Shown here: positions 1-64,000 of the stretch, piece by piece
How positions within the stretch are numbered: position 1 is the first letter of the stretch
Layout of the letters: each line of letters begins with the position of its first letter
Made by a program: the position numbers and the translations under genes
Assembly (NCBI RefSeq): GCF_002723955.1
Contig: NZ_BEWN01000002.1
Coordinates: forward strand, 62,001 to 126,000
Direction of reading: 5' to 3'
Length of the DNA: 64,000 bases
Origin: Gluconobacter frateurii
GTDB lineage: Bacteria; Pseudomonadota; Alphaproteobacteria; Acetobacterales; Acetobacteraceae
Notes under the pieces: generated by a model
The model's input: the letters and a program-made list of their open reading frames with translations, nothing else
Told to the model about the DNA's origin: nothing
The model's database searches: none

Positions 1-160
1 AACTGAGCTACAGCCCCATGGCACTTCTGATAGTTCTTGCAGGGAGCCTTTCTGTCAAGCATTGCGGGAGAGAGTTGTCGTCTCCCTGAGAGACAGATAC
101 AAAACCCTCTTCTGCCCGGCTTCTGTCGGGTCTTTCGCGATTTCCGACGAGGTTTTCAGC

Positions 161-466
161 ATGCTTGCCCTGCACGCCATTATCCTGATGATCATTCAGG
201 CATTCGTCTGGGCCCTTCTGGCTTACTGTATCCTGTCCATGCTTCTGGGCTTTGGCGTTCTGGATATCCGTAACCGGTTTTTCTACTCACTGTTCAACAC
301 ACTGGCCCGGGTGGTCGAACCTCTGCTGACCCCCATCAGGAACATCCTGCCCAGTACGGGCGGCATGGATTTCGCCCCCATGATCCTGCTGCTCCTGATC
401 CAGTTCCTCGTCTACCCGCTTGTGAACCGCGTCTTCGCAACGCTGATCTACCACCCAGCCTTCTGA
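161..466 (+). CDS. YggT family membrane protein
   Basis: About 101 residues, two hydrophobic blocks (roughly residues 3-28 and 65-90) joined by a short loop with a Val-Glu-Pro-Leu-Leu-Thr-Pro-Ile-Arg segment, the typical layout of YggT proteins, small inner-membrane proteins of poorly defined role in osmotic or membrane homeostasis. The frame stays open upstream to position 62, but the ATG at 161 starts the hydrophobic N-terminus directly, so it is preferred. The gene ends 3 bases before the stop of the convergent small gene at 470. Family call is from the overall pattern. Confidence 0.8.
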   Translation: MLALHAIILMIIQAFVWALLAYCILSMLLGFGVLDIRNRFFYSLFNTLARVVEPLLTPIRNILPSTGGMDFAPMILLLLIQFLVYPLVNRVFATLIYHPAF

Positions 467-469
467 AGC

Positions 470-682
470 CTACCTCACCGCACGCCATACTTCTTCCATC
501 GCATCCGCCAGAACGTCGTGCGGCTCGCTCCACTGCCCATCGTGGGCAGGTGGCTGCATCCAGACCCGCCATCCCTGACCGGCTTCCCGCTCAATCCGAA
601 GCGACCAGTCCTCCGGCAAGCGGCTGAGAACACGCTCAAGACGCACTTGGCTGGTCAGTGGCTTGGCATAATTATGCCCCAT
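470..682 (-). CDS. Small conserved-looking protein of unknown function (70 aa)
   Basis: Seventy residues, mixed charge, no signal peptide or membrane segment; the middle is rich in Trp (WSLRIEREAGQGWRVWMQPP) and it ends DAMEEVWRAVR. It is preceded by a strong ribosome binding site (GAAGGAGG about 9 bases before ATG), which is the main reason to accept it as a gene. It resembles small beta-strand-plus-helix cytosolic proteins but I do not recognise a family. It converges on the YggT gene. Confidence 0.6.
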   Translation of the reverse strand: MGHNYAKPLTSQVRLERVLSRLPEDWSLRIEREAGQGWRVWMQPPAHDGQWSEPHDVLADAMEEVWRAVR

Positions 683-716
683 AACAGTAGCCCTCCTTCA
701 ATCAGACATTCCGCAA

Positions 717-1571
717 CTAGAAGACCATATTGACGGCAACTTCCGGCATAATGGCTCTAGACGCATTATGCCCAGTAAATGGGACGATGACCCCACCAAT
801 GAAACCCATGTCCGGGCTCCAGTTATATTCCATCGCGGGCCCAAGATTATAAGAACCTGACCAGGATGACTGAGTATGCACCGCCTGCATGGCTTTGCGA
901 TATTTTCCCACCAGTTCAGTCGACCCGGCCCAGGTGCCATAAAGATCCAGAGACATCACCCAGCGTTTTGTCAGCCCATACTCAAAAGACGCACCTTCGT
1001 TACCAAACGCTCCGGGATGGGCAGTTCCTGAAAAGCCGGTCGATGTTCCATAACTGGTGGTATCGCGCAAATGCGCCGTTGTCACAGCCTGTCGCCCTAC
1101 AGCCCAGACACGTAACCGCGCAGCATGTCCCATCACCCTGTAAACGGACTGGCTTTGAAAACCGAAGCGCAAAAACCAGGCCCCCTGCCCAACACCATCC
1201 TGAGACTGTGACAGGCCTGTATAATCACCTGTGGGCGCAATAAACCCCAGATAAGCCGTCACTGATGGCCGATACTGCGCAGGACGCGCCGTCAGAATAT
1301 TGTAGTGAAGTTCGATCGGAAAATCGTTGAATTTCACACCAGTGCTGCTCTGACCGTTTCCCCATCCATAGGAAAATGTCGGCAACGAATAGATCGAAAG
1401 TCGATCTGTCAGACCGTATTTGATCAGTGTGTACTGGGACACAGACTTTTGAGCTGTGACAGGCCGGACTTCCCCCAATGCATCAAACCGGCCTGAGGGA
1501 ACAGCCCCCTGAAAATAAGGTTCAACAGCGAGTACGCCCGCTTTTGTTTCCGCGGGAGAAGGCGAAAACAA
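717..1571 (-). CDS. Outer-membrane beta-barrel protein (transporter-like), start unclear
   Basis: The frame encodes 284 residues from a TTG at 1571. It alternates hydrophobic and polar residues, is rich in Gly, Ser, Tyr and aromatics, and ends in ...VAVNMVF with a terminal Phe, the usual C-terminal signature of outer-membrane barrels; it resembles phenol-degradation (MetA-type) channel proteins. The same frame stays open upstream to the stop at 1701-1703 and would encode NIRAYLFFLWVPCC... followed by ...SKAFAAS, which looks like a signal peptide, but this stretch has no ATG, GTG or TTG. Either a rare ATC/ATT/CTG start is used, a frameshift occurred near 1690, or the gene is decaying. It is on the same strand as tldD, which is upstream of it. 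Confidence 0.6.
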   Translation of the reverse strand: MFSPSPAETKAGVLAVEPYFQGAVPSGRFDALGEVRPVTAQKSVSQYTLIKYGLTDRLSIYSLPTFSYGWGNGQSSTGVKFNDFPIELHYNILTARPAQYRPSVTAYLGFIAPTGDYTGLSQSQDGVGQGAWFLRFGFQSQSVYRVMGHAARLRVWAVGRQAVTTAHLRDTTSYGTSTGFSGTAHPGAFGNEGASFEYGLTKRWVMSLDLYGTWAGSTELVGKYRKAMQAVHTQSSWSGSYNLGPAMEYNWSPDMGFIGGVIVPFTGHNASRAIMPEVAVNMVF

Positions 1572-1812
1572 AGACCCCGTATACCATTGCTCAGGAACAG
1601 TCTGAGACGCAGCAAAAGCCTTGGAAACCTGAACGCCATTTAGACAACATGGAACCCACAGGAAGAATAAGTACGCACGAATGTTGATTTTGAAGCACCA
1701 TTATGTTGGTCGATGAAACAAACATCGCCACCATACGCAACTTTTGCAGCGCCTCAACTCTCACCCAGTCATTCGTGCCTACATATTTGCGAAATCCGGA
1801 AATTCCGAAACG

Positions 1813-3276
1813 TCAGGCTGTGCCGCCAACCGTCAAACCAGACAGCTTCAAAGTCGGCTGACCAACCCCGACCGGAACACCCTGTCCGGCCTTTCCACAG
1901 GTCCCGATTCCCGGATCAAGCGCCACATCAGATCCAATCATGGAAATCTGGTTCATCGCATCCGCACCGTTGCCAATCAAAGTGGCTCCCTTCACGGGCC
2001 GCGTCACCTTTCCGTCCTCAATCAGATAAGCTTCCGACGCCGCAAAAACGAACTTGCCCGACGTGATATCAACCTGTCCGCCACCAAAATTGACCGCATA
2101 CAAACCGCGCTTCGTTGAGCGGATCATCTCTTCCGTGGTCGCGCTCCCTTCCAGCATGACGGTATTCGTCATCCGGGGCATCGGCGCATGGGCGTAAGAT
2201 TCCCGCCGACCATTCCCGGTCGGAGAAACCCCCATCAGACGAGCGTTCAACCGATCCTGCAGATACCCGGTCAGAATACCGTCCTCAATCAGAACCGTGC
2301 GACCCGTCGGGGTGCCCTCATCATCAATACTCAGCGAACCACGGCGCTCTGGCAACGTGCCATCATCAATAACCGTCACGCCCGGCGAAGCCACCCGCTT
2401 GCCAACCATTCCTGTAAACGACGATGTCCCCTTGCGGTTGAAATCCCCTTCCAACCCATGACCTACAGCTTCATGAAGCAGAATGCCCGGCCAGCCCGGA
2501 CCAAGAACCACGTCCATTTCACCAGCTGGCGCAGGTGCTGCATCCAGATTCAGAAGCGCCTGCCTCAGGGCCTCATCCACGGCCGCTTTCCATGTTCCGG
2601 CATCCAGAAGCCGCGACAGCTCGTATCGGCCGCCCTGCCCATGTCCACCACTTTCGCGACGGCCGTCCTTTTCAACAACGACAGAGACGTTCAGACGCAC
2701 CAATGGTCGCAGATCAGCAACCCGGCCACCAGCATCCGCCCGGCGCATGATCTGCACCGCCTGCCATTCTGAACTCAGACTGGCGCTCACCTGCACAACG
2801 CGCGAATCCAGCGCACGCGCATACGTATCAATCTCGCCCAGAACCGCCGCCCGTGCTGCAAAATCCGTACCTTCCAAAGGTCTGGAATCAGCATAGAGCC
2901 GCTGGTTTGTGGAGCGCGGCCCCGGCGCCATAATGCCACTACGCCCTTGCCGGACCGCCCCAACCGTGCTCACCGCCCGCGCAAGAGCCTCCTCACTCAT
3001 TTCGTCCGAATGGGCGAAAGCCGTCTCAGTTCCCAGAACAGCGCGCAGCCCAAACCCGGAAGACGTCGTGAAGCTGGCGGACCGGATCGTTCCATCATCG
3101 AGGGAGATCCCTTCATTCTCCCGGTATTCTAGGAAAAGCTCTCCGTCATCCACGCCCTCCAGACCCTGCGCCACCAGAGCCTCCGCGCCATCCCGGGTCA
3201 GTCGAGATCCCGGGCGGTCGAAAAACAGGGCATCGGTCGTGGCAAGAGCCCCCAGCGCTTCCGCGGCAATGGACAT
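1813..3276 (-). CDS. tldD: Metalloprotease TldD
   Basis: 487 residues, the normal length of TldD, the catalytic half of the TldD/TldE (PmbA) protease that degrades or matures peptides such as microcin B17 and CcdA. The metal-binding HExxxH motif appears as LLHEAVGHGLEGD at roughly residue 265, and the C-terminal region has the family pattern GGGQVDITSGKFVFAASEAYLIEDGK. The ATG has a good ribosome site (AGGAG, 9 bases away). It follows the aminotransferase gene by 77 bases and may share its transcript. No TldE partner is seen in the window. Confidence 0.93.
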   Translation of the reverse strand: MSIAAEALGALATTDALFFDRPGSRLTRDGAEALVAQGLEGVDDGELFLEYRENEGISLDDGTIRSASFTTSSGFGLRAVLGTETAFAHSDEMSEEALARAVSTVGAVRQGRSGIMAPGPRSTNQRLYADSRPLEGTDFAARAAVLGEIDTYARALDSRVVQVSASLSSEWQAVQIMRRADAGGRVADLRPLVRLNVSVVVEKDGRRESGGHGQGGRYELSRLLDAGTWKAAVDEALRQALLNLDAAPAPAGEMDVVLGPGWPGILLHEAVGHGLEGDFNRKGTSSFTGMVGKRVASPGVTVIDDGTLPERRGSLSIDDEGTPTGRTVLIEDGILTGYLQDRLNARLMGVSPTGNGRRESYAHAPMPRMTNTVMLEGSATTEEMIRSTKRGLYAVNFGGGQVDITSGKFVFAASEAYLIEDGKVTRPVKGATLIGNGADAMNQISMIGSDVALDPGIGTCGKAGQGVPVGVGQPTLKLSGLTVGGTA

Positions 3277-3353
3277 GATCTTGATCTCCTGGCTGAGAGG
3301 GCGAAACGAGGTTCAGAGATGGTGCGTGAGACGCTGAATAGAAGGGGACAGGC

Positions 3354-4517
3354 TCAGGACAGAGCCTTTTCCAGTCGGCGAAGCGCTTCCTCAAGAATTT
3401 CAGGCTTCTTGCAGAACGCAAAGCGGATCAAATTTTGCGGGGCCGCAGAACCATCAGGATCGTAGAACGCAGAAACTGGAATAGTCGCAACACCAGCATG
3501 CTCAACCAGCCACTTTGCAAACTCCACATCCGTCCGCCCCTGCGCATGTCGCGTAATGTCCGCCACGATGAAGTAACTTCCATCAGCCGGAAGGGTCTCA
3601 AACCCTAAACGATGCAAACCATCCCGCAAAAGGTCCCGGCGCAGTTCCAGGTCGTCTGAAAGGCCCTGATAGTAACTGTCATCCTTATTCAGGCCATGAG
3701 CCACCGCCCGCTGAAGATTGGGCGCCGTGGCAAAAACCATCACCTGATGCGCCTTGGCAATCACAGATGCCAGCGCAGCCGGCGCAGTCACATAGCCGAC
3801 CTTCCACCCTGTCAGAGAGAAGCTCTTTCCCGCACTGCCAATCCTCATGCACCGCTCCCGCATGCCCGGCAGCGTCATCAACGGAATATGTTTCACGTGG
3901 AACGTCAGATGCTCATAGACCTCATCGCAGACCACATAAGCATCATGTTCCCGCACCAAGTCTGCAATCAGGTCCAGCTCTGCCCGCGAAAATACCTTCC
4001 CTGCCGGATTCATCGGTGAATTCAGAATCATCGCTTTGGTCTTCGGACCAAAAGCAGCTCTGAGTTCTTCTTCCGGGAGCTTCCAGTGCGGTGGCTGCAA
4101 ACGCACGCATTTTGGAACAGCCCCGATCAGCTTCAGCATGGGAAGATAGGTGTCATAAAGCGGCTCAATCAGAACCACTTCATCACCAGCTTCCACAACC
4201 GCCATCAGACAGGCCGCAAGCGCTTCAGTTGCACCAGACGTCACGACGACTTCCGTCGCAGGATCGATCTCCAGCCCATAGAAACGCTGGTTGGAAGCCG
4301 CAACCGCGTCACGCAGTTCTGGCAGTCCGGTCAGCGGGGCATACTGGTTCCGGTTATCCTTCAAAGCCTCGGCTGCCACCGCAATGATATCCGCAGGTCC
4401 CTCAGTATCCGGAAACCCCTGCCCCAGATTAATCGCATCATGCTTGACCGCGAGCTGGGACATGACCGTGAACACAGTTGTGGGAAGCGACGAAAGATAA
4501 CGATTGGGCGTTTTCAT
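3354..4517 (-). CDS. PLP-dependent class I/II aminotransferase
   Basis: 387 residues of fold-type I aminotransferase. Visible motifs are GQGFPDTEGP near the N-terminus, the substrate-binding NSPMNPAGKVF, the cofactor region VVCDEVYEHL and the Schiff-base lysine in GSAGKSFSLTGWKVGY, then the conserved Arg in NLIRFAFCKKPE. Overall pattern is closest to the kynurenine/methionine aminotransferase (YbdL-like) and DapC-like group; the amino acid substrate cannot be fixed from sequence. A parS-like 16-mer lies inside the gene. It is the first gene of a probable unit with tldD. Confidence 0.85.
   Translation of the reverse strand: MKTPNRYLSSLPTTVFTVMSQLAVKHDAINLGQGFPDTEGPADIIAVAAEALKDNRNQYAPLTGLPELRDAVAASNQRFYGLEIDPATEVVVTSGATEALAACLMAVVEAGDEVVLIEPLYDTYLPMLKLIGAVPKCVRLQPPHWKLPEEELRAAFGPKTKAMILNSPMNPAGKVFSRAELDLIADLVREHDAYVVCDEVYEHLTFHVKHIPLMTLPGMRERCMRIGSAGKSFSLTGWKVGYVTAPAALASVIAKAHQVMVFATAPNLQRAVAHGLNKDDSYYQGLSDDLELRRDLLRDGLHRLGFETLPADGSYFIVADITRHAQGRTDVEFAKWLVEHAGVATIPVSAFYDPDGSAAPQNLIRFAFCKKPEILEEALRRLEKALS
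3889..3904. promoter_or_regulatory. parS-like ParB binding site (in aminotransferase gene)
   Basis: TGTTTCACGTGGAACG. Read on the other strand it is CGTTCCACGTGAAACA, one base off the Bacillus subtilis consensus and two off the alphaproteobacterial TGTTTCACGTGAAACA. It codes for part of Thr-Phe-His-Val-Lys-His in the aminotransferase. ParB is encoded 49 kb away in this window. Confidence 0.6.
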
Positions 4518-4591
4518 GAACCAGCACTTTGGCAGAAGCAGAAAGGAATTTTTACCATTGCAGGAGGAGCGACGCCTGAAAAGCCACCCCT

Positions 4592-4614
4592 CCCTCAGTA
4601 CGTTGCCTTGAGGG
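4592..4614. other. Hairpin in the leader between aminotransferase and glnA
   Basis: CCCTCA at 4592-4597 and TGAGGG at 4609-4614 form a 6-bp stem with an 11-base loop. It lies 75 bases upstream of the aminotransferase start and is surrounded by GC-rich runs (GGGAGAG, GGAGGGG on the minus strand). It has no T-run. It could be part of a structured leader but fits no riboswitch consensus I know. Confidence 0.3.
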
Positions 4615-4870
4615 CTCTCCCGTAATCACACAGGCAGACGCGTCTTCACCTGAGAAATCCTGAATTTTCCCGATCGGACAACACACGCCAAGGAACATTC
4701 TCTCCATACCTTATATGAGAGAAAGCCATACCTGAGTAGTTGAAACCCCGTTTCCGGACATTTCCTTTCCTCAAAAGATGATAAAATGAAGCGCTGTGTC
4801 GTACTCGACAGATGGGAAATTGTCCCGTAATCGTTTTGAAGCCGTTCACACGATGCAAGGCGACAGATCG

Positions 4871-6403
4871 ATGGCCAGAAAAGCCCCTACTTCCTCCACC
4901 GCCAAACCGAAAGCTGCAGCTCCGCGCCGCGCTTCCGCCAAGGCAGCAACACCAAAGACCAAAGCCGTAGCTGGCAAGCCACCGGCACCAAATCCCGCGG
5001 CCGTAGCCCGCGTGTTCGAAATGATCCAGGAGCACGCGGCTGAATTCGTCGATCTGCGCTTCACCGATCCCAAGGGCAAATGGCACCACACGACCCAGAC
5101 GGTCTCCACCATTGAAGATGATACCTTCGTTGAAGGTTTCATGTTCGACGGTTCGTCCATCCAGGGTTGGAAGGCCATTAACGAGTCCGACATGGTCCTG
5201 CTGCCGGACCCGGAAACGGCCGTCATGGACCCGTTCTCCGCAAAGCCACAGCTCATCCTGTTCTGTGACATCGTCGACCCAAAGACCGGTGGTTTCTACA
5301 ACCGTGACCCGCGCTCGACAGCAAAGCTCGCAGAAGCCTACCTGAAGGAAGCTGGTTTCGGCGACACGGCATTCTTCGGTCCGGAAGCAGAGTTCTTCAT
5401 CTTCGACAACGTGCAGTTCGGCACGGGTCCGAATTTCGGCACGTACCAGCTCGACAGCATCGAAGGCCCAGGCTCTTCGCTGAAGGCTTACCCGGAAGGC
5501 AACATGGGCCATCGCCCTGTCGTCAAGGGTGGCTACTTCCCTGTCCCGCCGGTGGACAGCGAGAACGACCTGCGCGCTGAAATGCTCTCCACGATGGGCG
5601 AAATGGGCCTGCCGATCGAGAAGCACCATCACGAAGTTGCACAGTCCCAGCATGAGCTCGGCACGAAGTTCGCAACGCTCGTGAAGTCCGCTGACTTTAT
5701 GCAGATCTACAAGTACTGCGTGCACAACGTCGCCCACTCCTACGGCAAGACGGCCACCTTCATGCCGAAGCCAATCGCTGGCGACAATGGTTCGGGCATG
5801 CATGTTCACCAGTCTATCTGGAAGGACGGCAAGCCGACCTTCGCTGGTGACAAGTACGCGGACCTGTCTGACGACGCGCTGTACTACATCGGTGGCATCA
5901 TCAAGCACGCGAAGGCCCTGAACGCCTTCACGAACCCATCCACTAACTCCTACAAGCGTCTGATCCCGGGCTTCGAAGCGCCTGTGCTGCTCGCATATTC
6001 CGCAGCCAACCGCTCCGCTTCGTGCCGTATCCCGCATGCGACGAACCCGAAGGCAAAGCGCGTTGAAGTCCGCTTCCCGGACCCGACGGCAAACCCGTAC
6101 CTTGCCTTCGCTGCCATGCTGATGGCTGGCCTGGACGGCATCCGCAACAAGATCCACCCTGGCGACGCCATGGACAAGGATCTGTACGAACTGCCGAAGG
6201 AAGAACTGGCTCAGATCCCGACGGTCTGCGGTTCGCTTCGTGAAGCCCTCGAAGCCCTCAAGGAAGATCACGCGTTCCTTCTCGAAGGCGGCGTCTTCAC
6301 CAAGGACCAGATCGAGAGCTACATCGACATCAAGTGGGCAGAAGTCTACAAGTTCGAACACACGCCGCACCCGGCAGAGTTCGAGATGTACTATTCGGTC
6401 TGA
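4871..6403 (+). CDS. glnA: Glutamine synthetase, type I, with basic N-terminal extension
   Basis: Makes glutamine from glutamate, ammonia and ATP. From the ATG at 4871 it has 510 residues, against about 470 for the family. The core begins near [17 protein letters not shown]; before it lies a tail of some 40 residues almost wholly Ala, Lys, Pro, Thr and Arg (MARKAPTSS...). Core motifs are [41 protein letters not shown] and [19 protein letters not shown]. The adenylylation site KDLYELP places Tyr at about residue 439, so control by GlnE is expected. Other in-frame starts are ATG 4853 and 4796. No glnB gene lies next to it. A strong terminator follows. Confidence 0.95.
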
Positions 6404-6430
6404 TCCGAACAGACATCTGTCAAACAGAAA

Positions 6431-6456
6431 GCCCGGCCATCGCGCCGGGCTTTTTT
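6431..6456 (+). terminator. Rho-independent terminator of glnA
   Basis: GCCCGGC, a short CATCGC loop, then GCCGGGC followed by TTTTTT; 28 bases after the glnA stop. Confidence 0.9.
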
Positions 6457-6486
6457 GTGCGCAGTTTCCCTGCTACGGCATCCCAT

Positions 6487-7116
6487 ATGATGCACCCCGC
6501 CTTCGAGGCTTTCTCAACCTCCATCCTGCCGGTTCTGGATATCGCCGGCACCGCTGTGTTCGCCGTCTCAGGAGCACTGGCGGCCGCGCGTGAACGCCTG
6601 ACGATCCTCACATTCATGTTCTTCGCCGCCATAACAGGCGTCGGAGGCGGAACCGTGCGTGATCTGCTGATCGGCGCCCCGGTCGCATGGATGCACAACT
6701 CCACGGGCATCACCGTCTGCATGGTCTGTGCCCTGCTCGTCTGGTTCACCCCTGGACGCCTCTGGTCAGAACGCGCCGTGGACTGGTTCGATGGAATGGG
6801 AATTGCTGCTTACGGCGTGTACGGTTCCGCCAAAGCCATCGCTTACGGCATCCCCCTCGTTCCGGCAGCCCTTATGGGCATTGTCAGCGCCTGCATGGGT
6901 GGCATCTTCCGGGACGTTCTGGCAGGCGTTCCATCCATTATTATCCGCCCTGAACTCTACGTGACAGCCGTGGCACTCTCATCCTGCAGCTATGTGCTTC
7001 TGACCGCAGCAGGCCTCAGCACAACACTCGCAGCCGCAATCGCCATTACTGCCGGTTTTGCCTTGCGCGCCCTCGCCCTCATCAAAGGGCTTGGACTTCC
7101 TCACTACCGGAAATAA
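6487..7116 (+). CDS. TRIC-type cation channel family membrane protein (YadS/UPF0126)
   Basis: About 209 residues with seven hydrophobic segments arranged as two repeats. Each repeat carries the family glycine motif: GVGGGTVRDLLIG near residue 55 and CMGGIFRDVLAG near residue 140. Prokaryotic TRIC proteins are trimeric potassium-permeable channels; older databases call them UPF0126. Two tandem ATGs (6487 and 6490) are possible starts; the longer open frame upstream is dropped because it runs through the glnA terminator. Confidence 0.85.
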   Translation: MMHPAFEAFSTSILPVLDIAGTAVFAVSGALAAARERLTILTFMFFAAITGVGGGTVRDLLIGAPVAWMHNSTGITVCMVCALLVWFTPGRLWSERAVDWFDGMGIAAYGVYGSAKAIAYGIPLVPAALMGIVSACMGGIFRDVLAGVPSIIIRPELYVTAVALSSCSYVLLTAAGLSTTLAAAIAITAGFALRALALIKGLGLPHYRK

Positions 7117-7146
7117 CCTTCACCCCAGACGGGAAAGACGATCACC

Positions 7147-8139
7147 ATGCGCTTCGTAACCTGCCTGCAAAAGCTCCTGATAGCGCTTCCGTTCTTTCTC
7201 GCTCCGGCATGTAGCAGGGCAGTGGACTTTGACATCGTAGTTCTTGGCGCAGAGGGTGGCCTGGAAGACGGAAACCTGAGCGCCTATTTCATCCGCCCAA
7301 CCACGTCAGACAAAGGTGTCCTCTGCGATGCAGGAACCATACTGCACGGCCTGAAGAAAGCCACCAAAGCCGGCGCTTTTGATAAACGCGCCCTGACATC
7401 AAAGACCTTGTCCCCGGAAGGCGAAATCCTTCACGACAGGATCACCGCCTACCTCGTCAGTCATGCCCATCTGGATCATATCGCTGGCCTCGTGGCTGTC
7501 TCGCCAGATGACGCCCCCAAACCCATTCTGGCGCTTCCTTCCGTCAACGCAGTTCTGGCCGAGCACGTCTTCAACTGGCAGATCTGGCCCAATATGGGCG
7601 ATCGCGGCCCCACACCCCGCCTCGGCCTGTATCATTACCAGGACCTTGAACCCGGAAAAGCCGTTTCCCTGCCGCAGACCCCGCTTCAGGTTCAGGCTTA
7701 TCCCCTCAACCATGGCGGCGTGGAATCAACCGCTTTCCTGCTGACCAGCGGATCAGACGCGCTGCTCTATCTAGGCGATACAGGCCCAGATACCCCCCAG
7801 CACTCGGACAATCTTCATCACCTCTGGCAGGCAATCGCACCACTGGTTCAGCAGAAACGCCTGCATGCCATCCTGATGGAATGCTCCTATGACAACAGCC
7901 AGCCCACCAGCCGCCTCTACGGCCATCTGACACCACACTGGGTCCAGGAAGAACTGGAGGATTTGCAAACGATCGCGGGAACCAGCCTGCAAGGCCTTCC
8001 CGTCATCATCACGCACGTCAAACCAACGCTTAAACATCAGGATGACCCAGTGGGCCATATTTTCGGAGAATTGAACGCCACAAACACGACGGGCGTCCAT
8101 TTCATCATGGCACGTCAGAGCCTGCACCTCAGGCTCTGA
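7147..8139 (+). CDS. cpdP: Class II 3',5'-cyclic-nucleotide phosphodiesterase (CpdP/PDE1-like)
   Basis: 330 residues with a hydrophobic N-terminal signal ending LAPAC, then FDIVVLGAEGGLEDGNLSAYFI and the class II signature YLVSHAHLDHIAGL (residues about 103-115), the metallo-beta-lactamase-type metal site of yeast PDE1 and Vibrio CpdP. Further metal ligands are suggested by LNHGGVESTAFLL, YLGDTGPD and PVIITHVKP. It should hydrolyse cAMP or cGMP, probably in the periplasm given the signal. The Cys after the signal gives only a poor lipobox. It starts 30 bases after the TRIC gene. Confidence 0.82.
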   Translation: MRFVTCLQKLLIALPFFLAPACSRAVDFDIVVLGAEGGLEDGNLSAYFIRPTTSDKGVLCDAGTILHGLKKATKAGAFDKRALTSKTLSPEGEILHDRITAYLVSHAHLDHIAGLVAVSPDDAPKPILALPSVNAVLAEHVFNWQIWPNMGDRGPTPRLGLYHYQDLEPGKAVSLPQTPLQVQAYPLNHGGVESTAFLLTSGSDALLYLGDTGPDTPQHSDNLHHLWQAIAPLVQQKRLHAILMECSYDNSQPTSRLYGHLTPHWVQEELEDLQTIAGTSLQGLPVIITHVKPTLKHQDDPVGHIFGELNATNTTGVHFIMARQSLHLRL

Positions 8140-8156
8140 TGGCCAGGCAGCTTCAA

Positions 8157-8369
8157 TCAGCCAACAACGTCAAAACCAACATCTTCAACGGTGTCCTTCA
8201 GTGCGGAAGGCGAAACCTTTGCCTCGTCATACTGAATGACAGCCTGAGCCGGCTCCAGCGTGACTTCCGCTGCCGACACACCCGGCACAGCCTCAAGCGC
8301 CTTCTGAAGCTTGCCTGAGCACCCCGTGCAGGACATGCCCTCAACCTTGAACGTCACAGATGCAGTCAT
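8157..8369 (-). CDS. Heavy-metal-associated (HMA) domain copper chaperone-like protein
   Basis: Seventy residues forming one HMA domain: VEGMSCTGCSGKLQKALE carries the Cys-x-x-Cys metal site at about residues 13-16, and the fold ends LKDTVEDVGFDVVG. Such proteins carry Cu(I), or sometimes Hg(II), to P-type ATPases. The ATG at 8369 has a strong AAAGGAG site 8 bases away, so the longer frame to 8414 is rejected. No copper ATPase is adjacent. Confidence 0.87.
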   Translation of the reverse strand: MTASVTFKVEGMSCTGCSGKLQKALEAVPGVSAAEVTLEPAQAVIQYDEAKVSPSALKDTVEDVGFDVVG

Positions 8370-8467
8370 GGGTGTCTCTCCTTTATCCCTGTTCCGTCGC
8401 TCCAACAGCGGCACCCCAGAAGAGACACATTCCCATTGGAATTGAAACTGCGGAATTGAAACTGCTT

Positions 8468-8782
8468 TCAGACCCCATCGCTGATTTCATCCAGAGGCTC
8501 CACGCGCATCAGCTGCACCGTAGCATCCAGTCGATCCAGAAGCCCCGCCAGAGCCCGGAAATGCGGCGTTTCAAGATGCTGCTCGAAAGCCTCCGTAGAT
8601 GCCCAGCGTTCCTCCGCCGTAAACCGCCCTGCCGTCTCCATGTCCCGACTGATCACATAACGCTGGCAGCCTGCTTCCTTGCGGGACGCCACCGTACAGC
8701 GCACCAGTTCCAGCTCCAGGTCGCGCGCCCTGTCAGCAGAAACAGTCAGGATAGCGACAACACAGGCAGAATGGCTCATCAT
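8468..8782 (-). CDS. ABM-domain protein (putative quinol monooxygenase family)
   Basis: About 104 residues with the antibiotic-biosynthesis monooxygenase ferredoxin-like fold: VVAILTVSADRARDLELELVRC, GCQRYVISRD, FTAEERWASTEAFEQHLETPHF. Related proteins act on quinols or on heme, but many have unknown substrates. Two ATGs in a row (8782 and 8779); AAGGA lies 4 bases from the first and 7 from the second, so 8779 may be the true start. A second, distinct ABM protein is encoded at 14216. Confidence 0.72.
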   Translation of the reverse strand: MMSHSACVVAILTVSADRARDLELELVRCTVASRKEAGCQRYVISRDMETAGRFTAEERWASTEAFEQHLETPHFRALAGLLDRLDATVQLMRVEPLDEISDGV

Positions 8783-8884
8783 AAAATCCTTCAGGAAACG
8801 GAAAGCGGCACCGCCATGAAACATTCGATCCATGACCCTACCAAAACCCGTTTCTAAAAGATCGGTTTTCAGAAGTCTCGCCCA

Positions 8885-8900
8885 TGTTTCACATGAAACA
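8885..8900. promoter_or_regulatory. parS-like ParB binding site (upstream of ybaK)
   Basis: TGTTTCACATGAAACA, a single mismatch (A for G at the centre) from the consensus TGTTTCACGTGAAACA. It lies in the intergenic space about 30 bases upstream of the YbaK gene. Confidence 0.6.
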
Positions 8901-8929
8901 TCCTTTCCCAGTCGCCGGAACCAGCACTC

Positions 8930-9400
8930 ATGAGCCTTGAAAGCGTCAAAGCAGATCTCGCCACTCGCGCCCCAGATCTCTCCGTCATCGTGACAAGCAG
9001 CTCCACAGCGACCGTCGAAGAGGCCGCCGCCACACATGGCGTCGAACCGGACCAGATCGCCAAAACCCTCGGCGTCAAGGTCGGATCAGGCCCGAACGCC
9101 AGAACCGTTCTCGTCGTGATGGCAGGCACAAAACGCCTGGACAACCGCCTGACGAAAGAAGCGCTCGGCGGTCGTCCCCGCTTCCTCAACGGTGAAGAGG
9201 TTCTGGCCCTGACAAGCCACCCACCGGGCGGCGTCTGCCCGTTCGGGCTCCCCGAGCCTCTCCCTGTGTACTGCGATGACTCCCTGCGCGCTTTCGAACA
9301 GATCATCCCCGCTGGCGGAGCTACCAATGCTTCCGTGGTCCTCACGCCGCAACGCCTGGCAGAACTGACGTCCGCCACATGGGTCAGAGTCAGTATCTGA
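8930..9400 (+). CDS. YbaK/EbsC-type aminoacyl-tRNA deacylase
   Basis: 156 residues of the YbaK/ProX editing fold, which removes wrongly charged amino acids such as Cys or Ala from tRNA(Pro). Conserved segments are EPDQIAKTLGVKV with the essential Lys, VVMAGTKRLDNRL, SHPPGGVCPFGLP and the closing IIPAGGATNASVVLTP. A parS-like site lies just in front, and a two-way terminator separates it from gcvP. Confidence 0.85.
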   Translation: MSLESVKADLATRAPDLSVIVTSSSTATVEEAAATHGVEPDQIAKTLGVKVGSGPNARTVLVVMAGTKRLDNRLTKEALGGRPRFLNGEEVLALTSHPPGGVCPFGLPEPLPVYCDDSLRAFEQIIPAGGATNASVVLTPQRLAELTSATWVRVSI

Positions 9401-9420
9401 TTCTAGCCTTCATCCAACAA

Positions 9421-9447
9421 AAAAGGCGCCCCTCTAGGGCGCCTTTT
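9421..9447. terminator. Bidirectional terminator between ybaK and gcvP
   Basis: AAAAGGCGCCC, CTCTA loop, GGGCGCCTTTT. The A-run and T-run flanking an 11-bp palindrome suit termination from both converging genes. Confidence 0.88.
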
Positions 9448-9466
9448 GCATCAAAACCAGACCAGC

Positions 9467-12304
<2,838 letters not shown>

Positions 12305-12337
12305 GGTATCGTTCTCTGGAAGTCTTGATGGGCAGGG

Positions 12338-12371
12338 AAAGAAAAATGGGCCCGGCAAAAGCCAGACCCAT
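12338..12371 (-). terminator. Terminator-like hairpin between gcvH and gcvP
   Basis: On the minus strand ATGGGTCTGGC, loop TTTT, GCCGGGCCCAT (11 bp with two G-T pairs), followed by TTTTTCTTTC. It begins 9 bases after the gcvH stop and ends about 33 bases before the gcvP GTG. It should cut gcvP transcription relative to gcvTH. Confidence 0.7.
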
Positions 12372-12380
12372 CACAGAATG

Positions 12381-12740
12381 TCAGAGGCTCTTGTACTGCT
12401 CTGCCGTCAGAAGAGACGTCACGTCATTCGGGTTGGAAACCTTCATCTTGAAGATCCAGCCCTCACCTTCCGGGTCATTACCAACCAGCGTCGGTTCATC
12501 AGACAGCTTCGTGTTGAAGCCAGACAACACACCCGCGACCGGAGCATAGATGTCAGACGCCGCCTTGACGGACTCCACAACCGCAGCAGCATCGCCAGCC
12601 GCCACGTCCGTGCCTTCATCCTTGGCTTCCACGAACACCAGTTCGCCCAGCTCTTCAGAAGCATGAGCCGTGATGCCCACAATTGCTTCTTCCCCGTCCA
12701 GACGGATCCATTCATGCGATTTGGTATAGTAAGTCGTCAT
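12381..12740 (-). CDS. gcvH: Glycine cleavage system H protein
   Basis: 119-residue lipoyl carrier that shuttles the aminomethyl group from GcvP to GcvT. Starts TYYTKSHEWIRLDG, and the lipoylated lysine is in VVESVKAASDIYAPV at about residue 59; ends near DPEGEGWIFKMKVSNP. It follows gcvT by 17 bases and is followed by a terminator-like hairpin before gcvP, suggesting more H than P protein is made. Confidence 0.96.
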   Translation of the reverse strand: MTTYYTKSHEWIRLDGEEAIVGITAHASEELGELVFVEAKDEGTDVAAGDAAAVVESVKAASDIYAPVAGVLSGFNTKLSDEPTLVGNDPEGEGWIFKMKVSNPNDVTSLLTAEQYKSL

Positions 12741-12757
12741 CGCTGCTTTTCCTTGGC

Positions 12758-13891
12758 TTAACGCTTGAAACCGGGCGCCACAAACGGCATCGCCCGAACA
12801 TGAACCGGAACGAATTTTCCACGCAGTTCGGCAAACAGCACCGTGTCATTGTCTGCATAGTCTGTTGCGACATATCCCATCGCCACAGGCGCCTGGACCG
12901 TCGGGCCAAACGCCCCTGACGTCACCAGACCGATCTCTTTCTGGCCTTCCGCATCCGCAAAAAGCTTCGCCCCCGCACGAACAGGCGCACGCCCCTCCGC
13001 CATCAGGCCAACACGCTTGCGGCTGACACCCTCACGGACCTGACGCAGAACGATCTCTGCACCCGGATACCCGCCTTCCCGGGAACCACCCTCGCGCCGG
13101 GCTTTCTGAATAGCCCAGGCCAAAGAGGCTTCAATCGGCGTGGTCGTCGTGTCGATGTCATTGCCATACAGGCAAAGCCCCGCTTCCAGACGAAGCGAAT
13201 CCCGGGCTCCAAGCCCGATGGGAAGAACCTGTGGCTGAGCCAGCAACGCCCGCGCAACAGTCTCTGCATCCGCGGCTGCGCAGCCAATTTCGTAACCATC
13301 TTCCCCGGTGTAACCCGAACGCGACAGCGTCACCGAAACACCAGCAAGCTCCGTCTCAATCACATCCATGAACCGCATCTCTGCCGCTGCCGGACAAAGA
13401 GGTGCGATAGCCTCCTGAGCCTGCGGCCCCTGCAACGCCATCAACGCGAGATCAAACTGCCGCGTCACAACACAACGGTCGGAAAGAGCGGCTTCAATCA
13501 ACGCCGCATCCTGCTCCTTGCAGGACGCATTCACCACGACGAACAGATCATCACCCATATTGGCGACCATCAGATCATCCAGAATGCCTGCAGCGTCATT
13601 CGTCAGAAATCCGTAACGCTGCCGCCCCTTCGCCAGCCCCGCATAGTCAGCCGGAATCAGGCTTTCGAGTGCGAGCGCAGCGTCCCGGACATCACCATTT
13701 CTGGCAGCAATCCGGATTTGCCCCATATGGGAGACGTCAAAAAGCCCAGCCTTGCTACGCGTGTGCAGATGCTCGGCCATCAGCCCGACCGGATACTGAA
13801 GCGGCATCTCATAACCCGCGAATGGCACCATTTTGGCGCCAAGTTCCAGATTGAGAGCATGAAGAGGAGTACGCTGGAGAGAGTCGGTCAT
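12758..13891 (-). CDS. gcvT: Glycine cleavage system T protein (aminomethyltransferase)
   Basis: 377 residues; transfers the methylene group from aminomethyl-GcvH to tetrahydrofolate and releases ammonia. N-terminal LHALNLELGAKMVPFAGYEMPLQY and DVSHMGQIRI, then LSRSGYTGEDGYEIG and the C-terminal barrel. First gene after the tandem glycine riboswitch; start ATG 13891 lacks a strong Shine-Dalgarno, which fits a gene whose ribosome access is riboswitch-controlled, though that is inference. Confidence 0.95.
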   Translation of the reverse strand: MTDSLQRTPLHALNLELGAKMVPFAGYEMPLQYPVGLMAEHLHTRSKAGLFDVSHMGQIRIAARNGDVRDAALALESLIPADYAGLAKGRQRYGFLTNDAAGILDDLMVANMGDDLFVVVNASCKEQDAALIEAALSDRCVVTRQFDLALMALQGPQAQEAIAPLCPAAAEMRFMDVIETELAGVSVTLSRSGYTGEDGYEIGCAAADAETVARALLAQPQVLPIGLGARDSLRLEAGLCLYGNDIDTTTTPIEASLAWAIQKARREGGSREGGYPGAEIVLRQVREGVSRKRVGLMAEGRAPVRAGAKLFADAEGQKEIGLVTSGAFGPTVQAPVAMGYVATDYADNDTVLFAELRGKFVPVHVRAMPFVAPGFKR

Positions 13892-13949
13892 GGGGTAGGT
13901 CCGGCCCGGTCAGAACGTGAAGGTGCAGACGCGCCCGGAGTTTCCGGAT

Positions 13950-14131
13950 AACGCCGCCCCTTCTGTCCTTTCGCCTGAGATCGCTATCCCGTCGGCGGGT
14001 ACGTCAGGCGCACCTCTCTCCAGAATTTACCGACCAACTCGGTCCTTTGGCCTGAGAGTTTCCGGGGCGGTTGCTCCTTCGGCGCCAGCCCTGAAGGCCG
14101 GTCTCTCCCGTATTGGTCGGGTCCGATCCTG
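13950..14131 (-). ncRNA. Tandem glycine riboswitch controlling gcvTHP
   Basis: Two glycine aptamers in series in the 5' leader. Aptamer 1 runs from about 14131 to 14032: GGGAGAGACCGGCC, GGCGCCGAAGGAGCAA and the core CTCAGGCCAAAGGACC (near 14041-14056). Aptamer 2 runs from about 14022 to 13950: GGAGAGAGGTGCGCC and the core TCTCAGGCGAAAGGACAG. This is the known architecture that turns on glycine cleavage when glycine is abundant. The expression platform lies in the 60 bases before gcvT. Confidence 0.93.
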
Positions 14132-14215
14132 CCAGTTTCCCGAATTCTTCGCAATCGTTACGATCTGTTCTGCGTTACGATTCCTGGACATTTTTAGACT
14201 TTGAAAGGAGCCATA

Positions 14216-14518
14216 ATGGCTAGCGAACTCACCATCATCGCAGAATTCTCCATCAAGCCGGAGAACCGCTCTCTTTTTCTGGAAAACTGCGCCTATGACA
14301 GCGAACGCTCCAACGCAGACGAACCCGGCTGCCTCGCCTTCGACGTCATTACATCCAACGAAGACCCCAACACCATCGTACTGGTCGAACGCTACACGGA
14401 TCAGGCAGCATTCGACGCGCATCTCAAGACACCCCATTTCGCAAAATTCGCTGAAACAACAAAAACCCTGGGCGCAGTCGAAAAAAGCGTCCGATTCTTC
14501 ACAAGAACGGCCCCGTAA
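14216..14518 (+). CDS. ABM-domain protein (putative quinol monooxygenase)
   Basis: 100 residues: ELTIIAEFSIKPENRSLFLENC, GCLAFDVITSNEDPN, VLVERYTDQAAFDAHLKTPHFAKF, the standard ABM (YgiN-like) pattern. ATG 14216 has AAAGGAG about 5 bases away, so the GTG/TTG-type starts further up are rejected. Its stop and the next ATG nearly touch (1 base), so it is cotranscribed with the DUF333 lipoprotein. The promoter must lie between it and the divergent glycine riboswitch. Confidence 0.8.
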   Translation: MASELTIIAEFSIKPENRSLFLENCAYDSERSNADEPGCLAFDVITSNEDPNTIVLVERYTDQAAFDAHLKTPHFAKFAETTKTLGAVEKSVRFFTRTAP

Positions 14519-14519
14519 C

Positions 14520-14792
14520 ATGCGCACCCTGAAAAACAGCGCCCTCGGATGCACCCTTCTCCTGGTTGCAGCCTGCGCATCATCCAGCCCGACCAAACCG
14601 GCGCACGCCGGGATTGGCCTGCCCAATCCCGCCAGCGTAAGCTGCATCAAACAGGGCGGAACGCTTGAAATCGTGACTGGGCCAGCCGGTCAAAGCGGAA
14701 TGTGCCACCTCCCTTCCGGACAGACCTGCGAAGAGTGGGCGCTCTACCGTGATCACCGCTGCCAGAGCACAGTGCAGCCCACGAAACCATAA
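14520..14792 (+). CDS. DUF333-type lipoprotein
   Basis: 90 residues with a signal peptide and lipobox LLVAAC at about residues 14-19. The mature part has SVSCIKQGGTLEIVTGPAGQ and GMCHLPSGQTCEEWALYRDHRC, the four-cysteine pattern of DUF333 (haemolysin-related putative lipoprotein). Function unknown; starts one base after the ABM gene stop. Confidence 0.75.
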   Translation: MRTLKNSALGCTLLLVAACASSSPTKPAHAGIGLPNPASVSCIKQGGTLEIVTGPAGQSGMCHLPSGQTCEEWALYRDHRCQSTVQPTKP

Positions 14793-14802
14793 TCGCTGCC
14801 AA

Positions 14803-14852
14803 CCGTTTTCCTTCCCTCCAATGACGGCGGGAAAACGGCTTTCCTTCTTTTC
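14803..14852 (+). terminator. Probable terminator after the ABM/DUF333 pair
   Basis: CCGTTTTCC at 14803-14811 pairs with GGAAAACGG at 14830-14838, followed by the T-rich CTTTCCTTCTTTTC. The loop is long (18 bases). Confidence 0.55.
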
Positions 14853-14870
14853 ATTGATTCCTTCAGACTA

Positions 14871-14892
14871 AATACATAACATGTTATGTATT
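14871..14892. promoter_or_regulatory. Perfect 22-bp palindrome, likely MarR operator
   Basis: AATACATAACA followed by its exact reverse complement, with no spacer, centred 45 bases before the MarR start. MarR family dimers bind palindromes of this size and usually repress their own gene. Confidence 0.7.
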
Positions 14893-14925
14893 CTATCCAC
14901 ACTATCCACCTAAGGCAGTTTTCCC

Positions 14926-15363
14926 ATGCGGAATCAGGCTCCGTGTCTCTCCATTGGCTTCCTCGCCACCACAACAGGGCGCCTTTTTACGCGCCTGATG
15001 GAACAGAAGCTGAAACCCGCTGGAATGCGCGCAGGCCAGATCCCGGTCTTTCTCGCTTTAGGAAAAGGAGAAGTTCTCAATCAGAAATATCTGGCCGAGT
15101 TCGCAGGGATCGAACAGCCTGGCATGGCCACCCTGCTGGCACGCATGGAGCGTGATGGCCTCATCGAGCGTGAACCCGACCCCAATGACAAACGCATCAG
15201 CCTGATCCGCCTGACACCAGACGGACTGACCAAAAGCCAGAAAATCATTCCGATTATGGAAGAAGCAAGTGAGGAAGCGTTTAAAGGCTTCACCCCACTT
15301 GAGAGAGACATTCTCATAACGCTTTTGGAACGGATGAGCAGCAGTCTCGAACGCTGTATTTAA
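14926..15363 (+). CDS. MarR family transcriptional regulator
   Basis: 145 residues with a winged helix: a helical N-terminus, FLALGKGEVLNQKYLAEFAGIEQPGMATLLARMERDGLIERE (recognition helix), then the wing DPNDKRISLIRLTPDG with the conserved Asp-x-Arg, and a C-terminal dimer helix. The effector and targets are unknown. No adjacent same-strand gene follows, so it probably regulates itself through the palindrome upstream and other loci elsewhere. The neighbouring ABM gene is a possible target. Confidence 0.85.
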   Translation: MRNQAPCLSIGFLATTTGRLFTRLMEQKLKPAGMRAGQIPVFLALGKGEVLNQKYLAEFAGIEQPGMATLLARMERDGLIEREPDPNDKRISLIRLTPDGLTKSQKIIPIMEEASEEAFKGFTPLERDILITLLERMSSSLERCI

Positions 15364-15364
15364 A

Positions 15365-15394
15365 TTCCCCTTACCTTAAAGAAAGTGAGGGGAA
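15365..15394. other. Hairpin between convergent marR-type gene and speE
   Basis: TTCCCCTTAC and GTGAGGGGAA form a 10-bp stem (one T-G pair) with a 10-base loop, in the 38-base gap between two converging genes. It lacks a clear T-run, so termination is only likely. Confidence 0.4.
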
Positions 15395-15401
15395 GAACAC
15401 C

Positions 15402-16274
15402 TTACTTGTCCGTCTTCGGAAGGTGCTCGGCAATATACGGCGGCAGATTAAAAGACCCGACGTGGATTTCCGGCGTCCAGTAACGCGTCGTTCCAAGAAT
15501 ATTGGCTGCCTCTGCACGCGCACGGATCTGCTCCAGCGTCTGCGTGTTCGGTGACTGGCCCTTGGACGCCATACCCAGCGTCATGAAGCCGCCAACATAG
15601 GTCGGAACAGCCGCAACATAAGCCGAGACATGCGGGAAGAATTTCGCACGACGGAGGCTCGTCTCATACAGTTCATCAGCCTGCATAAACGGCACACCGC
15701 ACTGGTTCACGATCAGACCTTCATCCGACAGGATACGTGCACAGTTGCTGTAGAATTCATCTGTAAACAGGACTTCACCCACGCCAATCGGGTCCGTGCT
15801 ATCAACGATGATGACGTCAAAAGATCCGTCAGCAGCCTTGGCAACATAATCAATGCCATCGCCAACAATCACTTCCGCCCGCGGATCATTCCAGGCATCC
15901 CCTGCAATGTTCGGCAGATGCTGTTTGGAAAGCTCGATCACCGCACCGTCGATTTCCACCATGACGGCTTTTTCAACAGTCTTGTGCTCAAGAACCCGAC
16001 GCAGAACGCCACCGTCCCCAGCACCAATGATCAGAACGCGCTTGGCACATGGATGCGCCAGGACCGGCACATGCGTCAGCATTTCCTGATAAACGAACTC
16101 ATCGCGTTCCGTGATCTGGATGACACCATCCAGAACCAGCACACGACCATGGCTGGAGCTCTCAAAGACCACCACATCCTGGAAGTCAGATTTAACGCGT
16201 GCAAGCTCACGCGTGACCAGAAAACGCTGTCCCCAGTCCGGGTACAGGGTCTCATTGATCCATGTTTCAGCCAT
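15402..16274 (-). CDS. speE: Spermidine synthase
   Basis: 290 residues; transfers aminopropyl from decarboxylated S-adenosylmethionine to putrescine. The dcSAM site is LIIGAGDGGVLRRVLEHKTVEKAVMVEID, and the catalytic region is VIIVDSTDPIGVGEVLF; QEMLTHVPVLAHP precedes them. The ATG at 16274 begins AETWINETLYPDWGQRF, the family N-terminus. Cotranscribed with speD, 73 bases upstream. Confidence 0.93.
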   Translation of the reverse strand: MAETWINETLYPDWGQRFLVTRELARVKSDFQDVVVFESSSHGRVLVLDGVIQITERDEFVYQEMLTHVPVLAHPCAKRVLIIGAGDGGVLRRVLEHKTVEKAVMVEIDGAVIELSKQHLPNIAGDAWNDPRAEVIVGDGIDYVAKAADGSFDVIIVDSTDPIGVGEVLFTDEFYSNCARILSDEGLIVNQCGVPFMQADELYETSLRRAKFFPHVSAYVAAVPTYVGGFMTLGMASKGQSPNTQTLEQIRARAEAANILGTTRYWTPEIHVGSFNLPPYIAEHLPKTDK

Positions 16275-16347
16275 GGTCTTCAATTTCCTTGTCGGGATTT
16301 CAATGCAGAACAGGACCGGCCTCACAGGACCGGTCCCTGCCTGAGGA

Positions 16348-16827
16348 TCAGGACGCGCTTGCGTTCCTGTCCTGGACGCGTCCACGGCGCACGGCATCAA
16401 CTTCGATGCGGCCAGCCTGGAACAGACGCTGCATAACCGGAATCGACAGATTCGGGTCACATGCGCCACACATAAAGACGTCAACCGCAGCGTAATTCCG
16501 CTCTGGCCACGTGTGGATCGAGATGTGGCTCTCAGCAAGCACGATCACACCAGACACGCCACCATTCGGCGTGAAGTGATGGAAATGGCTGTGCAGGATC
16601 GTCGCACCAGCGGCAATCGCTGACTCGCACAGCGTCTCATCAATGCGTGCCGGATCATCAAGATTCCGGGCATCCCAGAAATCGATCAGCAGGTGATTGC
16701 CGGCATAGCGTTCGCCATCCCGTTCAATAAAGTAGTCCTTGCGCTCCTCTTCAACAGAGTGAGCATCGCTGTTCTGGATATCTCTCGGGAGTTCCGATAC
16801 CATCCCCAGTTGAGCAAGTGCGTTCAT
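16348..16827 (-). CDS. speD: S-adenosylmethionine decarboxylase proenzyme
   Basis: 159 residues, a short prokaryotic class 1b enzyme that supplies decarboxylated SAM to SpeE. The self-cleavage site is LAESHISIHTWPE: cleavage between Glu and Ser gives the pyruvoyl group. Other family segments are HLLIDFWDARNLDD and CGACDPNLSIPVM. The N-terminus carries some 35 extra residues before DYFIERDG. Start ATG 16827 is chosen over longer frames; GGGGGT lies just upstream. Confidence 0.92.
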   Translation of the reverse strand: MNALAQLGMVSELPRDIQNSDAHSVEEERKDYFIERDGERYAGNHLLIDFWDARNLDDPARIDETLCESAIAAGATILHSHFHHFTPNGGVSGVIVLAESHISIHTWPERNYAAVDVFMCGACDPNLSIPVMQRLFQAGRIEVDAVRRGRVQDRNASAS

Positions 16828-16891
16828 CACGTACCCCCAAACCAGTAGACAGCCTGTTGGGCGAAATCGCCCCCTTGGGCCAAGAAGCGCG

Positions 16892-16920
16892 GTGTTAGAG
16901 CCCCCTCCCTGCGGATGCAA
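16892..16920 (-). promoter_or_regulatory. Probable sigma-70 promoter for speD-speE
   Basis: On the minus strand TTGCAT (16920-16915), 17-base spacer, TAACAC (16897-16892). The distance to the speD ATG is 65 bases. The leader contains a small GGCGA/TCGCC hairpin. Confidence 0.5.
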
Positions 16921-17231
16921 GGGTTTTCTGCCCTGATTCGTTAATATGTCATATTCCGGGAAGAAACAGGTTCTCGTTCGCGCTTCCAGACAATGCTCCC
17001 ACAAAGTCTCTGACGCACCTCACAACTGGGATAGTAGCATAAAAAACCCGACAGATACCCCTGAAAACAGGTTTCGTCTTGGGATGCGCCAACACATCAG
17101 CGCCTTTGAGGCCAACAGTTCACAGAACAGTCGATTTTCCACCAGAAAAAACGATTCGTACTGTCCCGCGGCATAATGTTCACCGAAAAATACTCAGGCT
17201 TCACCCTCTCTGCCGCCCCCAAAAGGCACAA
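16921..17231. other. Non-coding stretch upstream of speD
   Basis: About 310 bases between the speD promoter and the ilvC terminator. Only short, low-quality open frames are present, none with a ribosome site or recognisable product. No tRNA or known RNA motif was seen. Confidence 0.5.
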
Positions 17232-17310
17232 AAAAACACGCGTCCCAAAGCCGGAAATACTCCAGCCCCGAAACGCGTGTTTTTCCTGCCCTCAGCAGAA
17301 AACCGCTGAG
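17232..17310 (-). terminator. Terminator region of the ilv operon
   Basis: Two inverted repeats downstream of ilvC: CTCAGC/GCTGAG (17291-17310, 8-base loop) and AAAAACACGCGT/ACGCGTGTTTTT (17232-17243 with 17273-17284, 29-base loop). Read on the minus strand, the second ends in a T-run, so it is the likelier stop signal. Confidence 0.6.
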
Positions 17311-17329
17311 GAGCCCCGATCCTTAAAGA

Positions 17330-18875
<1,546 letters not shown>

Positions 18876-18876
<1 letters not shown>

Positions 18877-20672
18877 CAGACCAACATCATCCCTTCTTCG
18901 GTCAGACCTGCGGCCGCGGAATCCTGATCCGGGCCAAGCAGCATCTGGTTATGGGCCGCCCCCGACGGAATCATCGGGTAGCAGTTTTCATTTTCCGCCA
19001 CGCAGATATCCGCGATGACAGGGCCGTCATGCTCCAGCATGCGGCGGATGACATCATCCAGTTCACCCACGCAGGTCGCGCGCATCCCGGTCGCCTGGAA
19101 CGCTTCCGCCAGCTTTACGAAGTCTGGCAACGCCTCGCTGTAAGACTGGGAATAGCGTGAACCATGCAGCAGTTCCTGCCACTGGCGCACCATGCCCATA
19201 TACTGGTTGTTCAGGATGAAGATCTTCACCGGCAGACGATACTGCGCGATCGTCCCCAGTTCCTGAATGTTCATCAGGGTCGAGGCTTCACCCGCAATAT
19301 CAATCACCAGCGCATCCGGATGCGCAACCTGCGCGCCCACAGCAGCCGGCAGACCATAGCCCATGGTGCCCAGACCACCCGACGTCAGCCAGCGGTTCGG
19401 CTTGGCAAACTGGAAGTGCTGGGCCGCCCACATCTGATGCTGCCCCACCTCAGTGGACACAAACGTGTCACGCCCCGTCTCCATCGCCATTTCATACAAA
19501 CGACGAATGGCATGCTGCGGACGGATAACGGCAGACGGCGTCATATCCTGCGTGAAGCCAAAGCCATCCACGCTGCGCCAGGACGCAATCTGGTTCCACC
19601 ACGTGCTCAGATCAGGTGCCGGCGTATCGTCCCATGCATCCAGCAGCGCCTGCAGCGTATCGCGAACATCCCCTTCCAGACGCACATCCACACGAATGAT
19701 CTTGCCAATCTGGCTCGGATCAATATCCGCATGAACCTTGAACGAGTTCGGCGAAAACGCATCCACACGCCCCGTCACGCGGTCATCGAAACGCGCACCC
19801 AGAGCGATCAGCAGATCACAGCCATGCGTGGCCATGTTCGCTTCAACAGACCCGTGCATGCCCAGCATACCCAGGAACTGCGGATCAGGAGACGGAAACG
19901 CCCCCAGTCCCATCAGCGTAGACGTAACCGGGAAACCTGTCTTGCGCGCCAGACGACGCAGCAGCTCGGAGGCTTCCGGACCGGAATTGATGATGCCACC
20001 GCCCGTGTAGAACAGCGGACGCTTGGCTGTCTTCATGGCCTCGACCGTGCGGGCAATCGCCTCGGCATCCGGCCCACCCTGACGGCGGAAACGCTTCAGC
20101 CGCGACAGCGCCGGCGCCGTCAGCGGAGCCTGGCCAACCGTGATGTCCTTGGGCAGATCAACCAGCACAGGCCCCGGACGACCGGAACGCGCCACTTCGA
20201 AAGCTTCACGCACCGTTTGGGCTAGAGCACCCGGCGTCCGTACCAGATAGTTGTGCTTCGTGGCCGGGCGGGTAATGCCCGTCGTGTCCGCTTCCTGGAA
20301 CGCATCATTGCCGATCAGCTTCGTCGGCACCTGACCGGTCAGACAGACCAGCGGGATCGAATCCATCAGCGCATCGACAAGGCCGGTCACGGCATTGGTC
20401 GCACCCGGGCCGGACGTCACCAGAACAACGCCAACTTTGCCCGTCGAACGCGCATAGGCCTCAGCCGCATGAACGGCAGCCTGCTCATGACGGACAAGAA
20501 TGTGGCGGATACGGTCCTGCTTGAAAAGCGCATCGTAGATTGGAAGGACAGCGCCCCCCGGATAGCCAAAGACTACCTCTACGCCCTGTTCATCGAGAAC
20601 GCGCAGAAGCACCTCCGCGCCATTCAGCGCTTCGTTGCCTGTTGTTGCGTCTCTTTCAGCAGCAGCCGTCAC
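18876..20672 (-). CDS. ilvB: Acetolactate synthase large (catalytic) subunit
   Basis: 598 residues, ThDP-dependent. The catalytic Glu is in LVRHEQAAVHAAEAYAR after VVFGYPGGAVLPIYDALF; the FAD segment and the ThDP motif GDA-like VIDIAGEASTLMNIQELGTIAQ are seen (GEA in place of GDG). The start is GTG 20672 behind a very strong TAAGGAGGATACG. It lies 9 bases after miaA in the same direction. Confidence 0.95.
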
Positions 20673-20681
20673 CGTATCCTC

Positions 20682-21689
20682 CTAAGGGGTATGAGGCGCG
20701 GGATTTAGGACAGGTTGGGGTGTGTCGTCAACTCGTCCAGATATAAAATTCTCTATTTTTTCGTATTCAGTTTTCGATTCTTGCGCGAAAGGGGCATATC
20801 TACGAAACGAAATCATCGCATCTACCTCCAGACCCAGCGGATGATGCCGAAACCAGGTCGCCTGACGGCGGGTATATCGCCCAATGGCCAAAACAGCCGC
20901 CTGCTGGGCAGCTTCAAGCGTCATCTCACCCTGCAGAACAGCCGCAAGTTCTGGAACCCCATGCGCACGCATGGCAGGCAGAACAGAATCCAATCCCCTC
21001 GCCACAAGACGACGCACTTCTTCCAGAGCGCCAGCCTCAAGCATCTGCTCGAAGCGCATATTCAGCGATTGCCGCAACACATCCCGCGGCGGATCCAGAA
21101 GAACAGATACAAACCGGCATGGCGCAGGCGGCAATCCCGGTTGGGCCCGCCACCACACCAGCCCGCGCCCCGTCCCGCGCCAGACCTCCCAGGCCCTCGA
21201 AATCCGCTGTGTGTCATTCGGCCGAAGTGTCTCAGCGGTTTTCGGGTCCACCTCGGCAAGCCGGGCGTGCAATGCCGCCGGGCCAATCTCTTCCGCCAGC
21301 GCCCGCGCTTCCTGCCGCGCCTCGTCGCCGGGATCGGGCACTTCCACCAGCCCATCCGTCAACGCCCGAAGATACATCCCCGTACCGCCACAAAGGATCG
21401 GCAAACGTCCTTCCGCCCACGCAGCCTCCATTTCCGCAAGAGCCTGAGACCGCCACCAGGCCACACTGCCCGGCGTTGCCGCATCCAGCACACCGTAAAG
21501 CCGGTGCGGAGCAGCCGCTTCGTCAGCCGCATCCGGCCGGGCCGTGAGGATGTGCAGATCACGATAAACCTGCATGGAATCAGCGTTGATCACCGTCCCC
21601 CGGAGAGTCCGGGCAAGGTCCAGAGCCAGAGCCGACTTGCCGGAGCACGTCGGGCCAGCCACAATGAGTGCTGTCTTCGGGGCGTTCAT
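20682..21689 (-). CDS. miaA: tRNA dimethylallyltransferase
   Basis: 335 residues; adds the dimethylallyl group to A37 of tRNAs that read UNN codons. P-loop GPTCSGKSALALDLA, substrate site NADSMQVYRDLHILTARP, then GGTGMYLRALTDGL. The C-terminus is some 20 residues longer than usual (ENFISGRVDDTPQ...). It heads the miaA-ilvB-ilvN-ilvC run and is divergent from serB. Confidence 0.93.
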   Translation of the reverse strand: MNAPKTALIVAGPTCSGKSALALDLARTLRGTVINADSMQVYRDLHILTARPDAADEAAAPHRLYGVLDAATPGSVAWWRSQALAEMEAAWAEGRLPILCGGTGMYLRALTDGLVEVPDPGDEARQEARALAEEIGPAALHARLAEVDPKTAETLRPNDTQRISRAWEVWRGTGRGLVWWRAQPGLPPAPCRFVSVLLDPPRDVLRQSLNMRFEQMLEAGALEEVRRLVARGLDSVLPAMRAHGVPELAAVLQGEMTLEAAQQAAVLAIGRYTRRQATWFRHHPLGLEVDAMISFRRYAPFAQESKTEYEKIENFISGRVDDTPQPVLNPAPHTP

Positions 21690-21731
21690 CCCCCTGTTCC
21701 TGCCACACGCGCTGGACCGTTACGAGAGCTT

Positions 21732-22625
21732 ATGTCCCTTCCTTCCGTTCTGACCCTCATTGCTGACCGCAAGGCCGGCTCCCTCAAACCAGAAGCCATC
21801 GACGTCGCCCGGTCGCTGGTCAAAGGCAAGGCCCCCATCGTCCTGTCGGACGGGGAAGCTGTCGATATTCCATGCCCCACACCCGGCCCGGGCTCGCCAA
21901 GCGCCGCAACAATCCGCGCTACCCTTGCCCCTTACCAGACGGACGCCCTGCTGCTGAAAACCCGGGGCCGCCGCAAGGCCGTTCTGGTTGCAGACATGGA
22001 CAGCACCATCGTCACAGGGGAAACGCTGGATGAAATGGCAGCCCTGCTCGGCATCGGGCAACAGGTCGCGGCCATTACCCGCGCCTCCATGAATGGGGAG
22101 ATCGACTTCGAAACCTCCATCGAACAGCGCGTCGCCCTGCTCGCCGGCCATCCGGCATCTGTTCTTGAAGAAGTCTGGAAAACCGTCACCCTGACGGAAG
22201 GCGCCAGAGAACTCGTCTGCACCATGCGCAAGCACAATGCACGCACGGCACTCGTCTCAGGCGGATTTACGTGGTTCACCCAGAAGGTGGCTGAACTCTG
22301 CGGCTTTGACGAGAACTACGGCAACAGCCTTGAAATCGTGGATGGGAAAATGACCGGGCGTCTCGATGCCCCGGTTCTGGGCCCAGACGCCAAACTGAGC
22401 CATCTTGAAGACCTGACTGCCGAACGCGGCGTTCAACTCAAGGCCGCGCTAACAACAGGCGACGGTGCAAACGACATCCCGATGCTGGCCAATGCGGGCC
22501 TAGGCCTCGCCTTCCACGCCAAGCCAAACGTGAAAAAGATCATCGGCACGCAGATCAATTTCGCCAATCTGCGTGCCCACCTGTTTGCTCAGGGCTACAA
22601 GGCAGCCGATTTCGTCACCGACTGA
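21732..22625 (+). CDS. serB: Phosphoserine phosphatase
   Basis: 297 residues; last step of serine synthesis. HAD motif I VLVADMDSTIVTGETLDEMA supplies the Asp nucleophile, motif II is ALVSGGFTWFTQKVA and motif III/IV TTGDGANDIPMLANAGLG. The first 80 residues form the short N-terminal domain found in many alphaproteobacterial SerB. The frame is open far upstream, but only this start fits the family and the divergent spacing from miaA. Confidence 0.93.
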   Translation: MSLPSVLTLIADRKAGSLKPEAIDVARSLVKGKAPIVLSDGEAVDIPCPTPGPGSPSAATIRATLAPYQTDALLLKTRGRRKAVLVADMDSTIVTGETLDEMAALLGIGQQVAAITRASMNGEIDFETSIEQRVALLAGHPASVLEEVWKTVTLTEGARELVCTMRKHNARTALVSGGFTWFTQKVAELCGFDENYGNSLEIVDGKMTGRLDAPVLGPDAKLSHLEDLTAERGVQLKAALTTGDGANDIPMLANAGLGLAFHAKPNVKKIIGTQINFANLRAHLFAQGYKAADFVTD

Positions 22626-22655
22626 ACCTTTAACGCTGCCCGTCAGGCACCCGCC

Positions 22656-23294
22656 TTAATACCCCCAGGTATAAGGCGGGACGCCTCCATTATAGCCACC
22701 ATAGCCATTATAACCCGGGGCACCGTAGTATCCCTGCGGCACAGCATATCCACCAGCAGGGGCACATCCCTGAGGATAATAGCACCCGCTGCTCGCAGTT
22801 CCGATCGCCATACCCGCCGCCACGCCGAGTGCTGCTGCGCCAAGGCCCCAACCGCCCCAGCCCCAGCCGCCGCCCCAACCGGGCACACCCCAGCCATAAC
22901 CGTACCAGCCGGGACCACCCCAGCCGTTCCAGCCACCCCAGCCGGGGCTACCCCAACCAATGAAGCGTGGGCCACCCCAGCCACCGCCCCAGTTGCCATA
23001 CCCTGGACGAAAACCCCAACCAGGGCCGCCGCCATAGCCGCCACGATACCCACCGTAACCGCCGGGTCCGCCTCGAAAGCCGCCACCGCCGCCGCCCGGG
23101 CCACCACGAAAACCACCACCACCGAATCCACCACCAGGCCCACCACGGAAGCCACCGCCACCGCCGCCAGGTCCACCGCCATGGCCTCCACCGCCACCCG
23201 GTCCGCCACCATGCTGGGCAAGAGCCGTAAGCGGCGAGGCTCCGACCAAGGCAGCCATCAACAGCGCTCCGGCGGACTTCTTCGTGATGTTCAT
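22656..23294 (-). CDS. Gly/Trp/Tyr-rich exported low-complexity protein
   Basis: 212 residues. The signal peptide is ITKKSAGALLMAALVGAS...TALA. The mature protein is about half glycine, arranged as GGPGGGGG, GGGFRGGPGG, then WGGPGW/WGGWGW blocks with many Trp and Tyr, then a short hydrophobic stretch (LGAAALGVAAGMAIGTAS) and a YYPQG...YNGYGGYN tail. It resembles glycine-rich envelope proteins of unknown function. The ATG at 23294 has AAGGAG 7 bases away. A second long frame over the same DNA is a repeat artefact. Confidence 0.75.
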   Translation of the reverse strand: MNITKKSAGALLMAALVGASPLTALAQHGGGPGGGGGHGGGPGGGGGGFRGGPGGGFGGGGFRGGPGGGGGGFRGGPGGYGGYRGGYGGGPGWGFRPGYGNWGGGWGGPRFIGWGSPGWGGWNGWGGPGWYGYGWGVPGWGGGWGWGGWGLGAAALGVAAGMAIGTASSGCYYPQGCAPAGGYAVPQGYYGAPGYNGYGGYNGGVPPYTWGY

Positions 23295-23385
23295 GGCCTG
23301 TCTCCTTGGAAAGAGCCGTGTTCGGTTTTTAATATCGGTAACAGCGTGTTCTCTGAAAAGGGCCGTTTCAGGGCATGAAACAAGT

Positions 23386-23401
23386 CGTTTCACGTGAAAC
23401 A
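23386..23401. promoter_or_regulatory. parS-like ParB binding site (before Gly-rich gene)
   Basis: CGTTTCACGTGAAACA, one base from consensus, in the gap between the DUF721 gene and the Gly-rich gene, both on the minus strand. A looser repeat (GTTTCAGGGCATGAAAC) lies 10 bases away. Confidence 0.7.
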
Positions 23402-23407
23402 TTTCCG

Positions 23408-23935
23408 TCACCGACGGCGACCGCGTCGCGCACCAATATGCCCCCCCAGACGTTGCAACGCGTCCCGAAGTTCATCGTCTTCAATTTCCGGAACATCAAT
23501 CTGAACAGGTCTGGGCCAAGCTGGGCGAGGCCGTTCAAATGCCGTCATATCCTGCACGATTTTCAGACGGAGAATCAGATATTCTCCTCGCAGGCCACAG
23601 GCCGTATTGATTCGTTCAATAATCTGAGGCGCCAGATGCTGAAGCTCCATGGCGACAGGTCCTGAACAGGCCAATGTCAGTGTTCCTGCCGACATACGGC
23701 GCGGCTCTGTCACCTTTGACAGTCGTGGGCCGATAAAATCTTCCCAGTCCATGGAAAGCCGCACCAGAAGCGGCGACTTCTTCCTGAAAGCCGGCTTGGT
23801 AATTCCCGGAACCAGCGCCCCAATCTGCCTGGCACCCCCTCGCTTGGGGGTCCATGCCGGTTTCTGCCCCTGCTGAGGGTCAATTCCACCCGCCCGACCA
23901 CGAAGGTTCTTGTCCGGACCTTGATCCTTCTTCAT
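23408..23935 (-). CDS. DUF721 (DciA-like) protein
   Basis: 175 residues. A basic, disordered N-terminus is followed by LVRLSMDWEDFIGPRLSKVTEPRRMSAGTLTLACSGPVAMELQHLAPQIIERIN, the DUF721 pattern of DciA, the ancestral loader of the replicative helicase DnaB. C-terminus is Arg-rich (GARRGRRR). It is divergent from mutY with 10 bases between start codons, a common alphaproteobacterial pairing. Confidence 0.8.
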   Translation of the reverse strand: MKKDQGPDKNLRGRAGGIDPQQGQKPAWTPKRGGARQIGALVPGITKPAFRKKSPLLVRLSMDWEDFIGPRLSKVTEPRRMSAGTLTLACSGPVAMELQHLAPQIIERINTACGLRGEYLILRLKIVQDMTAFERPRPAWPRPVQIDVPEIEDDELRDALQRLGGHIGARRGRRR

Positions 23936-23945
23936 ATCCCTCTCC

Positions 23946-25007
23946 GTGACTCCTAACGCTTCCGACCTGCTTCGCTGGTACGATACTCATCGCCGCACCC
24001 TCCCATGGCGCAGCCTCCCCGGCCATCGCCCGGATCCGTACGCCGTCTGGCTAAGCGAGATCATGCTGCAACAGACAACCGTGAAAGCTGTCATAGCGTA
24101 TTACGAACGCTTTCTCACGCATTACCCCACCGTGCAGGATCTTGCCGCCGCCCCGCAAGAGGACGTCCTGCACCTTTGGGCTGGTCTCGGCTATTACGCC
24201 CGCGCCAGAAATCTGCATGCCTGCGCAAAACGTGTCGCAGACCTCGGTCAGTTCCCCGATACCGTGGAAGAACTTCTAAAACTCCCGGGAATCGGCGCCT
24301 ACACAGCCCGCGCTATCGCCTCGATCGCATTCGGTGTTCCTGTCGTGCCGGTCGATGGCAATGTCGAGCGCGTCACGTCCCGTCTGTTCGCCATCGAAGA
24401 CTCCCTGCCTGCATCACGCCCCCTCCTGGCCCGACAGGCTGCGCTACTCAATCATCCGAAAGCAGCACAGAAACGCCCCTCAGACTTCGCCCAGGCCCTG
24501 TTCGATCTCGGTGCAACGATCTGTACGCCCCGCAACCCGTCCTGCCTCACCTGCCCCTGGCGAGCGGCCTGTCAGGGTCACGCCAAGGGAATTGCCTCTA
24601 CCCTTCCTCGCAAAGCCCCTAAACAGGCCCGACCCACCCGTTATGGCGCCCATTTCGTCCTTCAGGATGAAACAGGTCACATCCTGATGAGAAAACGGCC
24701 TGAAAAAGGGCTGCTCGGCGGCATGGATGAATTCCCCGGCACGGCATGGCAAAGCACTCCATGGACCGAGAAGGAAGCGATCGCATCCGCTCCATTCCTC
24801 GGCCCCTGGAAAGCATGCGGAGAGGTCACGCATGTCTTTACCCATTTCACACTTCGGCTCATGATTTACACCGCGACCCTTCCTGCAGGTCATAATGCGG
24901 GGATCGATCCGTCCTTCGGCACGTTCAGATCCACGGAGCGCGCCGCCCTGCCAGGCGTCATGAAGAAATGTCTGGCCCTTGCAGTTGCTGATTTGGAGAC
25001 ACGATGA
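23946..25007 (+). CDS. mutY: A/G-specific adenine glycosylase
   Basis: 353 residues; removes adenine mispaired with 8-oxoguanine or guanine. LLRWYDTHRRTLPWR, the catalytic region EIMLQQTTVKAVIAYYERF, helix-hairpin-helix KLPGIGAYTARAIASIAFG with VVPVDGNVERV, and the [4Fe-4S] cysteines in CTPRNPSCLTCPWRAAC. The C-terminal Nudix-like domain recognises the 8-oxoG. Start is a GTG 10 bases from the DUF721 start. It overlaps the next gene by ATGA. Confidence 0.93.
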   Translation: MTPNASDLLRWYDTHRRTLPWRSLPGHRPDPYAVWLSEIMLQQTTVKAVIAYYERFLTHYPTVQDLAAAPQEDVLHLWAGLGYYARARNLHACAKRVADLGQFPDTVEELLKLPGIGAYTARAIASIAFGVPVVPVDGNVERVTSRLFAIEDSLPASRPLLARQAALLNHPKAAQKRPSDFAQALFDLGATICTPRNPSCLTCPWRAACQGHAKGIASTLPRKAPKQARPTRYGAHFVLQDETGHILMRKRPEKGLLGGMDEFPGTAWQSTPWTEKEAIASAPFLGPWKACGEVTHVFTHFTLRLMIYTATLPAGHNAGIDPSFGTFRSTERAALPGVMKKCLALAVADLETR

Positions 25008-25621
25008 GCGAAACCCCTTCCCTGACCCGCGTGTGGTTCATGGACTGGCACGGCCGGGTTCTCAGCCATGATCCGATCCGGGACGATTTCTCACCCGCCC
25101 CCTTCCAGCCCGGTATTTATCCAGGCCTGTCCGCACTGGTTGCTTTCCCACTGACATTTCCTTGCGAGGTGACGCTGGAAAAGAGAGTCTCCATGCCACG
25201 CCTGCTGCCCGAACTCGAAATGCAGGAAACTCCTCAGGGATTTGTCTGTCTCGTCACCAAAAAATACAACACCTACCTGATCAGTGCCCCCGGTCGTGGA
25301 GGAATTCTGACCAATTCAACCAATTTGGGCGAATGGGAACAGCTCCTGATCATGCAACAGGACTTCATGCGGGGCCTGTCAACCCTGATGGTTCCGGACA
25401 AAGCCACACTGATTGACACTCAAAACGACCAACCACTCTCGCCGCTTCAGTTGAATTCCGGCTTTGTGGGAGAAGTAAATGGCAAACGCCTATCCCTCAA
25501 AAGAAACCTGCAAGCTATTGAACACCTCGGCCGAATTCCCGCAGGCCAGACAGCTGACCTCACATTCCATGAAGAAAACGAAAAGTCCCCCATGACTGTC
25601 CGCATTCAACGCCCTGGCTGA
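25004..25621 (+). CDS. Uncharacterised protein coupled to mutY (205 aa)
   Basis: No recognised family. 205 residues, no signal peptide or membrane segment, mixed charge, several Phe/Trp early (TRVWFMDWHGRV). The start overlaps the mutY stop by ATGA, so it is translated with mutY. Nothing in the sequence shows an active site. The link to MutY is positional only. Confidence 0.7.
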   Translation: MSETPSLTRVWFMDWHGRVLSHDPIRDDFSPAPFQPGIYPGLSALVAFPLTFPCEVTLEKRVSMPRLLPELEMQETPQGFVCLVTKKYNTYLISAPGRGGILTNSTNLGEWEQLLIMQQDFMRGLSTLMVPDKATLIDTQNDQPLSPLQLNSGFVGEVNGKRLSLKRNLQAIEHLGRIPAGQTADLTFHEENEKSPMTVRIQRPG

Positions 25622-25730
25622 CAAGATACGACGCAGATGTCACGATTTGCGTGAGATAATTCAAAAACCGAACCCCTATCGCCTGAGACTGCGTTGTTTT
25701 CCCTGAAATCTCTGAGGGAAAGCAGTCGCA

Positions 25731-26906
25731 ATGTCTCACGATACCCCACCCGGCGTTACCAATCTCACCCCCTCCATTCTGGATACGGGAACCGTCAAAA
25801 ACGGTCAGATCAGCTTTGGAAACTGGCGTGGGGACGCCGATGTCCCGGAAAACCAGCCCCCGCAGGCTCTCCCCCCTTCAGAACGGGTAGGTTTCGCCGT
25901 CATGGGCCTCGGCCGACTAACACTCGGGGAAATCCTGCCCGCTTTCTCAAGCTGCCACCTCGCAAAACCTGTCGCCCTGATCTCAGGCCGCCTGAAAAAA
26001 GCGCGCTTGACAGCCCAAGGCTATGGCATTGGGGAAGACGCCCTTTTCACCTACGACGACATCCAGCGCCTCGCCGACCGACCAGATATTCAGGCCGTGT
26101 ACGTCGTCACGCCCAACGCCCTGCACGCAGAACAGGTCGAAACACTCGCAGCAGCCGGCAAGCACATCCTATGTGAAAAACCCATGGCCAAATCCAGCGC
26201 AGAGGCCCAGCGCATGATCGCCGCCTGCCAGAAGGCCGGCGTAAAACTCATGATCGCCTATCGCTGCCATTACGAGCCCTTCAATCAGGCCGTCCGCCAC
26301 CTTGTCCAGAGCGGAGAACTAGGCCGCCCAAAACTCGTGGAAGCCATAAACACACAGGTCCAAGGCAGTGCAGACCAATGGCGTCTCAAACTGGAACTCG
26401 CCGGTGGAGGCGCATTGCCGGACATCGGATTATATTGCCTGAACGGCACCCGCGCCGTCCTGGGAGAAGAGCCGGAAAGCCTTTTCGCCCAGATGATCAG
26501 CCCGCCCAACGATCCACGCTACAAGGACCTGGACGAAACCTTCTCGTTCATGCTCCGCTTCCCATCAGGCGTAATTGCCAACTGTGCGACCAGCTACGGC
26601 GCCTATGAAACCAAGGACCTCCGCATTCAGCTCGAAAAGGGCTGGATCACCTTGGAGAACGCCTTTTCATATACCGGACATCGCCTGCGGATCGGTCAAC
26701 GACAGGGAAACCATAAGACAGTCAACGAATGGCGCCTTCCAGCCGAAAACCAGTTTGCTCTGGAAATCGACCATTTCGCACACTGCATCCTGAACGATCT
26801 GACCCCCCGTACCCCTGGCGAAGAAGGACTGCGTGACCAGAAACTTATGGAAGCCCTCTATGACTCCGCAAGAACAGGCAGAATGATCCACCTGGCGACA
26901 GAGTGA
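25731..26906 (+). CDS. Gfo/Idh/MocA oxidoreductase (glucose-fructose oxidoreductase-like)
   Basis: 391 residues. Starts with about 50 residues of proline-rich sequence, then the Rossmann fold VGFAVMGLGRLTLGEILPAF, the EKP motif in HILCEKPMAKSS, and the catalytic-domain GGALPDIGLYCLNGTRAVLGEEP with DIGLYC supplying Asp and Tyr. This is the pattern of Zymomonas GFOR and its relatives, which oxidise aldoses. Unlike GFOR it has no twin-arginine signal, so a cytoplasmic enzyme is likely. Overlaps the DMT gene by 4 bases. Confidence 0.83.
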   Translation: MSHDTPPGVTNLTPSILDTGTVKNGQISFGNWRGDADVPENQPPQALPPSERVGFAVMGLGRLTLGEILPAFSSCHLAKPVALISGRLKKARLTAQGYGIGEDALFTYDDIQRLADRPDIQAVYVVTPNALHAEQVETLAAAGKHILCEKPMAKSSAEAQRMIAACQKAGVKLMIAYRCHYEPFNQAVRHLVQSGELGRPKLVEAINTQVQGSADQWRLKLELAGGGALPDIGLYCLNGTRAVLGEEPESLFAQMISPPNDPRYKDLDETFSFMLRFPSGVIANCATSYGAYETKDLRIQLEKGWITLENAFSYTGHRLRIGQRQGNHKTVNEWRLPAENQFALEIDHFAHCILNDLTPRTPGEEGLRDQKLMEALYDSARTGRMIHLATE

Positions 26907-27355
26907 TGAAAATCCTGTTCTTCCTGCTTGCGATCGTGGCTGGACTTGGCAACCCTCTCCAGTCAGCCGCCAATGCCGGACTGAACAAGTCCCTCGGCCC
27001 GGGACTGACAGTTCTGACCGTCTATGGTGTGGCGCTGGCGGCCCTGATATGCGCCCTGCCATTCCTCGGGATTGGCCAGTCTTCCGACCCTTTCATGGAG
27101 CGTATCTCACACGTTCCATGGTGGGCCTGGGCTGGTGGTCTCTTCAATTTCGCCTTTGTCCTCGCCGGCTCTCTGGCCGCACGGGAAATCGGTTCAGCAA
27201 TGTTCACTGTAACGGTCGCCAGTTGCGCCGTTGTCCTCTCTGTCATCCTGGATCATTTCGGACTGCTCGGACTGGAACCACACGCAGCCTCAGTCCCCCG
27301 ACTCATCGGTGCAGCCATGGCAATCGGAGGGATCTGTTTGGTCAGCCTGTTCTAA
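26903..27355 (+). CDS. DMT family transporter, DUF606/YdcZ type
   Basis: 150 residues, five hydrophobic segments: ILFFLLAIVAGLGNPLQSAANAGLNKSLG, LTVLTVYGVALAALICALPFLG, AGGLFNFAFVLAGSLAARE, FTVTVASCAVVLSVILDHF and RLIGAAMAIGGICLVSLF. YdcZ proteins are half-length drug/metabolite transporters that work as dimers. Translationally coupled to the oxidoreductase, so it may move that enzyme's substrate or product. Confidence 0.8.
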   Translation: MMKILFFLLAIVAGLGNPLQSAANAGLNKSLGPGLTVLTVYGVALAALICALPFLGIGQSSDPFMERISHVPWWAWAGGLFNFAFVLAGSLAAREIGSAMFTVTVASCAVVLSVILDHFGLLGLEPHAASVPRLIGAAMAIGGICLVSLF

Positions 27356-27380
27356 GTAAGCTGACCCAGACACCCCCGCC

Positions 27381-28865
27381 TCACGTCTCCTGCGTCGTCG
27401 GCGCAGAAGAAGACGGCCCCCTCATGATCCGCGTAACAGCCTGCCGCACACCAGCTTCCCATTCAGGATCTGCCTGCCGGAACAGAGCAAACTGCCGCTC
27501 CATGATCTCTGCCGGAACGCCCGTCATGGCCCCCGCGATATTATCGAAGAACCGCTCCCGCTGACCGGAATCAAACATACGGAACAACGCCCGGGGCTGT
27601 GCAAAATCATCGCCATCATGGCGGTGCTCATAGTACCCCGCATCCCCATTGATCCGCAGAGGCGGCTCCATGGCAGCCGTATCTTCAACCGGCCCACCAA
27701 ACGAATTCGGCTCATAATATCCGCCGTCCCCCGGGTCAGGAGCATCAAATCGCATGGGACCATCCATGTGATAGTTTTTCACGGCAATCTGCGGACGATT
27801 AACAGGCAGCGATTCATAATGCGTGCCCACCCGGTAACGATGCGCATCCGCATAGGCGAACAGACGTCCCTGCAAGAGCCTGTCAGGGGAGAAGCCAATG
27901 CCCGGCACGATATTGGATGGTGAAAAAGACGCCTGCTCAATCTCTGCAAAATAATTCACGGCATTCCGGTTCAGTTCCATAACGCCCACCTCCTGCAAAG
28001 GATAATCCGCATGAGGCCAAACCTTCGTCACATCGAACGGATTGAAGCTAACACGCTCCGCCTTAGCCTCTTCCATCACCTGAATGAACACCGTCCATTT
28101 CGGAAAATCGCCACCCTCAATGGCCTCGTAAAGATCAGCCTGCGCACTTTCACGATCCTGCCCGATGACAGCGTTCGCTTCATCATTCGTCCAGAAACGG
28201 TGCCCCTGCTGGGTTTTGAAGTGGAACTTCACCCAGAAACGCTCACCCTGCGCATTCCAGAGCGAAAACGTGTGACTGCCATACCCATTCATGAACCTGT
28301 AGCCCTGCGGCAACCCACGATCGGAAAACAGGATCGCTACCTGATGCAGACTTTCCGGACTCAGAGACCAGAAATCCCACATCGCTGTCGCTGACCGGCG
28401 GTTCGTACGCGGATGCCTCTTCTGGGTATGAATGAAGTCAGGGAATTTCATCGGATCACGGACAAAGAAAACGGGCGTGTTGTTCCCAACCAGATCCCAG
28501 TTTCCCTCATCGGTATAGAATTTCAGGGCAAAACCCCGAACATCCCGCTCGGCATCCGCCGCACCGCGCTCACCCGCGACAGTGGAAAAACGCGCCAGCA
28601 TGTCCGTCGTCTTGCCGATCTCAGAAAAAATGGACGCCCTGCTGAAACGGGAAATATCGTGCGTGACCATGAACGTTCCGAACGCGCCCGAACCCTTGGC
28701 GTGCACAGTCCGCTCAGGAATACGCTCCCGGTTCTGATGCGCCAGCTTTTCAAGCAGCTGATAATTTTCCAGCAGCAACGGCCCACGCGGACCAGCCGTC
28801 TTGCTATCCTGATTACTGACCCAAGGGGCGCCTGCGGTGGTGCGAATGATGGTCCGGTCGGCCAT
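27381..28865 (-). CDS. Monofunctional heme catalase (small subunit)
   Basis: 494 residues. Distal His in [14 protein letters not shown], distal Asn in [15 protein letters not shown], proximal heme Tyr in [14 protein letters not shown]. Lengths and the ...[11 protein letters not shown]-terminus fit clade 3 catalases. Disposes of hydrogen peroxide formed by the respiratory oxidases. ATG 28865 has AGGAG 8 bases away. No OxyR gene is adjacent. Confidence 0.95.
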
Positions 28866-29099
28866 AGCCTGATCTCCTGTCTTAACAAGCAGAACCAGTT
28901 AGCCGACGCATATATAAAAGGTTAAACCGATTTATTTTCTATCTCTATTCGGTTTTTCCTTTTAACCTGCTTTCAAGTTTCCGTAAGTGTTTGATCCATT
29001 TCCTGCACAGCCATTTGTTTTCCCCTACGCTCCCCCAAGATCACAGGCCTCATGGCCGCCCATGAAACCCCAAGGCCTCACAGCGGTTAGGAAACTGAT
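28866..29099. other. Divergent promoter region, catalase and lipoprotein
   Basis: 234 bases between divergent genes. AT-rich centre with an AACCGA/TCGGTT inverted repeat at 28924-28929 and 28949-28954. No promoter is clear enough to call. Confidence 0.4.
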
Positions 29100-29528
29100 A
29101 TGTTGAAAATTCTTGGCTCCCTCTCCCTTCCTGCCACCCTGCTGTCCGCAGTCGTTGGCCTCTCCGGCTGTGTTGCCGACAACACCAGCCCCCAGGGAAA
29201 GCAGCTCGTCTCCGCTGGCTTCGTCAGACACCCCGCCAACTCCGCCTCCCGCCGGGCAGAGCTGCAACTCATGCCGCAACACGTCTTCCTGACACGCACC
29301 ACACCGGAAGGCCTGCGCTACATTTACGCAGATCGTGACCTGTGTGACTGTGCATTTGTCGGTACACCGGAAGCCTTTGAAAAATACGCCGCCCAACAGC
29401 CCCATGGCGTGTCCACAACGCAGGCTCCAAGCTCAGACATGCGTTCGACCACAGATCCCAACACAACATCGTCCGCTCTTGGGCAAACGCCAGCAACCTC
29501 CAGCGGACCAGCCAAAACGCACCCATGA
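29100..29528 (+). CDS. Lipoprotein of unknown function (142 aa)
   Basis: Signal peptide with lipobox LSGC (Cys about residue 24). The mature protein has a folded stretch (QHVFLTRTTPEGLRYIYADRDLCDCAFVGTPEAFEKYAAQ) and a Ser/Thr/Pro-rich tail from about residue 100. AGGAAACTGAT precedes the ATG. No family recognised. Confidence 0.7.
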   Translation: MLKILGSLSLPATLLSAVVGLSGCVADNTSPQGKQLVSAGFVRHPANSASRRAELQLMPQHVFLTRTTPEGLRYIYADRDLCDCAFVGTPEAFEKYAAQQPHGVSTTQAPSSDMRSTTDPNTTSSALGQTPATSSGPAKTHP

Positions 29529-29625
29529 TCGGTCTCCCGATCCCCTGGCATCCGGATGCGATGGCTTCTGCCATCCTTCCCTCTGGCACGGGTAGTCTTA
29601 GTCTTCTGCATGCACGAAAACAGGA

Positions 29626-30063
29626 TTACTCGTGGGAAACTTCAAAATCCTCTGCGTTCCCAACGAAAATACGGGTCTGATAATAAGACGGCCCTGTCAG
29701 ATTTCCCGCACTGTCTTTCGAGACAACCCGCCCCCTTCTGGCAAGGCCGCTCACCTGGATTTCGCGATTGAGGAAATATTGCTGAACCGTCTGGTTCTTA
29801 CCCTGCAAAATGTCTCTCACCGTATCGCCGCGAACCATCACTATAAGGATGTGGGGAGCCCGATAATTCGGATCTGACATCAGGAACAACGTGTCATTAT
29901 ACCACCCCACACGCCTTACGGTTATTCTGAACTTACCCACCACCCCCGAAGGGTCGTTATTCAGCGCCGTAAAGACTGTCTCAGGCGTATAAGCTCCAGA
30001 CCCGCAGGCCGTCAGGGCAAATGTCAGAAAAGAAAGAGCGAAAAGTGTCTGAAATGCACGCAT
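29626..30063 (-). CDS. Lipoprotein of unknown function (145 aa)
   Basis: Signal peptide and lipobox LTAC (Cys about residue 20). The mature part, with alternating strands (VGKFRITVRRVGWYNDTLFLMSDPNYRAPHILIVMVRGDTV), looks beta-rich, possibly an OB-like or DUF4131-like fold; no family is assigned. Lies between a lipoprotein on the opposite strand and the CorA gene. Confidence 0.65.
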   Translation of the reverse strand: MRAFQTLFALSFLTFALTACGSGAYTPETVFTALNNDPSGVVGKFRITVRRVGWYNDTLFLMSDPNYRAPHILIVMVRGDTVRDILQGKNQTVQQYFLNREIQVSGLARRGRVVSKDSAGNLTGPSYYQTRIFVGNAEDFEVSHE

Positions 30064-30189
30064 GAGTATTCAGGCCTTGAAACGGATTACAGCCCCGGGA
30101 AGCCTCTCGGGACTATATTTTCCGTCAAAATGGCCATGGATTACCTTGCCCGACAACCGTGGAACGTCCGCCGGCCGCGATAAAATCCC

Positions 30190-31254
30190 TCAGAGAAGCC
30201 GCGCCAGCTTCATGAACAGAAACGTCACGGCCATGAACACGAAGCACACAAACCCCGCTTCGATTGTTCCCCACGCCCCTTGCGCCAGGAACATGCCGCC
30301 TGTGTTCATGCCAAAGAATCCCGTTACGAACGTCGCCGGGAGCATCAACGTCGTTCCCACGGAAACGATATACAGTCGACGGTTGGTTTCTTCCGCCTGA
30401 TTGGACCCCAACTCGTCCTGCAGGGAGCGCGCCCGATCCTGCAACGCGATCAGATCGTCCAGAGCGGCATGAACCTGCCGCTCCGCCCGGTCGCGCAGTT
30501 CGTCTTCCGCCCATTCGGGAAGATCCAGATCTTCGTCCTTCAGAACGCGGTCGATTGGCGTAACAACACGTCGGAGTTCGGTCGCCCGACGACGCACCTT
30601 ACCAACGATACCACCCAGATGACCCAGATCAGACCGATGCTCAATCAGCAGAAGAACATCCTCCGCCCGATCAAGATCATCATCCAGCTGACCCAGTTGC
30701 CGACGCACGGTTCCGGTAAATTCACGCAGTGCCCTATCGACAATCCCTGCTGGCGTCGGCGGAATGTGATCCGCCCGAAGAGACCGATAAGCAGCCCCCA
30801 GAACAGGAATAGGGTTCCGCCGCGTCGTGATCAGAAGATCAGGCCGCATGGCAAACCGCCACGCACAGATTTCCCGGTCGTCCTCCGCAAGCGCATCATC
30901 AAAGGCTGGAAGCGCACCCCAGATCAGATCATCAACTGCTTCCAGAGCAATGCCATATTCGGTTTCTGCCAGCATGGCCCGCACGTCTTCCGGCAGATCC
31001 GGCAGATGGGCGACAAAGGATCGGGCAGAACTGTGAACCGTATCGAAATGAAGCCAGAACCACCCCTCAGCCGACAGTCTGCGACCCGGAGTCAGCAGCT
31101 CTTCGACTTCATCCGCCCCGAGAGACCGCAGGTCCTGACCCGGTACGGCCTGCACAGCCCAGACCAGACCATTGGCAAACGCAGGTTTTCCCGTTTCCTG
31201 AAAAGCCGGATCAAGCACCGTGAAAGGAAAGTTGTATGTGGGGTTCTCTGACAC
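30190..31254 (-). CDS. CorA/ZntB-type divalent metal transporter
   Basis: 354 residues from GTG 31254. A large soluble N-terminal domain rich in charged helices (residues about 1-290), then two C-terminal membrane segments with the signature GFFGMNTGG between them. CorA proteins import Mg2+, Co2+ or Ni2+; ZntB moves Zn2+. The start is a GTG behind AGGAGG; the longer frame with an Arg-rich N-terminus is rejected. Confidence 0.85.
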   Translation of the reverse strand: MSENPTYNFPFTVLDPAFQETGKPAFANGLVWAVQAVPGQDLRSLGADEVEELLTPGRRLSAEGWFWLHFDTVHSSARSFVAHLPDLPEDVRAMLAETEYGIALEAVDDLIWGALPAFDDALAEDDREICAWRFAMRPDLLITTRRNPIPVLGAAYRSLRADHIPPTPAGIVDRALREFTGTVRRQLGQLDDDLDRAEDVLLLIEHRSDLGHLGGIVGKVRRRATELRRVVTPIDRVLKDEDLDLPEWAEDELRDRAERQVHAALDDLIALQDRARSLQDELGSNQAEETNRRLYIVSVGTTLMLPATFVTGFFGMNTGGMFLAQGAWGTIEAGFVCFVFMAVTFLFMKLARLL

Positions 31255-31453
31255 GGCATCCTCCTGTTCTTCAGGGGGTATTCTGGACCTGCGCCGGTTT
31301 CGAACAACGCGACAGAAGGCGATCTGCCGTTCTCTGACATGCCCGGGCAACAGACGCAATATGCTGCATCGGGGCAACTGTTACGCTGGCCGGGAGTTAT
31401 CAGATTATTCCCGGAAGAGCCAGCTCTTCCCTTTGAAGAGGAAAGATTAAGAC

Positions 31454-31807
31454 ATGACCCTTCGCCTGAAAGCCTCCCTGCTTGCAGCCGCAGTTCTGGT
31501 GGCCTCCCCCGTCGTCTCGTCCGCCGCTTTCGCACAAGCCATCAGCAGCCCGAGCAACGATCAGCCTCAAACATCCACGACCGCGACGCAGAAAGCCCAG
31601 AATTCCACCATTGATCAGCCGGCCAACCACCTGCCAACAAACCCCCGCACCATTACGGAACAGCCTGACCAGCCAGCTCCGCAGGCCCCTCACGCAATGT
31701 CAGACACCACGAAGCAGGGCAAGACAGAGTACAAGCGCCATCTGAAGCGGACGCAACAGCCTCACCTGACGGTCAAGACCAAGACCGATACCGCACAGCC
31801 GAACTGA
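31454..31807 (+). CDS. Small exported disordered protein (117 aa)
   Basis: Signal peptide (LRLKASLLAAAVLVAS...AFAQA) followed by about 90 residues of Gln, Thr, Pro and Asn with a basic C-terminus (KTEYKRHLKRTQQPHLTVKTK). Looks unfolded; no family recognised. GAGGAAAG lies upstream. Sits between the divergent CorA gene and ahcY. Confidence 0.65.
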   Translation: MTLRLKASLLAAAVLVASPVVSSAAFAQAISSPSNDQPQTSTTATQKAQNSTIDQPANHLPTNPRTITEQPDQPAPQAPHAMSDTTKQGKTEYKRHLKRTQQPHLTVKTKTDTAQPN

Positions 31808-31823
31808 CACAGACCAGATGCGA

Positions 31824-31848
31824 CGGAGCCACACTTTGCGTGGCTCCG
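31824..31848 (+). other. 9-bp hairpin in the ahcY leader
   Basis: CGGAGCCAC, 7-base loop ACTTTGC, GTGGCTCCG, 17 bases after the previous stop and about 50 before the ahcY start. A second small stem (CTGCC/GGCAG, 31866-31885) sits just before the ribosome site. No T-run follows, so it is not a standard terminator. Confidence 0.5.
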
Positions 31849-31897
31849 CCAAGCCTCTATACCTGCTGCCATCCAAGACGGGCAGTAAGGGCCAATC

Positions 31898-33193
31898 ATG
31901 ACCACGCAGGACTACAAGGTACACGACATTTCCCTCGCAGACTGGGGCCGCAAGGAAATCTCCATCGCTGAAGGCGAAATGCCCGGCCTGATGGCACTCC
32001 GCGAAGAATACAAGGACACCCAGCCGCTCAAGGGTGCCCGTATCGCTGGCTGCCTCCACATGACCATCCAGACCGCCGTGCTGATCGAGACGCTGACGGC
32101 TCTTGGCGCAACGGTCCGCTGGTCGTCCTGCAACATCTTCTCCACGCAGGATCACGCAGCAGCAGCCATCGCTGCGGCTGGTATTCCCGTCTTCGCCTGG
32201 AAGGGCCTGACGGAAGAAGAATTCAACTGGTGCATCGAGCAGACCATCACGGGTCCGGACGGCTGGACGCCGAACATGATCCTTGATGACGGCGGCGACC
32301 TCACGGTCATGATGCACGACCAGTTCCCGGAACTCCTGAAGGACGTCCGCGGCCTGTCCGAAGAAACGACGACGGGTGTCCATCGTCTCTGGCAGATGGC
32401 CAAGGCTGGCACGCTGAAGGTTCCGGCCATCAACGTGAACGACAGCGTCACGAAGTCCAAGTTCGACAACCTGTATGGCTGCCGTGAGAGCCTGGTGGAC
32501 GCCATCCGCCGTGGCACAGACGTCATGATGGCCGGTAAGGTTGCCGTGGTTGCCGGTTATGGCGACGTGGGCAAGGGTTCCGCCGCATCCCTGCGCAACG
32601 CAGGCTGCCGCGTTCTCGTGACCGAAGTCGACCCGATCTGCGCCCTGCAGGCCGCCATGGAAGGCTATGAAGTCGTCACCATGGAAAACGCAGCTCCGCG
32701 CGGCGACATTTTCGTCACCTGCACGGGCAATGTGGACATCATCACGATCGACCACATGCGCGAAATGAAAGACCGTGCGATCGTCTGCAACATCGGTCAC
32801 TTCGACAGCGAAATCCAGGTTGAAGCCCTGCGCAACTATCGCTGGAACAACATCAAGCCGCAGGTTGACGAAGTCGAGCTGGCCGAAGGCCGCCGCATCA
32901 TCCTGCTTTCCGAAGGCCGCCTCGTGAACCTTGGCAACGCCACGGGTCACCCGTCCTTCGTGATGTCCGCTTCCTTCACCAACCAGACGCTGGCCCAGAT
33001 CGAACTCTGGACCGCCAAGCCGGGCCAGTACGAGGTGAAGGTTTACACCCTGCCAAAGGCTCTGGACGAAAAGGTCGCTGCCCTGCATCTCGCAAAGGTC
33101 GGCGCCGAACTCTCCAAGATGTCCACGAAGCAGGCTGACTACATTGGCGTTCCGGTTGCCGGTCCGTTCAAGCACGAAGAATATCGTTACTGA
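31898..33193 (+). CDS. ahcY: S-adenosylhomocysteinase
   Basis: 431 residues; splits S-adenosylhomocysteine into adenosine and homocysteine, protecting methyl transfer. N-terminal [16 protein letters not shown], the substrate region [16 protein letters not shown], the NAD+ site [19 protein letters not shown] with Glu after it ([12 protein letters not shown]), and the C-terminal tail ending FKHEEYRY with the conserved Lys-Tyr pair. AAGGG lies 6 bases before ATG. The antisense open frame across it is a shadow. Confidence 0.97.
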
Positions 33194-33264
33194 GCGGAAC
33201 AGGTGACACGGGGTAGGCGTTGTCTACCCCGACACCATTTTTCAAACCGTCAGGAGTATTTCCT

Positions 33265-33654
33265 ATGGGTCTTTTCAGCACGATCATGTCCAAGATTTTC
33301 GGGCATGCAGAAGCAGCCACGCCAACGTCCGGCACGGCTGATGCACAGGCTTCCGCTGGCGCTCCGGCTGCTGCGGCACCTGCCACCCCAGCCGCACCAG
33401 TGGACGTGGATGCCGTTCTTTCCGATCTGGCATCCAAGGCTGGCCAGCCGCTGAACTACAAGACCTCGATTGTGGATCTTCTGAAGCTGCTCGGTCTCGA
33501 CAGCTCCCTGGAAGCGCGCAAGCAGCTTGCAGGCGAACTGCATTACACGGGCAGCACGGACGACTCAGCAACGATGAACGTCTGGCTCATCAAGCAGGTC
33601 TATGCCGAGCTGGCCAAGAACGGTGGCAAGGTTCCTGAAGGCTGGGCTCACTAA
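33265..33654 (+). CDS. DUF3597 protein
   Basis: 129 residues. An N-terminal helix (GLFSTIMSKIFGHAEA), a low-complexity Ala/Pro linker (residues about 20-48), then the conserved domain VDAVLSDLASKAGQPLNYKTSIVDLLKLLGLDSSLEARKQLAGEL ending NVWLIKQVYAELAKNGGKVP. That domain is typical of DUF3597, a small stress-type alphaproteobacterial protein of unknown function. AGGAG precedes the ATG, and a strong terminator follows. Confidence 0.85.
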   Translation: MGLFSTIMSKIFGHAEAATPTSGTADAQASAGAPAAAAPATPAAPVDVDAVLSDLASKAGQPLNYKTSIVDLLKLLGLDSSLEARKQLAGELHYTGSTDDSATMNVWLIKQVYAELAKNGGKVPEGWAH

Positions 33655-33680
33655 GCCTTTCTTCAGTACAGCTACGAAAA

Positions 33681-33711
33681 AGCCCGGATGTTTTTCATCC
33701 GGGCTTTTTTT
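33681..33711 (+). terminator. Rho-independent terminator of the DUF3597 gene
   Basis: AGCCCGGATG, loop TTTTT, CATCCGGGCT then TTTTTTT; the A-run upstream means it may also serve the convergent phosphatase gene. Confidence 0.92.
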
Positions 33712-33734
33712 GTTTTCCCAAGATATTCCTGACG

Positions 33735-34916
33735 CTAGGGAGCAAGAAACGTCTGCGCAGGAGACAGCGTAATGACGGATTTCCCGATATCCGGCGCCCT
33801 CGCCTTGCGTAGCTCTTCCAAAGACTGATGAAAAACCTTGAGTCTGACCTCTCGTGTGCCGTCAGAGTGACGCCAACGCTCGAATGCCAGCACGGTATTG
33901 GGTGCCGTAGAATCCGGTTGATCCGCAAAGGACCAGCCAACACCAAACAGCGCCATCATGGCAGCCAGATTGGTGTCGTGCCCTGCCAGAACCAGTACCT
34001 TCGTTGAAGGCAGGATGCCCGGAATCGCATATACAAGCTTATCCGAAAGAAATGCGCGAATACTCTCCGCCATTATGCCATTCCGCGCTCGCGCATATTC
34101 TGGAAGACGGCGCAGAAGGTGATTTTCTGCTTCATGCGCTGGCATGACTGTCTCAAGAACATGTGGGACGTCCTTCTCGGCAATCCCGAAATCCGTTAGC
34201 GACATTCCCTCAGCATATGTCAGCAACAGACTTTCTGCCGCCATTCCGCCCGTTACAAATCCGCCCTTGAGACGAGGCATTCCCTTTTTCCACTCAAGGG
34301 TCGTAGAAGTGGTCAAGCATTGAGACGACACAGGTTTCTCTATGCACCCCTTCGGAGCCAGAAGTCCCTGAAGAGCCTTCAAGGCTGCATCAGAATCAGG
34401 CTCAGGCAACGTGGTCTTGGCTGTTTCAAATTCACGTTCAAGCGCAGCAGAATCAACTGACCCCGCCTGACTTCCAAGTGCATTAAAAACCAGATCAATG
34501 GCTGTAGATGCCCAACCCGCCTGCAAAGAACATCCGGGCGCAATTTCCTTTGCCCAGACTTCGCCTGTCTGTCTCGTTCTGTGATCGGCCGTATCCGCCC
34601 AGACAACAGTTTCCTGTTTCACCGTCTGACAGGACTGCGAAGACTGGAACAGGGCCGTCTGGCTGTAGTTCTCCCGAACTGCCTGCACCATTGCTCCCAA
34701 AGCTTCAGCACCATGATCCGTCATCTCTCCTGGGGCGACAGACCACACCGGCCACGCATGCCCGGTACGGCGCTGCATTTCCTGCGGTGAGACGGTAGGA
34801 CTGCGGATGCCATGCCGCCCTAGAAAAACGACCTTTTCCAGAACATCTCCCTGCGTCTGAGAGGCACATCCTCCCAGAGCGAAGAGAACAACGAGCGAGC
34901 AAATCCGGCGGATCAT
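33735..34916 (-). CDS. Histidine acid phosphatase (phytase/glucose-1-phosphatase-like)
   Basis: 393 residues. Lipobox LGGC at about residue 17, then the catalytic VVFLGRHGIRSPT (RHGxRxP) and the second active-site motif LAGHDTNLAAMMALFG. This is the AppA-type phytase and glucose-1-phosphatase superfamily. Being an outer-membrane or periplasmic lipoprotein it would act on organic phosphates outside the cytoplasm. Its start overlaps the TonB receptor stop by ATGA, so the two form a coupled pair. Confidence 0.88.
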   Translation of the reverse strand: MIRRICSLVVLFALGGCASQTQGDVLEKVVFLGRHGIRSPTVSPQEMQRRTGHAWPVWSVAPGEMTDHGAEALGAMVQAVRENYSQTALFQSSQSCQTVKQETVVWADTADHRTRQTGEVWAKEIAPGCSLQAGWASTAIDLVFNALGSQAGSVDSAALEREFETAKTTLPEPDSDAALKALQGLLAPKGCIEKPVSSQCLTTSTTLEWKKGMPRLKGGFVTGGMAAESLLLTYAEGMSLTDFGIAEKDVPHVLETVMPAHEAENHLLRRLPEYARARNGIMAESIRAFLSDKLVYAIPGILPSTKVLVLAGHDTNLAAMMALFGVGWSFADQPDSTAPNTVLAFERWRHSDGTREVRLKVFHQSLEELRKARAPDIGKSVITLSPAQTFLAP

Positions 34917-37159
34917 GGCATCGTTGCGGTCATGTTGAAGAAGACGCTCCGGCCTGCGATGCGCCAGAACAGCGGCGCATCTCCGTAAGACTGGGTGCCA
35001 GCATAATCACTGATCGAGCGATTATTAAAGAGATTTGCAATCTTGATGCTCGGCGTCACGTCTCTGAAAAATGAACCGATATGATGAATGCGCCAGCCCA
35101 TGGCAAGATCAGCAGTGACCGTGCTGCCAATTTTATACTGATTTTTGAAAACCGTATCGCCCGCATCATCCGTCGTGCTGTCCAGCCCCCAATGATTGCC
35201 CGTATATTTACCCATGAGGGAAAAATATGGTCCGTGATCGCTTTCATAGAGCAGACCGAAGGAGGCTAGTGCATTGGGCGTCTGCGCTACGCGCACGTGG
35301 CTGTGCTTGTATTTCGCGTCATTCACACTGTAATTTCCATACAGGGAAAAACCGTAGCCGATGACATACTGGCCTTCGAGCTCAATCCCTCGATAAACTG
35401 CGCCACCACTGTTCACATATGTCGATGTCGTACCGATATTGGGAACCTGGATCTGCGCGGCGGCAATATAGTTTGAGAAATTAATGTAATATCCGTCCAG
35501 AGACAGCATCCAGTTGCGTCCATGATACACCGACCCGACCTGATAATTCATGGTCGTTTCAGGCTTCACGTTGCCAACAGAACTCACCTGAAAAACAGAC
35601 AGTGGCGGAGCAAGGAAGCCACGAGCAACCTGCGCATACGCACTCCAGTTTTTCATAATACGTTGGTTTATCGCAATGGATGGCTGCCATGAGCCATAGT
35701 TTTGCGTATCTTTCAGTGGAAGCTTTGTCCCCTTGTTAATTCCTGCATCATAGTCTCTTTTGAAAATGGAATATTTTACACCCGGCTTAATTGTTGCGCC
35801 TGCCCACGGGTGAATATCCAGCTCTAAATAAGGCTGAATTGTCGTGTTCAGATCCGAGATATCATAACTGAATGCAGAACCAGTTTTCCCAGGAACGGGA
35901 GCAGAATTCTGACTTAGATCGATAGCATAGGTATAACGACGGTCTTTCTGAACATCTGCCCAGACACCCAGCAACACGTCACCATACGTTGTATGGCCCT
36001 TTAACCGCAGGGTGTCGCCATATGTCCTGTAACGAGCGTCAGCATATTTTCCGGGAATGTCATTCGCATAAGTCGCAACCTTTTTCCCAGCGGCATTGTA
36101 AAATGTTACGCCGTTCGCCGCAGCACTTCTCTGGCTTGCATCTGTGCTTTCTGAATAATCGTGCTCAAAGCCACTCGTATAAATCTGATTTTCAAGCGTC
36201 AGCCAGGATAATAGCTTTGTTTTAAGCGAGATATAATCAAAGTCAGACGTGTAAACGCTTGGCTGATATCCATAATAACATTGCTTGGATGGATCGTTGC
36301 AAAGCCCGTAATTTTTTCCGTATGTTTTATAGTCTGCCAGCGTCGCACCCTGGGTCGTGTACTGCCATTCCTTGTTATATGTCGTCTCAATGGTCAGTGT
36401 TGTTTCCGGGGCAAGATCAACAACATCCTTGAACATCAGGTTGCTGCGGCGCTCTGAAGAGTTGGTCAGATAACCATTGGTTTCTTCATGCTGCATATCA
36501 ATAAAGGCACGACCCATTCTGGTTTTGCCTGTATCAAATTCAATACCGCCAGCACGCGTATTAAAACTACCATAAGTGCCGTAGAGCGTTGTTCCCATTC
36601 GGGCAGCAGGATTTTTAGACGTAAATCCCATAGTGCCGCCAAATGTCGCATTTCCCATCGTTGACGCTGTGCCCGGACCACGGTCAATCTGCGCTTCACC
36701 AAGGAAGTGGGAAATAAATAGCGCAGACGTCGTGTGCCCCAGATCTGTGGCATCTCCAAAAGGGATGCCGTCAAACGTCATATTATACTGACCATCCTGG
36801 AAACCACGGAGACTCATGGCCTCAGCTTTGCCCATCCCTGGGCCGTTGGGATTCTGGGAATACACGCTGGGCTGGAACTGAATAATATCGTCGACGCTTG
36901 CAAGCGGAATAATATTATTCGTCAAAAACCCTGACTGAATTTTTGATGTCGGTTGCGCAATGTCTAACGGAACCGTTGCGGGAGCGATACGTGATGCGTG
37001 ACCGAGAACAGTCAGTTTTTCAACTTTCGGTGTTTCTTTGACAGTCTTCTTTTTATCGTCCGGATGAGCAACATCCGCAGCGTATGTCACTGACCCAAAA
37101 AGAATCGCTCCTGTTACAAGCCCTGTAGACAGTGCGAGACTTTTTCGAACGTTTTTCAT
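34913..37159 (-). CDS. TonB-dependent outer-membrane receptor
   Basis: 748 residues. Signal peptide ALSTGLVTGAILFGSVTYA; plug domain from roughly residue 60 with SLRGFQDGQYNMTFDGIPFGD; then a long barrel rich in Tyr, Asn and Gly with NSERRSNLMFKDVVDLAPE- and FSLYGNYSVNDAKYK-type strands. The gene looks richer in A and T than its neighbours, a possible sign of later acquisition. Coupled to the acid phosphatase, which points to phosphate-ester uptake rather than siderophore uptake; that is inference. Confidence 0.9.
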   Translation of the reverse strand: MKNVRKSLALSTGLVTGAILFGSVTYAADVAHPDDKKKTVKETPKVEKLTVLGHASRIAPATVPLDIAQPTSKIQSGFLTNNIIPLASVDDIIQFQPSVYSQNPNGPGMGKAEAMSLRGFQDGQYNMTFDGIPFGDATDLGHTTSALFISHFLGEAQIDRGPGTASTMGNATFGGTMGFTSKNPAARMGTTLYGTYGSFNTRAGGIEFDTGKTRMGRAFIDMQHEETNGYLTNSSERRSNLMFKDVVDLAPETTLTIETTYNKEWQYTTQGATLADYKTYGKNYGLCNDPSKQCYYGYQPSVYTSDFDYISLKTKLLSWLTLENQIYTSGFEHDYSESTDASQRSAAANGVTFYNAAGKKVATYANDIPGKYADARYRTYGDTLRLKGHTTYGDVLLGVWADVQKDRRYTYAIDLSQNSAPVPGKTGSAFSYDISDLNTTIQPYLELDIHPWAGATIKPGVKYSIFKRDYDAGINKGTKLPLKDTQNYGSWQPSIAINQRIMKNWSAYAQVARGFLAPPLSVFQVSSVGNVKPETTMNYQVGSVYHGRNWMLSLDGYYINFSNYIAAAQIQVPNIGTTSTYVNSGGAVYRGIELEGQYVIGYGFSLYGNYSVNDAKYKHSHVRVAQTPNALASFGLLYESDHGPYFSLMGKYTGNHWGLDSTTDDAGDTVFKNQYKIGSTVTADLAMGWRIHHIGSFFRDVTPSIKIANLFNNRSISDYAGTQSYGDAPLFWRIAGRSVFFNMTATMP

Positions 37160-37306
37160 GGAAATCGCGTGCTCCCGTGGAAGAGAAGACGCTCATTACT
37201 CATGCTTTCCGGTACTGAAAACCTGTATTACCGCTTCGTCATGGAAGCTTCATACAGGTTACTCAAAAATGTCATACTTATTGTGTAATATTTCTTGGTC
37301 CCAACA

Positions 37307-38305
37307 TCAGGGGAGCGGTCTTTTATCCGCAATCGGGTCGATTTTCGGCTCGGTTAAAGGGCCGGAATCGACAACAATGACAAGGTCTCCAGCGAGAGGA
37401 GTCTGTTCCCGATCTTTTGGCAACAGAGCTGAAAACCTTGGATCATAACTTGCAGCCTGCTCGTAAAGAGCATCGATCAACCCATAATGATCCATGAAAT
37501 GGTTCATTGTCGCTGGAATGCGAATGCACCCTTCGGAAGCAGGATGTCCGAGGCGCCATTCAAGAAACTGCGGGTCTGTTGCATGAATTTCCAGTCTGAT
37601 CTGCCCGGTTTCATGCTTGGGCAGCCAACCTTTCATGGCCGTTTGCCACCCCATATCCCAGACGCGGGAGCCTTTGGCACCGATACCGCGAATTCCATAT
37701 TTATTTTTGGTACCTTCTGCACGGTAGCCTAGGCGATCGGCTGTATTCTGAAAAACTCCGACAGGGGTAATATAATAGTATTTACGGCCGGTGGTTCCGG
37801 TGGAGACAGGTGTTCCTCCGATGGAAACCCATGGTTCGTCTGGAAGCGCCAGAACAAAGTCCAGATGCTGTACTTTTTCATTACGGTCCACAACCATGAT
37901 GAGTTGCGGACGCGAAATTGGCAAACCTGTCTTTGACAGCTCGTCCTTGGCCAGGGAAACAAATGCCTCACGGCGCTCTGGTTTGTATGTTGAAAAACCC
38001 TTTACGGTTTTCACCATCATTTTTTCCAGGCGCGCTGCTTCCTTATGAGCTTCTGCATTGGTGACAACGGGAAGCGGTGGAATATTTACCGGCGGGATTT
38101 CCGGCACCGTATCAGTCGGTGGATTAATGGCCGCCGGAGGAACAGACGCATCATCAATGACGCCCGTTGCTGCCACTGCCTGCGGGCTTCCCTTGGAAGC
38201 CGTATCCGTCTGCGCGCAGGCTGTGAGAGGAAGAACGCCTCCTCCCAGAGCCGTCACCATCATCAAAAGCCGGAAAGAAGAAGACAGTCTGAAAGCAGGC
38301 GACAT
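37307..38305 (-). CDS. L,D-transpeptidase (YkuD) lipoprotein
   Basis: About 332 residues from ATG 38305. Lipobox LTAC at about residue 27, a Pro-rich linker to residue about 75, a helical region and the YkuD catalytic domain: QLIMVVDRNEKVQHLDFVLALPDEPWVSIG, then GIRGIG and HPASEGCIRIP with the nucleophile Cys and preceding His. Cross-links peptidoglycan or attaches lipoproteins to it. The open frame continues to a TTG at 38419 that overlaps the E2 stop; the lipoprotein start is preferred. Confidence 0.8.
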   Translation of the reverse strand: MSPAFRLSSSFRLLMMVTALGGGVLPLTACAQTDTASKGSPQAVAATGVIDDASVPPAAINPPTDTVPEIPPVNIPPLPVVTNAEAHKEAARLEKMMVKTVKGFSTYKPERREAFVSLAKDELSKTGLPISRPQLIMVVDRNEKVQHLDFVLALPDEPWVSIGGTPVSTGTTGRKYYYITPVGVFQNTADRLGYRAEGTKNKYGIRGIGAKGSRVWDMGWQTAMKGWLPKHETGQIRLEIHATDPQFLEWRLGHPASEGCIRIPATMNHFMDHYGLIDALYEQAASYDPRFSALLPKDREQTPLAGDLVIVVDSGPLTEPKIDPIADKRPLP

Positions 38306-38415
38306 AACTGAAGTGACCCTCGGTTCAACGTGAAGAAATGAACGCGGGGGAACGACAGATCGTCCAGCGTTCAGCGGAAGACGCGACGCCTTAACGTTAC
38401 GTCTTCCGAAAAAGA

Positions 38416-39513
38416 TCAAAGATCGAGAAGAAGTCGTCGCGGATCTTCAACCAACTGTTTTACGCGAACAAGGAAGCTTACAGCTTCCCGCCCATCTACA
38501 ATGCGATGATCATAAGACAATGCCACATACATCATGGGGCGAACAACAATCTGCCCATCACGCACAACCGGACGATCCTGGATGGCGTGCATACCCAAAA
38601 TGCCCGACTGCGGAGTGTTCAGGATCGGCGTTGAAAGAAGTGATCCGAAAATACCGCCATTCGTGATCGAGAAGCTGCCGTGTGACAGTTCGTCCAGTTT
38701 GAGAGACCCCACACGAGCACGCTTGCCGTAATCCGCAATGCGGCGCTCCAGTTCGGCAAAGCTCATCTGATCGGCATCGTGAAGGACAGGAACAACCAGT
38801 CCCCGTTCGGTACCGACAGCGATCCCGAGGTTAACGAAATCCCGATAAACGATTTCATCCCCTTCGATCTGGGCATTCAGGGCAGGATAATCGCGAAGCG
38901 CCCCGACAACGGCTCTGGCAAAAAAGGACATGAAACCCAACCGGGCACCATCATGCTTTTTTTCAAACTCATCCCGATATTCAGCGCGCAGAGCCTTGGC
39001 AGCCGACATATCGATTTCATTGAACGTCGTCAGGATTGCGGCAGTGTTCTGTGCCGCTTTCAGATTCCGTGCAATCGTCTGTCGCAGTCGCGACATTGGA
39101 ACCCGACGCTCTCTCGGATCATCAATCCCCGATGCCGCGGAAACCTGAGGCTCAGCAAATGTCGGCTTGGGAGCAGGTTTTGGTTCGGGTGGTGACTCAA
39201 CAACAGGGGCGACAGGTTCAGGACGCACCGCCTCTACCGGCGGAGCAACAGGTGCTACAGCCGCAACCGGAGCTTCAGCCGTTTCGTCGATCTCACCCAG
39301 AAGACCACCAATCTCCACTTCTGTTCCCAGTGGGATGCAGTTCTCCAGACGCCCGGCGGAAGGTGCCGTAACTTCAACGCTGACCTTGTCCGTCTCAAGT
39401 TCGACGATCGTCTCGTCATGCTGAACGTAATCACCCGCCTGCTTCAGCCAGCGCGCGACAGTCGCGGTCGTCAGGCTTTCTCCCAGCGCCGGCACCCGGA
39501 TCTCGACCGCCAT
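38416..39513 (-). CDS. sucB: Dihydrolipoyl succinyltransferase (2-oxoglutarate dehydrogenase E2), no E3-binding domain seen
   Basis: 365 residues, against about 400 for E. coli SucB. Lipoyl domain at residues 1-77 (lipoyl Lys in [12 protein letters not shown]). A Pro/Ala/Val-rich linker to about residue 125 is followed at once by the catalytic domain [18 protein letters not shown]... with the active site [15 protein letters not shown]. The peripheral subunit-binding domain (SPxxRxLxxEHxLD...) expected in between is missing. sucA and lpd are not beside it. Catalytic domain is close to the E. coli pattern ([33 protein letters not shown]). Confidence 0.9.
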
Positions 39514-39686
39514 CGTCTCTCCTCACTTGCACAAACATCCCGATCAGGGGATGGATCTCTTCTAACTCTCATTCCGCCGGATGCCCGACAGGGTAACTGA
39601 AGCAGGATAGTGCATCTTGATCCTGAACGGGAGACAGGAACTATCCCTATGCCGGGACTTTGAAAAATGAAGCAAAGGACGCCGAC

Positions 39687-40316
39687 ATGACCTACCCGTC
39701 TGATACCCCCCCGTTTTTAGCCTCAGATCACCTTTCCCGCCGCACACATGATATCCTGACCGCACGCCTCGAAGAGGACGCCTCAGCCGTTCCACGGACC
39801 CTTTCCACAACGGCTTTCACGGTTCTGGAACGCCTCGTGTCCGTTCTTCTGCCTCAGGAGGACATTCTGGGCCAACAGACTCTCAATCTTGCTTTACGGG
39901 TCGATATGGCACTGAGCGGCCCGCGTGACGGCTGGCGTTTCGCAGAGCTTCCTCCCGACATTCAGGCTTGGGAACAGGCCCTGCTCACCCTGAGTGATCT
40001 GTCGATTTCACAATTTGATCGTCCTTTTTCTCAACTTGAGGACAATGCCGTCGAAATTTTTCTGGACGGCATGGGAGAGGGAAAGGTGGGTCTGGATGCA
40101 CCGCGCCGTCTGACACCGCCGCAGATGCAGAAATGGGCCCTCGATCTGCGGGCAGACGTTATTGAGTGTTTTCTAGCTGATCCCCGCGTTCAGGACAGAC
40201 TTGGAATGTCTGCCAACCTGAACGGGGGAGATGAAAGATTTCAGGGCTTTGAAACCGTTCAGGCTAATGAGCGTGAAGACTTCGAGCCCGTCACAAAAAT
40301 CTCCTCCGCAGCATAA
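39687..40316 (+). CDS. GMC dehydrogenase small subunit (gluconate 2-dehydrogenase subunit 3 family)
   Basis: 209 residues. The central part, LSTTAFTVLERLVSVLLPQEDILG...LALRVDMALSG, matches the small gamma-type subunit of GMC sugar dehydrogenases (gluconate, sorbitol and FAD-glucose dehydrogenases), which usually helps fold and export the catalytic subunit through a twin-arginine signal. No such signal is seen here; the N-terminus is polar. AAAGGAC precedes ATG 39687; ATG 39660 is an alternative. It starts 14 bases before the catalytic subunit. Confidence 0.75.
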   Translation: MTYPSDTPPFLASDHLSRRTHDILTARLEEDASAVPRTLSTTAFTVLERLVSVLLPQEDILGQQTLNLALRVDMALSGPRDGWRFAELPPDIQAWEQALLTLSDLSISQFDRPFSQLEDNAVEIFLDGMGEGKVGLDAPRRLTPPQMQKWALDLRADVIECFLADPRVQDRLGMSANLNGGDERFQGFETVQANEREDFEPVTKISSAA

Positions 40317-40330
40317 GGCGAACCTGAAGA

Positions 40331-41860
40331 ATGAAGACTTATGCCGAGACGGATATTCTGGACGTCATTGTTATTGGAAGTGGTGCAGGCGGAGCGCCTC
40401 TGGCCGCACGTCTCGCCCAGGCCGGCAAAAGCGTTCTTGTGCTGGAAGCCGGTCCGAAATTTACGCCCGCGCACTATACATCTGACGAAATCGAAGCACG
40501 CGAAATCTACTGGCTTAACGAACGTCTCTCTGGTGGCCGCAATCCTCAGCCCTTCGGCGGCAACAATAGCGGAACCGGTGTCGGCGGATCACTCCTGCAC
40601 TACGGTGCCTTCCTCCCCCGCCCTGACGCGCGCGATTTTCAGCTTCACACCGAGACCGGTCGCAGCGTGGACTGGCCTTTCCGGTATGAAGAACTGCTTC
40701 CCTACATTGAGGAAGTAGAAGCTTTCATCGGAGTCTCTGGACCAGCCCAGTATCCATGGGACTCCTCGCGGCAGTACGCCTATGCGCCGCCGCCAGCCAA
40801 TCCCGCAGCCATAAAAATGCGGGAAGCCTGTGATGCGGTCGGCCTTCGCCATGCTGACGGCCCGACCGCATTGATTACACGCTCCTTCAATCAGCCTCAT
40901 TTTGGCGAACGAAAGGGCTGTGTCAGTTGCGGGGCCTGCCATCAGGGATGCCGGAACGGGGCCAAGTCAGGCACTGATAACACGTGGCTTCCATTAGCTG
41001 TTGCCTATGGCGCCGAAATCCGGCCGGGGTGTTTTGTTCATACCATTGAGACGGATCAGGCAGGTCGCGTCACAGGCGTGGTCTACAAGCAGAACGGTCA
41101 GGATATCCGTCAACGGTGTGAGAAACTGGTTCTGTCCGCCGGCGCTGTCGAAACTGCCCGTCTTCTTTTGCATAATGGGCTCGCCAACAGCTCAGGGCAG
41201 GTTGGGGAAAATTACATGACCCATATCTCAACCCAGATCTGGGGCGAGATTGACCAGGAAGTCCGTCCCAACCGTGGCTACCCCTCCCTGACGATCACCG
41301 AAGACATGATGCGTCCGAAAGATGCGGATTTTGCTGGCGGTTATCTGATCCAGTCCCTTGGCATGATGCCCCTTACCTGGGCCTCGAACATCGCACGCGG
41401 TTCCACACGTCGTGGGGCAGATTTGGTCCGGACTCTTGCGGGATATAATCGCAGCATTGGCATGGGAATTCACGGAGACTGTATGCCCAGCCCCGAGAAC
41501 CGCGTTGTGTTGTCGGACGAAAAAGACAGCTTCGGCATCCCGAAGCCCCTCATTACCCACAGCTACGGTCCTAACGAACTCGCCATGCATGCGCATGCTT
41601 CCCGCCTGTTGACCCGGATGTGGCAAGCCATTGGCGCCCGGGACCTTCGCATTCTGGATCGGGCTGCCCATATGATGGGCACGGCGCGCATGGGGAAAGA
41701 TTCCGGCTCCGCTGTTGTCACCCCTTACGGGCAGAGCTTTGACATCGACAATCTGTGGATCAGCGATCACTCCACATTCCCAAGCGCCACCGCTGCCAAT
41801 CCGGCTCTCACAATCATGGCCCTCTCCCTACGCACTGCGGATGCCATGCTGACCCATTGA
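40331..41860 (+). CDS. GMC oxidoreductase, FAD dehydrogenase catalytic subunit
   Basis: 509 residues. FAD fold VIVIGSGAGGAPLAARLAQAGKSVLVLEAGP, GMC signature GGNNSGTGVGGSLLHYGAF, a Cys cluster CVSCGACHQGCRNGAKSG near residue 200, and the C-terminal active site AHMMGTARMG and SDHSTFPSATAANPALTIMALSLR. The Cys run resembles the iron-sulfur segment of FAD glucose dehydrogenases. No signal peptide is seen on either subunit and no cytochrome subunit follows, so substrate and electron acceptor are unknown; an alcohol, aldehyde or polyol is likely. Confidence 0.85.
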   Translation: MKTYAETDILDVIVIGSGAGGAPLAARLAQAGKSVLVLEAGPKFTPAHYTSDEIEAREIYWLNERLSGGRNPQPFGGNNSGTGVGGSLLHYGAFLPRPDARDFQLHTETGRSVDWPFRYEELLPYIEEVEAFIGVSGPAQYPWDSSRQYAYAPPPANPAAIKMREACDAVGLRHADGPTALITRSFNQPHFGERKGCVSCGACHQGCRNGAKSGTDNTWLPLAVAYGAEIRPGCFVHTIETDQAGRVTGVVYKQNGQDIRQRCEKLVLSAGAVETARLLLHNGLANSSGQVGENYMTHISTQIWGEIDQEVRPNRGYPSLTITEDMMRPKDADFAGGYLIQSLGMMPLTWASNIARGSTRRGADLVRTLAGYNRSIGMGIHGDCMPSPENRVVLSDEKDSFGIPKPLITHSYGPNELAMHAHASRLLTRMWQAIGARDLRILDRAAHMMGTARMGKDSGSAVVTPYGQSFDIDNLWISDHSTFPSATAANPALTIMALSLRTADAMLTH

Positions 41861-41895
41861 TCTATATCAAAGTCACGTCACCAAGCGCGTGAGGC

Positions 41896-41925
41896 TTGAC
41901 ACTCCTTTGCGCGCTCCGGTAATTC
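41896..41925 (+). promoter_or_regulatory. Probable promoter of rho
   Basis: TTGACA, 18-base spacer, TAATTC, leaving a leader of about 180 bases before the rho ATG. Rho is known in E. coli to limit itself through a long leader; the C-rich stretch near 42052 would suit that. Confidence 0.45.
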
Positions 41926-42109
41926 AGCTGTGACTTCCTGGTGGTTATCAGCCGCCCGGTCTCCTTTCCTAACCGGATGACGTTTGCTTCCGATGCCACG
42001 CCCTGAAAGGCGCCTGACGTCCGGAGCCTCTGTTCTGATCATTCTGTATCAGGCAGGCACATCCTTCCCCCATAAGGTTTGCCCCAAGGGCACATAAGGC
42101 GCGTTTTTC

Positions 42110-43411
42110 ATGCATCTCGCCGAACTCAAGAAAAAATCTCCGGCCGATCTGCTGGCTTATGCAGAGGAACTGGAGATCGAGAACGTCTCGTCCATGCGCA
42201 AGCAGGACATCATGTTTGCTATCCTCAAAACCCTCGCCGAGCGCGATCAGGCCATCTATGGCGAGGGAACGCTGGAAATCCTGCCGGACGGTTTCGGCTT
42301 CCTGCGTAGCCCGGAAGCCAATTATCTTCCCGGCCCGGACGACATCTACATTTCCCCGACGCAGGTCCGCCGTTTCGGTCTGCGCCCCGGTGATACGGTT
42401 GAAGGCCAGATCCGCGCCCCGCGCGATGGCGAGCGTTATTTCGCGCTCCTCAAGGTCAACACCATCAACTTCGAAGACCCGGACGTTGTCCGGACGCGTA
42501 TCAACTTCGATAACCTGACGCCGCTCTACCCTGAGCGTCGCCTGAAGATGGAAGTTGAACAGTCCGAACCTGCTGTTTCCGACACCTCTCCCCGCAGCAA
42601 GGGCAAGAAAGACCAGCGCGACTATACGCCGCGCGTCATCGATCTTGTCACGCCGATCGGCATGGGCCAGCGCGCCCTGATCGTCGCTCCGCCGCGTACG
42701 GGTAAAACCGTGATGCTCCAGAGCATCGCAGCCTCTATTTCCGCAAACCATCCGGAAGTCTTCCTGATCGTTCTTCTGATCGACGAACGCCCGGAAGAAG
42801 TGACGGACATGGCCCGTTCGGTGCGCGGTGAAGTCGTTTCCTCCACCTTCGATGAACCGGCAACACGCCATGTGCAGGTGACGGAAATGGTTCTCGAAAA
42901 GGCGAAGCGCCTCGTCGAACACAAGCGTGACGTCGTGATCCTTCTGGATTCCATCACCCGTCTGGCTCGTGCCTACAACACCGTTGTGCCGTCATCCGGC
43001 AAGGTGCTGACCGGCGGTGTGGACGCTAACGCCCTGCAGCGTCCAAAGCGCTTCTTCGGTGCAGCCCGTAACATCGAAGAAGGTGGCTCGCTCACCATCA
43101 TCGCCACCGCGCTGATCGATACCGGTTCGCGTATGGACGAAGTGATTTTCGAAGAGTTCAAGGGCACCGGTAACGCCGAACTCATCCTGGATCGCAAGCT
43201 GGCTGACAAGCGTACCTTCCCTGCTATCGACATCACCAAGTCGGGCACGCGTAAGGAAGAACTTCTTGTTGACCGCGCCGAGCTGTCCAAGATGTGGGTT
43301 CTGCGTCGTATCCTCGCGCCGATGGGCACGATGGATGCCATGGACTTCCTGCTGGACAAACTGAAGTACAGCAAATCCAACCACGACTTCTTTGAAGCCA
43401 TGAATAATTAA
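42110..43411 (+). CDS. rho: Transcription termination factor Rho
   Basis: 433 residues, hexameric RNA helicase. N-terminal [20 protein letters not shown], the cold-shock-like RNA domain ([32 protein letters not shown]), Walker [15 protein letters not shown], Walker B region [17 protein letters not shown], and the Q and R loops [16 protein letters not shown]. Normal length. In many alphaproteobacteria rho directly precedes mnmE; here ogt and adhA-adhB separate them. Confidence 0.97.
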
Positions 43412-43430
43412 TCGTATTCTGGTTCATGCA

Positions 43431-43464
43431 ATAAAAAAGGGGAGCTTCCGCTCCCCTTTTTTAT
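43431..43464. terminator. Bidirectional terminator between rho and ogt
   Basis: ATAAAAAAGGGGAGC, loop TTCC, GCTCCCCTTTTTTAT; a 15-bp perfect inverted repeat with A and T runs, serving both converging genes. Confidence 0.93.
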
Positions 43465-43472
43465 TGCCGTTT

Positions 43473-43958
43473 TCAGTCACCTTTTTCGAGATCAAGAAGG
43501 ATTTTCTTGTCTTCAACACCATTCAACCCGGAATAGCTACCTAGCCCGGTTGCCCCTACGACACGATGACAAGGGATGAGAACCGGAATTGGATTGGCCC
43601 CCATAGCCCCACCGATAGACCGTGCCGAGCCACCGGCCTGAGCAGCGATCTCAGCGTAGGTCCGGGTTTCTCCATAGGGGATTTCCAGAATGGCTTTCCA
43701 GATTTTCTGGCGGTAAGGCGTTCCATAAGGCAAGAACGGAAGCTCGCTGAAATCGACCCTTTCCCCGTCAAAATACTTCTCGAGCAGGTCTCGGACTTTT
43801 ATCAACAGGGGCGTCTCTTCCTGATCGCGCCCCCATCCCCAATCGAGAGCAACAATATGCCCGTCATCTTCACTGATGGTCAGGGCTCCGAGGGGGGAAT
43901 GACAGGAAAGCTGTGGCATACAGAGACGCTGCCCCATCCGTCGGAAAGCGTCAATCAT
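43473..43958 (-). CDS. ogt: Methylated-DNA--protein-cysteine methyltransferase
   Basis: 161 residues; repairs O6-methylguanine by suicide methyl transfer. Catalytic PIPVLIPCHRVVG supplies the Cys-His pair; the helix-turn-helix is TRTYAEIAAQAGGSARSIGGAMGANP. No Ada N-terminal domain. The start may instead be the internal ATG at 43919 (PQLSCHSPLG). Lies between rho and adhA. Confidence 0.9.
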   Translation of the reverse strand: MIDAFRRMGQRLCMPQLSCHSPLGALTISEDDGHIVALDWGWGRDQEETPLLIKVRDLLEKYFDGERVDFSELPFLPYGTPYRQKIWKAILEIPYGETRTYAEIAAQAGGSARSIGGAMGANPIPVLIPCHRVVGATGLGSYSGLNGVEDKKILLDLEKGD

Positions 43959-44383
43959 GCTTCCCTAAAAGAGTCCCCCAGAAAAAAGCGTATGCGTGTC
44001 ACGCATATGCCGGGAGGCCGGTATTCTCAAATAACATATGGGATCATTTTTGTATGATTTCCTGAAATATTACGCAATTTGTTGAGAAACTGCCATTTTC
44101 TGTGTCAAAACTGCGACAGAGAATAAAGCTGTTTGATTGTTAGTTATTAAGAACAATTCTCATCTAGTTAAGTCAGCGATTTTACGAGCATAATGCTCAC
44201 GGAAACGTCAGAGGCTCAGTTTTCTACAAACAATAAAATAAGGAGTAGTAAGTTCTCGTGATGCTGGTTTTCCAGACGACTTGAGAAACTGAGGGCACCT
44301 TGGACCCAAGAGGCGCTTATCAGGACTTGATTAGTCTGAATACCAGTAACAGGAACAGTCTTTGCAAAAAGGACAGTCGGATC
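43959..44383. other. Promoter and leader region of adhA
   Basis: 425 bases without a credible gene. It is AT-rich near 44090-44160, contains a 13-base palindrome GAGCATAATGCTC (44186-44198), and an AAGGAG (44243) followed by a short frame of about nine codons. A TTG at 44300 opens the adhA frame early but would bury the signal peptide. No promoter could be named with confidence. Confidence 0.45.
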
Positions 44384-46648
44384 ATGGTTTCTGGTCTACT
44401 GACGCCGATCAACATTACGAAGAAGCGCCTTCTGGGCTGCGCTGCCGCTCTGGCATTCTGCGCCGCCTCTCCTGTCGCCCTAGCCGAGGACACAGGGACC
44501 GCCATTACAAATGCCGACCAACATCCCGGTGACTGGATGAGCTATGGCCGGACCTATTCAGAGCAGCGCTACAGCCCGCTGGACCAGATCACCAAGGAAA
44601 ATGCCGGCAATCTGAAGCTGGCATGGCACTATGATCTGGATACCAATCGTGGGCAGGAAGGCACACCGCTGATCGTTGATGGCGTCATGTACGCCACCAC
44701 CAACTGGAGCAAGATGAAAGCTCTGGATGCGGCAACGGGCAAACTGCTGTGGTCCTATGACCCAAAGGTTCCGGGCAACATTGCTGACCGTGGCTGCTGC
44801 GACACGGTCAGCCGTGGCGCCGCCTACTGGAACGGCAAGGTCTATTTCGGCACGTTTGACGGTCGTCTGATCGCCCTGGATGCCAAAACCGGCAAGCTGG
44901 TCTGGAGCGTCTACACCATCCCGAAGGAAGCTCAGCTGGGCCACCAGCGCTCCTATACCGTGGATGGCGCCCCCCGTATTGCCAAGGGCAAGGTCCTGAT
45001 CGGCAACGGTGGTGCAGAGTTCGGTGCTCGTGGCTTCGTGTCCGCCTTTGATGCTGAGACCGGCAAGCTGGACTGGCGCTTCTTTACGGTGCCGAACCCC
45101 GACAACAAGCCCGATGGAGCCGCTTCGGACGACATTCTGATGTCCAAGGCTTATCCGACCTGGGGCAAGAACGGTGCCTGGAAACAGCAGGGCGGCGGTG
45201 GAACCGTCTGGGATTCTCTCGTTTATGACCCTGTAACGGACCTCGTCTATCTGGCAGTCGGTAACGGTTCGCCATGGAACTACAAGTTCCGCTCTGAAGG
45301 AAAGGGTAACAACCTCTTCCTCGGCAGCATCGTGGCTATCAACCCTGATACCGGCAAATACGTCTGGCATTTCCAGGAAACGCCAATGGACCAGTGGGAT
45401 TATACCTCAGTCCAGCAGATCATGGCGCTCGACATGCCGATCAATGGCGAAATGCGCCATGTGCTCGTTCATGCACCAAAGAACGGCTTCTTCTACATCA
45501 TTGATGCCAAGAGCGGTAAGTTCATCACCGGCAAGCCCTATACCTACGAAAACTGGGCCACTGGTCTGGATCCGGTAACGGGCCGTCCAAACTATGTGCC
45601 TGATGCACTTTGGACTCTGACGGGTAAGCCATGGGTCGGTATTCCGGGTGAACTGGGTGGGCATAACTTTGCCGCCATGGCCTACAGCCCGAAGACGAAG
45701 CTGGTTTACATCCCCGCTCAGCAGATTCCACTCATGTATGACGGCCAGAAAGGCGGCTTCAAGGCATATCACGATGCCTGGAACCTTGGTCTCGACATGA
45801 ACAAGATCGGCCTTTTCGACGACAACGATCCCGCGCATGTCGCCGCAAAGAAGGACTTCCTGAAAGTTCTCAAAGGTTGGACAGTTGCCTGGGATCCGGA
45901 AAAGATGGAACCCGTCTTTACGATCAACCATAAGGGCCCGTGGAACGGCGGTATTCTGGCCACAGCTGGCAACGTAATCTTCCAGGGCCTCGCAAACGGC
46001 GAATTCCATGCCTACGATGCCACGAACGGGAATGACCTCTATTCCTTCCCGGCTCAGAGCGCCATCATCGCCCCTCCGGTGACATACATGGCCCACGGCA
46101 AGCAGTATGTTGCTGTGGAAGTGGGTTGGGGCGGTATCTATCCATTCCTGTATGGCGGGGTAGCCCGCACCTCCGGATGGACAGTCAATCATTCCCGCGT
46201 GATTGCCTTCTCGCTTGACGGCAAGGACAGCCTACCACCGAAGAACGAGCTGGGCTTCACGCCTGTCAAACCGGTTCCGACCTATGACGAAGCCCGTCAG
46301 AAGAACGGATACTTCCTGTATCAGACCTTCTGCTCAGCCTGCCATGGCGACAATGCGATCTCGGGTGGTGTGCTGCCTGATCTCCGCTGGTCTGGTGCCC
46401 CACGTGGCAAGGAAAGCTTCTACAAGCTTGTCGGTCGCGGTGCTTTGACGGCCTACGGCATGGACCGTTTCGACACTTCCATGACGCCTGACCAGATCGA
46501 GGACATCCGCAACTTCATCGTGAAGCGTGCCAACGAGTCCTACGATGATGAAGTGAAGGCTCGTCAGAATTCAACAGGCGTTCCGGGCGATCAGTTCCTC
46601 AATGTCCCGCAGTCCACGGCCGATATTCCGACCGCGGATCACCCCTGA
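44384..46648 (+). CDS. adhA: PQQ-dependent alcohol dehydrogenase, subunit I (quinohaemoprotein)
   Basis: 754 residues. Oxidises ethanol to acetaldehyde at the periplasmic face. Signal peptide VTKKRLL-like (ITKKRLLGCAAALAFCAAS...ALAED), eight-bladed PQQ propeller with the vicinal disulfide DRGCCDTVSRG and tryptophan-docking repeats such as GTFDGRLIALDAKTGKLVWSV, and a C-terminal cytochrome c domain with CSACHGD at about residue 650. Matches Gluconobacter oxydans AdhA closely from memory. Electrons pass to adhB and then ubiquinone. ATG 44384 is chosen over the TTG at 44300. Confidence 0.97.
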   Translation: MVSGLLTPINITKKRLLGCAAALAFCAASPVALAEDTGTAITNADQHPGDWMSYGRTYSEQRYSPLDQITKENAGNLKLAWHYDLDTNRGQEGTPLIVDGVMYATTNWSKMKALDAATGKLLWSYDPKVPGNIADRGCCDTVSRGAAYWNGKVYFGTFDGRLIALDAKTGKLVWSVYTIPKEAQLGHQRSYTVDGAPRIAKGKVLIGNGGAEFGARGFVSAFDAETGKLDWRFFTVPNPDNKPDGAASDDILMSKAYPTWGKNGAWKQQGGGGTVWDSLVYDPVTDLVYLAVGNGSPWNYKFRSEGKGNNLFLGSIVAINPDTGKYVWHFQETPMDQWDYTSVQQIMALDMPINGEMRHVLVHAPKNGFFYIIDAKSGKFITGKPYTYENWATGLDPVTGRPNYVPDALWTLTGKPWVGIPGELGGHNFAAMAYSPKTKLVYIPAQQIPLMYDGQKGGFKAYHDAWNLGLDMNKIGLFDDNDPAHVAAKKDFLKVLKGWTVAWDPEKMEPVFTINHKGPWNGGILATAGNVIFQGLANGEFHAYDATNGNDLYSFPAQSAIIAPPVTYMAHGKQYVAVEVGWGGIYPFLYGGVARTSGWTVNHSRVIAFSLDGKDSLPPKNELGFTPVKPVPTYDEARQKNGYFLYQTFCSACHGDNAISGGVLPDLRWSGAPRGKESFYKLVGRGALTAYGMDRFDTSMTPDQIEDIRNFIVKRANESYDDEVKARQNSTGVPGDQFLNVPQSTADIPTADHP

Positions 46649-46678
46649 GGCAGCGGTACGTATCAAGGAGCACGTGAC

Positions 46679-48115
46679 ATGCTGAACGCATTAACTCGGG
46701 ACAGACTGGTATCTGAGATGAAACAGGGATGGAAACTCGCGGCCGCAATTGGCCTAATGGCAGTGTCTTTTGGCGCTGCCCATGCCCAGGACGCTGACGA
46801 CGCTCTGATCAAGCGCGGAGCTTACGTGGCCCGTCTGTCTGACTGCGTAGCCTGCCATACAGCGCTACATGGTCAGCCTTTTGCTGGCGGTCTGGAGATC
46901 AAGAGCCCGATCGGCACGATCTACTCCACCAACATCACGCCAGACCCGAAATACGGGATTGGCAGCTACACGCTTGAAGATTTCACGAAGGCGATCCGCA
47001 AGGGTATCCGTAAGGACGGCGCGACGGTTTATCCGGCCATGCCGTATCCTGAGTTTGCCCGTCTGTCTGATGACGACATCAAGGCCATGTACGCCTTCTT
47101 CATGCATGGCGTGAAGCCAGTCGCCCTTCAGAACAAGCAGCCGGACATCTCCTGGCCGATGAACATGCGCTGGCCGCTGGCCATCTGGCGCGCCATGTTT
47201 GTTCCAACCGTTACACCTGGTCTCGACAAGAGCATTTCCGATCCGGAAGTGGCCCGTGGTGAATACCTCGTGAACGGCCCAGGCCATTGTGGCGAATGTC
47301 ATACGCCTCGTGGCATGGCCATGCAGGTCAAGGGTTATACGGCCAAGGACGGCAATGCTTACCTCTCCGGTGGGGCACCAATCGACAACTGGATTGCTCC
47401 AAGCCTGCGCAGCAACAGTGACACAGGTCTGGGTCGCTGGTCGGAAGATGACATTGCCGAATTCCTGAAGAGCGGCCGTATCGACCATTCTGCCGTCTTC
47501 GGTGGTATGGCTGACGTGGTGGCCTACAGCACACAGCATTGGAGCGACGACGACCTGCACGCAACAGCCAAGTACCTGAAGAGCATGCCGGTCGTTCCGG
47601 AAGGCAAGAACTTTGGTCAGGATGACGGCAAGGCCACAGCCCTGCTCGAGGCTGGCGGCAAGGGCGACGCGGGTGCAGAAGTTTACCTGCACAACTGCGC
47701 CATCTGCCATATGAACGATGGTACCGGTGTCAACCGTATGTTCCCGCCTCTGGCTGGCAACCCTGTTGTCATTACCGACAATGCAACTTCGATGGCCAAC
47801 ATCGTGACCTTTGGCGGCATTCTGCCTCCAACGAACACGGCCCCATCTGCTGTTGCCATGCCGGGCTTCCGCGATCACCTGTCTGACCAGCAGATCGCAG
47901 ATGCCGTCAACTTCATGCGTAAGAGCTGGGGCAACCAGGCTCCGGGCACACTGTCTGCAGCAGACATCCGCAAGCTCCGCACAACGGGCGCTCCGGTTTC
48001 CACAGCAGGCTGGAACGTCTCTTCCAAGGGTTGGATGGCGTACATGCCGCAGCCTTATGGCGAAGGTTGGACCTTCTCCCCGCAGACCCATACAGGTGTG
48101 GACGAAGCTCAATAA
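46679..48115 (+). CDS. adhB: Alcohol dehydrogenase cytochrome c subunit II
   Basis: 478 residues. Signal peptide after a polar start (MKQGWKLAAAIGLMAVSF...AHAQD), then three heme sites: CVACH near residue 56, CGECH near 204 and CAICH near 340. Passes electrons from AdhA to ubiquinone; the C-terminus ends with the amphipathic membrane-docking part. Almost identical to G. oxydans AdhB as remembered. Starts 30 bases after adhA. The third subunit (adhS) is not here, as in G. oxydans where it lies elsewhere. Confidence 0.97.
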   Translation: MLNALTRDRLVSEMKQGWKLAAAIGLMAVSFGAAHAQDADDALIKRGAYVARLSDCVACHTALHGQPFAGGLEIKSPIGTIYSTNITPDPKYGIGSYTLEDFTKAIRKGIRKDGATVYPAMPYPEFARLSDDDIKAMYAFFMHGVKPVALQNKQPDISWPMNMRWPLAIWRAMFVPTVTPGLDKSISDPEVARGEYLVNGPGHCGECHTPRGMAMQVKGYTAKDGNAYLSGGAPIDNWIAPSLRSNSDTGLGRWSEDDIAEFLKSGRIDHSAVFGGMADVVAYSTQHWSDDDLHATAKYLKSMPVVPEGKNFGQDDGKATALLEAGGKGDAGAEVYLHNCAICHMNDGTGVNRMFPPLAGNPVVITDNATSMANIVTFGGILPPTNTAPSAVAMPGFRDHLSDQQIADAVNFMRKSWGNQAPGTLSAADIRKLRTTGAPVSTAGWNVSSKGWMAYMPQPYGEGWTFSPQTHTGVDEAQ

Positions 48116-48144
48116 GCTTCTCTTAACCGTATCAGTCTGAACAG

Positions 48145-48180
48145 AAACGGGCGGCTCGGTAACGGGTCGCCCGTTTTCTT
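48145..48180 (+). terminator. Terminator of adhA-adhB
   Basis: AAACGGGCG and CGCCCGTTT with a 14-base loop, followed by TTCTTTT, 30 bases after the adhB stop. Confidence 0.8.
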
Positions 48181-48230
48181 TTATGCACAGGCCAATTTCA
48201 CATCACAGCATCCTGCATTACATAAGGGGC

Positions 48231-49526
48231 ATGAGCCCCTTTTCTTCTTCAACGTCCCAGGTCATTTTTGCTGTGGCTACAGGTGCCGGCCGCGCGGCTA
48301 TTGCCATTATGCGCGCCAGCGGACCAGGAAGCGCGAATGTTCTCCAAAGCCTCTGTGGCTCCCTGCCAGAACCTCGACGCGCCAGTCTGCGCAATCTTCG
48401 CCATCAGGGCGAGGTGCTTGATCATGCCGTAGTTCTCTGGCTGCCCGGTCCAAAGTCCTATACGGGGGAAGACGGGTTTGAACTCCACCTTCACGCCGGA
48501 CCAGCCGTTATTGCGCGCGTTGCGGATGCGCTGACTGATCTGGGCGCACGTCCTGCGGAACCGGGAGAGTTTACAAAACGCGCCGTGCAGAAAGGTCGTC
48601 TGGATCTTCTACAAGCTGAAGCCATTGCCGATCTGGTCGATTCCGAGACGGAAAGCCAGCGCAAACAGGCGCTTCAACAGGCAGACGGCGCACTCAGCCG
48701 GCTATATGATGGTTGGGCACAACGGCTGCGGCTTGTGCTTGCCCACCAGGAAGCGCTGATTGATTTCCCGGATGAAGACCTTCCGCCCGAAGTTGAAGAG
48801 ACTCTTCTGGCTGAAATGTCTGCCTTGCATCGCGAAATGTCCGCTCACTTGCAGGACAATCGCGGCGAGCTGATGCGACAGGGTCTGACAGTCGTCATCG
48901 CGGGATCTCCGAATGTCGGAAAATCAAGCCTTCTCAATGCCTTATCTGGTTATGATGCAGCAATCGTCACGCATCGCGCAGGAACAACGCGAGACGCCAT
49001 TGCCGTTGACTGGGTTTTGAATGGTGTCCGCCTTCGCCTGATCGACACAGCCGGCCTTCGTGAGACAGAGGATGAAATCGAGGCCGAAGGCATTCGCCGG
49101 GCCTTGTTTCACGTGAAACAGGCAGACGTCATCCTGCATCTGATTGGGCCAGACGAAACTGCGGACGCCCTGTCTGACAATGAAATTGCGGTTCGTACGA
49201 AAATCGACATCGCATCTGCCCCGCCGAACATGCTAGGCATCAGCACCCAGACAGGTGACGGGTTGTCGGCACTTCGGTCCGTACTGACTGAACGTGTATC
49301 GGCGCTGACCGCTAGTGCCGGTGCACCGCCTCTGACCCGGGCACGCCATCGTGCAGGTATTCAGGAAGCCGTCACTCATCTGGACCGCGCCCAGACTGCC
49401 ACATGGCCTGAACTGCGCGGCGAGGAGCTTCGCTTGTCCATGCAGGCTCTGGGGCGTCTGACAGGACGTGTTGATGTTGAATCCCTGCTCGATGCAATCT
49501 TCGGGCAGTTCTGTATCGGGAAGTAG
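48231..49526 (+). CDS. mnmE: tRNA modification GTPase MnmE
   Basis: 431 residues; with MnmG modifies uridine 34 in tRNAs. N-terminal folate-binding domain ([20 protein letters not shown]), helical domain, inserted G domain with P-loop [15 protein letters not shown] and [17 protein letters not shown], and the C-terminal FCIGK with the catalytic Cys. The internal sequence TGTTTCACGTGAAACA is a consensus parS site. ATG 48231 follows AAGGGGC; the longer frame is rejected. Confidence 0.95.
49105..49120. promoter_or_regulatory. parS consensus site inside mnmE
   Basis: TGTTTCACGTGAAACA, a perfect 16-base palindrome equal to the alphaproteobacterial parS consensus. It codes for Phe-His-Val-Lys-Gln in the MnmE G domain. 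parB starts 3.6 kb away. Confidence 0.85.
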
Positions 49527-49529
49527 GTT

Positions 49530-51386
49530 TTGAGCGATTTCGATGTCATCGTGATCGGCGGCGGTCATGCCGGGTGCGAAGCAGCCGCAGCATCTGCGCG
49601 CTTTGGAGCCAGAACGCTCCTGCTGACACACAAGCTCGAAACCATCGGGGCCATGTCCTGCAATCCTGCCATTGGTGGAATCGGCAAAGGGCATCTTGTG
49701 CGAGAGATCGACGCACTGGATGGACTGATGGGCAAGGCTGCCGATCGGGCAGGCATCCATTTCAAGCTGCTCAATCGCTCCAAAGGACCAGCCGTTCACG
49801 GTCCCCGAGCACAGGCTGACCGCTCTCTTTACAAAACGGCTATTCAGACCCTTCTGGCAGAAACGCCTAACCTCACGATCATGGCTGGAGCGGTTGGGGA
49901 TCTGATTGAAGAAAACGGACAAATCTGCGGTGTCGTCTGCGAAGATGGTCGTTCTTTCCGTTGCGGTGCCGTAGTCCTCACGACAGGTACCTTCCTGCGC
50001 GGCGTGATTCATGTCGGGCATGAGCAGCAACTTGCCGGGCGCATCGGCGAAGCCCCAGCAACGAAACTGGGCGAACGTCTGGAGGCCCTCAACCTACGAA
50101 TGGGGCGCCTCAAGACCGGTACACCACCCCGCATTGCCAAAGACAGCATCGACTGGGACAACCTGCCAGAAGACCGCGGTGATGATATTCCGGAGCCTTT
50201 CAGCCCGCTGACGGATCGCATCACGAACGATCAGGTTTCTTGCCGCATCAGCCAGACGACGCCAGAAACACATCGTATCATCAACGAGAACCTGCATCGT
50301 TCCGCCATGTATGGCGGAGCAATCGCAGGGCGTGGCCCACGCTATTGCCCCTCAATTGAAGACAAGGTGGTCCGTTTCGCAGAGCGGTCGTCCCATCAGG
50401 TTTTTCTGGAGCCGGAAGCACTTCCCGGAAATCCCGGCGGGGACCTTGTCTATCCGAACGGAATCAGCACCAGCCTTCCGGCTGATGTTCAGGCACTCAT
50501 GATCGCCTCCATGCCTGGCCTGGAAAAGGCCCGGATCGTGACGGCAGGATATGCTGTAGAATACGACTACGTTGATCCCCGTGAACTTCTACCATCGCTT
50601 CAGTTGCGCAGCCTGCCGGGCCTCTATCTGGCGGGTCAGATCAACGGCACAACAGGTTATGAAGAAGCAGGCGCGCAGGGTCTCCTTGCGGGCCTGAATG
50701 CCGCCCGCGCGACGGCTGGAAACGATCCGCTCATTCTGGATCGGAGCGATGCTTATCTGGGCGTCATGATCGACGATCTGACGCTGCACGGCATCAGCGA
50801 ACCTTATCGCATGTTCACGTCGCGCGCCGAGTATCGTCTGATACTACGCGCCGATAACGCAGACCTGCGCCTGACACCCAAGGGCATGATGGCCGGGTGC
50901 GTGTTGGCCGAGCGTGCCAGTGCTTTTACAGACATGAAGACCCAGATTGATGCGGCCATGGCTCAGGCTGCTTCGACGACATTCCTGCCCCAGACACTCA
51001 GAGAAGTCGGATTTGAGGTCTCCTTGGACGGGCGGCGGCGGAGCGTTCTGGACGTGCTGGCCAGCAATGGCGATCATTCAAAGGTGCTGGATCTGGCGCC
51101 CTGGTTCGCAGAGTTACCGCTTCGCATCCGCCGTCATGTGGAAACGGAAGCACGCTATGGCGGCTATCTGCACAGGCAGGACCGTGAGATCAAACAGCTT
51201 GCCTCTGAAAGTGCCATCGCACTGCCGGACAATCTGAACTACAACGCCATTGGCGGCCTGAGCAGCGAAATGCGCGAGCGTTTTACTCAGGCCCGTCCGA
51301 CCAGCTTTGCCGCAGCGCAGCGTGTGCGAGGCGTAACACCCGCCGCGCTGGTCGCCCTGCTGGCCCATGTAAGGACCCTGTCATGA
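49530..51386 (+). CDS. mnmG: tRNA uridine 5-carboxymethylaminomethyl modification enzyme MnmG
   Basis: 618 residues, FAD enzyme partner of MnmE. FAD fold [21 protein letters not shown], then [26 protein letters not shown] and the C-terminal helical domain. Start is TTG 49530, 3 bases after the mnmE stop. Overlaps rsmG by ATGA. Normal length. Confidence 0.95.
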
Positions 51387-51964
51387 CCACCGTTTCACGT
51401 GAAACGCAGGCCAGACTGGAGCGCTTCGCAGACCTGCTCGTGCAGTGGAATGCGAAGATCAATCTGGTCAGCCCGAAAGATCTGGGTCAACTCTGGCCCC
51501 GCCATATTCAAGACAGCCTGCAACTCGCGGATCTGATCCCTGAGGGTGCCACCATTACGGACCTCGGTTCAGGCGGCGGCTTTCCGGGTCTCATTCTGGC
51601 AATCGCAACAGGCAACCCGGTTACACTCATTGAGTCAGACCAACGAAAATGCGCCTTCCTGCGAGAAGCCGGGCGCATCTGCGAAGCCAATGTCACCATC
51701 CTTCCCAAGCGGATTGAAGCGGCAACCCCACCAGAAGCCGACATCATTACCGCCCGCGCACTGGCCCCGCTGGTCAAACTGCTGGGATGGGCGCGCCCTC
51801 TGCTGAAAGAAAACGGATTTTGTCTGTTTCTCAAGGGCATAAAGGCGCAGGATGAGTTGACCGAGGCAAGCCGCGACTGGCACATGACATCCACCATTCT
51901 TCCCAGCCGCACCGACCCCGGCGGAGCCATCATCAAGGTCAGTGATTTCAAGCGTGTCGTCTAA
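51383..51964 (+). CDS. rsmG: 16S rRNA (guanine-N7) methyltransferase RsmG
   Basis: 193 residues; methylates G527 of 16S rRNA. The SAM motif is [18 protein letters not shown], preceded by [12 protein letters not shown] and followed by [16 protein letters not shown]. Begins [11 protein letters not shown], the usual N-terminal start. A parS-like site lies in codons 4-9. Overlaps mnmG by ATGA and its end overlaps the parA start. Confidence 0.93.
51391..51406. promoter_or_regulatory. parS-like site at the start of rsmG
   Basis: CGTTTCACGTGAAACG, a perfect 16-base palindrome with the outer base changed from the T/A consensus. Codes for Val-Ser-Arg-Glu-Thr in RsmG. This placement just upstream of parAB is found in many bacteria. 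Confidence 0.8.
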
Positions 51965-52754
51965 TTCCGTATCCCCCACCACCCGCATCATTGCCGTCAC
52001 CAACCAGAAGGGCGGTGTTGGCAAAACCACGACCACAATCAACCTGGCTGCCGCGCTGGCACGGAAACAGCGCGTTCTGCTCGTTGATCTGGACCCTCAG
52101 GGTAATGCCTCGACCGGGTTGGGCATCGAGTATGATCAGCGGAATGTTGGTACCTATGCTGCCCTGATGCAGGAAGCAGAGCCACACGCCCTTGCTCAGC
52201 CAACCGAATTCGAGAATCTTTCGATCATCACCGCCAATAACGAACTGGCCGGCGCCGAACTGGAGATGATCGGGGATGAACGTCGGGAATATCGTTTGCG
52301 TGATGCTCTACGTGCCCTCGAAGGCGACTACGACACCATCCTGATCGATTGCCCGCCGAGCCTTGGTCTTCTGACCCTGAACGCACTGGTCGCGGCCGAC
52401 AGTGTTCTGGTTCCTCTTCAGTGTGAATTCTTCGCACTTGAAGGGATCAGCCAGCTTGTTCGCACCATTGACCGTGTGCGGCGTGCCTTCAATGCAGATC
52501 TGCATCTCGAAGGCATTGTGCTGACGATGTATGATCGACGAAACAACCTTTCAGAACTCGTCGCACAGGATGCACGGGGTTTCTTCGGCGAACAGGTTCT
52601 CGAAACGCTGATCCCGAGAAATATCCGTATTTCCGAAGCCCAGAGCCATGGCAGCCCTGTGCTGAATTATGATGCACGTTCCACAGGCGCAGTCGCCTAT
52701 GTGGCACTGGCGGACGAACTTCTGAAGCGAACAGAGAACAGGACAAAGGCGTAA
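51942..52754 (+). CDS. parA: Chromosome partitioning ATPase ParA
   Basis: 270 residues. Deviant Walker A in VTNQKGGVGKTTTTINLAAAL, then LLVDLDPQGNASTGLG and DTILIDCPPSLGLLTLNAL. Short N-terminus, no DNA-binding extension, so a chromosomal type Ib-like Soj protein. Start is GTG 51942 or GTG 51954; both overlap the rsmG end. Works with ParB and parS to move the origin region. Confidence 0.94.
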   Translation: MISSVSSNSVSPTTRIIAVTNQKGGVGKTTTTINLAAALARKQRVLLVDLDPQGNASTGLGIEYDQRNVGTYAALMQEAEPHALAQPTEFENLSIITANNELAGAELEMIGDERREYRLRDALRALEGDYDTILIDCPPSLGLLTLNALVAADSVLVPLQCEFFALEGISQLVRTIDRVRRAFNADLHLEGIVLTMYDRRNNLSELVAQDARGFFGEQVLETLIPRNIRISEAQSHGSPVLNYDARSTGAVAYVALADELLKRTENRTKA

Positions 52755-52760
52755 GCTGCG

Positions 52761-53639
52761 ATGGCCAAAAAGGACACTTCCCCGCGCCTCGGTCGTGGAC
52801 TTGCAGCCCTTTTGGGCGATCAGGCCCCCCAGCTTGCCCGCACAACGCGCGCGAATGCTCCGGTGCAGCAGCATACTTCCCTACCCGTCGATGTGCTGGA
52901 GCCAAGCCCCTTTCAGCCGCGTCAGGACATGAACCCTGAACGACTGGAAGAACTGGCCAACTCCATTCGCTCCCGAGGTATCCTTCAGCCCTTGCTGGTC
53001 CGGCCTGACCCTGCCAACCCGGAACGCTATCAGATCATCGCCGGTGAGCGCCGGTGGCGTGCGTCTCAGCTTGCGGGCCTGCACAGTGTGCCTGTCCATG
53101 TACGCCAGCTCGATGATACGGATGCCATGGCTGCGGCACTGGTCGAAAACCTTCAGCGCGCAGACCTGAACCCGATCGAAGAAGCCGAGGGACTACAGCG
53201 TCTCATCAACGATTATACGCTGACACAGGAAGAACTGGCGGGCGCTGTGGGCAAATCCCGCCCGCACATCACCAATACCATGCGTTTGCTAAACCTTCCG
53301 GCTGAGGTGCGTGCTCACGTCCGCCAGGGCGAGTTAACGGCTGGTCACGCACGCGCCCTTCTGGGTCACCCTGACCCAGTGGCCGCTGCCAAAATTGTTC
53401 TGGAAAAGGGCCTGAACGTCCGTCAGACGGAAGCTCTTGCTGCAGAAAAATCAGAAAAGAAGCCAGCATCCAAAAGTCGTCGCGACGCAGAAATCGTTCA
53501 GATTGAAGAAGATCTTGCTCTTCGTCTGGGGCTGAAAGTCCGGATTTCCTACGACGGAAAAAAAGGCGGCTCCCTCAAGATTGATTATCGCTCTCTTGAA
53601 CAGTTCGAAAGCCTCATGCGCCTTCTAAACCACTCGTAA
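52761..53639 (+). CDS. parB: Chromosome partitioning protein ParB
   Basis: 292 residues. N-terminal ParA-contact helix LGRGLAALLGDQ, ParB domain with GERRWRASQLAGL (CTP/clamp box) and the helix-turn-helix LTQEELAGAVGKSRPHITNTMRLLNLP that reads parS. C-terminal dimer domain. Six bases after parA. Five matching parS-like sites are present in the window. Confidence 0.95.
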   Translation: MAKKDTSPRLGRGLAALLGDQAPQLARTTRANAPVQQHTSLPVDVLEPSPFQPRQDMNPERLEELANSIRSRGILQPLLVRPDPANPERYQIIAGERRWRASQLAGLHSVPVHVRQLDDTDAMAAALVENLQRADLNPIEEAEGLQRLINDYTLTQEELAGAVGKSRPHITNTMRLLNLPAEVRAHVRQGELTAGHARALLGHPDPVAAAKIVLEKGLNVRQTEALAAEKSEKKPASKSRRDAEIVQIEEDLALRLGLKVRISYDGKKGGSLKIDYRSLEQFESLMRLLNHS

Positions 53640-53694
53640 GAAACTGTTTTTAGGAGGTTTTTCAGATTTATTCGTTTTTTTCTGCGAATCCCTC

Positions 53695-53724
53695 TTGCAT
53701 AGCAGCCACCCTTCCCTCTATAAC
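53695..53724 (+). promoter_or_regulatory. Promoter of the tRNA-Lys unit
   Basis: TTGCAT, 18-base spacer, TATAAC. Transcription would start at about 53731, right where the leader repeat begins. Confidence 0.6.
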
Positions 53725-53731
53725 GCGCCTC

Positions 53732-53839
<108 letters not shown>

Positions 53840-53864
53840 CTTATCCTTGAAAAATCAGATGCCT

Positions 53865-53897
53865 GTCTTTCTTCAAAGAAGAGAGACTTCTTTTATT
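53865..53897 (+). terminator. Terminator of the tRNA-Lys unit
   Basis: GTCTTTCTTC, loop AAA, GAAGAGAGAC (10 bp, one T-G pair), then TTCTTTTATT; 40 bases after the tRNA. Confidence 0.75.
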
Positions 53898-53942
53898 CGC
53901 TGATACAACCGTGGTCTGCGGACTCAATCCGGACTCCCCTCT

Positions 53943-53967
53943 GGATTCTCCACAAACAGGAGAATCC
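53943..53967. other. 9-bp hairpin between tRNA-Lys and phosphatase gene
   Basis: GGATTCTCC, 7-base loop, GGAGAATCC. On the plus strand a weak TATCTCTCT follows, so it may be a second stop for the tRNA unit. Confidence 0.5.
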
Positions 53968-54008
53968 TATCTCTCTAATTTCAGACTCTGTATTTCCTGC
54001 TGAAAATC

Positions 54009-54698
54009 TCAGCCTCGAAAATCCGGAAGTTCGTTCACAGCAACCACGCGCCAGAGCCCATTAATCCGTTCAATAATAGAAATGGAGAGGTTTTGGATCG
54101 TAAACCTGAGCGCAATATCCGGGTGAATAGCCAGGGCGTGGGAGAGTGCTGCACGAATAGCGCCCCCATGGCTGACCATCACCATATCCTGACCAGGATG
54201 CGTGTTAGCAAGGTCTTCCAAACCGTGAGAGACGCGCGCACAGACATCCAGCATGCTCTCACCGCCCGGCGGAAGCTCGCTTGCGGACAGCGACCAGAAC
54301 GGGTTTGGCGGCAGGCTCAAAAGCGACAGAAACTGGTCATGCGGTGTTCCATGCCAGTCCCCGATCGACTGTTCGATAAACCGCGCATCCAGCGTCACAT
54401 CAGGGCACTGAAATTCTCCCGCACAACGAATCTGCGCAGCCGTGTCCCACGCTCTTTGCAGGGGAGAACTATACCAGACAGCATCTGCGGGAAGACGACG
54501 CGCCAGAGCAGCATAACCACCCTGCTGAGAGGCCATGGCTTCCTTGCAGAGAGGAACATCCATGGCCCCATACATTGTCTTGCGCGCACTGGCCTCCACG
54601 ACAGCATGTCGCACGAGCCAGAAGCGCGTAATGCCCCGAGGAAGCTCAGGAGTGTCGAGGAAGTGTCCGTGCGGGACTGCGTGATCTGTCTGTGTCAT
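54009..54698 (-). CDS. Histidine phosphatase superfamily protein (CobC-like)
   Basis: 229 residues. RFWLVRHAVVEASARKTMYG supplies the phosphohistidine (RHA replaces the usual RHG); further catalytic parts are VWYSSPLQRAWDTAAQ, ARFIEQSIGDWHG and MVSHGGAIRAALSHA. The pattern is that of alpha-ribazole phosphatase CobC or phosphoglycerate mutase-like enzymes. Start ATG 54698 overlaps the upstream PLP enzyme's stop by ATGA, so the two are coupled. No other cobalamin genes are nearby. Confidence 0.82.
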   Translation of the reverse strand: MTQTDHAVPHGHFLDTPELPRGITRFWLVRHAVVEASARKTMYGAMDVPLCKEAMASQQGGYAALARRLPADAVWYSSPLQRAWDTAAQIRCAGEFQCPDVTLDARFIEQSIGDWHGTPHDQFLSLLSLPPNPFWSLSASELPPGGESMLDVCARVSHGLEDLANTHPGQDMVMVSHGGAIRAALSHALAIHPDIALRFTIQNLSISIIERINGLWRVVAVNELPDFRG

Positions 54699-56743
54699 GA
54701 GAAAGGCGCGTAACGAGGAACAGGATTGACGTCCAGCAGAACGTTCCAATGTTTCAGGATCAGTTCCAGTTTAGCCAGTACCCTGCGGGCATCCGCACAT
54801 TCCCGCTGTAACCTCTGTGGTTCGTCCAGCCCCGCATGAGAGGGCTCCCCTGAAACCAGTCGCGCACCAGCGCATAAGCGCAAAGCACCAGCCGGGCCGT
54901 CCAGAAGCGGGTGTGGAACCGGAACGGGCTGTCCCAGAACACAGAGCAGAGCTGGCTCCCCTTCCCTCACCCATGGTGAGAGATCTGCATTCAGCCAGCG
55001 GTGCAACTTCCGGGCATTTTCCAGCTCAAGCGGATGTTCGGGCGCGAGGGGATCATTGACCAAAAAAGACAGGATTGTCGGAACTGCGTCCCAGCGGCCA
55101 TCATCCACAGGTTGTCCCATAGGAAGCATGGTCAGCGAAGGACATCGTTCCACCATCTCGATAGCCTGGGTCATGAAATAATCCAGCCGATGACGGATCG
55201 TGTCATCCGGTAAAACAAACAGGGCGTCCATCTCTGCAAGCGCAGCATGCCATCGCAGAGCGAGACCAATATTATGCCCAGTATTCAATGCGTTTTTATC
55301 TGATCCTTCCGGCCATTCATCCCGATTTGCATAGTCTTTAAGACCAATTGGAAGAGACAATGATGGAAGGCGATTTCGCAGCGTTTCCGGCAAAAGGATT
55401 GCTCCACAGAACGGTGGCCCTGTGAAAAATTTAGAGCCCGTCACCATGACCATCAGACCACTCTGTACCCACTCGAAAACACGTGCTGGGCTAAGGCGAG
55501 CCTGGCAGGCATCCACCACAACACTAAAATGCTCTCCAAGCTCGCTTCGCAGGATTTCAATGGTTTCCATGTCCGGAGCAGCCAAGCCAGTTTTGGACTG
55601 GTCCAGACGGTGCATTAAAACATGCCGACCGGCTTTTACTTCACGCCGCGCGAGTTCAAGGCATTCGGCATTAATGTCTTCGATTGCCCGGGAAGATCCA
55701 TCCGGATGCCTGATAGTCACACCGATGAGACGGGTATCGGCGGAGAACCCCTCAATCAGTTCCCCTTTTCCCACTAAGGTCGCGCACGCGCTGTCAGTGG
55801 CGAAATGACGACCACAGGCAGCCAGTGGCACACCACTTCCGGTCTCGTCCGGGGCAAGCAAAATGGAACTGACAGGACGCTCGGTGCCTGCGGCTACGAG
55901 AGCCAGGACTGCCAGTTCACAGTCGGTCCCGGAGGCAGACAGCAATACCGCGTCTTCGGGCAGATCATAGTGTCGCCCAATGCCAGACCGCGCATTCTTG
56001 ACCATTGTTTCCTGAACAAGATCCGGGTCCTGCTGTGAAAGAAGGGCGTTCATCATCGCACATCGTGCCGCCTCTGCCCCTCCAAACCCACGTTCTGACA
56101 GAGAAGAAGCAGTTGAAGAACCAAAAGTGACAGCCCAGGGACGGGGACGGTGCGAACAGGAATAACGGTTCAGCCCTGTTTCCGGATCAACGGCCAGTCT
56201 GGAGTCCCCGCCGCTGCTCATTAATGTTTCTGCAGGTGCCATGACAGGCCACAGACGCACAAGAATAGGCTGCAACCTCTGTGCATCTTCCGCCGTAAAC
56301 ACGGGTGCCTTTGGAAACAGCAGCTTCAAGCTCTCCCAGATATGCAGCAATGTCTGGCTATCCGGCACATCCCCTGCACAGACGGCAAGTTCGGTCGGAA
56401 GCGGGCAGGCCGCATTCGTGTCGAGACCATGAAACAGTGCGGCAACACGCGCGGCAGCAAAACTGGCGAGACGAGCGTCTGCGCCACCATGGAGCAGCCT
56501 GAAAAGTTCAACAGCCTGCCGCAGAAATGTTGGGGCGAGTGCTGGATTGCGAAGACAGGGTTCCCCCAGCTTCAGGCATACCTGCCCAACAGGAGAGGCA
56601 GGATGTTCAGGCAGGTTTTCTCCGAGCTGAAATGGCTGCTTCAGGGAAATATCCAGCTCTGGCATGAGACCCGCCGCAACGACCCGAAGGTCTGGACGTT
56701 CCAGCACATCAACGAGCGAGCGGGTTAATGTATCAGCCAGCAT
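54695..56743 (-). CDS. Large PLP-dependent fold-type I enzyme of unknown substrate
   Basis: 682 residues, 200-300 more than most aminotransferases. Residues about 1-190 form a helical domain with no recognised family. From about residue 195 (LNRYSCSHRPRPWAVTFGSSTASSLSERGF) a class V-like fold follows: LLSASGTDCELAVLAL as phosphate-binding loop, VVVDACQARLSPARVF with the cofactor Asp and Gln, and MVTGSKFFTGPPFCGAIL with the PLP lysine. The rest forms the C-terminal small domain. Coupled to a histidine phosphatase. Divergent from rmlB. Not identified further. Confidence 0.7.
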   Translation of the reverse strand: MLADTLTRSLVDVLERPDLRVVAAGLMPELDISLKQPFQLGENLPEHPASPVGQVCLKLGEPCLRNPALAPTFLRQAVELFRLLHGGADARLASFAAARVAALFHGLDTNAACPLPTELAVCAGDVPDSQTLLHIWESLKLLFPKAPVFTAEDAQRLQPILVRLWPVMAPAETLMSSGGDSRLAVDPETGLNRYSCSHRPRPWAVTFGSSTASSLSERGFGGAEAARCAMMNALLSQQDPDLVQETMVKNARSGIGRHYDLPEDAVLLSASGTDCELAVLALVAAGTERPVSSILLAPDETGSGVPLAACGRHFATDSACATLVGKGELIEGFSADTRLIGVTIRHPDGSSRAIEDINAECLELARREVKAGRHVLMHRLDQSKTGLAAPDMETIEILRSELGEHFSVVVDACQARLSPARVFEWVQSGLMVMVTGSKFFTGPPFCGAILLPETLRNRLPSLSLPIGLKDYANRDEWPEGSDKNALNTGHNIGLALRWHAALAEMDALFVLPDDTIRHRLDYFMTQAIEMVERCPSLTMLPMGQPVDDGRWDAVPTILSFLVNDPLAPEHPLELENARKLHRWLNADLSPWVREGEPALLCVLGQPVPVPHPLLDGPAGALRLCAGARLVSGEPSHAGLDEPQRLQRECADARRVLAKLELILKHWNVLLDVNPVPRYAPFS

Positions 56744-56855
56744 ACCTTTGTTCTCCTGCGTGCCTAACAGGAGTGTCTGGGTAGCTCATTCAGCGATGTG
56801 GGGCGAGACCTTATGGATGTAGAAATAGTTTCATTAGTATTACCGACAGCCATGT

Positions 56856-56883
56856 TTGCGCCTCTTGTACAACACTGTAAGAT
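56856..56883 (+). promoter_or_regulatory. Probable promoter of rmlB-rmlA
   Basis: TTGCGC, 16-base spacer, TAAGAT, about 50 bases before the rmlB ATG, which has AAGGAG at 5 bases. Confidence 0.4.
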
Positions 56884-56933
56884 ACTTTCCTGTGGCGGGG
56901 CTGAAGCTCCTACCGTGATGTTAAGGAGTTGAA

Positions 56934-57989
56934 ATGCGGATATTGTTGACAGGCGGTTGCGGCTTCATTGGTTCGGCCGTGGTGCGTCATATTATCAGAA
57001 ACACCGAACACAGTGTGCTGAACGTAGACTGCATGACCTATGCAGCCTCAGAAGATACCGTAGCCGAGGTCGCTTCCGATCCGCGTTATTCTCACGCACG
57101 GGCAAACATTGTGAACGGCGTAGAAATGCAGCGCCTGTTCGAGGAATATCGCCCGGATGCCGTCATGCATCTGGCTGCTGAGAGCCATGTGGACCGCTCG
57201 ATCGACGGACCCGGCGTCTTTATCCAGACCAATGTCGTGGGAACCTATTCCCTTCTGGAAGCTGCGCGCAAATACTGGAACGGCCTCGGAAACGAAGAGA
57301 AAGCCGCATTCCGGTTCCACCACATTTCCACGGACGAAGTCTTTGGCCATCTTGAGCCGAATGATCCGCCGTTCACCGAAACAACGCCTTACGATCCGCG
57401 CAGCCCGTATTCAGCCTCCAAGGCATCGTCCGATCATCTGGTCCGGGCCTGGTATCACACTTACGGTCTGCCAACATTCGTTACCAACACCACTAACAAC
57501 TATGGTGTCTGGCATTTCCCTGAAAAGCTGATTCCCCTTGTCACCATCAACGCCATCGAAGGGCGTGAACTGCCTGTTTACGGCAAGGGCGAAAATATCC
57601 GCGACTGGCTCTTCGTCGAAGACCATGCCGAAGCTCTGGTCCGCGCTGTGGAAATTGGAAAGCCGGGCGAGACCTATGCTATCGGTGCCCGTCAGCCGCG
57701 CACCAACCTTGAAGTCGTCAAGAAAATCTGTGCCGTTCTGGATGAACTTCTGCCAGACCCGGAAGGCCCGCGTGAGCGTCTGATCCGTTACGTGACGGAC
57801 CGCCCCGGCCATGATTTCCGTTATGAAATCGACCCGTCCCATGCTGAAAAAGAGCTGGACTGGAAAGCCAAGAACGACTTCGAAACCGGCATCCGCAAGA
57901 CGGTTCAGTGGTATCTCGACAACCGTGACTGGTGGGAAGGAATCCGCTCCAAGCGTTATACGGGACAGCGACTGGGAACACGCGCATGA
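56934..57989 (+). CDS. rmlB: dTDP-glucose 4,6-dehydratase
   Basis: 351 residues; second step of dTDP-L-rhamnose synthesis. NAD fold [16 protein letters not shown], catalytic STDEVFGHL and [20 protein letters not shown] (Tyr-x3-Lys), and [17 protein letters not shown]. Overlaps rmlA by ATGA. Confidence 0.95.
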
Positions 57990-58882
57990 GCACGATCGAC
58001 ACGAAGCCCATGAAGGGCATTATCCTGGCTGGCGGTTCGGGCACGCGCCTGTATCCCATGACGCTCGCTTCCTCCAAGCAGCTCCTGCCGGTCTACGACA
58101 AGCCAATGATCTACTACCCCCTTTCCACGCTGATGCTGGCGGGAATCCGGGACATCATGATCATCACCACGCCGCATGACATGCCTCAGTTCCAGCGCCT
58201 TCTGGGCGATGGTTCCCAGTTTGGCGTAACATTCGAGTATCGCATTCAGCCTTCCCCGGATGGTCTGGCTCAGGCATTTCTGATTGCGGAAGACTGGCTT
58301 GACGAATCCCCCTGTGCGCTTGCCCTGGGTGACAATCTGATCTTCGCCGATCATCTGGGTGTGCTGCTACGTGCGGCTGCAAACCGTCCGGAAGGTGCAA
58401 CTGTCTTCGCATATCAGGTCCGCGACCCAGAGCGCTATGGTGTGGTCTCATTCGACCAGAGTGGCAAAGCGCTTGAAGTCGTCGAAAAGCCGGAAAATCC
58501 TGAATCAAACTGGGCCATCACGGGCCTGTACTTCTATGATCACCGTGTTGTGGATTTCGCCAAGAAGGTAAAGCCCAGCGCCCGTGGCGAACTGGAGATC
58601 ACAGACCTCAACCGCATGTATCTTGAAGAAGGCACGCTTCAGGTTGATCGTCTGAGCCGCGGCTGCGCGTGGCTTGATGCTGGTATGCCTGACAGCCTGA
58701 TGCAGGCTGGCAGCTTCGTTCAGACCATCCAGTCCCGTCAGGGCATGCTGGTAGGTTCTCCGGCTGAAGTCGCTTTCCGCAACAAGTTCATTACCGCCGA
58801 TCAGCTTCGCGACCATGCCAAGAAAATGGGCAAGACAGAACTGGGTCGTCTTCTGCTTGAACTGGCAGATCACGGCGCCTGA
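57986..58882 (+). CDS. rmlA: Glucose-1-phosphate thymidylyltransferase
   Basis: 298 residues; first step of dTDP-rhamnose synthesis. Nucleotide-binding [16 protein letters not shown] with [17 protein letters not shown], then GDNLIFADH and the catalytic [18 protein letters not shown]. The start is ATG 57986, inside the rmlB stop. A strong terminator follows. Confidence 0.95.
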
Positions 58883-58891
58883 TCTTCCCTG

Positions 58892-58922
58892 CGCTGCCTG
58901 ACCAGGTCAGGCAGCGTTTTTT
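58892..58922 (+). terminator. Terminator after rmlA
   Basis: CGCTGCCTGA, loop CCAGG, TCAGGCAGCG then TTTTTT. It splits rmlBA from rmlCD, so rmlC has its own promoter or needs read-through. Confidence 0.88.
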
Positions 58923-58978
58923 CTGCTGAGGCACAGTCTGCCTTTATTTCCAGATCTCATTTTCTGAAGGAAACCGTC

Positions 58979-59542
58979 ATGAAGGTCGAACGGCTAGCCA
59001 TTCCGGAAGTCATTCTCGTTACGCCTCCTCGTTTCAGCGATAATCGCGGCTTCTTTTCCGAAACCTATAATTTTGATCGTATGACGGAGGCCGGCATCAA
59101 CCTGCCTTTCGTTCAGGACAATCAGAGCCTCTCTGTTGAAAAAGGCGTCGTCCGCGGGCTGCATTGCCAGTTGGCCCCCTACGAACAAGGCAAACTCGTT
59201 CGCGTAACGCGTGGTGCCATCTGGGATGTGGCCGTAGATGCCCGCACGGGCTCACCAACCTATGGCAAGTGGGTTGCTGCTGAGCTCTCTGCTGAAAACT
59301 GGTCCCAGTTATGGGTTCCGCCCGGCTTCCTGCATGGTTTTGTGACGCTCGAAGAGAACACCGAAGTCCAGTACAAATGCACGTCTCTTTACAGCAAGGT
59401 CTCCGAACGTGCAGTCATCTGGAACTCTCCGGAACTGAACATTGACTGGCCCATTTCCGAAGAAGAAGCCGTTCTGTCCGACAAGGACAAAATCGCGCCG
59501 CACTTCTCGGAAGCCAAAGGCTGGTTCCAGTACGAAAAGTGA
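58979..59542 (+). CDS. rmlC: dTDP-4-dehydrorhamnose 3,5-epimerase
   Basis: 187 residues; third step of dTDP-rhamnose synthesis. RGLHCQLAPYEQGKLVRVTRG supplies the catalytic His, and the cupin fold continues with LWVPPGFLHGFVTLEENTEVQYKC. AAGGAAA lies 7 bases before ATG. Overlaps rmlD by 4 bases. Confidence 0.94.
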   Translation: MKVERLAIPEVILVTPPRFSDNRGFFSETYNFDRMTEAGINLPFVQDNQSLSVEKGVVRGLHCQLAPYEQGKLVRVTRGAIWDVAVDARTGSPTYGKWVAAELSAENWSQLWVPPGFLHGFVTLEENTEVQYKCTSLYSKVSERAVIWNSPELNIDWPISEEEAVLSDKDKIAPHFSEAKGWFQYEK

Positions 59543-60441
59543 GTAAAGCCATGTCCAGCACAGGTTCCATCCTCGTCACGGGCGGCAATGGCCAGCTTGC
59601 GACATCCCTCGCCACTCTCGGCGGTGACCGCATCATTCGTGTGGGTCGACCGGAGTTCGATTTCGACAAGCCTGAAACGATCGCAGCCGCGATTGAAAAA
59701 TATCACCCGGCTGCTGTGGTGAATGCCGCTGCCTGGACGGCTGTCGATCTGGCTGAAACCGAGAAAGACGGTGCAGAACGCGCCAATAACTCGGGTCCGA
59801 AGGCGCTTGCTGAAGCCTGTGCCAAGGCAGGCATTCCGTTTGTGCATGTTTCGACGGACTATGTCTTTTCCGGTGACAAGGGCACGCCCTACACCGAAGA
59901 AGACCCGACCAGCCCTGAGACGGTCTATGGCAGCACCAAGGCTGACGGTGAACAGGCCGTTCTGGCAGCCAACCCAAAGAGCATCGTTCTCAGAACGTCC
60001 TGGGTCTATTCGGCGCACGGCAAGAACTTCATCAAGACCATGATCAACGCTGGGGCAAAGAACCCGGCTCTCAAGGTCGTTGGAGATCAGAGCGGCAACC
60101 CGACCAGTTCCGACGATCTGGCGGAAGCCATCCTCGCCATTCTGGCTCTGGTGGAAAAAGACGGGTGGAAGCCAGAATACGCTGGCATCTACCACGCCAG
60201 CGGAACCGGCGAGACGACCTGGCACGGCCTGGCAGTCGCTGCCCTTGAAGAAGCCGAAAAACATGGGCAGGCCATGCCCACGGTTACGGCAATCCGTACA
60301 GAAGACTGGCCTACGCCAGCCAAGCGTCCGCAGGATTCCCGGCTGGACTGTTCAAAACTTCATCGCATTTTTGGCGTTAAATTGCCTGAATGGCGTGAGA
60401 GTGTAGCCCGTACGGTGCATCGTCTCTTTACGGCTTCGTAA
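59539..60441 (+). CDS. rmlD: dTDP-4-dehydrorhamnose reductase
   Basis: 300 residues; last step to dTDP-L-rhamnose. NADPH fold ILVTGGNGQLATSLA, ADxVF-type VSTDYVFSGDKG and the Tyr-x3-Lys site VYGSTKADGEQAV. GTG 59539 overlaps the rmlC stop; ATG 59551 is an alternative start. Confidence 0.93.
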   Translation: MSKAMSSTGSILVTGGNGQLATSLATLGGDRIIRVGRPEFDFDKPETIAAAIEKYHPAAVVNAAAWTAVDLAETEKDGAERANNSGPKALAEACAKAGIPFVHVSTDYVFSGDKGTPYTEEDPTSPETVYGSTKADGEQAVLAANPKSIVLRTSWVYSAHGKNFIKTMINAGAKNPALKVVGDQSGNPTSSDDLAEAILAILALVEKDGWKPEYAGIYHASGTGETTWHGLAVAALEEAEKHGQAMPTVTAIRTEDWPTPAKRPQDSRLDCSKLHRIFGVKLPEWRESVARTVHRLFTAS

Positions 60442-60514
60442 GTTTTACAGGCCATTCTGATAAGGAATGGTCTGTATTCCGCGTTTTGTTTCTGTTCGTT
60501 TTCATAAGGATGTC

Positions 60515-61516
60515 ATGTCTTCTCCTCAATCCGGCACCCGCCGCTGGAACCCGCAGATGATCCGGGGAGGAGCAAGTCAAGGTGCGGACAGAACAACGCG
60601 CGTTGCTATTCTGTTATCGCTTTACAATGGCGAAACTTACCTGAACGCACAGCTCGACAGCATTTTAGCCCAGTCTCACACAGACTGGGTTCTTTACTGG
60701 CGCGATGACGGGTCAACAGATGCTTCACGCGTCATTATGCTCTCCTTTGCTGCACACCGTGGGCATGGACGCTGCGTCGAGATCACGTCCCTTCCCGGCT
60801 CGAACGGTGTCGGAGCATCGTACCTGCATCTGCTGGATTCCATTCCAGAAACGCCGTTCGTTGCGTTCGCTGATCAGGACGACGTCTGGCACCCCAAAAA
60901 ACTGGAATGGGCTGTAGAGTGGCTTCGGACTCAACCTGCCCAGATCCCGGCAATTTATTGCGCCCGTCAGTATCTGACGGATAGCACGCTGAACGTCTTC
61001 AGCAAGTCCGAACGGTTACATCGACAGCCGTGTTTTGCAGCGGCTCTGACCCAGAATATTGCAACAGGCCATACAGCTGTCATTAACGCAGCCGCCTGCC
61101 ATTTGATGCAGGGAACCACTCCGCCCGCCAACACCTTGCATGACTGGTGGGCGTATTTGCTGACTATGGCAGCCGGCGGAGAAATTTTCTTTGATGATCG
61201 CTGCGTGAGTTATTACCGGCAGCACTCCTGCAATACGGTCGGTGCGAAGCATTCCAGAATCCAGCGCGGCCTTGGCGCCTTAAAACGCGGGCCTGGCGCT
61301 TTCATGACGATCTTCGAATCAAACGTGCAACGTCTTCTGAGCTATCCAGACATGCTGACGCCGGAATCCAAAGCGCTTCTTGAAGATCTGTCTCAGGCCC
61401 GGACGTTTAAAGAACGTTTCAGGCTCCTCTGGAAACGGCCAGAGCTTCAGAGACAGACCTTTGGTGAAACTACCGTTTTTCGCCTCTGGTATCTGCTGGC
61501 CACGCGTTGCCACTAA
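60515..61516 (+). CDS. Family 2 glycosyltransferase, probable rhamnosyltransferase
   Basis: 333 residues. GT-A fold: VAILLSLYNGETYLNAQLDSILAQSHTDWVLYWRDDGSTD, then the second acidic motif FVAFADQDDVWHPKKLEWA and WWAYLLTMAAGG. Adjacency to rmlCD suggests it transfers rhamnose onto a surface polysaccharide or lipid. The ATG at 60515 has AAGGATGTC. Overlaps the convergent HIT gene by 4 bases at the 3' end. Confidence 0.85.
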   Translation: MSSPQSGTRRWNPQMIRGGASQGADRTTRVAILLSLYNGETYLNAQLDSILAQSHTDWVLYWRDDGSTDASRVIMLSFAAHRGHGRCVEITSLPGSNGVGASYLHLLDSIPETPFVAFADQDDVWHPKKLEWAVEWLRTQPAQIPAIYCARQYLTDSTLNVFSKSERLHRQPCFAAALTQNIATGHTAVINAAACHLMQGTTPPANTLHDWWAYLLTMAAGGEIFFDDRCVSYYRQHSCNTVGAKHSRIQRGLGALKRGPGAFMTIFESNVQRLLSYPDMLTPESKALLEDLSQARTFKERFRLLWKRPELQRQTFGETTVFRLWYLLATRCH

Positions 61517-61953
61517 TGGCCTAAGCCTAACTCCCGCTTCATTGCCTCCATGAAGGTCTTGTCCTGCTCCGGGTCAAACGGTCTGGCAGCAGCATAATCA
61601 TAGGCTATACTGGCAGCCTTGGTGCGTTTGTCGTCCTCCTCGCTCGCGTAGCGCGGCACGATATGGGTGTGAAGCGAGGGCGCAAGATTACACCATGTCT
61701 CATAATTGATACGAGATGCCCCGGTCACCGCCAGAAGGGCATCCCCAACCGCAGCCATATCCAGAAGGTACTGGGCCCTCGCCTCTCCGTGCAAATCATT
61801 GAGGGAGGAAACGATGGGATCTGCGAGAAGCTGGCAATACCCCGGAAGAGGCTGGGTCTCCCCAAGCACAAGCCAGCCAGATTTCATACGTCCAATGACA
61901 AACGGGTTATTGCCGCTTCGTGCAGCAATAACCCGTTGAGCGATAACGTTCAT
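61513..61953 (-). CDS. HIT domain protein
   Basis: 146 residues; nucleotide hydrolase/transferase family. The His triad appears as SLHTHIVPRY (His-x-His form). Helical and beta parts (LVLGETQPLPGYCQLLAD) fit. The ATG follows GAGGAGG, which could pair with CCTCC 8 bases upstream. Downstream of the sugar porter by 32 bases, so probably cotranscribed. Confidence 0.85.
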   Translation of the reverse strand: MNVIAQRVIAARSGNNPFVIGRMKSGWLVLGETQPLPGYCQLLADPIVSSLNDLHGEARAQYLLDMAAVGDALLAVTGASRINYETWCNLAPSLHTHIVPRYASEEDDKRTKAASIAYDYAAARPFDPEQDKTFMEAMKRELGLGH

Positions 61954-61985
61954 ATCCGGTCCTCCTCAAGAAAGGAGGAACCGTA

Positions 61986-63473
61986 TCATGCTGCAGACCG
62001 AGCGTCCTCTTCATCCTCTTCCGGGACAATGCGCTTGTTCTCCCGCGTCGGACGGAAACGATTTTCCAGCAGCGCGTCTTCAATGTCTTCAAGGGAAGCA
62101 CCGGAAGTCTCCGGAACAAAGAAGAACACAAAGATCACGGAGGCCAGGTTGACCAGGGCGTAGAACCACATCGTCCATGTCAGGCCAATGCCCTCGGCCA
62201 TTGTCAGCGCCGTACTGGTCACAAGCAGATCTGCTCCCCATAGCGTCGCTGCGTGCAGGGATGTTGCCTGCCCACGCATGGAAAGCGGGAACATTTCCGC
62301 ACCCAGAAGCCAACCGCAGACCTGAATACCACCAGAGTTGAACATCATGAACAGCAGCAGAAAGGCCACGATCAGATAAGATCCAATGCTCCCTGGAGCC
62401 GGATGGCTCATGAACATGATGCCCAGACCAACCAGAGACAGGGCAGCACCCGGCCCCATGATCAGCATGAGACGACGACGGCCGATCCGGTCCACGAACA
62501 GGCAGCCCAGAAAGGTCATGATGCAATAAACGATCGCCACACCCAGCGACGCCCATAGTGCCGAAGATGCACCAAATCCGGCATCGTTCAGGAACGTCGG
62601 CGCATAATAGATCATCATCTCCAGGCCGCCGCACTGGGTAAAGAATGCGACACCAAGCGCTGCAACCAGTGCGGGACGAACCCAGGGCTGGAAGAGGCCA
62701 CGCCAGCCACGGTTCTTCGGATCGATATCCGTTGCGTTCTCGCGGATCGCTTCCACTTCTTTGCGGACTGCCCGCTTGGTCGTCCGAATACGGCTGAGAT
62801 GAAGAATGGCGTTCTTCATGCCTTCATTTTCAGCCGACCAGCGAGGGCTTTTCGGCATGAAGAACATGGACACGAAAACGATGGCTGCGGGAATGGCGGC
62901 AATCCCCACCATCGGGCGCCAACCCCAGTTCGTCCGCTGCGTCAGGCCAATGATATTAGCAATCAGAATACCCAGACCAATGGCAACATTGAACATTGTC
63001 ACCAGGCTGCCACGGCGTTCCTGAGGTGCCAGTTCCGAAATATACATCGGAACCACCTGTGTAGATCCACCGACGGCAAGTCCAAGCACGAAACGGGCCG
63101 CAATCAGATTCCAGACATCTGGGGAAAATGCACAAGCCGTTGCACCGAGAACAAACACACCACTGACAATGCAGGTTGTTGTGCGTCGACCAAATTTCTC
63201 GGAGAGGGCGCCTGCCACGAAAGCACCAAACACTGCGCCCAGAAGAATAGCGGAGGCGACGCTTTCCTTCATGGTGGAGTTCAGATGGAAGTCATCACCA
63301 ATAAGAGGAAGCGTTCCCGAAATGATGCCTGTATCATAACCGTAAAGCCCACCGCAGATTGCGGCGACCATAGCGGCCAGCATCAGGATCAGTTTCGCAT
63401 TCGGCGAGACCTCGATTTTGGAGAGGTCTATCTGTTCACGAACAGGTCGAGATGTTTTCGTATCATTTGACAT
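61986..63473 (-). CDS. Sugar porter (MFS) transporter
   Basis: 495 residues, 12 membrane segments with the sugar-porter marks: LYGYDTGIISGTL in helix 1, FGRRTTTCIVSG, RFVLGLAVGGSTQVVPMYISELAP, PKSPRWSAENEG, GRRRLMLIMGPG and PETSGASLEDIEDAL. Galactose/arabinose/xylose-type proton symporter. ATG 63473 is chosen; a slightly longer frame to 63494 exists. Exact sugar unknown. Confidence 0.88.
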   Translation of the reverse strand: MSNDTKTSRPVREQIDLSKIEVSPNAKLILMLAAMVAAICGGLYGYDTGIISGTLPLIGDDFHLNSTMKESVASAILLGAVFGAFVAGALSEKFGRRTTTCIVSGVFVLGATACAFSPDVWNLIAARFVLGLAVGGSTQVVPMYISELAPQERRGSLVTMFNVAIGLGILIANIIGLTQRTNWGWRPMVGIAAIPAAIVFVSMFFMPKSPRWSAENEGMKNAILHLSRIRTTKRAVRKEVEAIRENATDIDPKNRGWRGLFQPWVRPALVAALGVAFFTQCGGLEMMIYYAPTFLNDAGFGASSALWASLGVAIVYCIMTFLGCLFVDRIGRRRLMLIMGPGAALSLVGLGIMFMSHPAPGSIGSYLIVAFLLLFMMFNSGGIQVCGWLLGAEMFPLSMRGQATSLHAATLWGADLLVTSTALTMAEGIGLTWTMWFYALVNLASVIFVFFFVPETSGASLEDIEDALLENRFRPTRENKRIVPEEDEEDARSAA

Positions 63474-63607
63474 AGCGATATTAACATAGAGCAATCTGTC
63501 AGGTTTTTCGCGCCCGTTCTATTTTTTCATAAAAAACCGCGTTTTCCCTATAGTCTGGCGATACGGTGTGAAGTTGGTTATGAACAGAGAACCTATGGAG
63601 GCCCACA

Positions 63608-63742
63608 ATGTCGACTGAAACTCCGGATACAACCCGCGATGCACCCGTCATTACCGGCAGGGCTCTGATTATCCTTCATCTCTGCCTGATCGCCTTTATC
63701 GGGCTGGTTCACCTTCGTCTGGTGACAATGACAGGCAATTAA
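63608..63742 (+). CDS. Small single-pass membrane protein (44 aa)
   Basis: Reads MSTETPDTTRDAPVITG, then a hydrophobic helix ALIILHLCLIAFIGLVHL, then RLVTMTGN. GGAGG lies 6 bases before ATG. Very short, but a strong ribosome site and a tidy membrane helix favour it. Its stop overlaps the opposite-strand permease stop. No family recognised. Confidence 0.6.
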   Translation: MSTETPDTTRDAPVITGRALIILHLCLIAFIGLVHLRLVTMTGN

Positions 63743-64000
63743 CGCCTGACCATGCACGCCATTCCATAACAGGCGGCGGCTCCAAGCCCGATCCAGAATG
63801 GCACGGGCACGTCTGTCACCCAGGACAGAGCAAGACCTCCCCAGGACAGAAACAGGGCCAGAGACACCGCAGTGGCGAGCCCTGCAACGGGCCTCAAACC
63901 TAACCGGAGAGCCGTTGCCGCCGGGCCGATCATGAGGCTGAAGGCCAGAAGCGCGCCCGAGACTTCTGCACAGGCGGAACAAGCCAAGGCCGCTATCGCC
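63739..64000 (-). CDS. Metal ABC transporter permease, C-terminal fragment (cut by window edge)
   Basis: The last 86 residues of a ZnuB/MntB-type permease: ACSACAEVSGALLAFSLMIGPAATA with the conserved G-A-L-L-x-F...P-A-A-T-A pattern, then two membrane helices. The start lies beyond the window. Confidence 0.75.
   Translation of the reverse strand, partial: AIAALACSACAEVSGALLAFSLMIGPAATALRLGLRPVAGLATAVSLALFLSWGGLALSWVTDVPVPFWIGLGAAACYGMACMVRR

Follow-up and report, generated by a model that had tools for sequence, protein, structure and literature searches.

The ParABS system of Caulobacter crescentus uses several 16-bp parS sites that, as described in PMC5815017, are located near the origin, on one (left) arm, and inside essential genes or genes whose loss is costly, with the five strongest lying within 5 kb and approximately 8 kb from the origin. 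Bacillus subtilis is reported to carry, in addition to Spo0J/parS, the protein Noc with its own sites; its near-origin parS sites lie kilobases to tens of kilobases apart, the four strongest being separated by approximately 5, 13 and 39 kb (PMC5815017). How parS arrays grow and cluster is presented as an open question in both a review (PMC7333895) and the Caulobacter study (PMC5815017). Our search for literature on parS in Gluconobacter (titles and beginnings of abstracts) or on parS with rsmG yielded nothing on this subject; the principal parS survey, Livny 2007, may already include the genus.

Judged from sequence, the cluster analysed here, in a genome that its ParB assigns to Gluconobacter, belongs to this known chromosomal parS/ParABS type and shares features with both systems. 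It differs from that of Caulobacter in that its six sites extend over 71 kb, 22–93 kb from the likely origin, and from that of B. subtilis in that a genome search turned up only one HTH_ParB protein. We consider it highly probable (approximately 0.94) that the five 16-mers listed in Table 1, together with a sixth outside the window (i.e. the whole 64-kb stretch of DNA analysed, C2:62001–126000), serve a standard ParABS system of a Gluconobacter as its chromosomal parS sites.

Probable parS sites and the par region

A scan of the window for TGTTTCACGTGAAACA at up to three mismatches recovered exactly the five 16-mers picked out in the initial annotation and no others. Only 0.21 matches are expected in the window and five were reached by none of 100 shuffles, bearing out the earlier view that so many near-palindromes are improbable by chance; as for chromosomal parS, 16-bp near-palindromes close to TGTTTCACGTGAAACA are commoner than chance here. 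Across the whole genome (3.3 Mb), six sites were found at ≤ 2 mismatches, all at C2:42,748–113,406 (a span of 71 kb), and the even scatter that would have spoken against parS was not seen. The sixth site (C2:42748) lies 19 kb to the left of the window and could therefore not be seen in the initial annotation. Eight further 16-mers with exactly three mismatches were scattered across contigs C1, C2 and C3, against four matches at ≤ 3 mismatches (none at ≤ 2) for a reversed-pattern control, and were for this reason not counted as parS. Gaps between adjacent sites reach 26 kb. Three of the six (3889, 8885 and C2:42748) deviate inside the 14-base core and may be weak sites.

Table 1. Putative parS sites and genes of the par region (window coordinates).
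Feature	Coordinates	Strand	Sequence or Pfam domains	Context
parS site	3889..3904	.	TGTTTCACGTGGAACG	Inside aminotransferase gene (3354–4517, minus); peptide TFHVKH
parS site	8885..8900	.	TGTTTCACATGAAACA	Probably between gcvP (9467–12304, minus) and ABM-domain gene
parS site	23386..23401	.	CGTTTCACGTGAAACA	Intergenic, 6 bp off end of DciA-domain gene (23408–23935, minus)
parS site	49105..49120	.	TGTTTCACGTGAAACA	Perfect palindrome inside mnmE; peptide LFHVKQ
parS site	51391..51406	.	CGTTTCACGTGAAACG	At rsmG start; peptide TVSRET
mnmE (trmE)	48231..49526	+	MnmE_helical, TrmE_N, MMR_HSR1	
mnmG (gidA)	49530..51386	+	GIDA	
rsmG (gidB)	51383..51964	+	GidB	
parA	51942..52754	+	AAA_31, CbiA	
parB	52761..53639	+	ParB_N, HTH_ParB, ParB_C	

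The placement initially proposed for the sites was upheld, three falling inside genes and 23386 between genes. The longest frame of the ABM-domain ORF (8468–9037, minus strand) covers site 8885; this site is probably intergenic, because the conserved domain (residues 91–162) begins after it and the aligned frame of relative L102 contains a stop codon there. Only two peptides, FHVK(Q/H) and VSRE(T/A), are found at the mnmE, rsmG, aminotransferase and glycosyltransferase sites. The proposal that coding sites constrain the host sequence is supported for mnmE, while for rsmG the data are only suggestive. In mnmE 12 of 172 four-codon windows, and in rsmG 8 of 60, were free of synonymous change, counting those at the sites. 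Stretches of silent codons were rejected as a hallmark, since the mnmE site, though one of the few such stretches, is not the only one.

As in ParABS systems, parA and parB are adjacent and the encoded ParB combines an N-terminal CTPase fold, a helix–turn–helix and a dimerisation domain; its closest solved structure in the PDB is a chain annotated as chromosome-partitioning ParB. A GERR motif, which functions in CTP binding, is located at residue 95. Residue numbering was checked on structure 6t1f, which we take to be Caulobacter ParB. All nine residue letters checked fit the numbering in PMC7383237, where R173 and G201 are described as absolutely conserved among ParB orthologs and positions 179 and 184 as largely free. 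The window ParB carries R167, T173, N178 and G195 at the equivalents of the specificity positions, i.e. the counterparts of R173 and G201 are kept, as in a parS binder. A Noc-type paralogue (Q173 and R201) was not found in the genome search, the single HTH_ParB protein recovered being the window ParB, with R and G. Although predicted from sequence, the assignment of the five 16-mers to the neighbouring parAB as its parS sites is well supported, since it combines genome-wide confinement, genus-wide conservation and parS-type specificity residues in ParB.

Conservation and alternative readings

Between four and nine sites were detected in every one of the 26 Gluconobacter genomes searched, the median per genome being six as against two in 98 other genera, a comparison limited to medians, as the genomes are not independent. 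The mnmE site was exact in 18/18 loci titled Gluconobacter and absent from 10/10 Bombella-group loci, and the core of the rsmG site was intact in 18/18 loci titled Gluconobacter; these named loci overlap with the genomes searched and the two sets are not independent. A site at the mnmG/rsmG junction was present in 28 of the 30 genomes whose mnmG locus was fetched (the 30 best of 94 with an mnmG match), and this rsmG site is likely the oldest in the family. Eight Acetobacteraceae relatives (G026, G029, G038, G056, G077, G091, G104 and G113) carry parS at the same junction as Gluconobacter but, unlike the latter, as a tandem pair 36–49 bp apart and with none at the mnmE position.

The outer sites were followed in 20 stretches from five relatives, and in 18 of the stretches a parS 16-mer is found at the corresponding genes (exceptions, L099 of G014 and L100 of G025). 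A blastn alignment ran through the outer site in 13 of the 20 (not in L086, L094, L098, L099, L100, L102 and L103), and the flanks, where alignable, were only 66–92% identical. Site 3889 is encoded by identical codons in 5/5 relatives tested, and site 23386 keeps its neighbouring genes in 5/5, lying between them or next to them, despite diverged flanks. The genes adjoining site 8885 are the same in 4/5, with base-by-base alignment in one only; in G014 the nearest fetched site is located elsewhere.

This retention weighs against the possibility that the working centromere consists only of the mnmE and rsmG sites near parAB, the four outer sites being weak or decaying relics hardly used by ParB. 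All three core-deviating sites are indeed outer ones, the 20-kb Bombella-group loci show only the rsmG site near parB, and one parS is often sufficient according to PMC7333895. However, decay sits poorly with a 16-mer kept at the same genes in nearly all outer stretches while the flanks diverged (or, in 7/20, could not be aligned through the site), and with an intergenic site that stands out against such flanks, so that we regard relics as unlikely.

It is far less probable that the palindromes serve another DNA-binding protein, whether Noc-like or a regulator. Such a role could account for sites in or beside varied genes, and ParB binding is here a prediction, but their sequence is that of the parS consensus, they are restricted to the par/origin region, and the only HTH_ParB protein found has the ParB contact residues R and G rather than Q and R. 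Chance palindromes combined with codon coincidences scarcely merit consideration: FHVK(Q/H) and VSRE(T/A) could occur in some proteins anyway, yet the shuffles never gave five sites in the window, no site at ≤ 2 mismatches exists outside the 71-kb block, and at least four sites recur in all 26 genus genomes. This last reading became untenable after the genome-wide scan.

Position relative to the predicted origin

The predicted replication origin is most likely the maf–hemE gap, which lies 9 kb to the right of the window. In two genomes the GC-skew minimum of the stretch read fell ≤ 0.4 kb from the start of hemE, and in a third at 1.8 kb from it, and two TTGTACACA boxes, spaced 70–71 bp, occur upstream of hemE in 3/3 genomes, this looser box pattern having been chosen after reading the gap and its density there being only a tie in G021. 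A strict DnaA-box scan (TTATCCACA, ≤ 1 mismatch) gave 48 matches with no group of three inside 600 bp, and dnaA, located on contig C4, was of no use as an origin marker. While maf adjoins hemE in G014, a search of the 180 kb read in G021 gave no maf match, whether close to hemE or farther off.

All six parS sites are confined to the domain of this predicted origin at the GC-skew minimum, at distances of 22–93 kb and all to one side. The sites had been described as lying all on one side of parB; this stands for the five of the window, which are on the mnmE side and share one side of the probable origin as well, but as a feature of the lineage and not a rule of the family. Among 23 Gluconobacter genomes, 111 of 114 placeable sites are on one side (exceptions in G006 and G014), a further 29 sites being on other contigs and not placeable; the count omits G011, G018 and G023, whose hemE lies on a separate contig. 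For each pair, the exact copy was treated here as the mnmE member, an identity confirmed for G014 and G021 by tblastn, for G003, and through the named loci. One-sidedness as a family rule was rejected: in other genera, sites flank hemE on both sides in at least six genomes, namely G054, G057, G071, G080, G094 and G103 (counted by hand at ≤ 2 mismatches, the far site in G057 and G103 having two, with hemE as the assumed origin marker).

Proposed centromere organisation

In the ParABS system that we propose, ParB would load at each site, clamp and slide on the surrounding DNA, and ParA would move the ParB complexes apart once the origin region has been replicated. ParB probably also loads SMC at the sites; a single open frame contains both SMC halves, i.e. 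a full-length SMC frame. The sites form an extended cluster that flanks the likely origin on one side only, in which those other than the older mnmG/rsmG junction site look like later additions near it, the order of gain being deduced from the comparison. A parS cluster near the likely origin and common to close relatives looks like a normal arrangement, somewhat unusual in its width. The wide ParB loading domain suggested by the initial annotation is only one possible reading: in E. coli, Caulobacter ParB is described as spreading from a single introduced parS over at most about 2 kb (PMC5815017), as against gaps of up to 26 kb here, so that separate nucleation islands appear at least as likely as one wide ParB domain.

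A bolder proposal, which we consider doubtful, is that the Gluconobacter centromere has been widened from one or two mnmG/rsmG junction sites to about six over 60–80 kb, held on one replication arm even in G003, G019 and G021, where the mnmE–parB segment has the opposite orientation with respect to the origin. If true, this would imply selection for parS on one arm, e.g. for one-sided SMC loading or so that the partition complex stays clear of the other fork, and DNA sites would fix codons and residues of their host genes. The locus offers a clear case of a chromosomal centromere in which comparison allows the sites to be ordered, and the Acetobacteraceae provide a graded series for the growth of parS arrays, which begins with the tandem pair, continues with mnmE plus rsmG and ends with the six-site array.

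Inventory and coding context of the sites

A scan of the window recovered all five parS-like 16-mers at the positions reported in the initial annotation and no further ones at up to three mismatches to the parS consensus (0.21 expected by chance; five reached in 0/100 shuffles). The window corresponds to C2:62001-126000 of a 3.31-Mb genome in 10 contigs. Across this genome, six sites were detected at two or fewer mismatches, every one on contig C2 and restricted to 71 kb, only one of them beyond the window, so that the even scatter named in the initial annotation as the refuting outcome is absent. Eight additional matches with exactly three mismatches were distributed across contigs C1, C2 and C3, and a reversed-pattern control gave four matches genome-wide at up to three mismatches.

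Features of contig C2 in and around the window (site settings from gene calls and Pfam; distances in kb to the left of the predicted origin)
Feature	C2 position	Window position	Setting	Distance
Outside site	42748		inside glycosyltransferase gene	about 93
Site 3889	65889	3889	inside aminotransferase gene	about 69
Site 8885	70885	8885	most likely intergenic, next to ABM-domain gene	about 64
Site 23386	85386	23386	intergenic, 6 bp from end of adjoining DciA-domain gene (region 23386-23935)	about 50
Two genes resembling PQQ-type alcohol dehydrogenase and its cytochrome c subunit		44384-48115	between rho and mnmE (translation read)	
Site 49105	111105	49105	inside mnmE	about 24
Site 51391	113391	51391	start of rsmG	about 22
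parAB				~20
Four genes resembling the dTDP-rhamnose pathway (rmlB, rmlA, rmlC, rmlD)		56934-60441	right of parAB (translation read)	
maf	134693-135304		divergent from hemE	
maf-hemE gap	135305-135658	~73305-73658, past right end (L049:9305-9658)	DnaA-box-like repeats, at GC-skew minimum	
hemE	from 135659		divergent from maf	

The four coding sites share just two peptide readings, FHVKQ/FHVKH in mnmE and the aminotransferase and VSRET/VSREA in rsmG and the glycosyltransferase. The proposal that coding sites constrain protein sequence held up only in part. In its favour, the F-H-V-K codons of the mnmE site are invariant across 19 Gluconobacter sequences, while invariant residues in the rest of mnmE keep one codon in 0/8 (His), 3/11 (Val), 2/5 (Phe) and 2/5 (Lys) cases; in Bombella-group genomes without the DNA site, the residues there also vary. 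The same comparison for V-S-R-E of rsmG (3/4, 3/6, 1/9 and 3/6) is less telling. Counting against codon constraint by the sites are equally silent four-codon windows in both genes (12/172 in mnmE and 8/60 in rsmG, site windows counted), part of them at gene ends overlapping or abutting the next gene.

Conservation in Gluconobacter and across the family

All 26 Gluconobacter genomes, the window genome included, carry four to nine sites at two or fewer mismatches (0 or 1 in reversed controls) and the mnmE/rsmG pair, 2286-2289 bp apart. A set of 29 named loci around parB, which overlaps with these genomes and is not independent of them, comprised 18 titled Gluconobacter, 10 of the Bombella group and one of Methylococcaceae. 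In 18/18 Gluconobacter loci the mnmE site was exact and GTTTCACGTGAAAC, the core of the rsmG site, was unaltered; the Bombella-group loci had lost the mnmE site (10/10) and kept the rsmG site as TGTTTCACATGAAAC followed by A or T (10/10), and the single Methylococcaceae locus had neither. For the four outer sites, gene context matched that of the window genome in 18 of 20 stretches compared from five genomes (exceptions L099 and L100), with the site spanned by base-level alignment in 13/20; site 23386 was intact despite diverged flanks. A parS-like site also adjoins the DciA-domain gene in all five relatives tested, this domain belonging to a replicative helicase loader family.

At least one site (two or fewer mismatches) was found in 92 of 100 Acetobacteraceae genomes, the window genome and G003 included. 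An mnmG match was present in 94 genomes, and we read by hand the loci of the best 30, compared without strand turning, so that signs differ: 28 had a site within 170 bp of the mnmG end (missing in G071 and G090), 15 had one ~0.4 kb before mnmG, at the mnmE position, and eight had a tandem pair at the mnmG/rsmG junction with none at the mnmE position, MnmG being 62-64% identical to that of the window in all eight. Median site counts, drawn from genomes that are not independent and in some cases incomplete, were 6 in the 26 Gluconobacter genomes versus 2 in 98 other genera, four of which had six or more. By inference, the junction site was likely gained first, then that in mnmE, with the outer sites added in the Gluconobacter line.

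In another Acetobacteraceae genus, a variant palindrome, TGCTTCACGTGAAGCA, occurs at 42 bp spacing, mostly paired and once fourfold (L123:771-912, from G044:C330; L124; L125; L126), just past mnmG and on other contigs, with one partner copy carrying one mismatch in each of L125 and L126; this is possibly a phased parS variant.

Predicted origin and one-sidedness

Over C2:1-226000, cumulative GC skew is lowest at C2:135272, coinciding with the divergent genes maf and hemE, where third-position skew also flips sign in genes of either strand. In two relatives, the minimum lay 0.3 kb from the hemE start in G014 (200 kb read), where maf adjoins hemE, and 1.8 kb from it in G021, in which no maf was found in the 180-kb stretch read. 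Two TTGTACACA boxes at 70-71 bp spacing precede hemE in all three genomes; this loose pattern was picked after the gap had been read, and its density per 400 bp is highest in the maf-hemE gap in the window genome and G014 and tied with another place in G021. A strict TTATCCACA scan (up to one mismatch, 226 kb) gave 48 matches, no three within 600 bp. The Caulobacter origin lies near hemE. The maf-hemE gap is thus the likely chromosome origin, 9 kb right of the window; dnaA is on a different contig from the sites. Within the window, GC skew over 31000-64000 is ~-0.05, clearly weaker than the ~-0.15 left of 31 kb, and third-position skew is likewise about half.

In the 23 of 26 Gluconobacter genomes with hemE and the mnmE/rsmG pair on one contig, the mnmE side of hemE holds 111 of the 114 sites on those contigs (hand count), a partial test, with 29 further sites unplaceable on other contigs and several contigs short. 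The exceptions were one site in G006, with an altered core, and two in G014. All sites on the hemE contig remain on the same side of hemE in G003, G019 and G021 despite reversal of the mnmE-parB segment relative to hemE, 61-82 kb away; in G025 hemE itself is reversed. The pattern fails in other genera, with sites on both sides of hemE in at least G054, G057, G071, G080, G094 and G103; one-sidedness is a lineage feature, mostly explained by shared descent. In G054 (1.9 Mb), all five sites at two or fewer mismatches lie on C1, some to the left of hemE and some to the right, and each matches TGTTCCACGTGGAACA or is one step from it.

ParB and comparison with known centromeres

ParB of the window genome shares 98% identity with its Gluconobacter thailandicus counterpart, which makes the source a Gluconobacter, and carries the three standard Pfam domains. 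Its solved relatives include chromosome-partitioning ParB (6t1f, which we take to be the Caulobacter protein), Spo0J and Noc proteins; no second HTH_ParB protein was found in the genome. C1 encodes one 1509-residue frame with both SMC_N halves. According to PMC7383237, R173 and G201 are absolutely conserved among ParB orthologs, and a selection screen left the choice at position 179 nearly free and at 184 free; by this rule, the window ParB, with R, T, N and G at the four specificity positions, should read parS. The best account of these sites is the standard ParABS one, in which ParB would load at parS, slide on DNA nearby, be moved by ParA and recruit SMC, steps inferred here and established in other systems (PMC7333895).

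As described in PMC5815017, Caulobacter has its parS sites on the left arm, ~8 kb away from the origin, in genes that are essential or whose loss is costly. The five strongest fall in a 5-kb stretch, and ParB covers ~10 kb there; around a single site in E. coli it spreads ~2 kb at most, and an additional Caulobacter cluster is tolerated across a ~500-kb zone round the native one. One-sided, intragenic parS were thus already known, on that description, and are common to both organisms, whereas the 71-kb Gluconobacter array is wider, well inside a tolerance zone of the ~500-kb type. Our literature search, which did not reach the main parS survey, found no paper on Gluconobacter parS. The initial annotation was right both in observing these sites and in naming them parS: judged from sequence, they are an ordinary ParABS centromere with a one-armed, somewhat wide layout, and the Gluconobacter array is a useful comparative case for the growth of such arrays.
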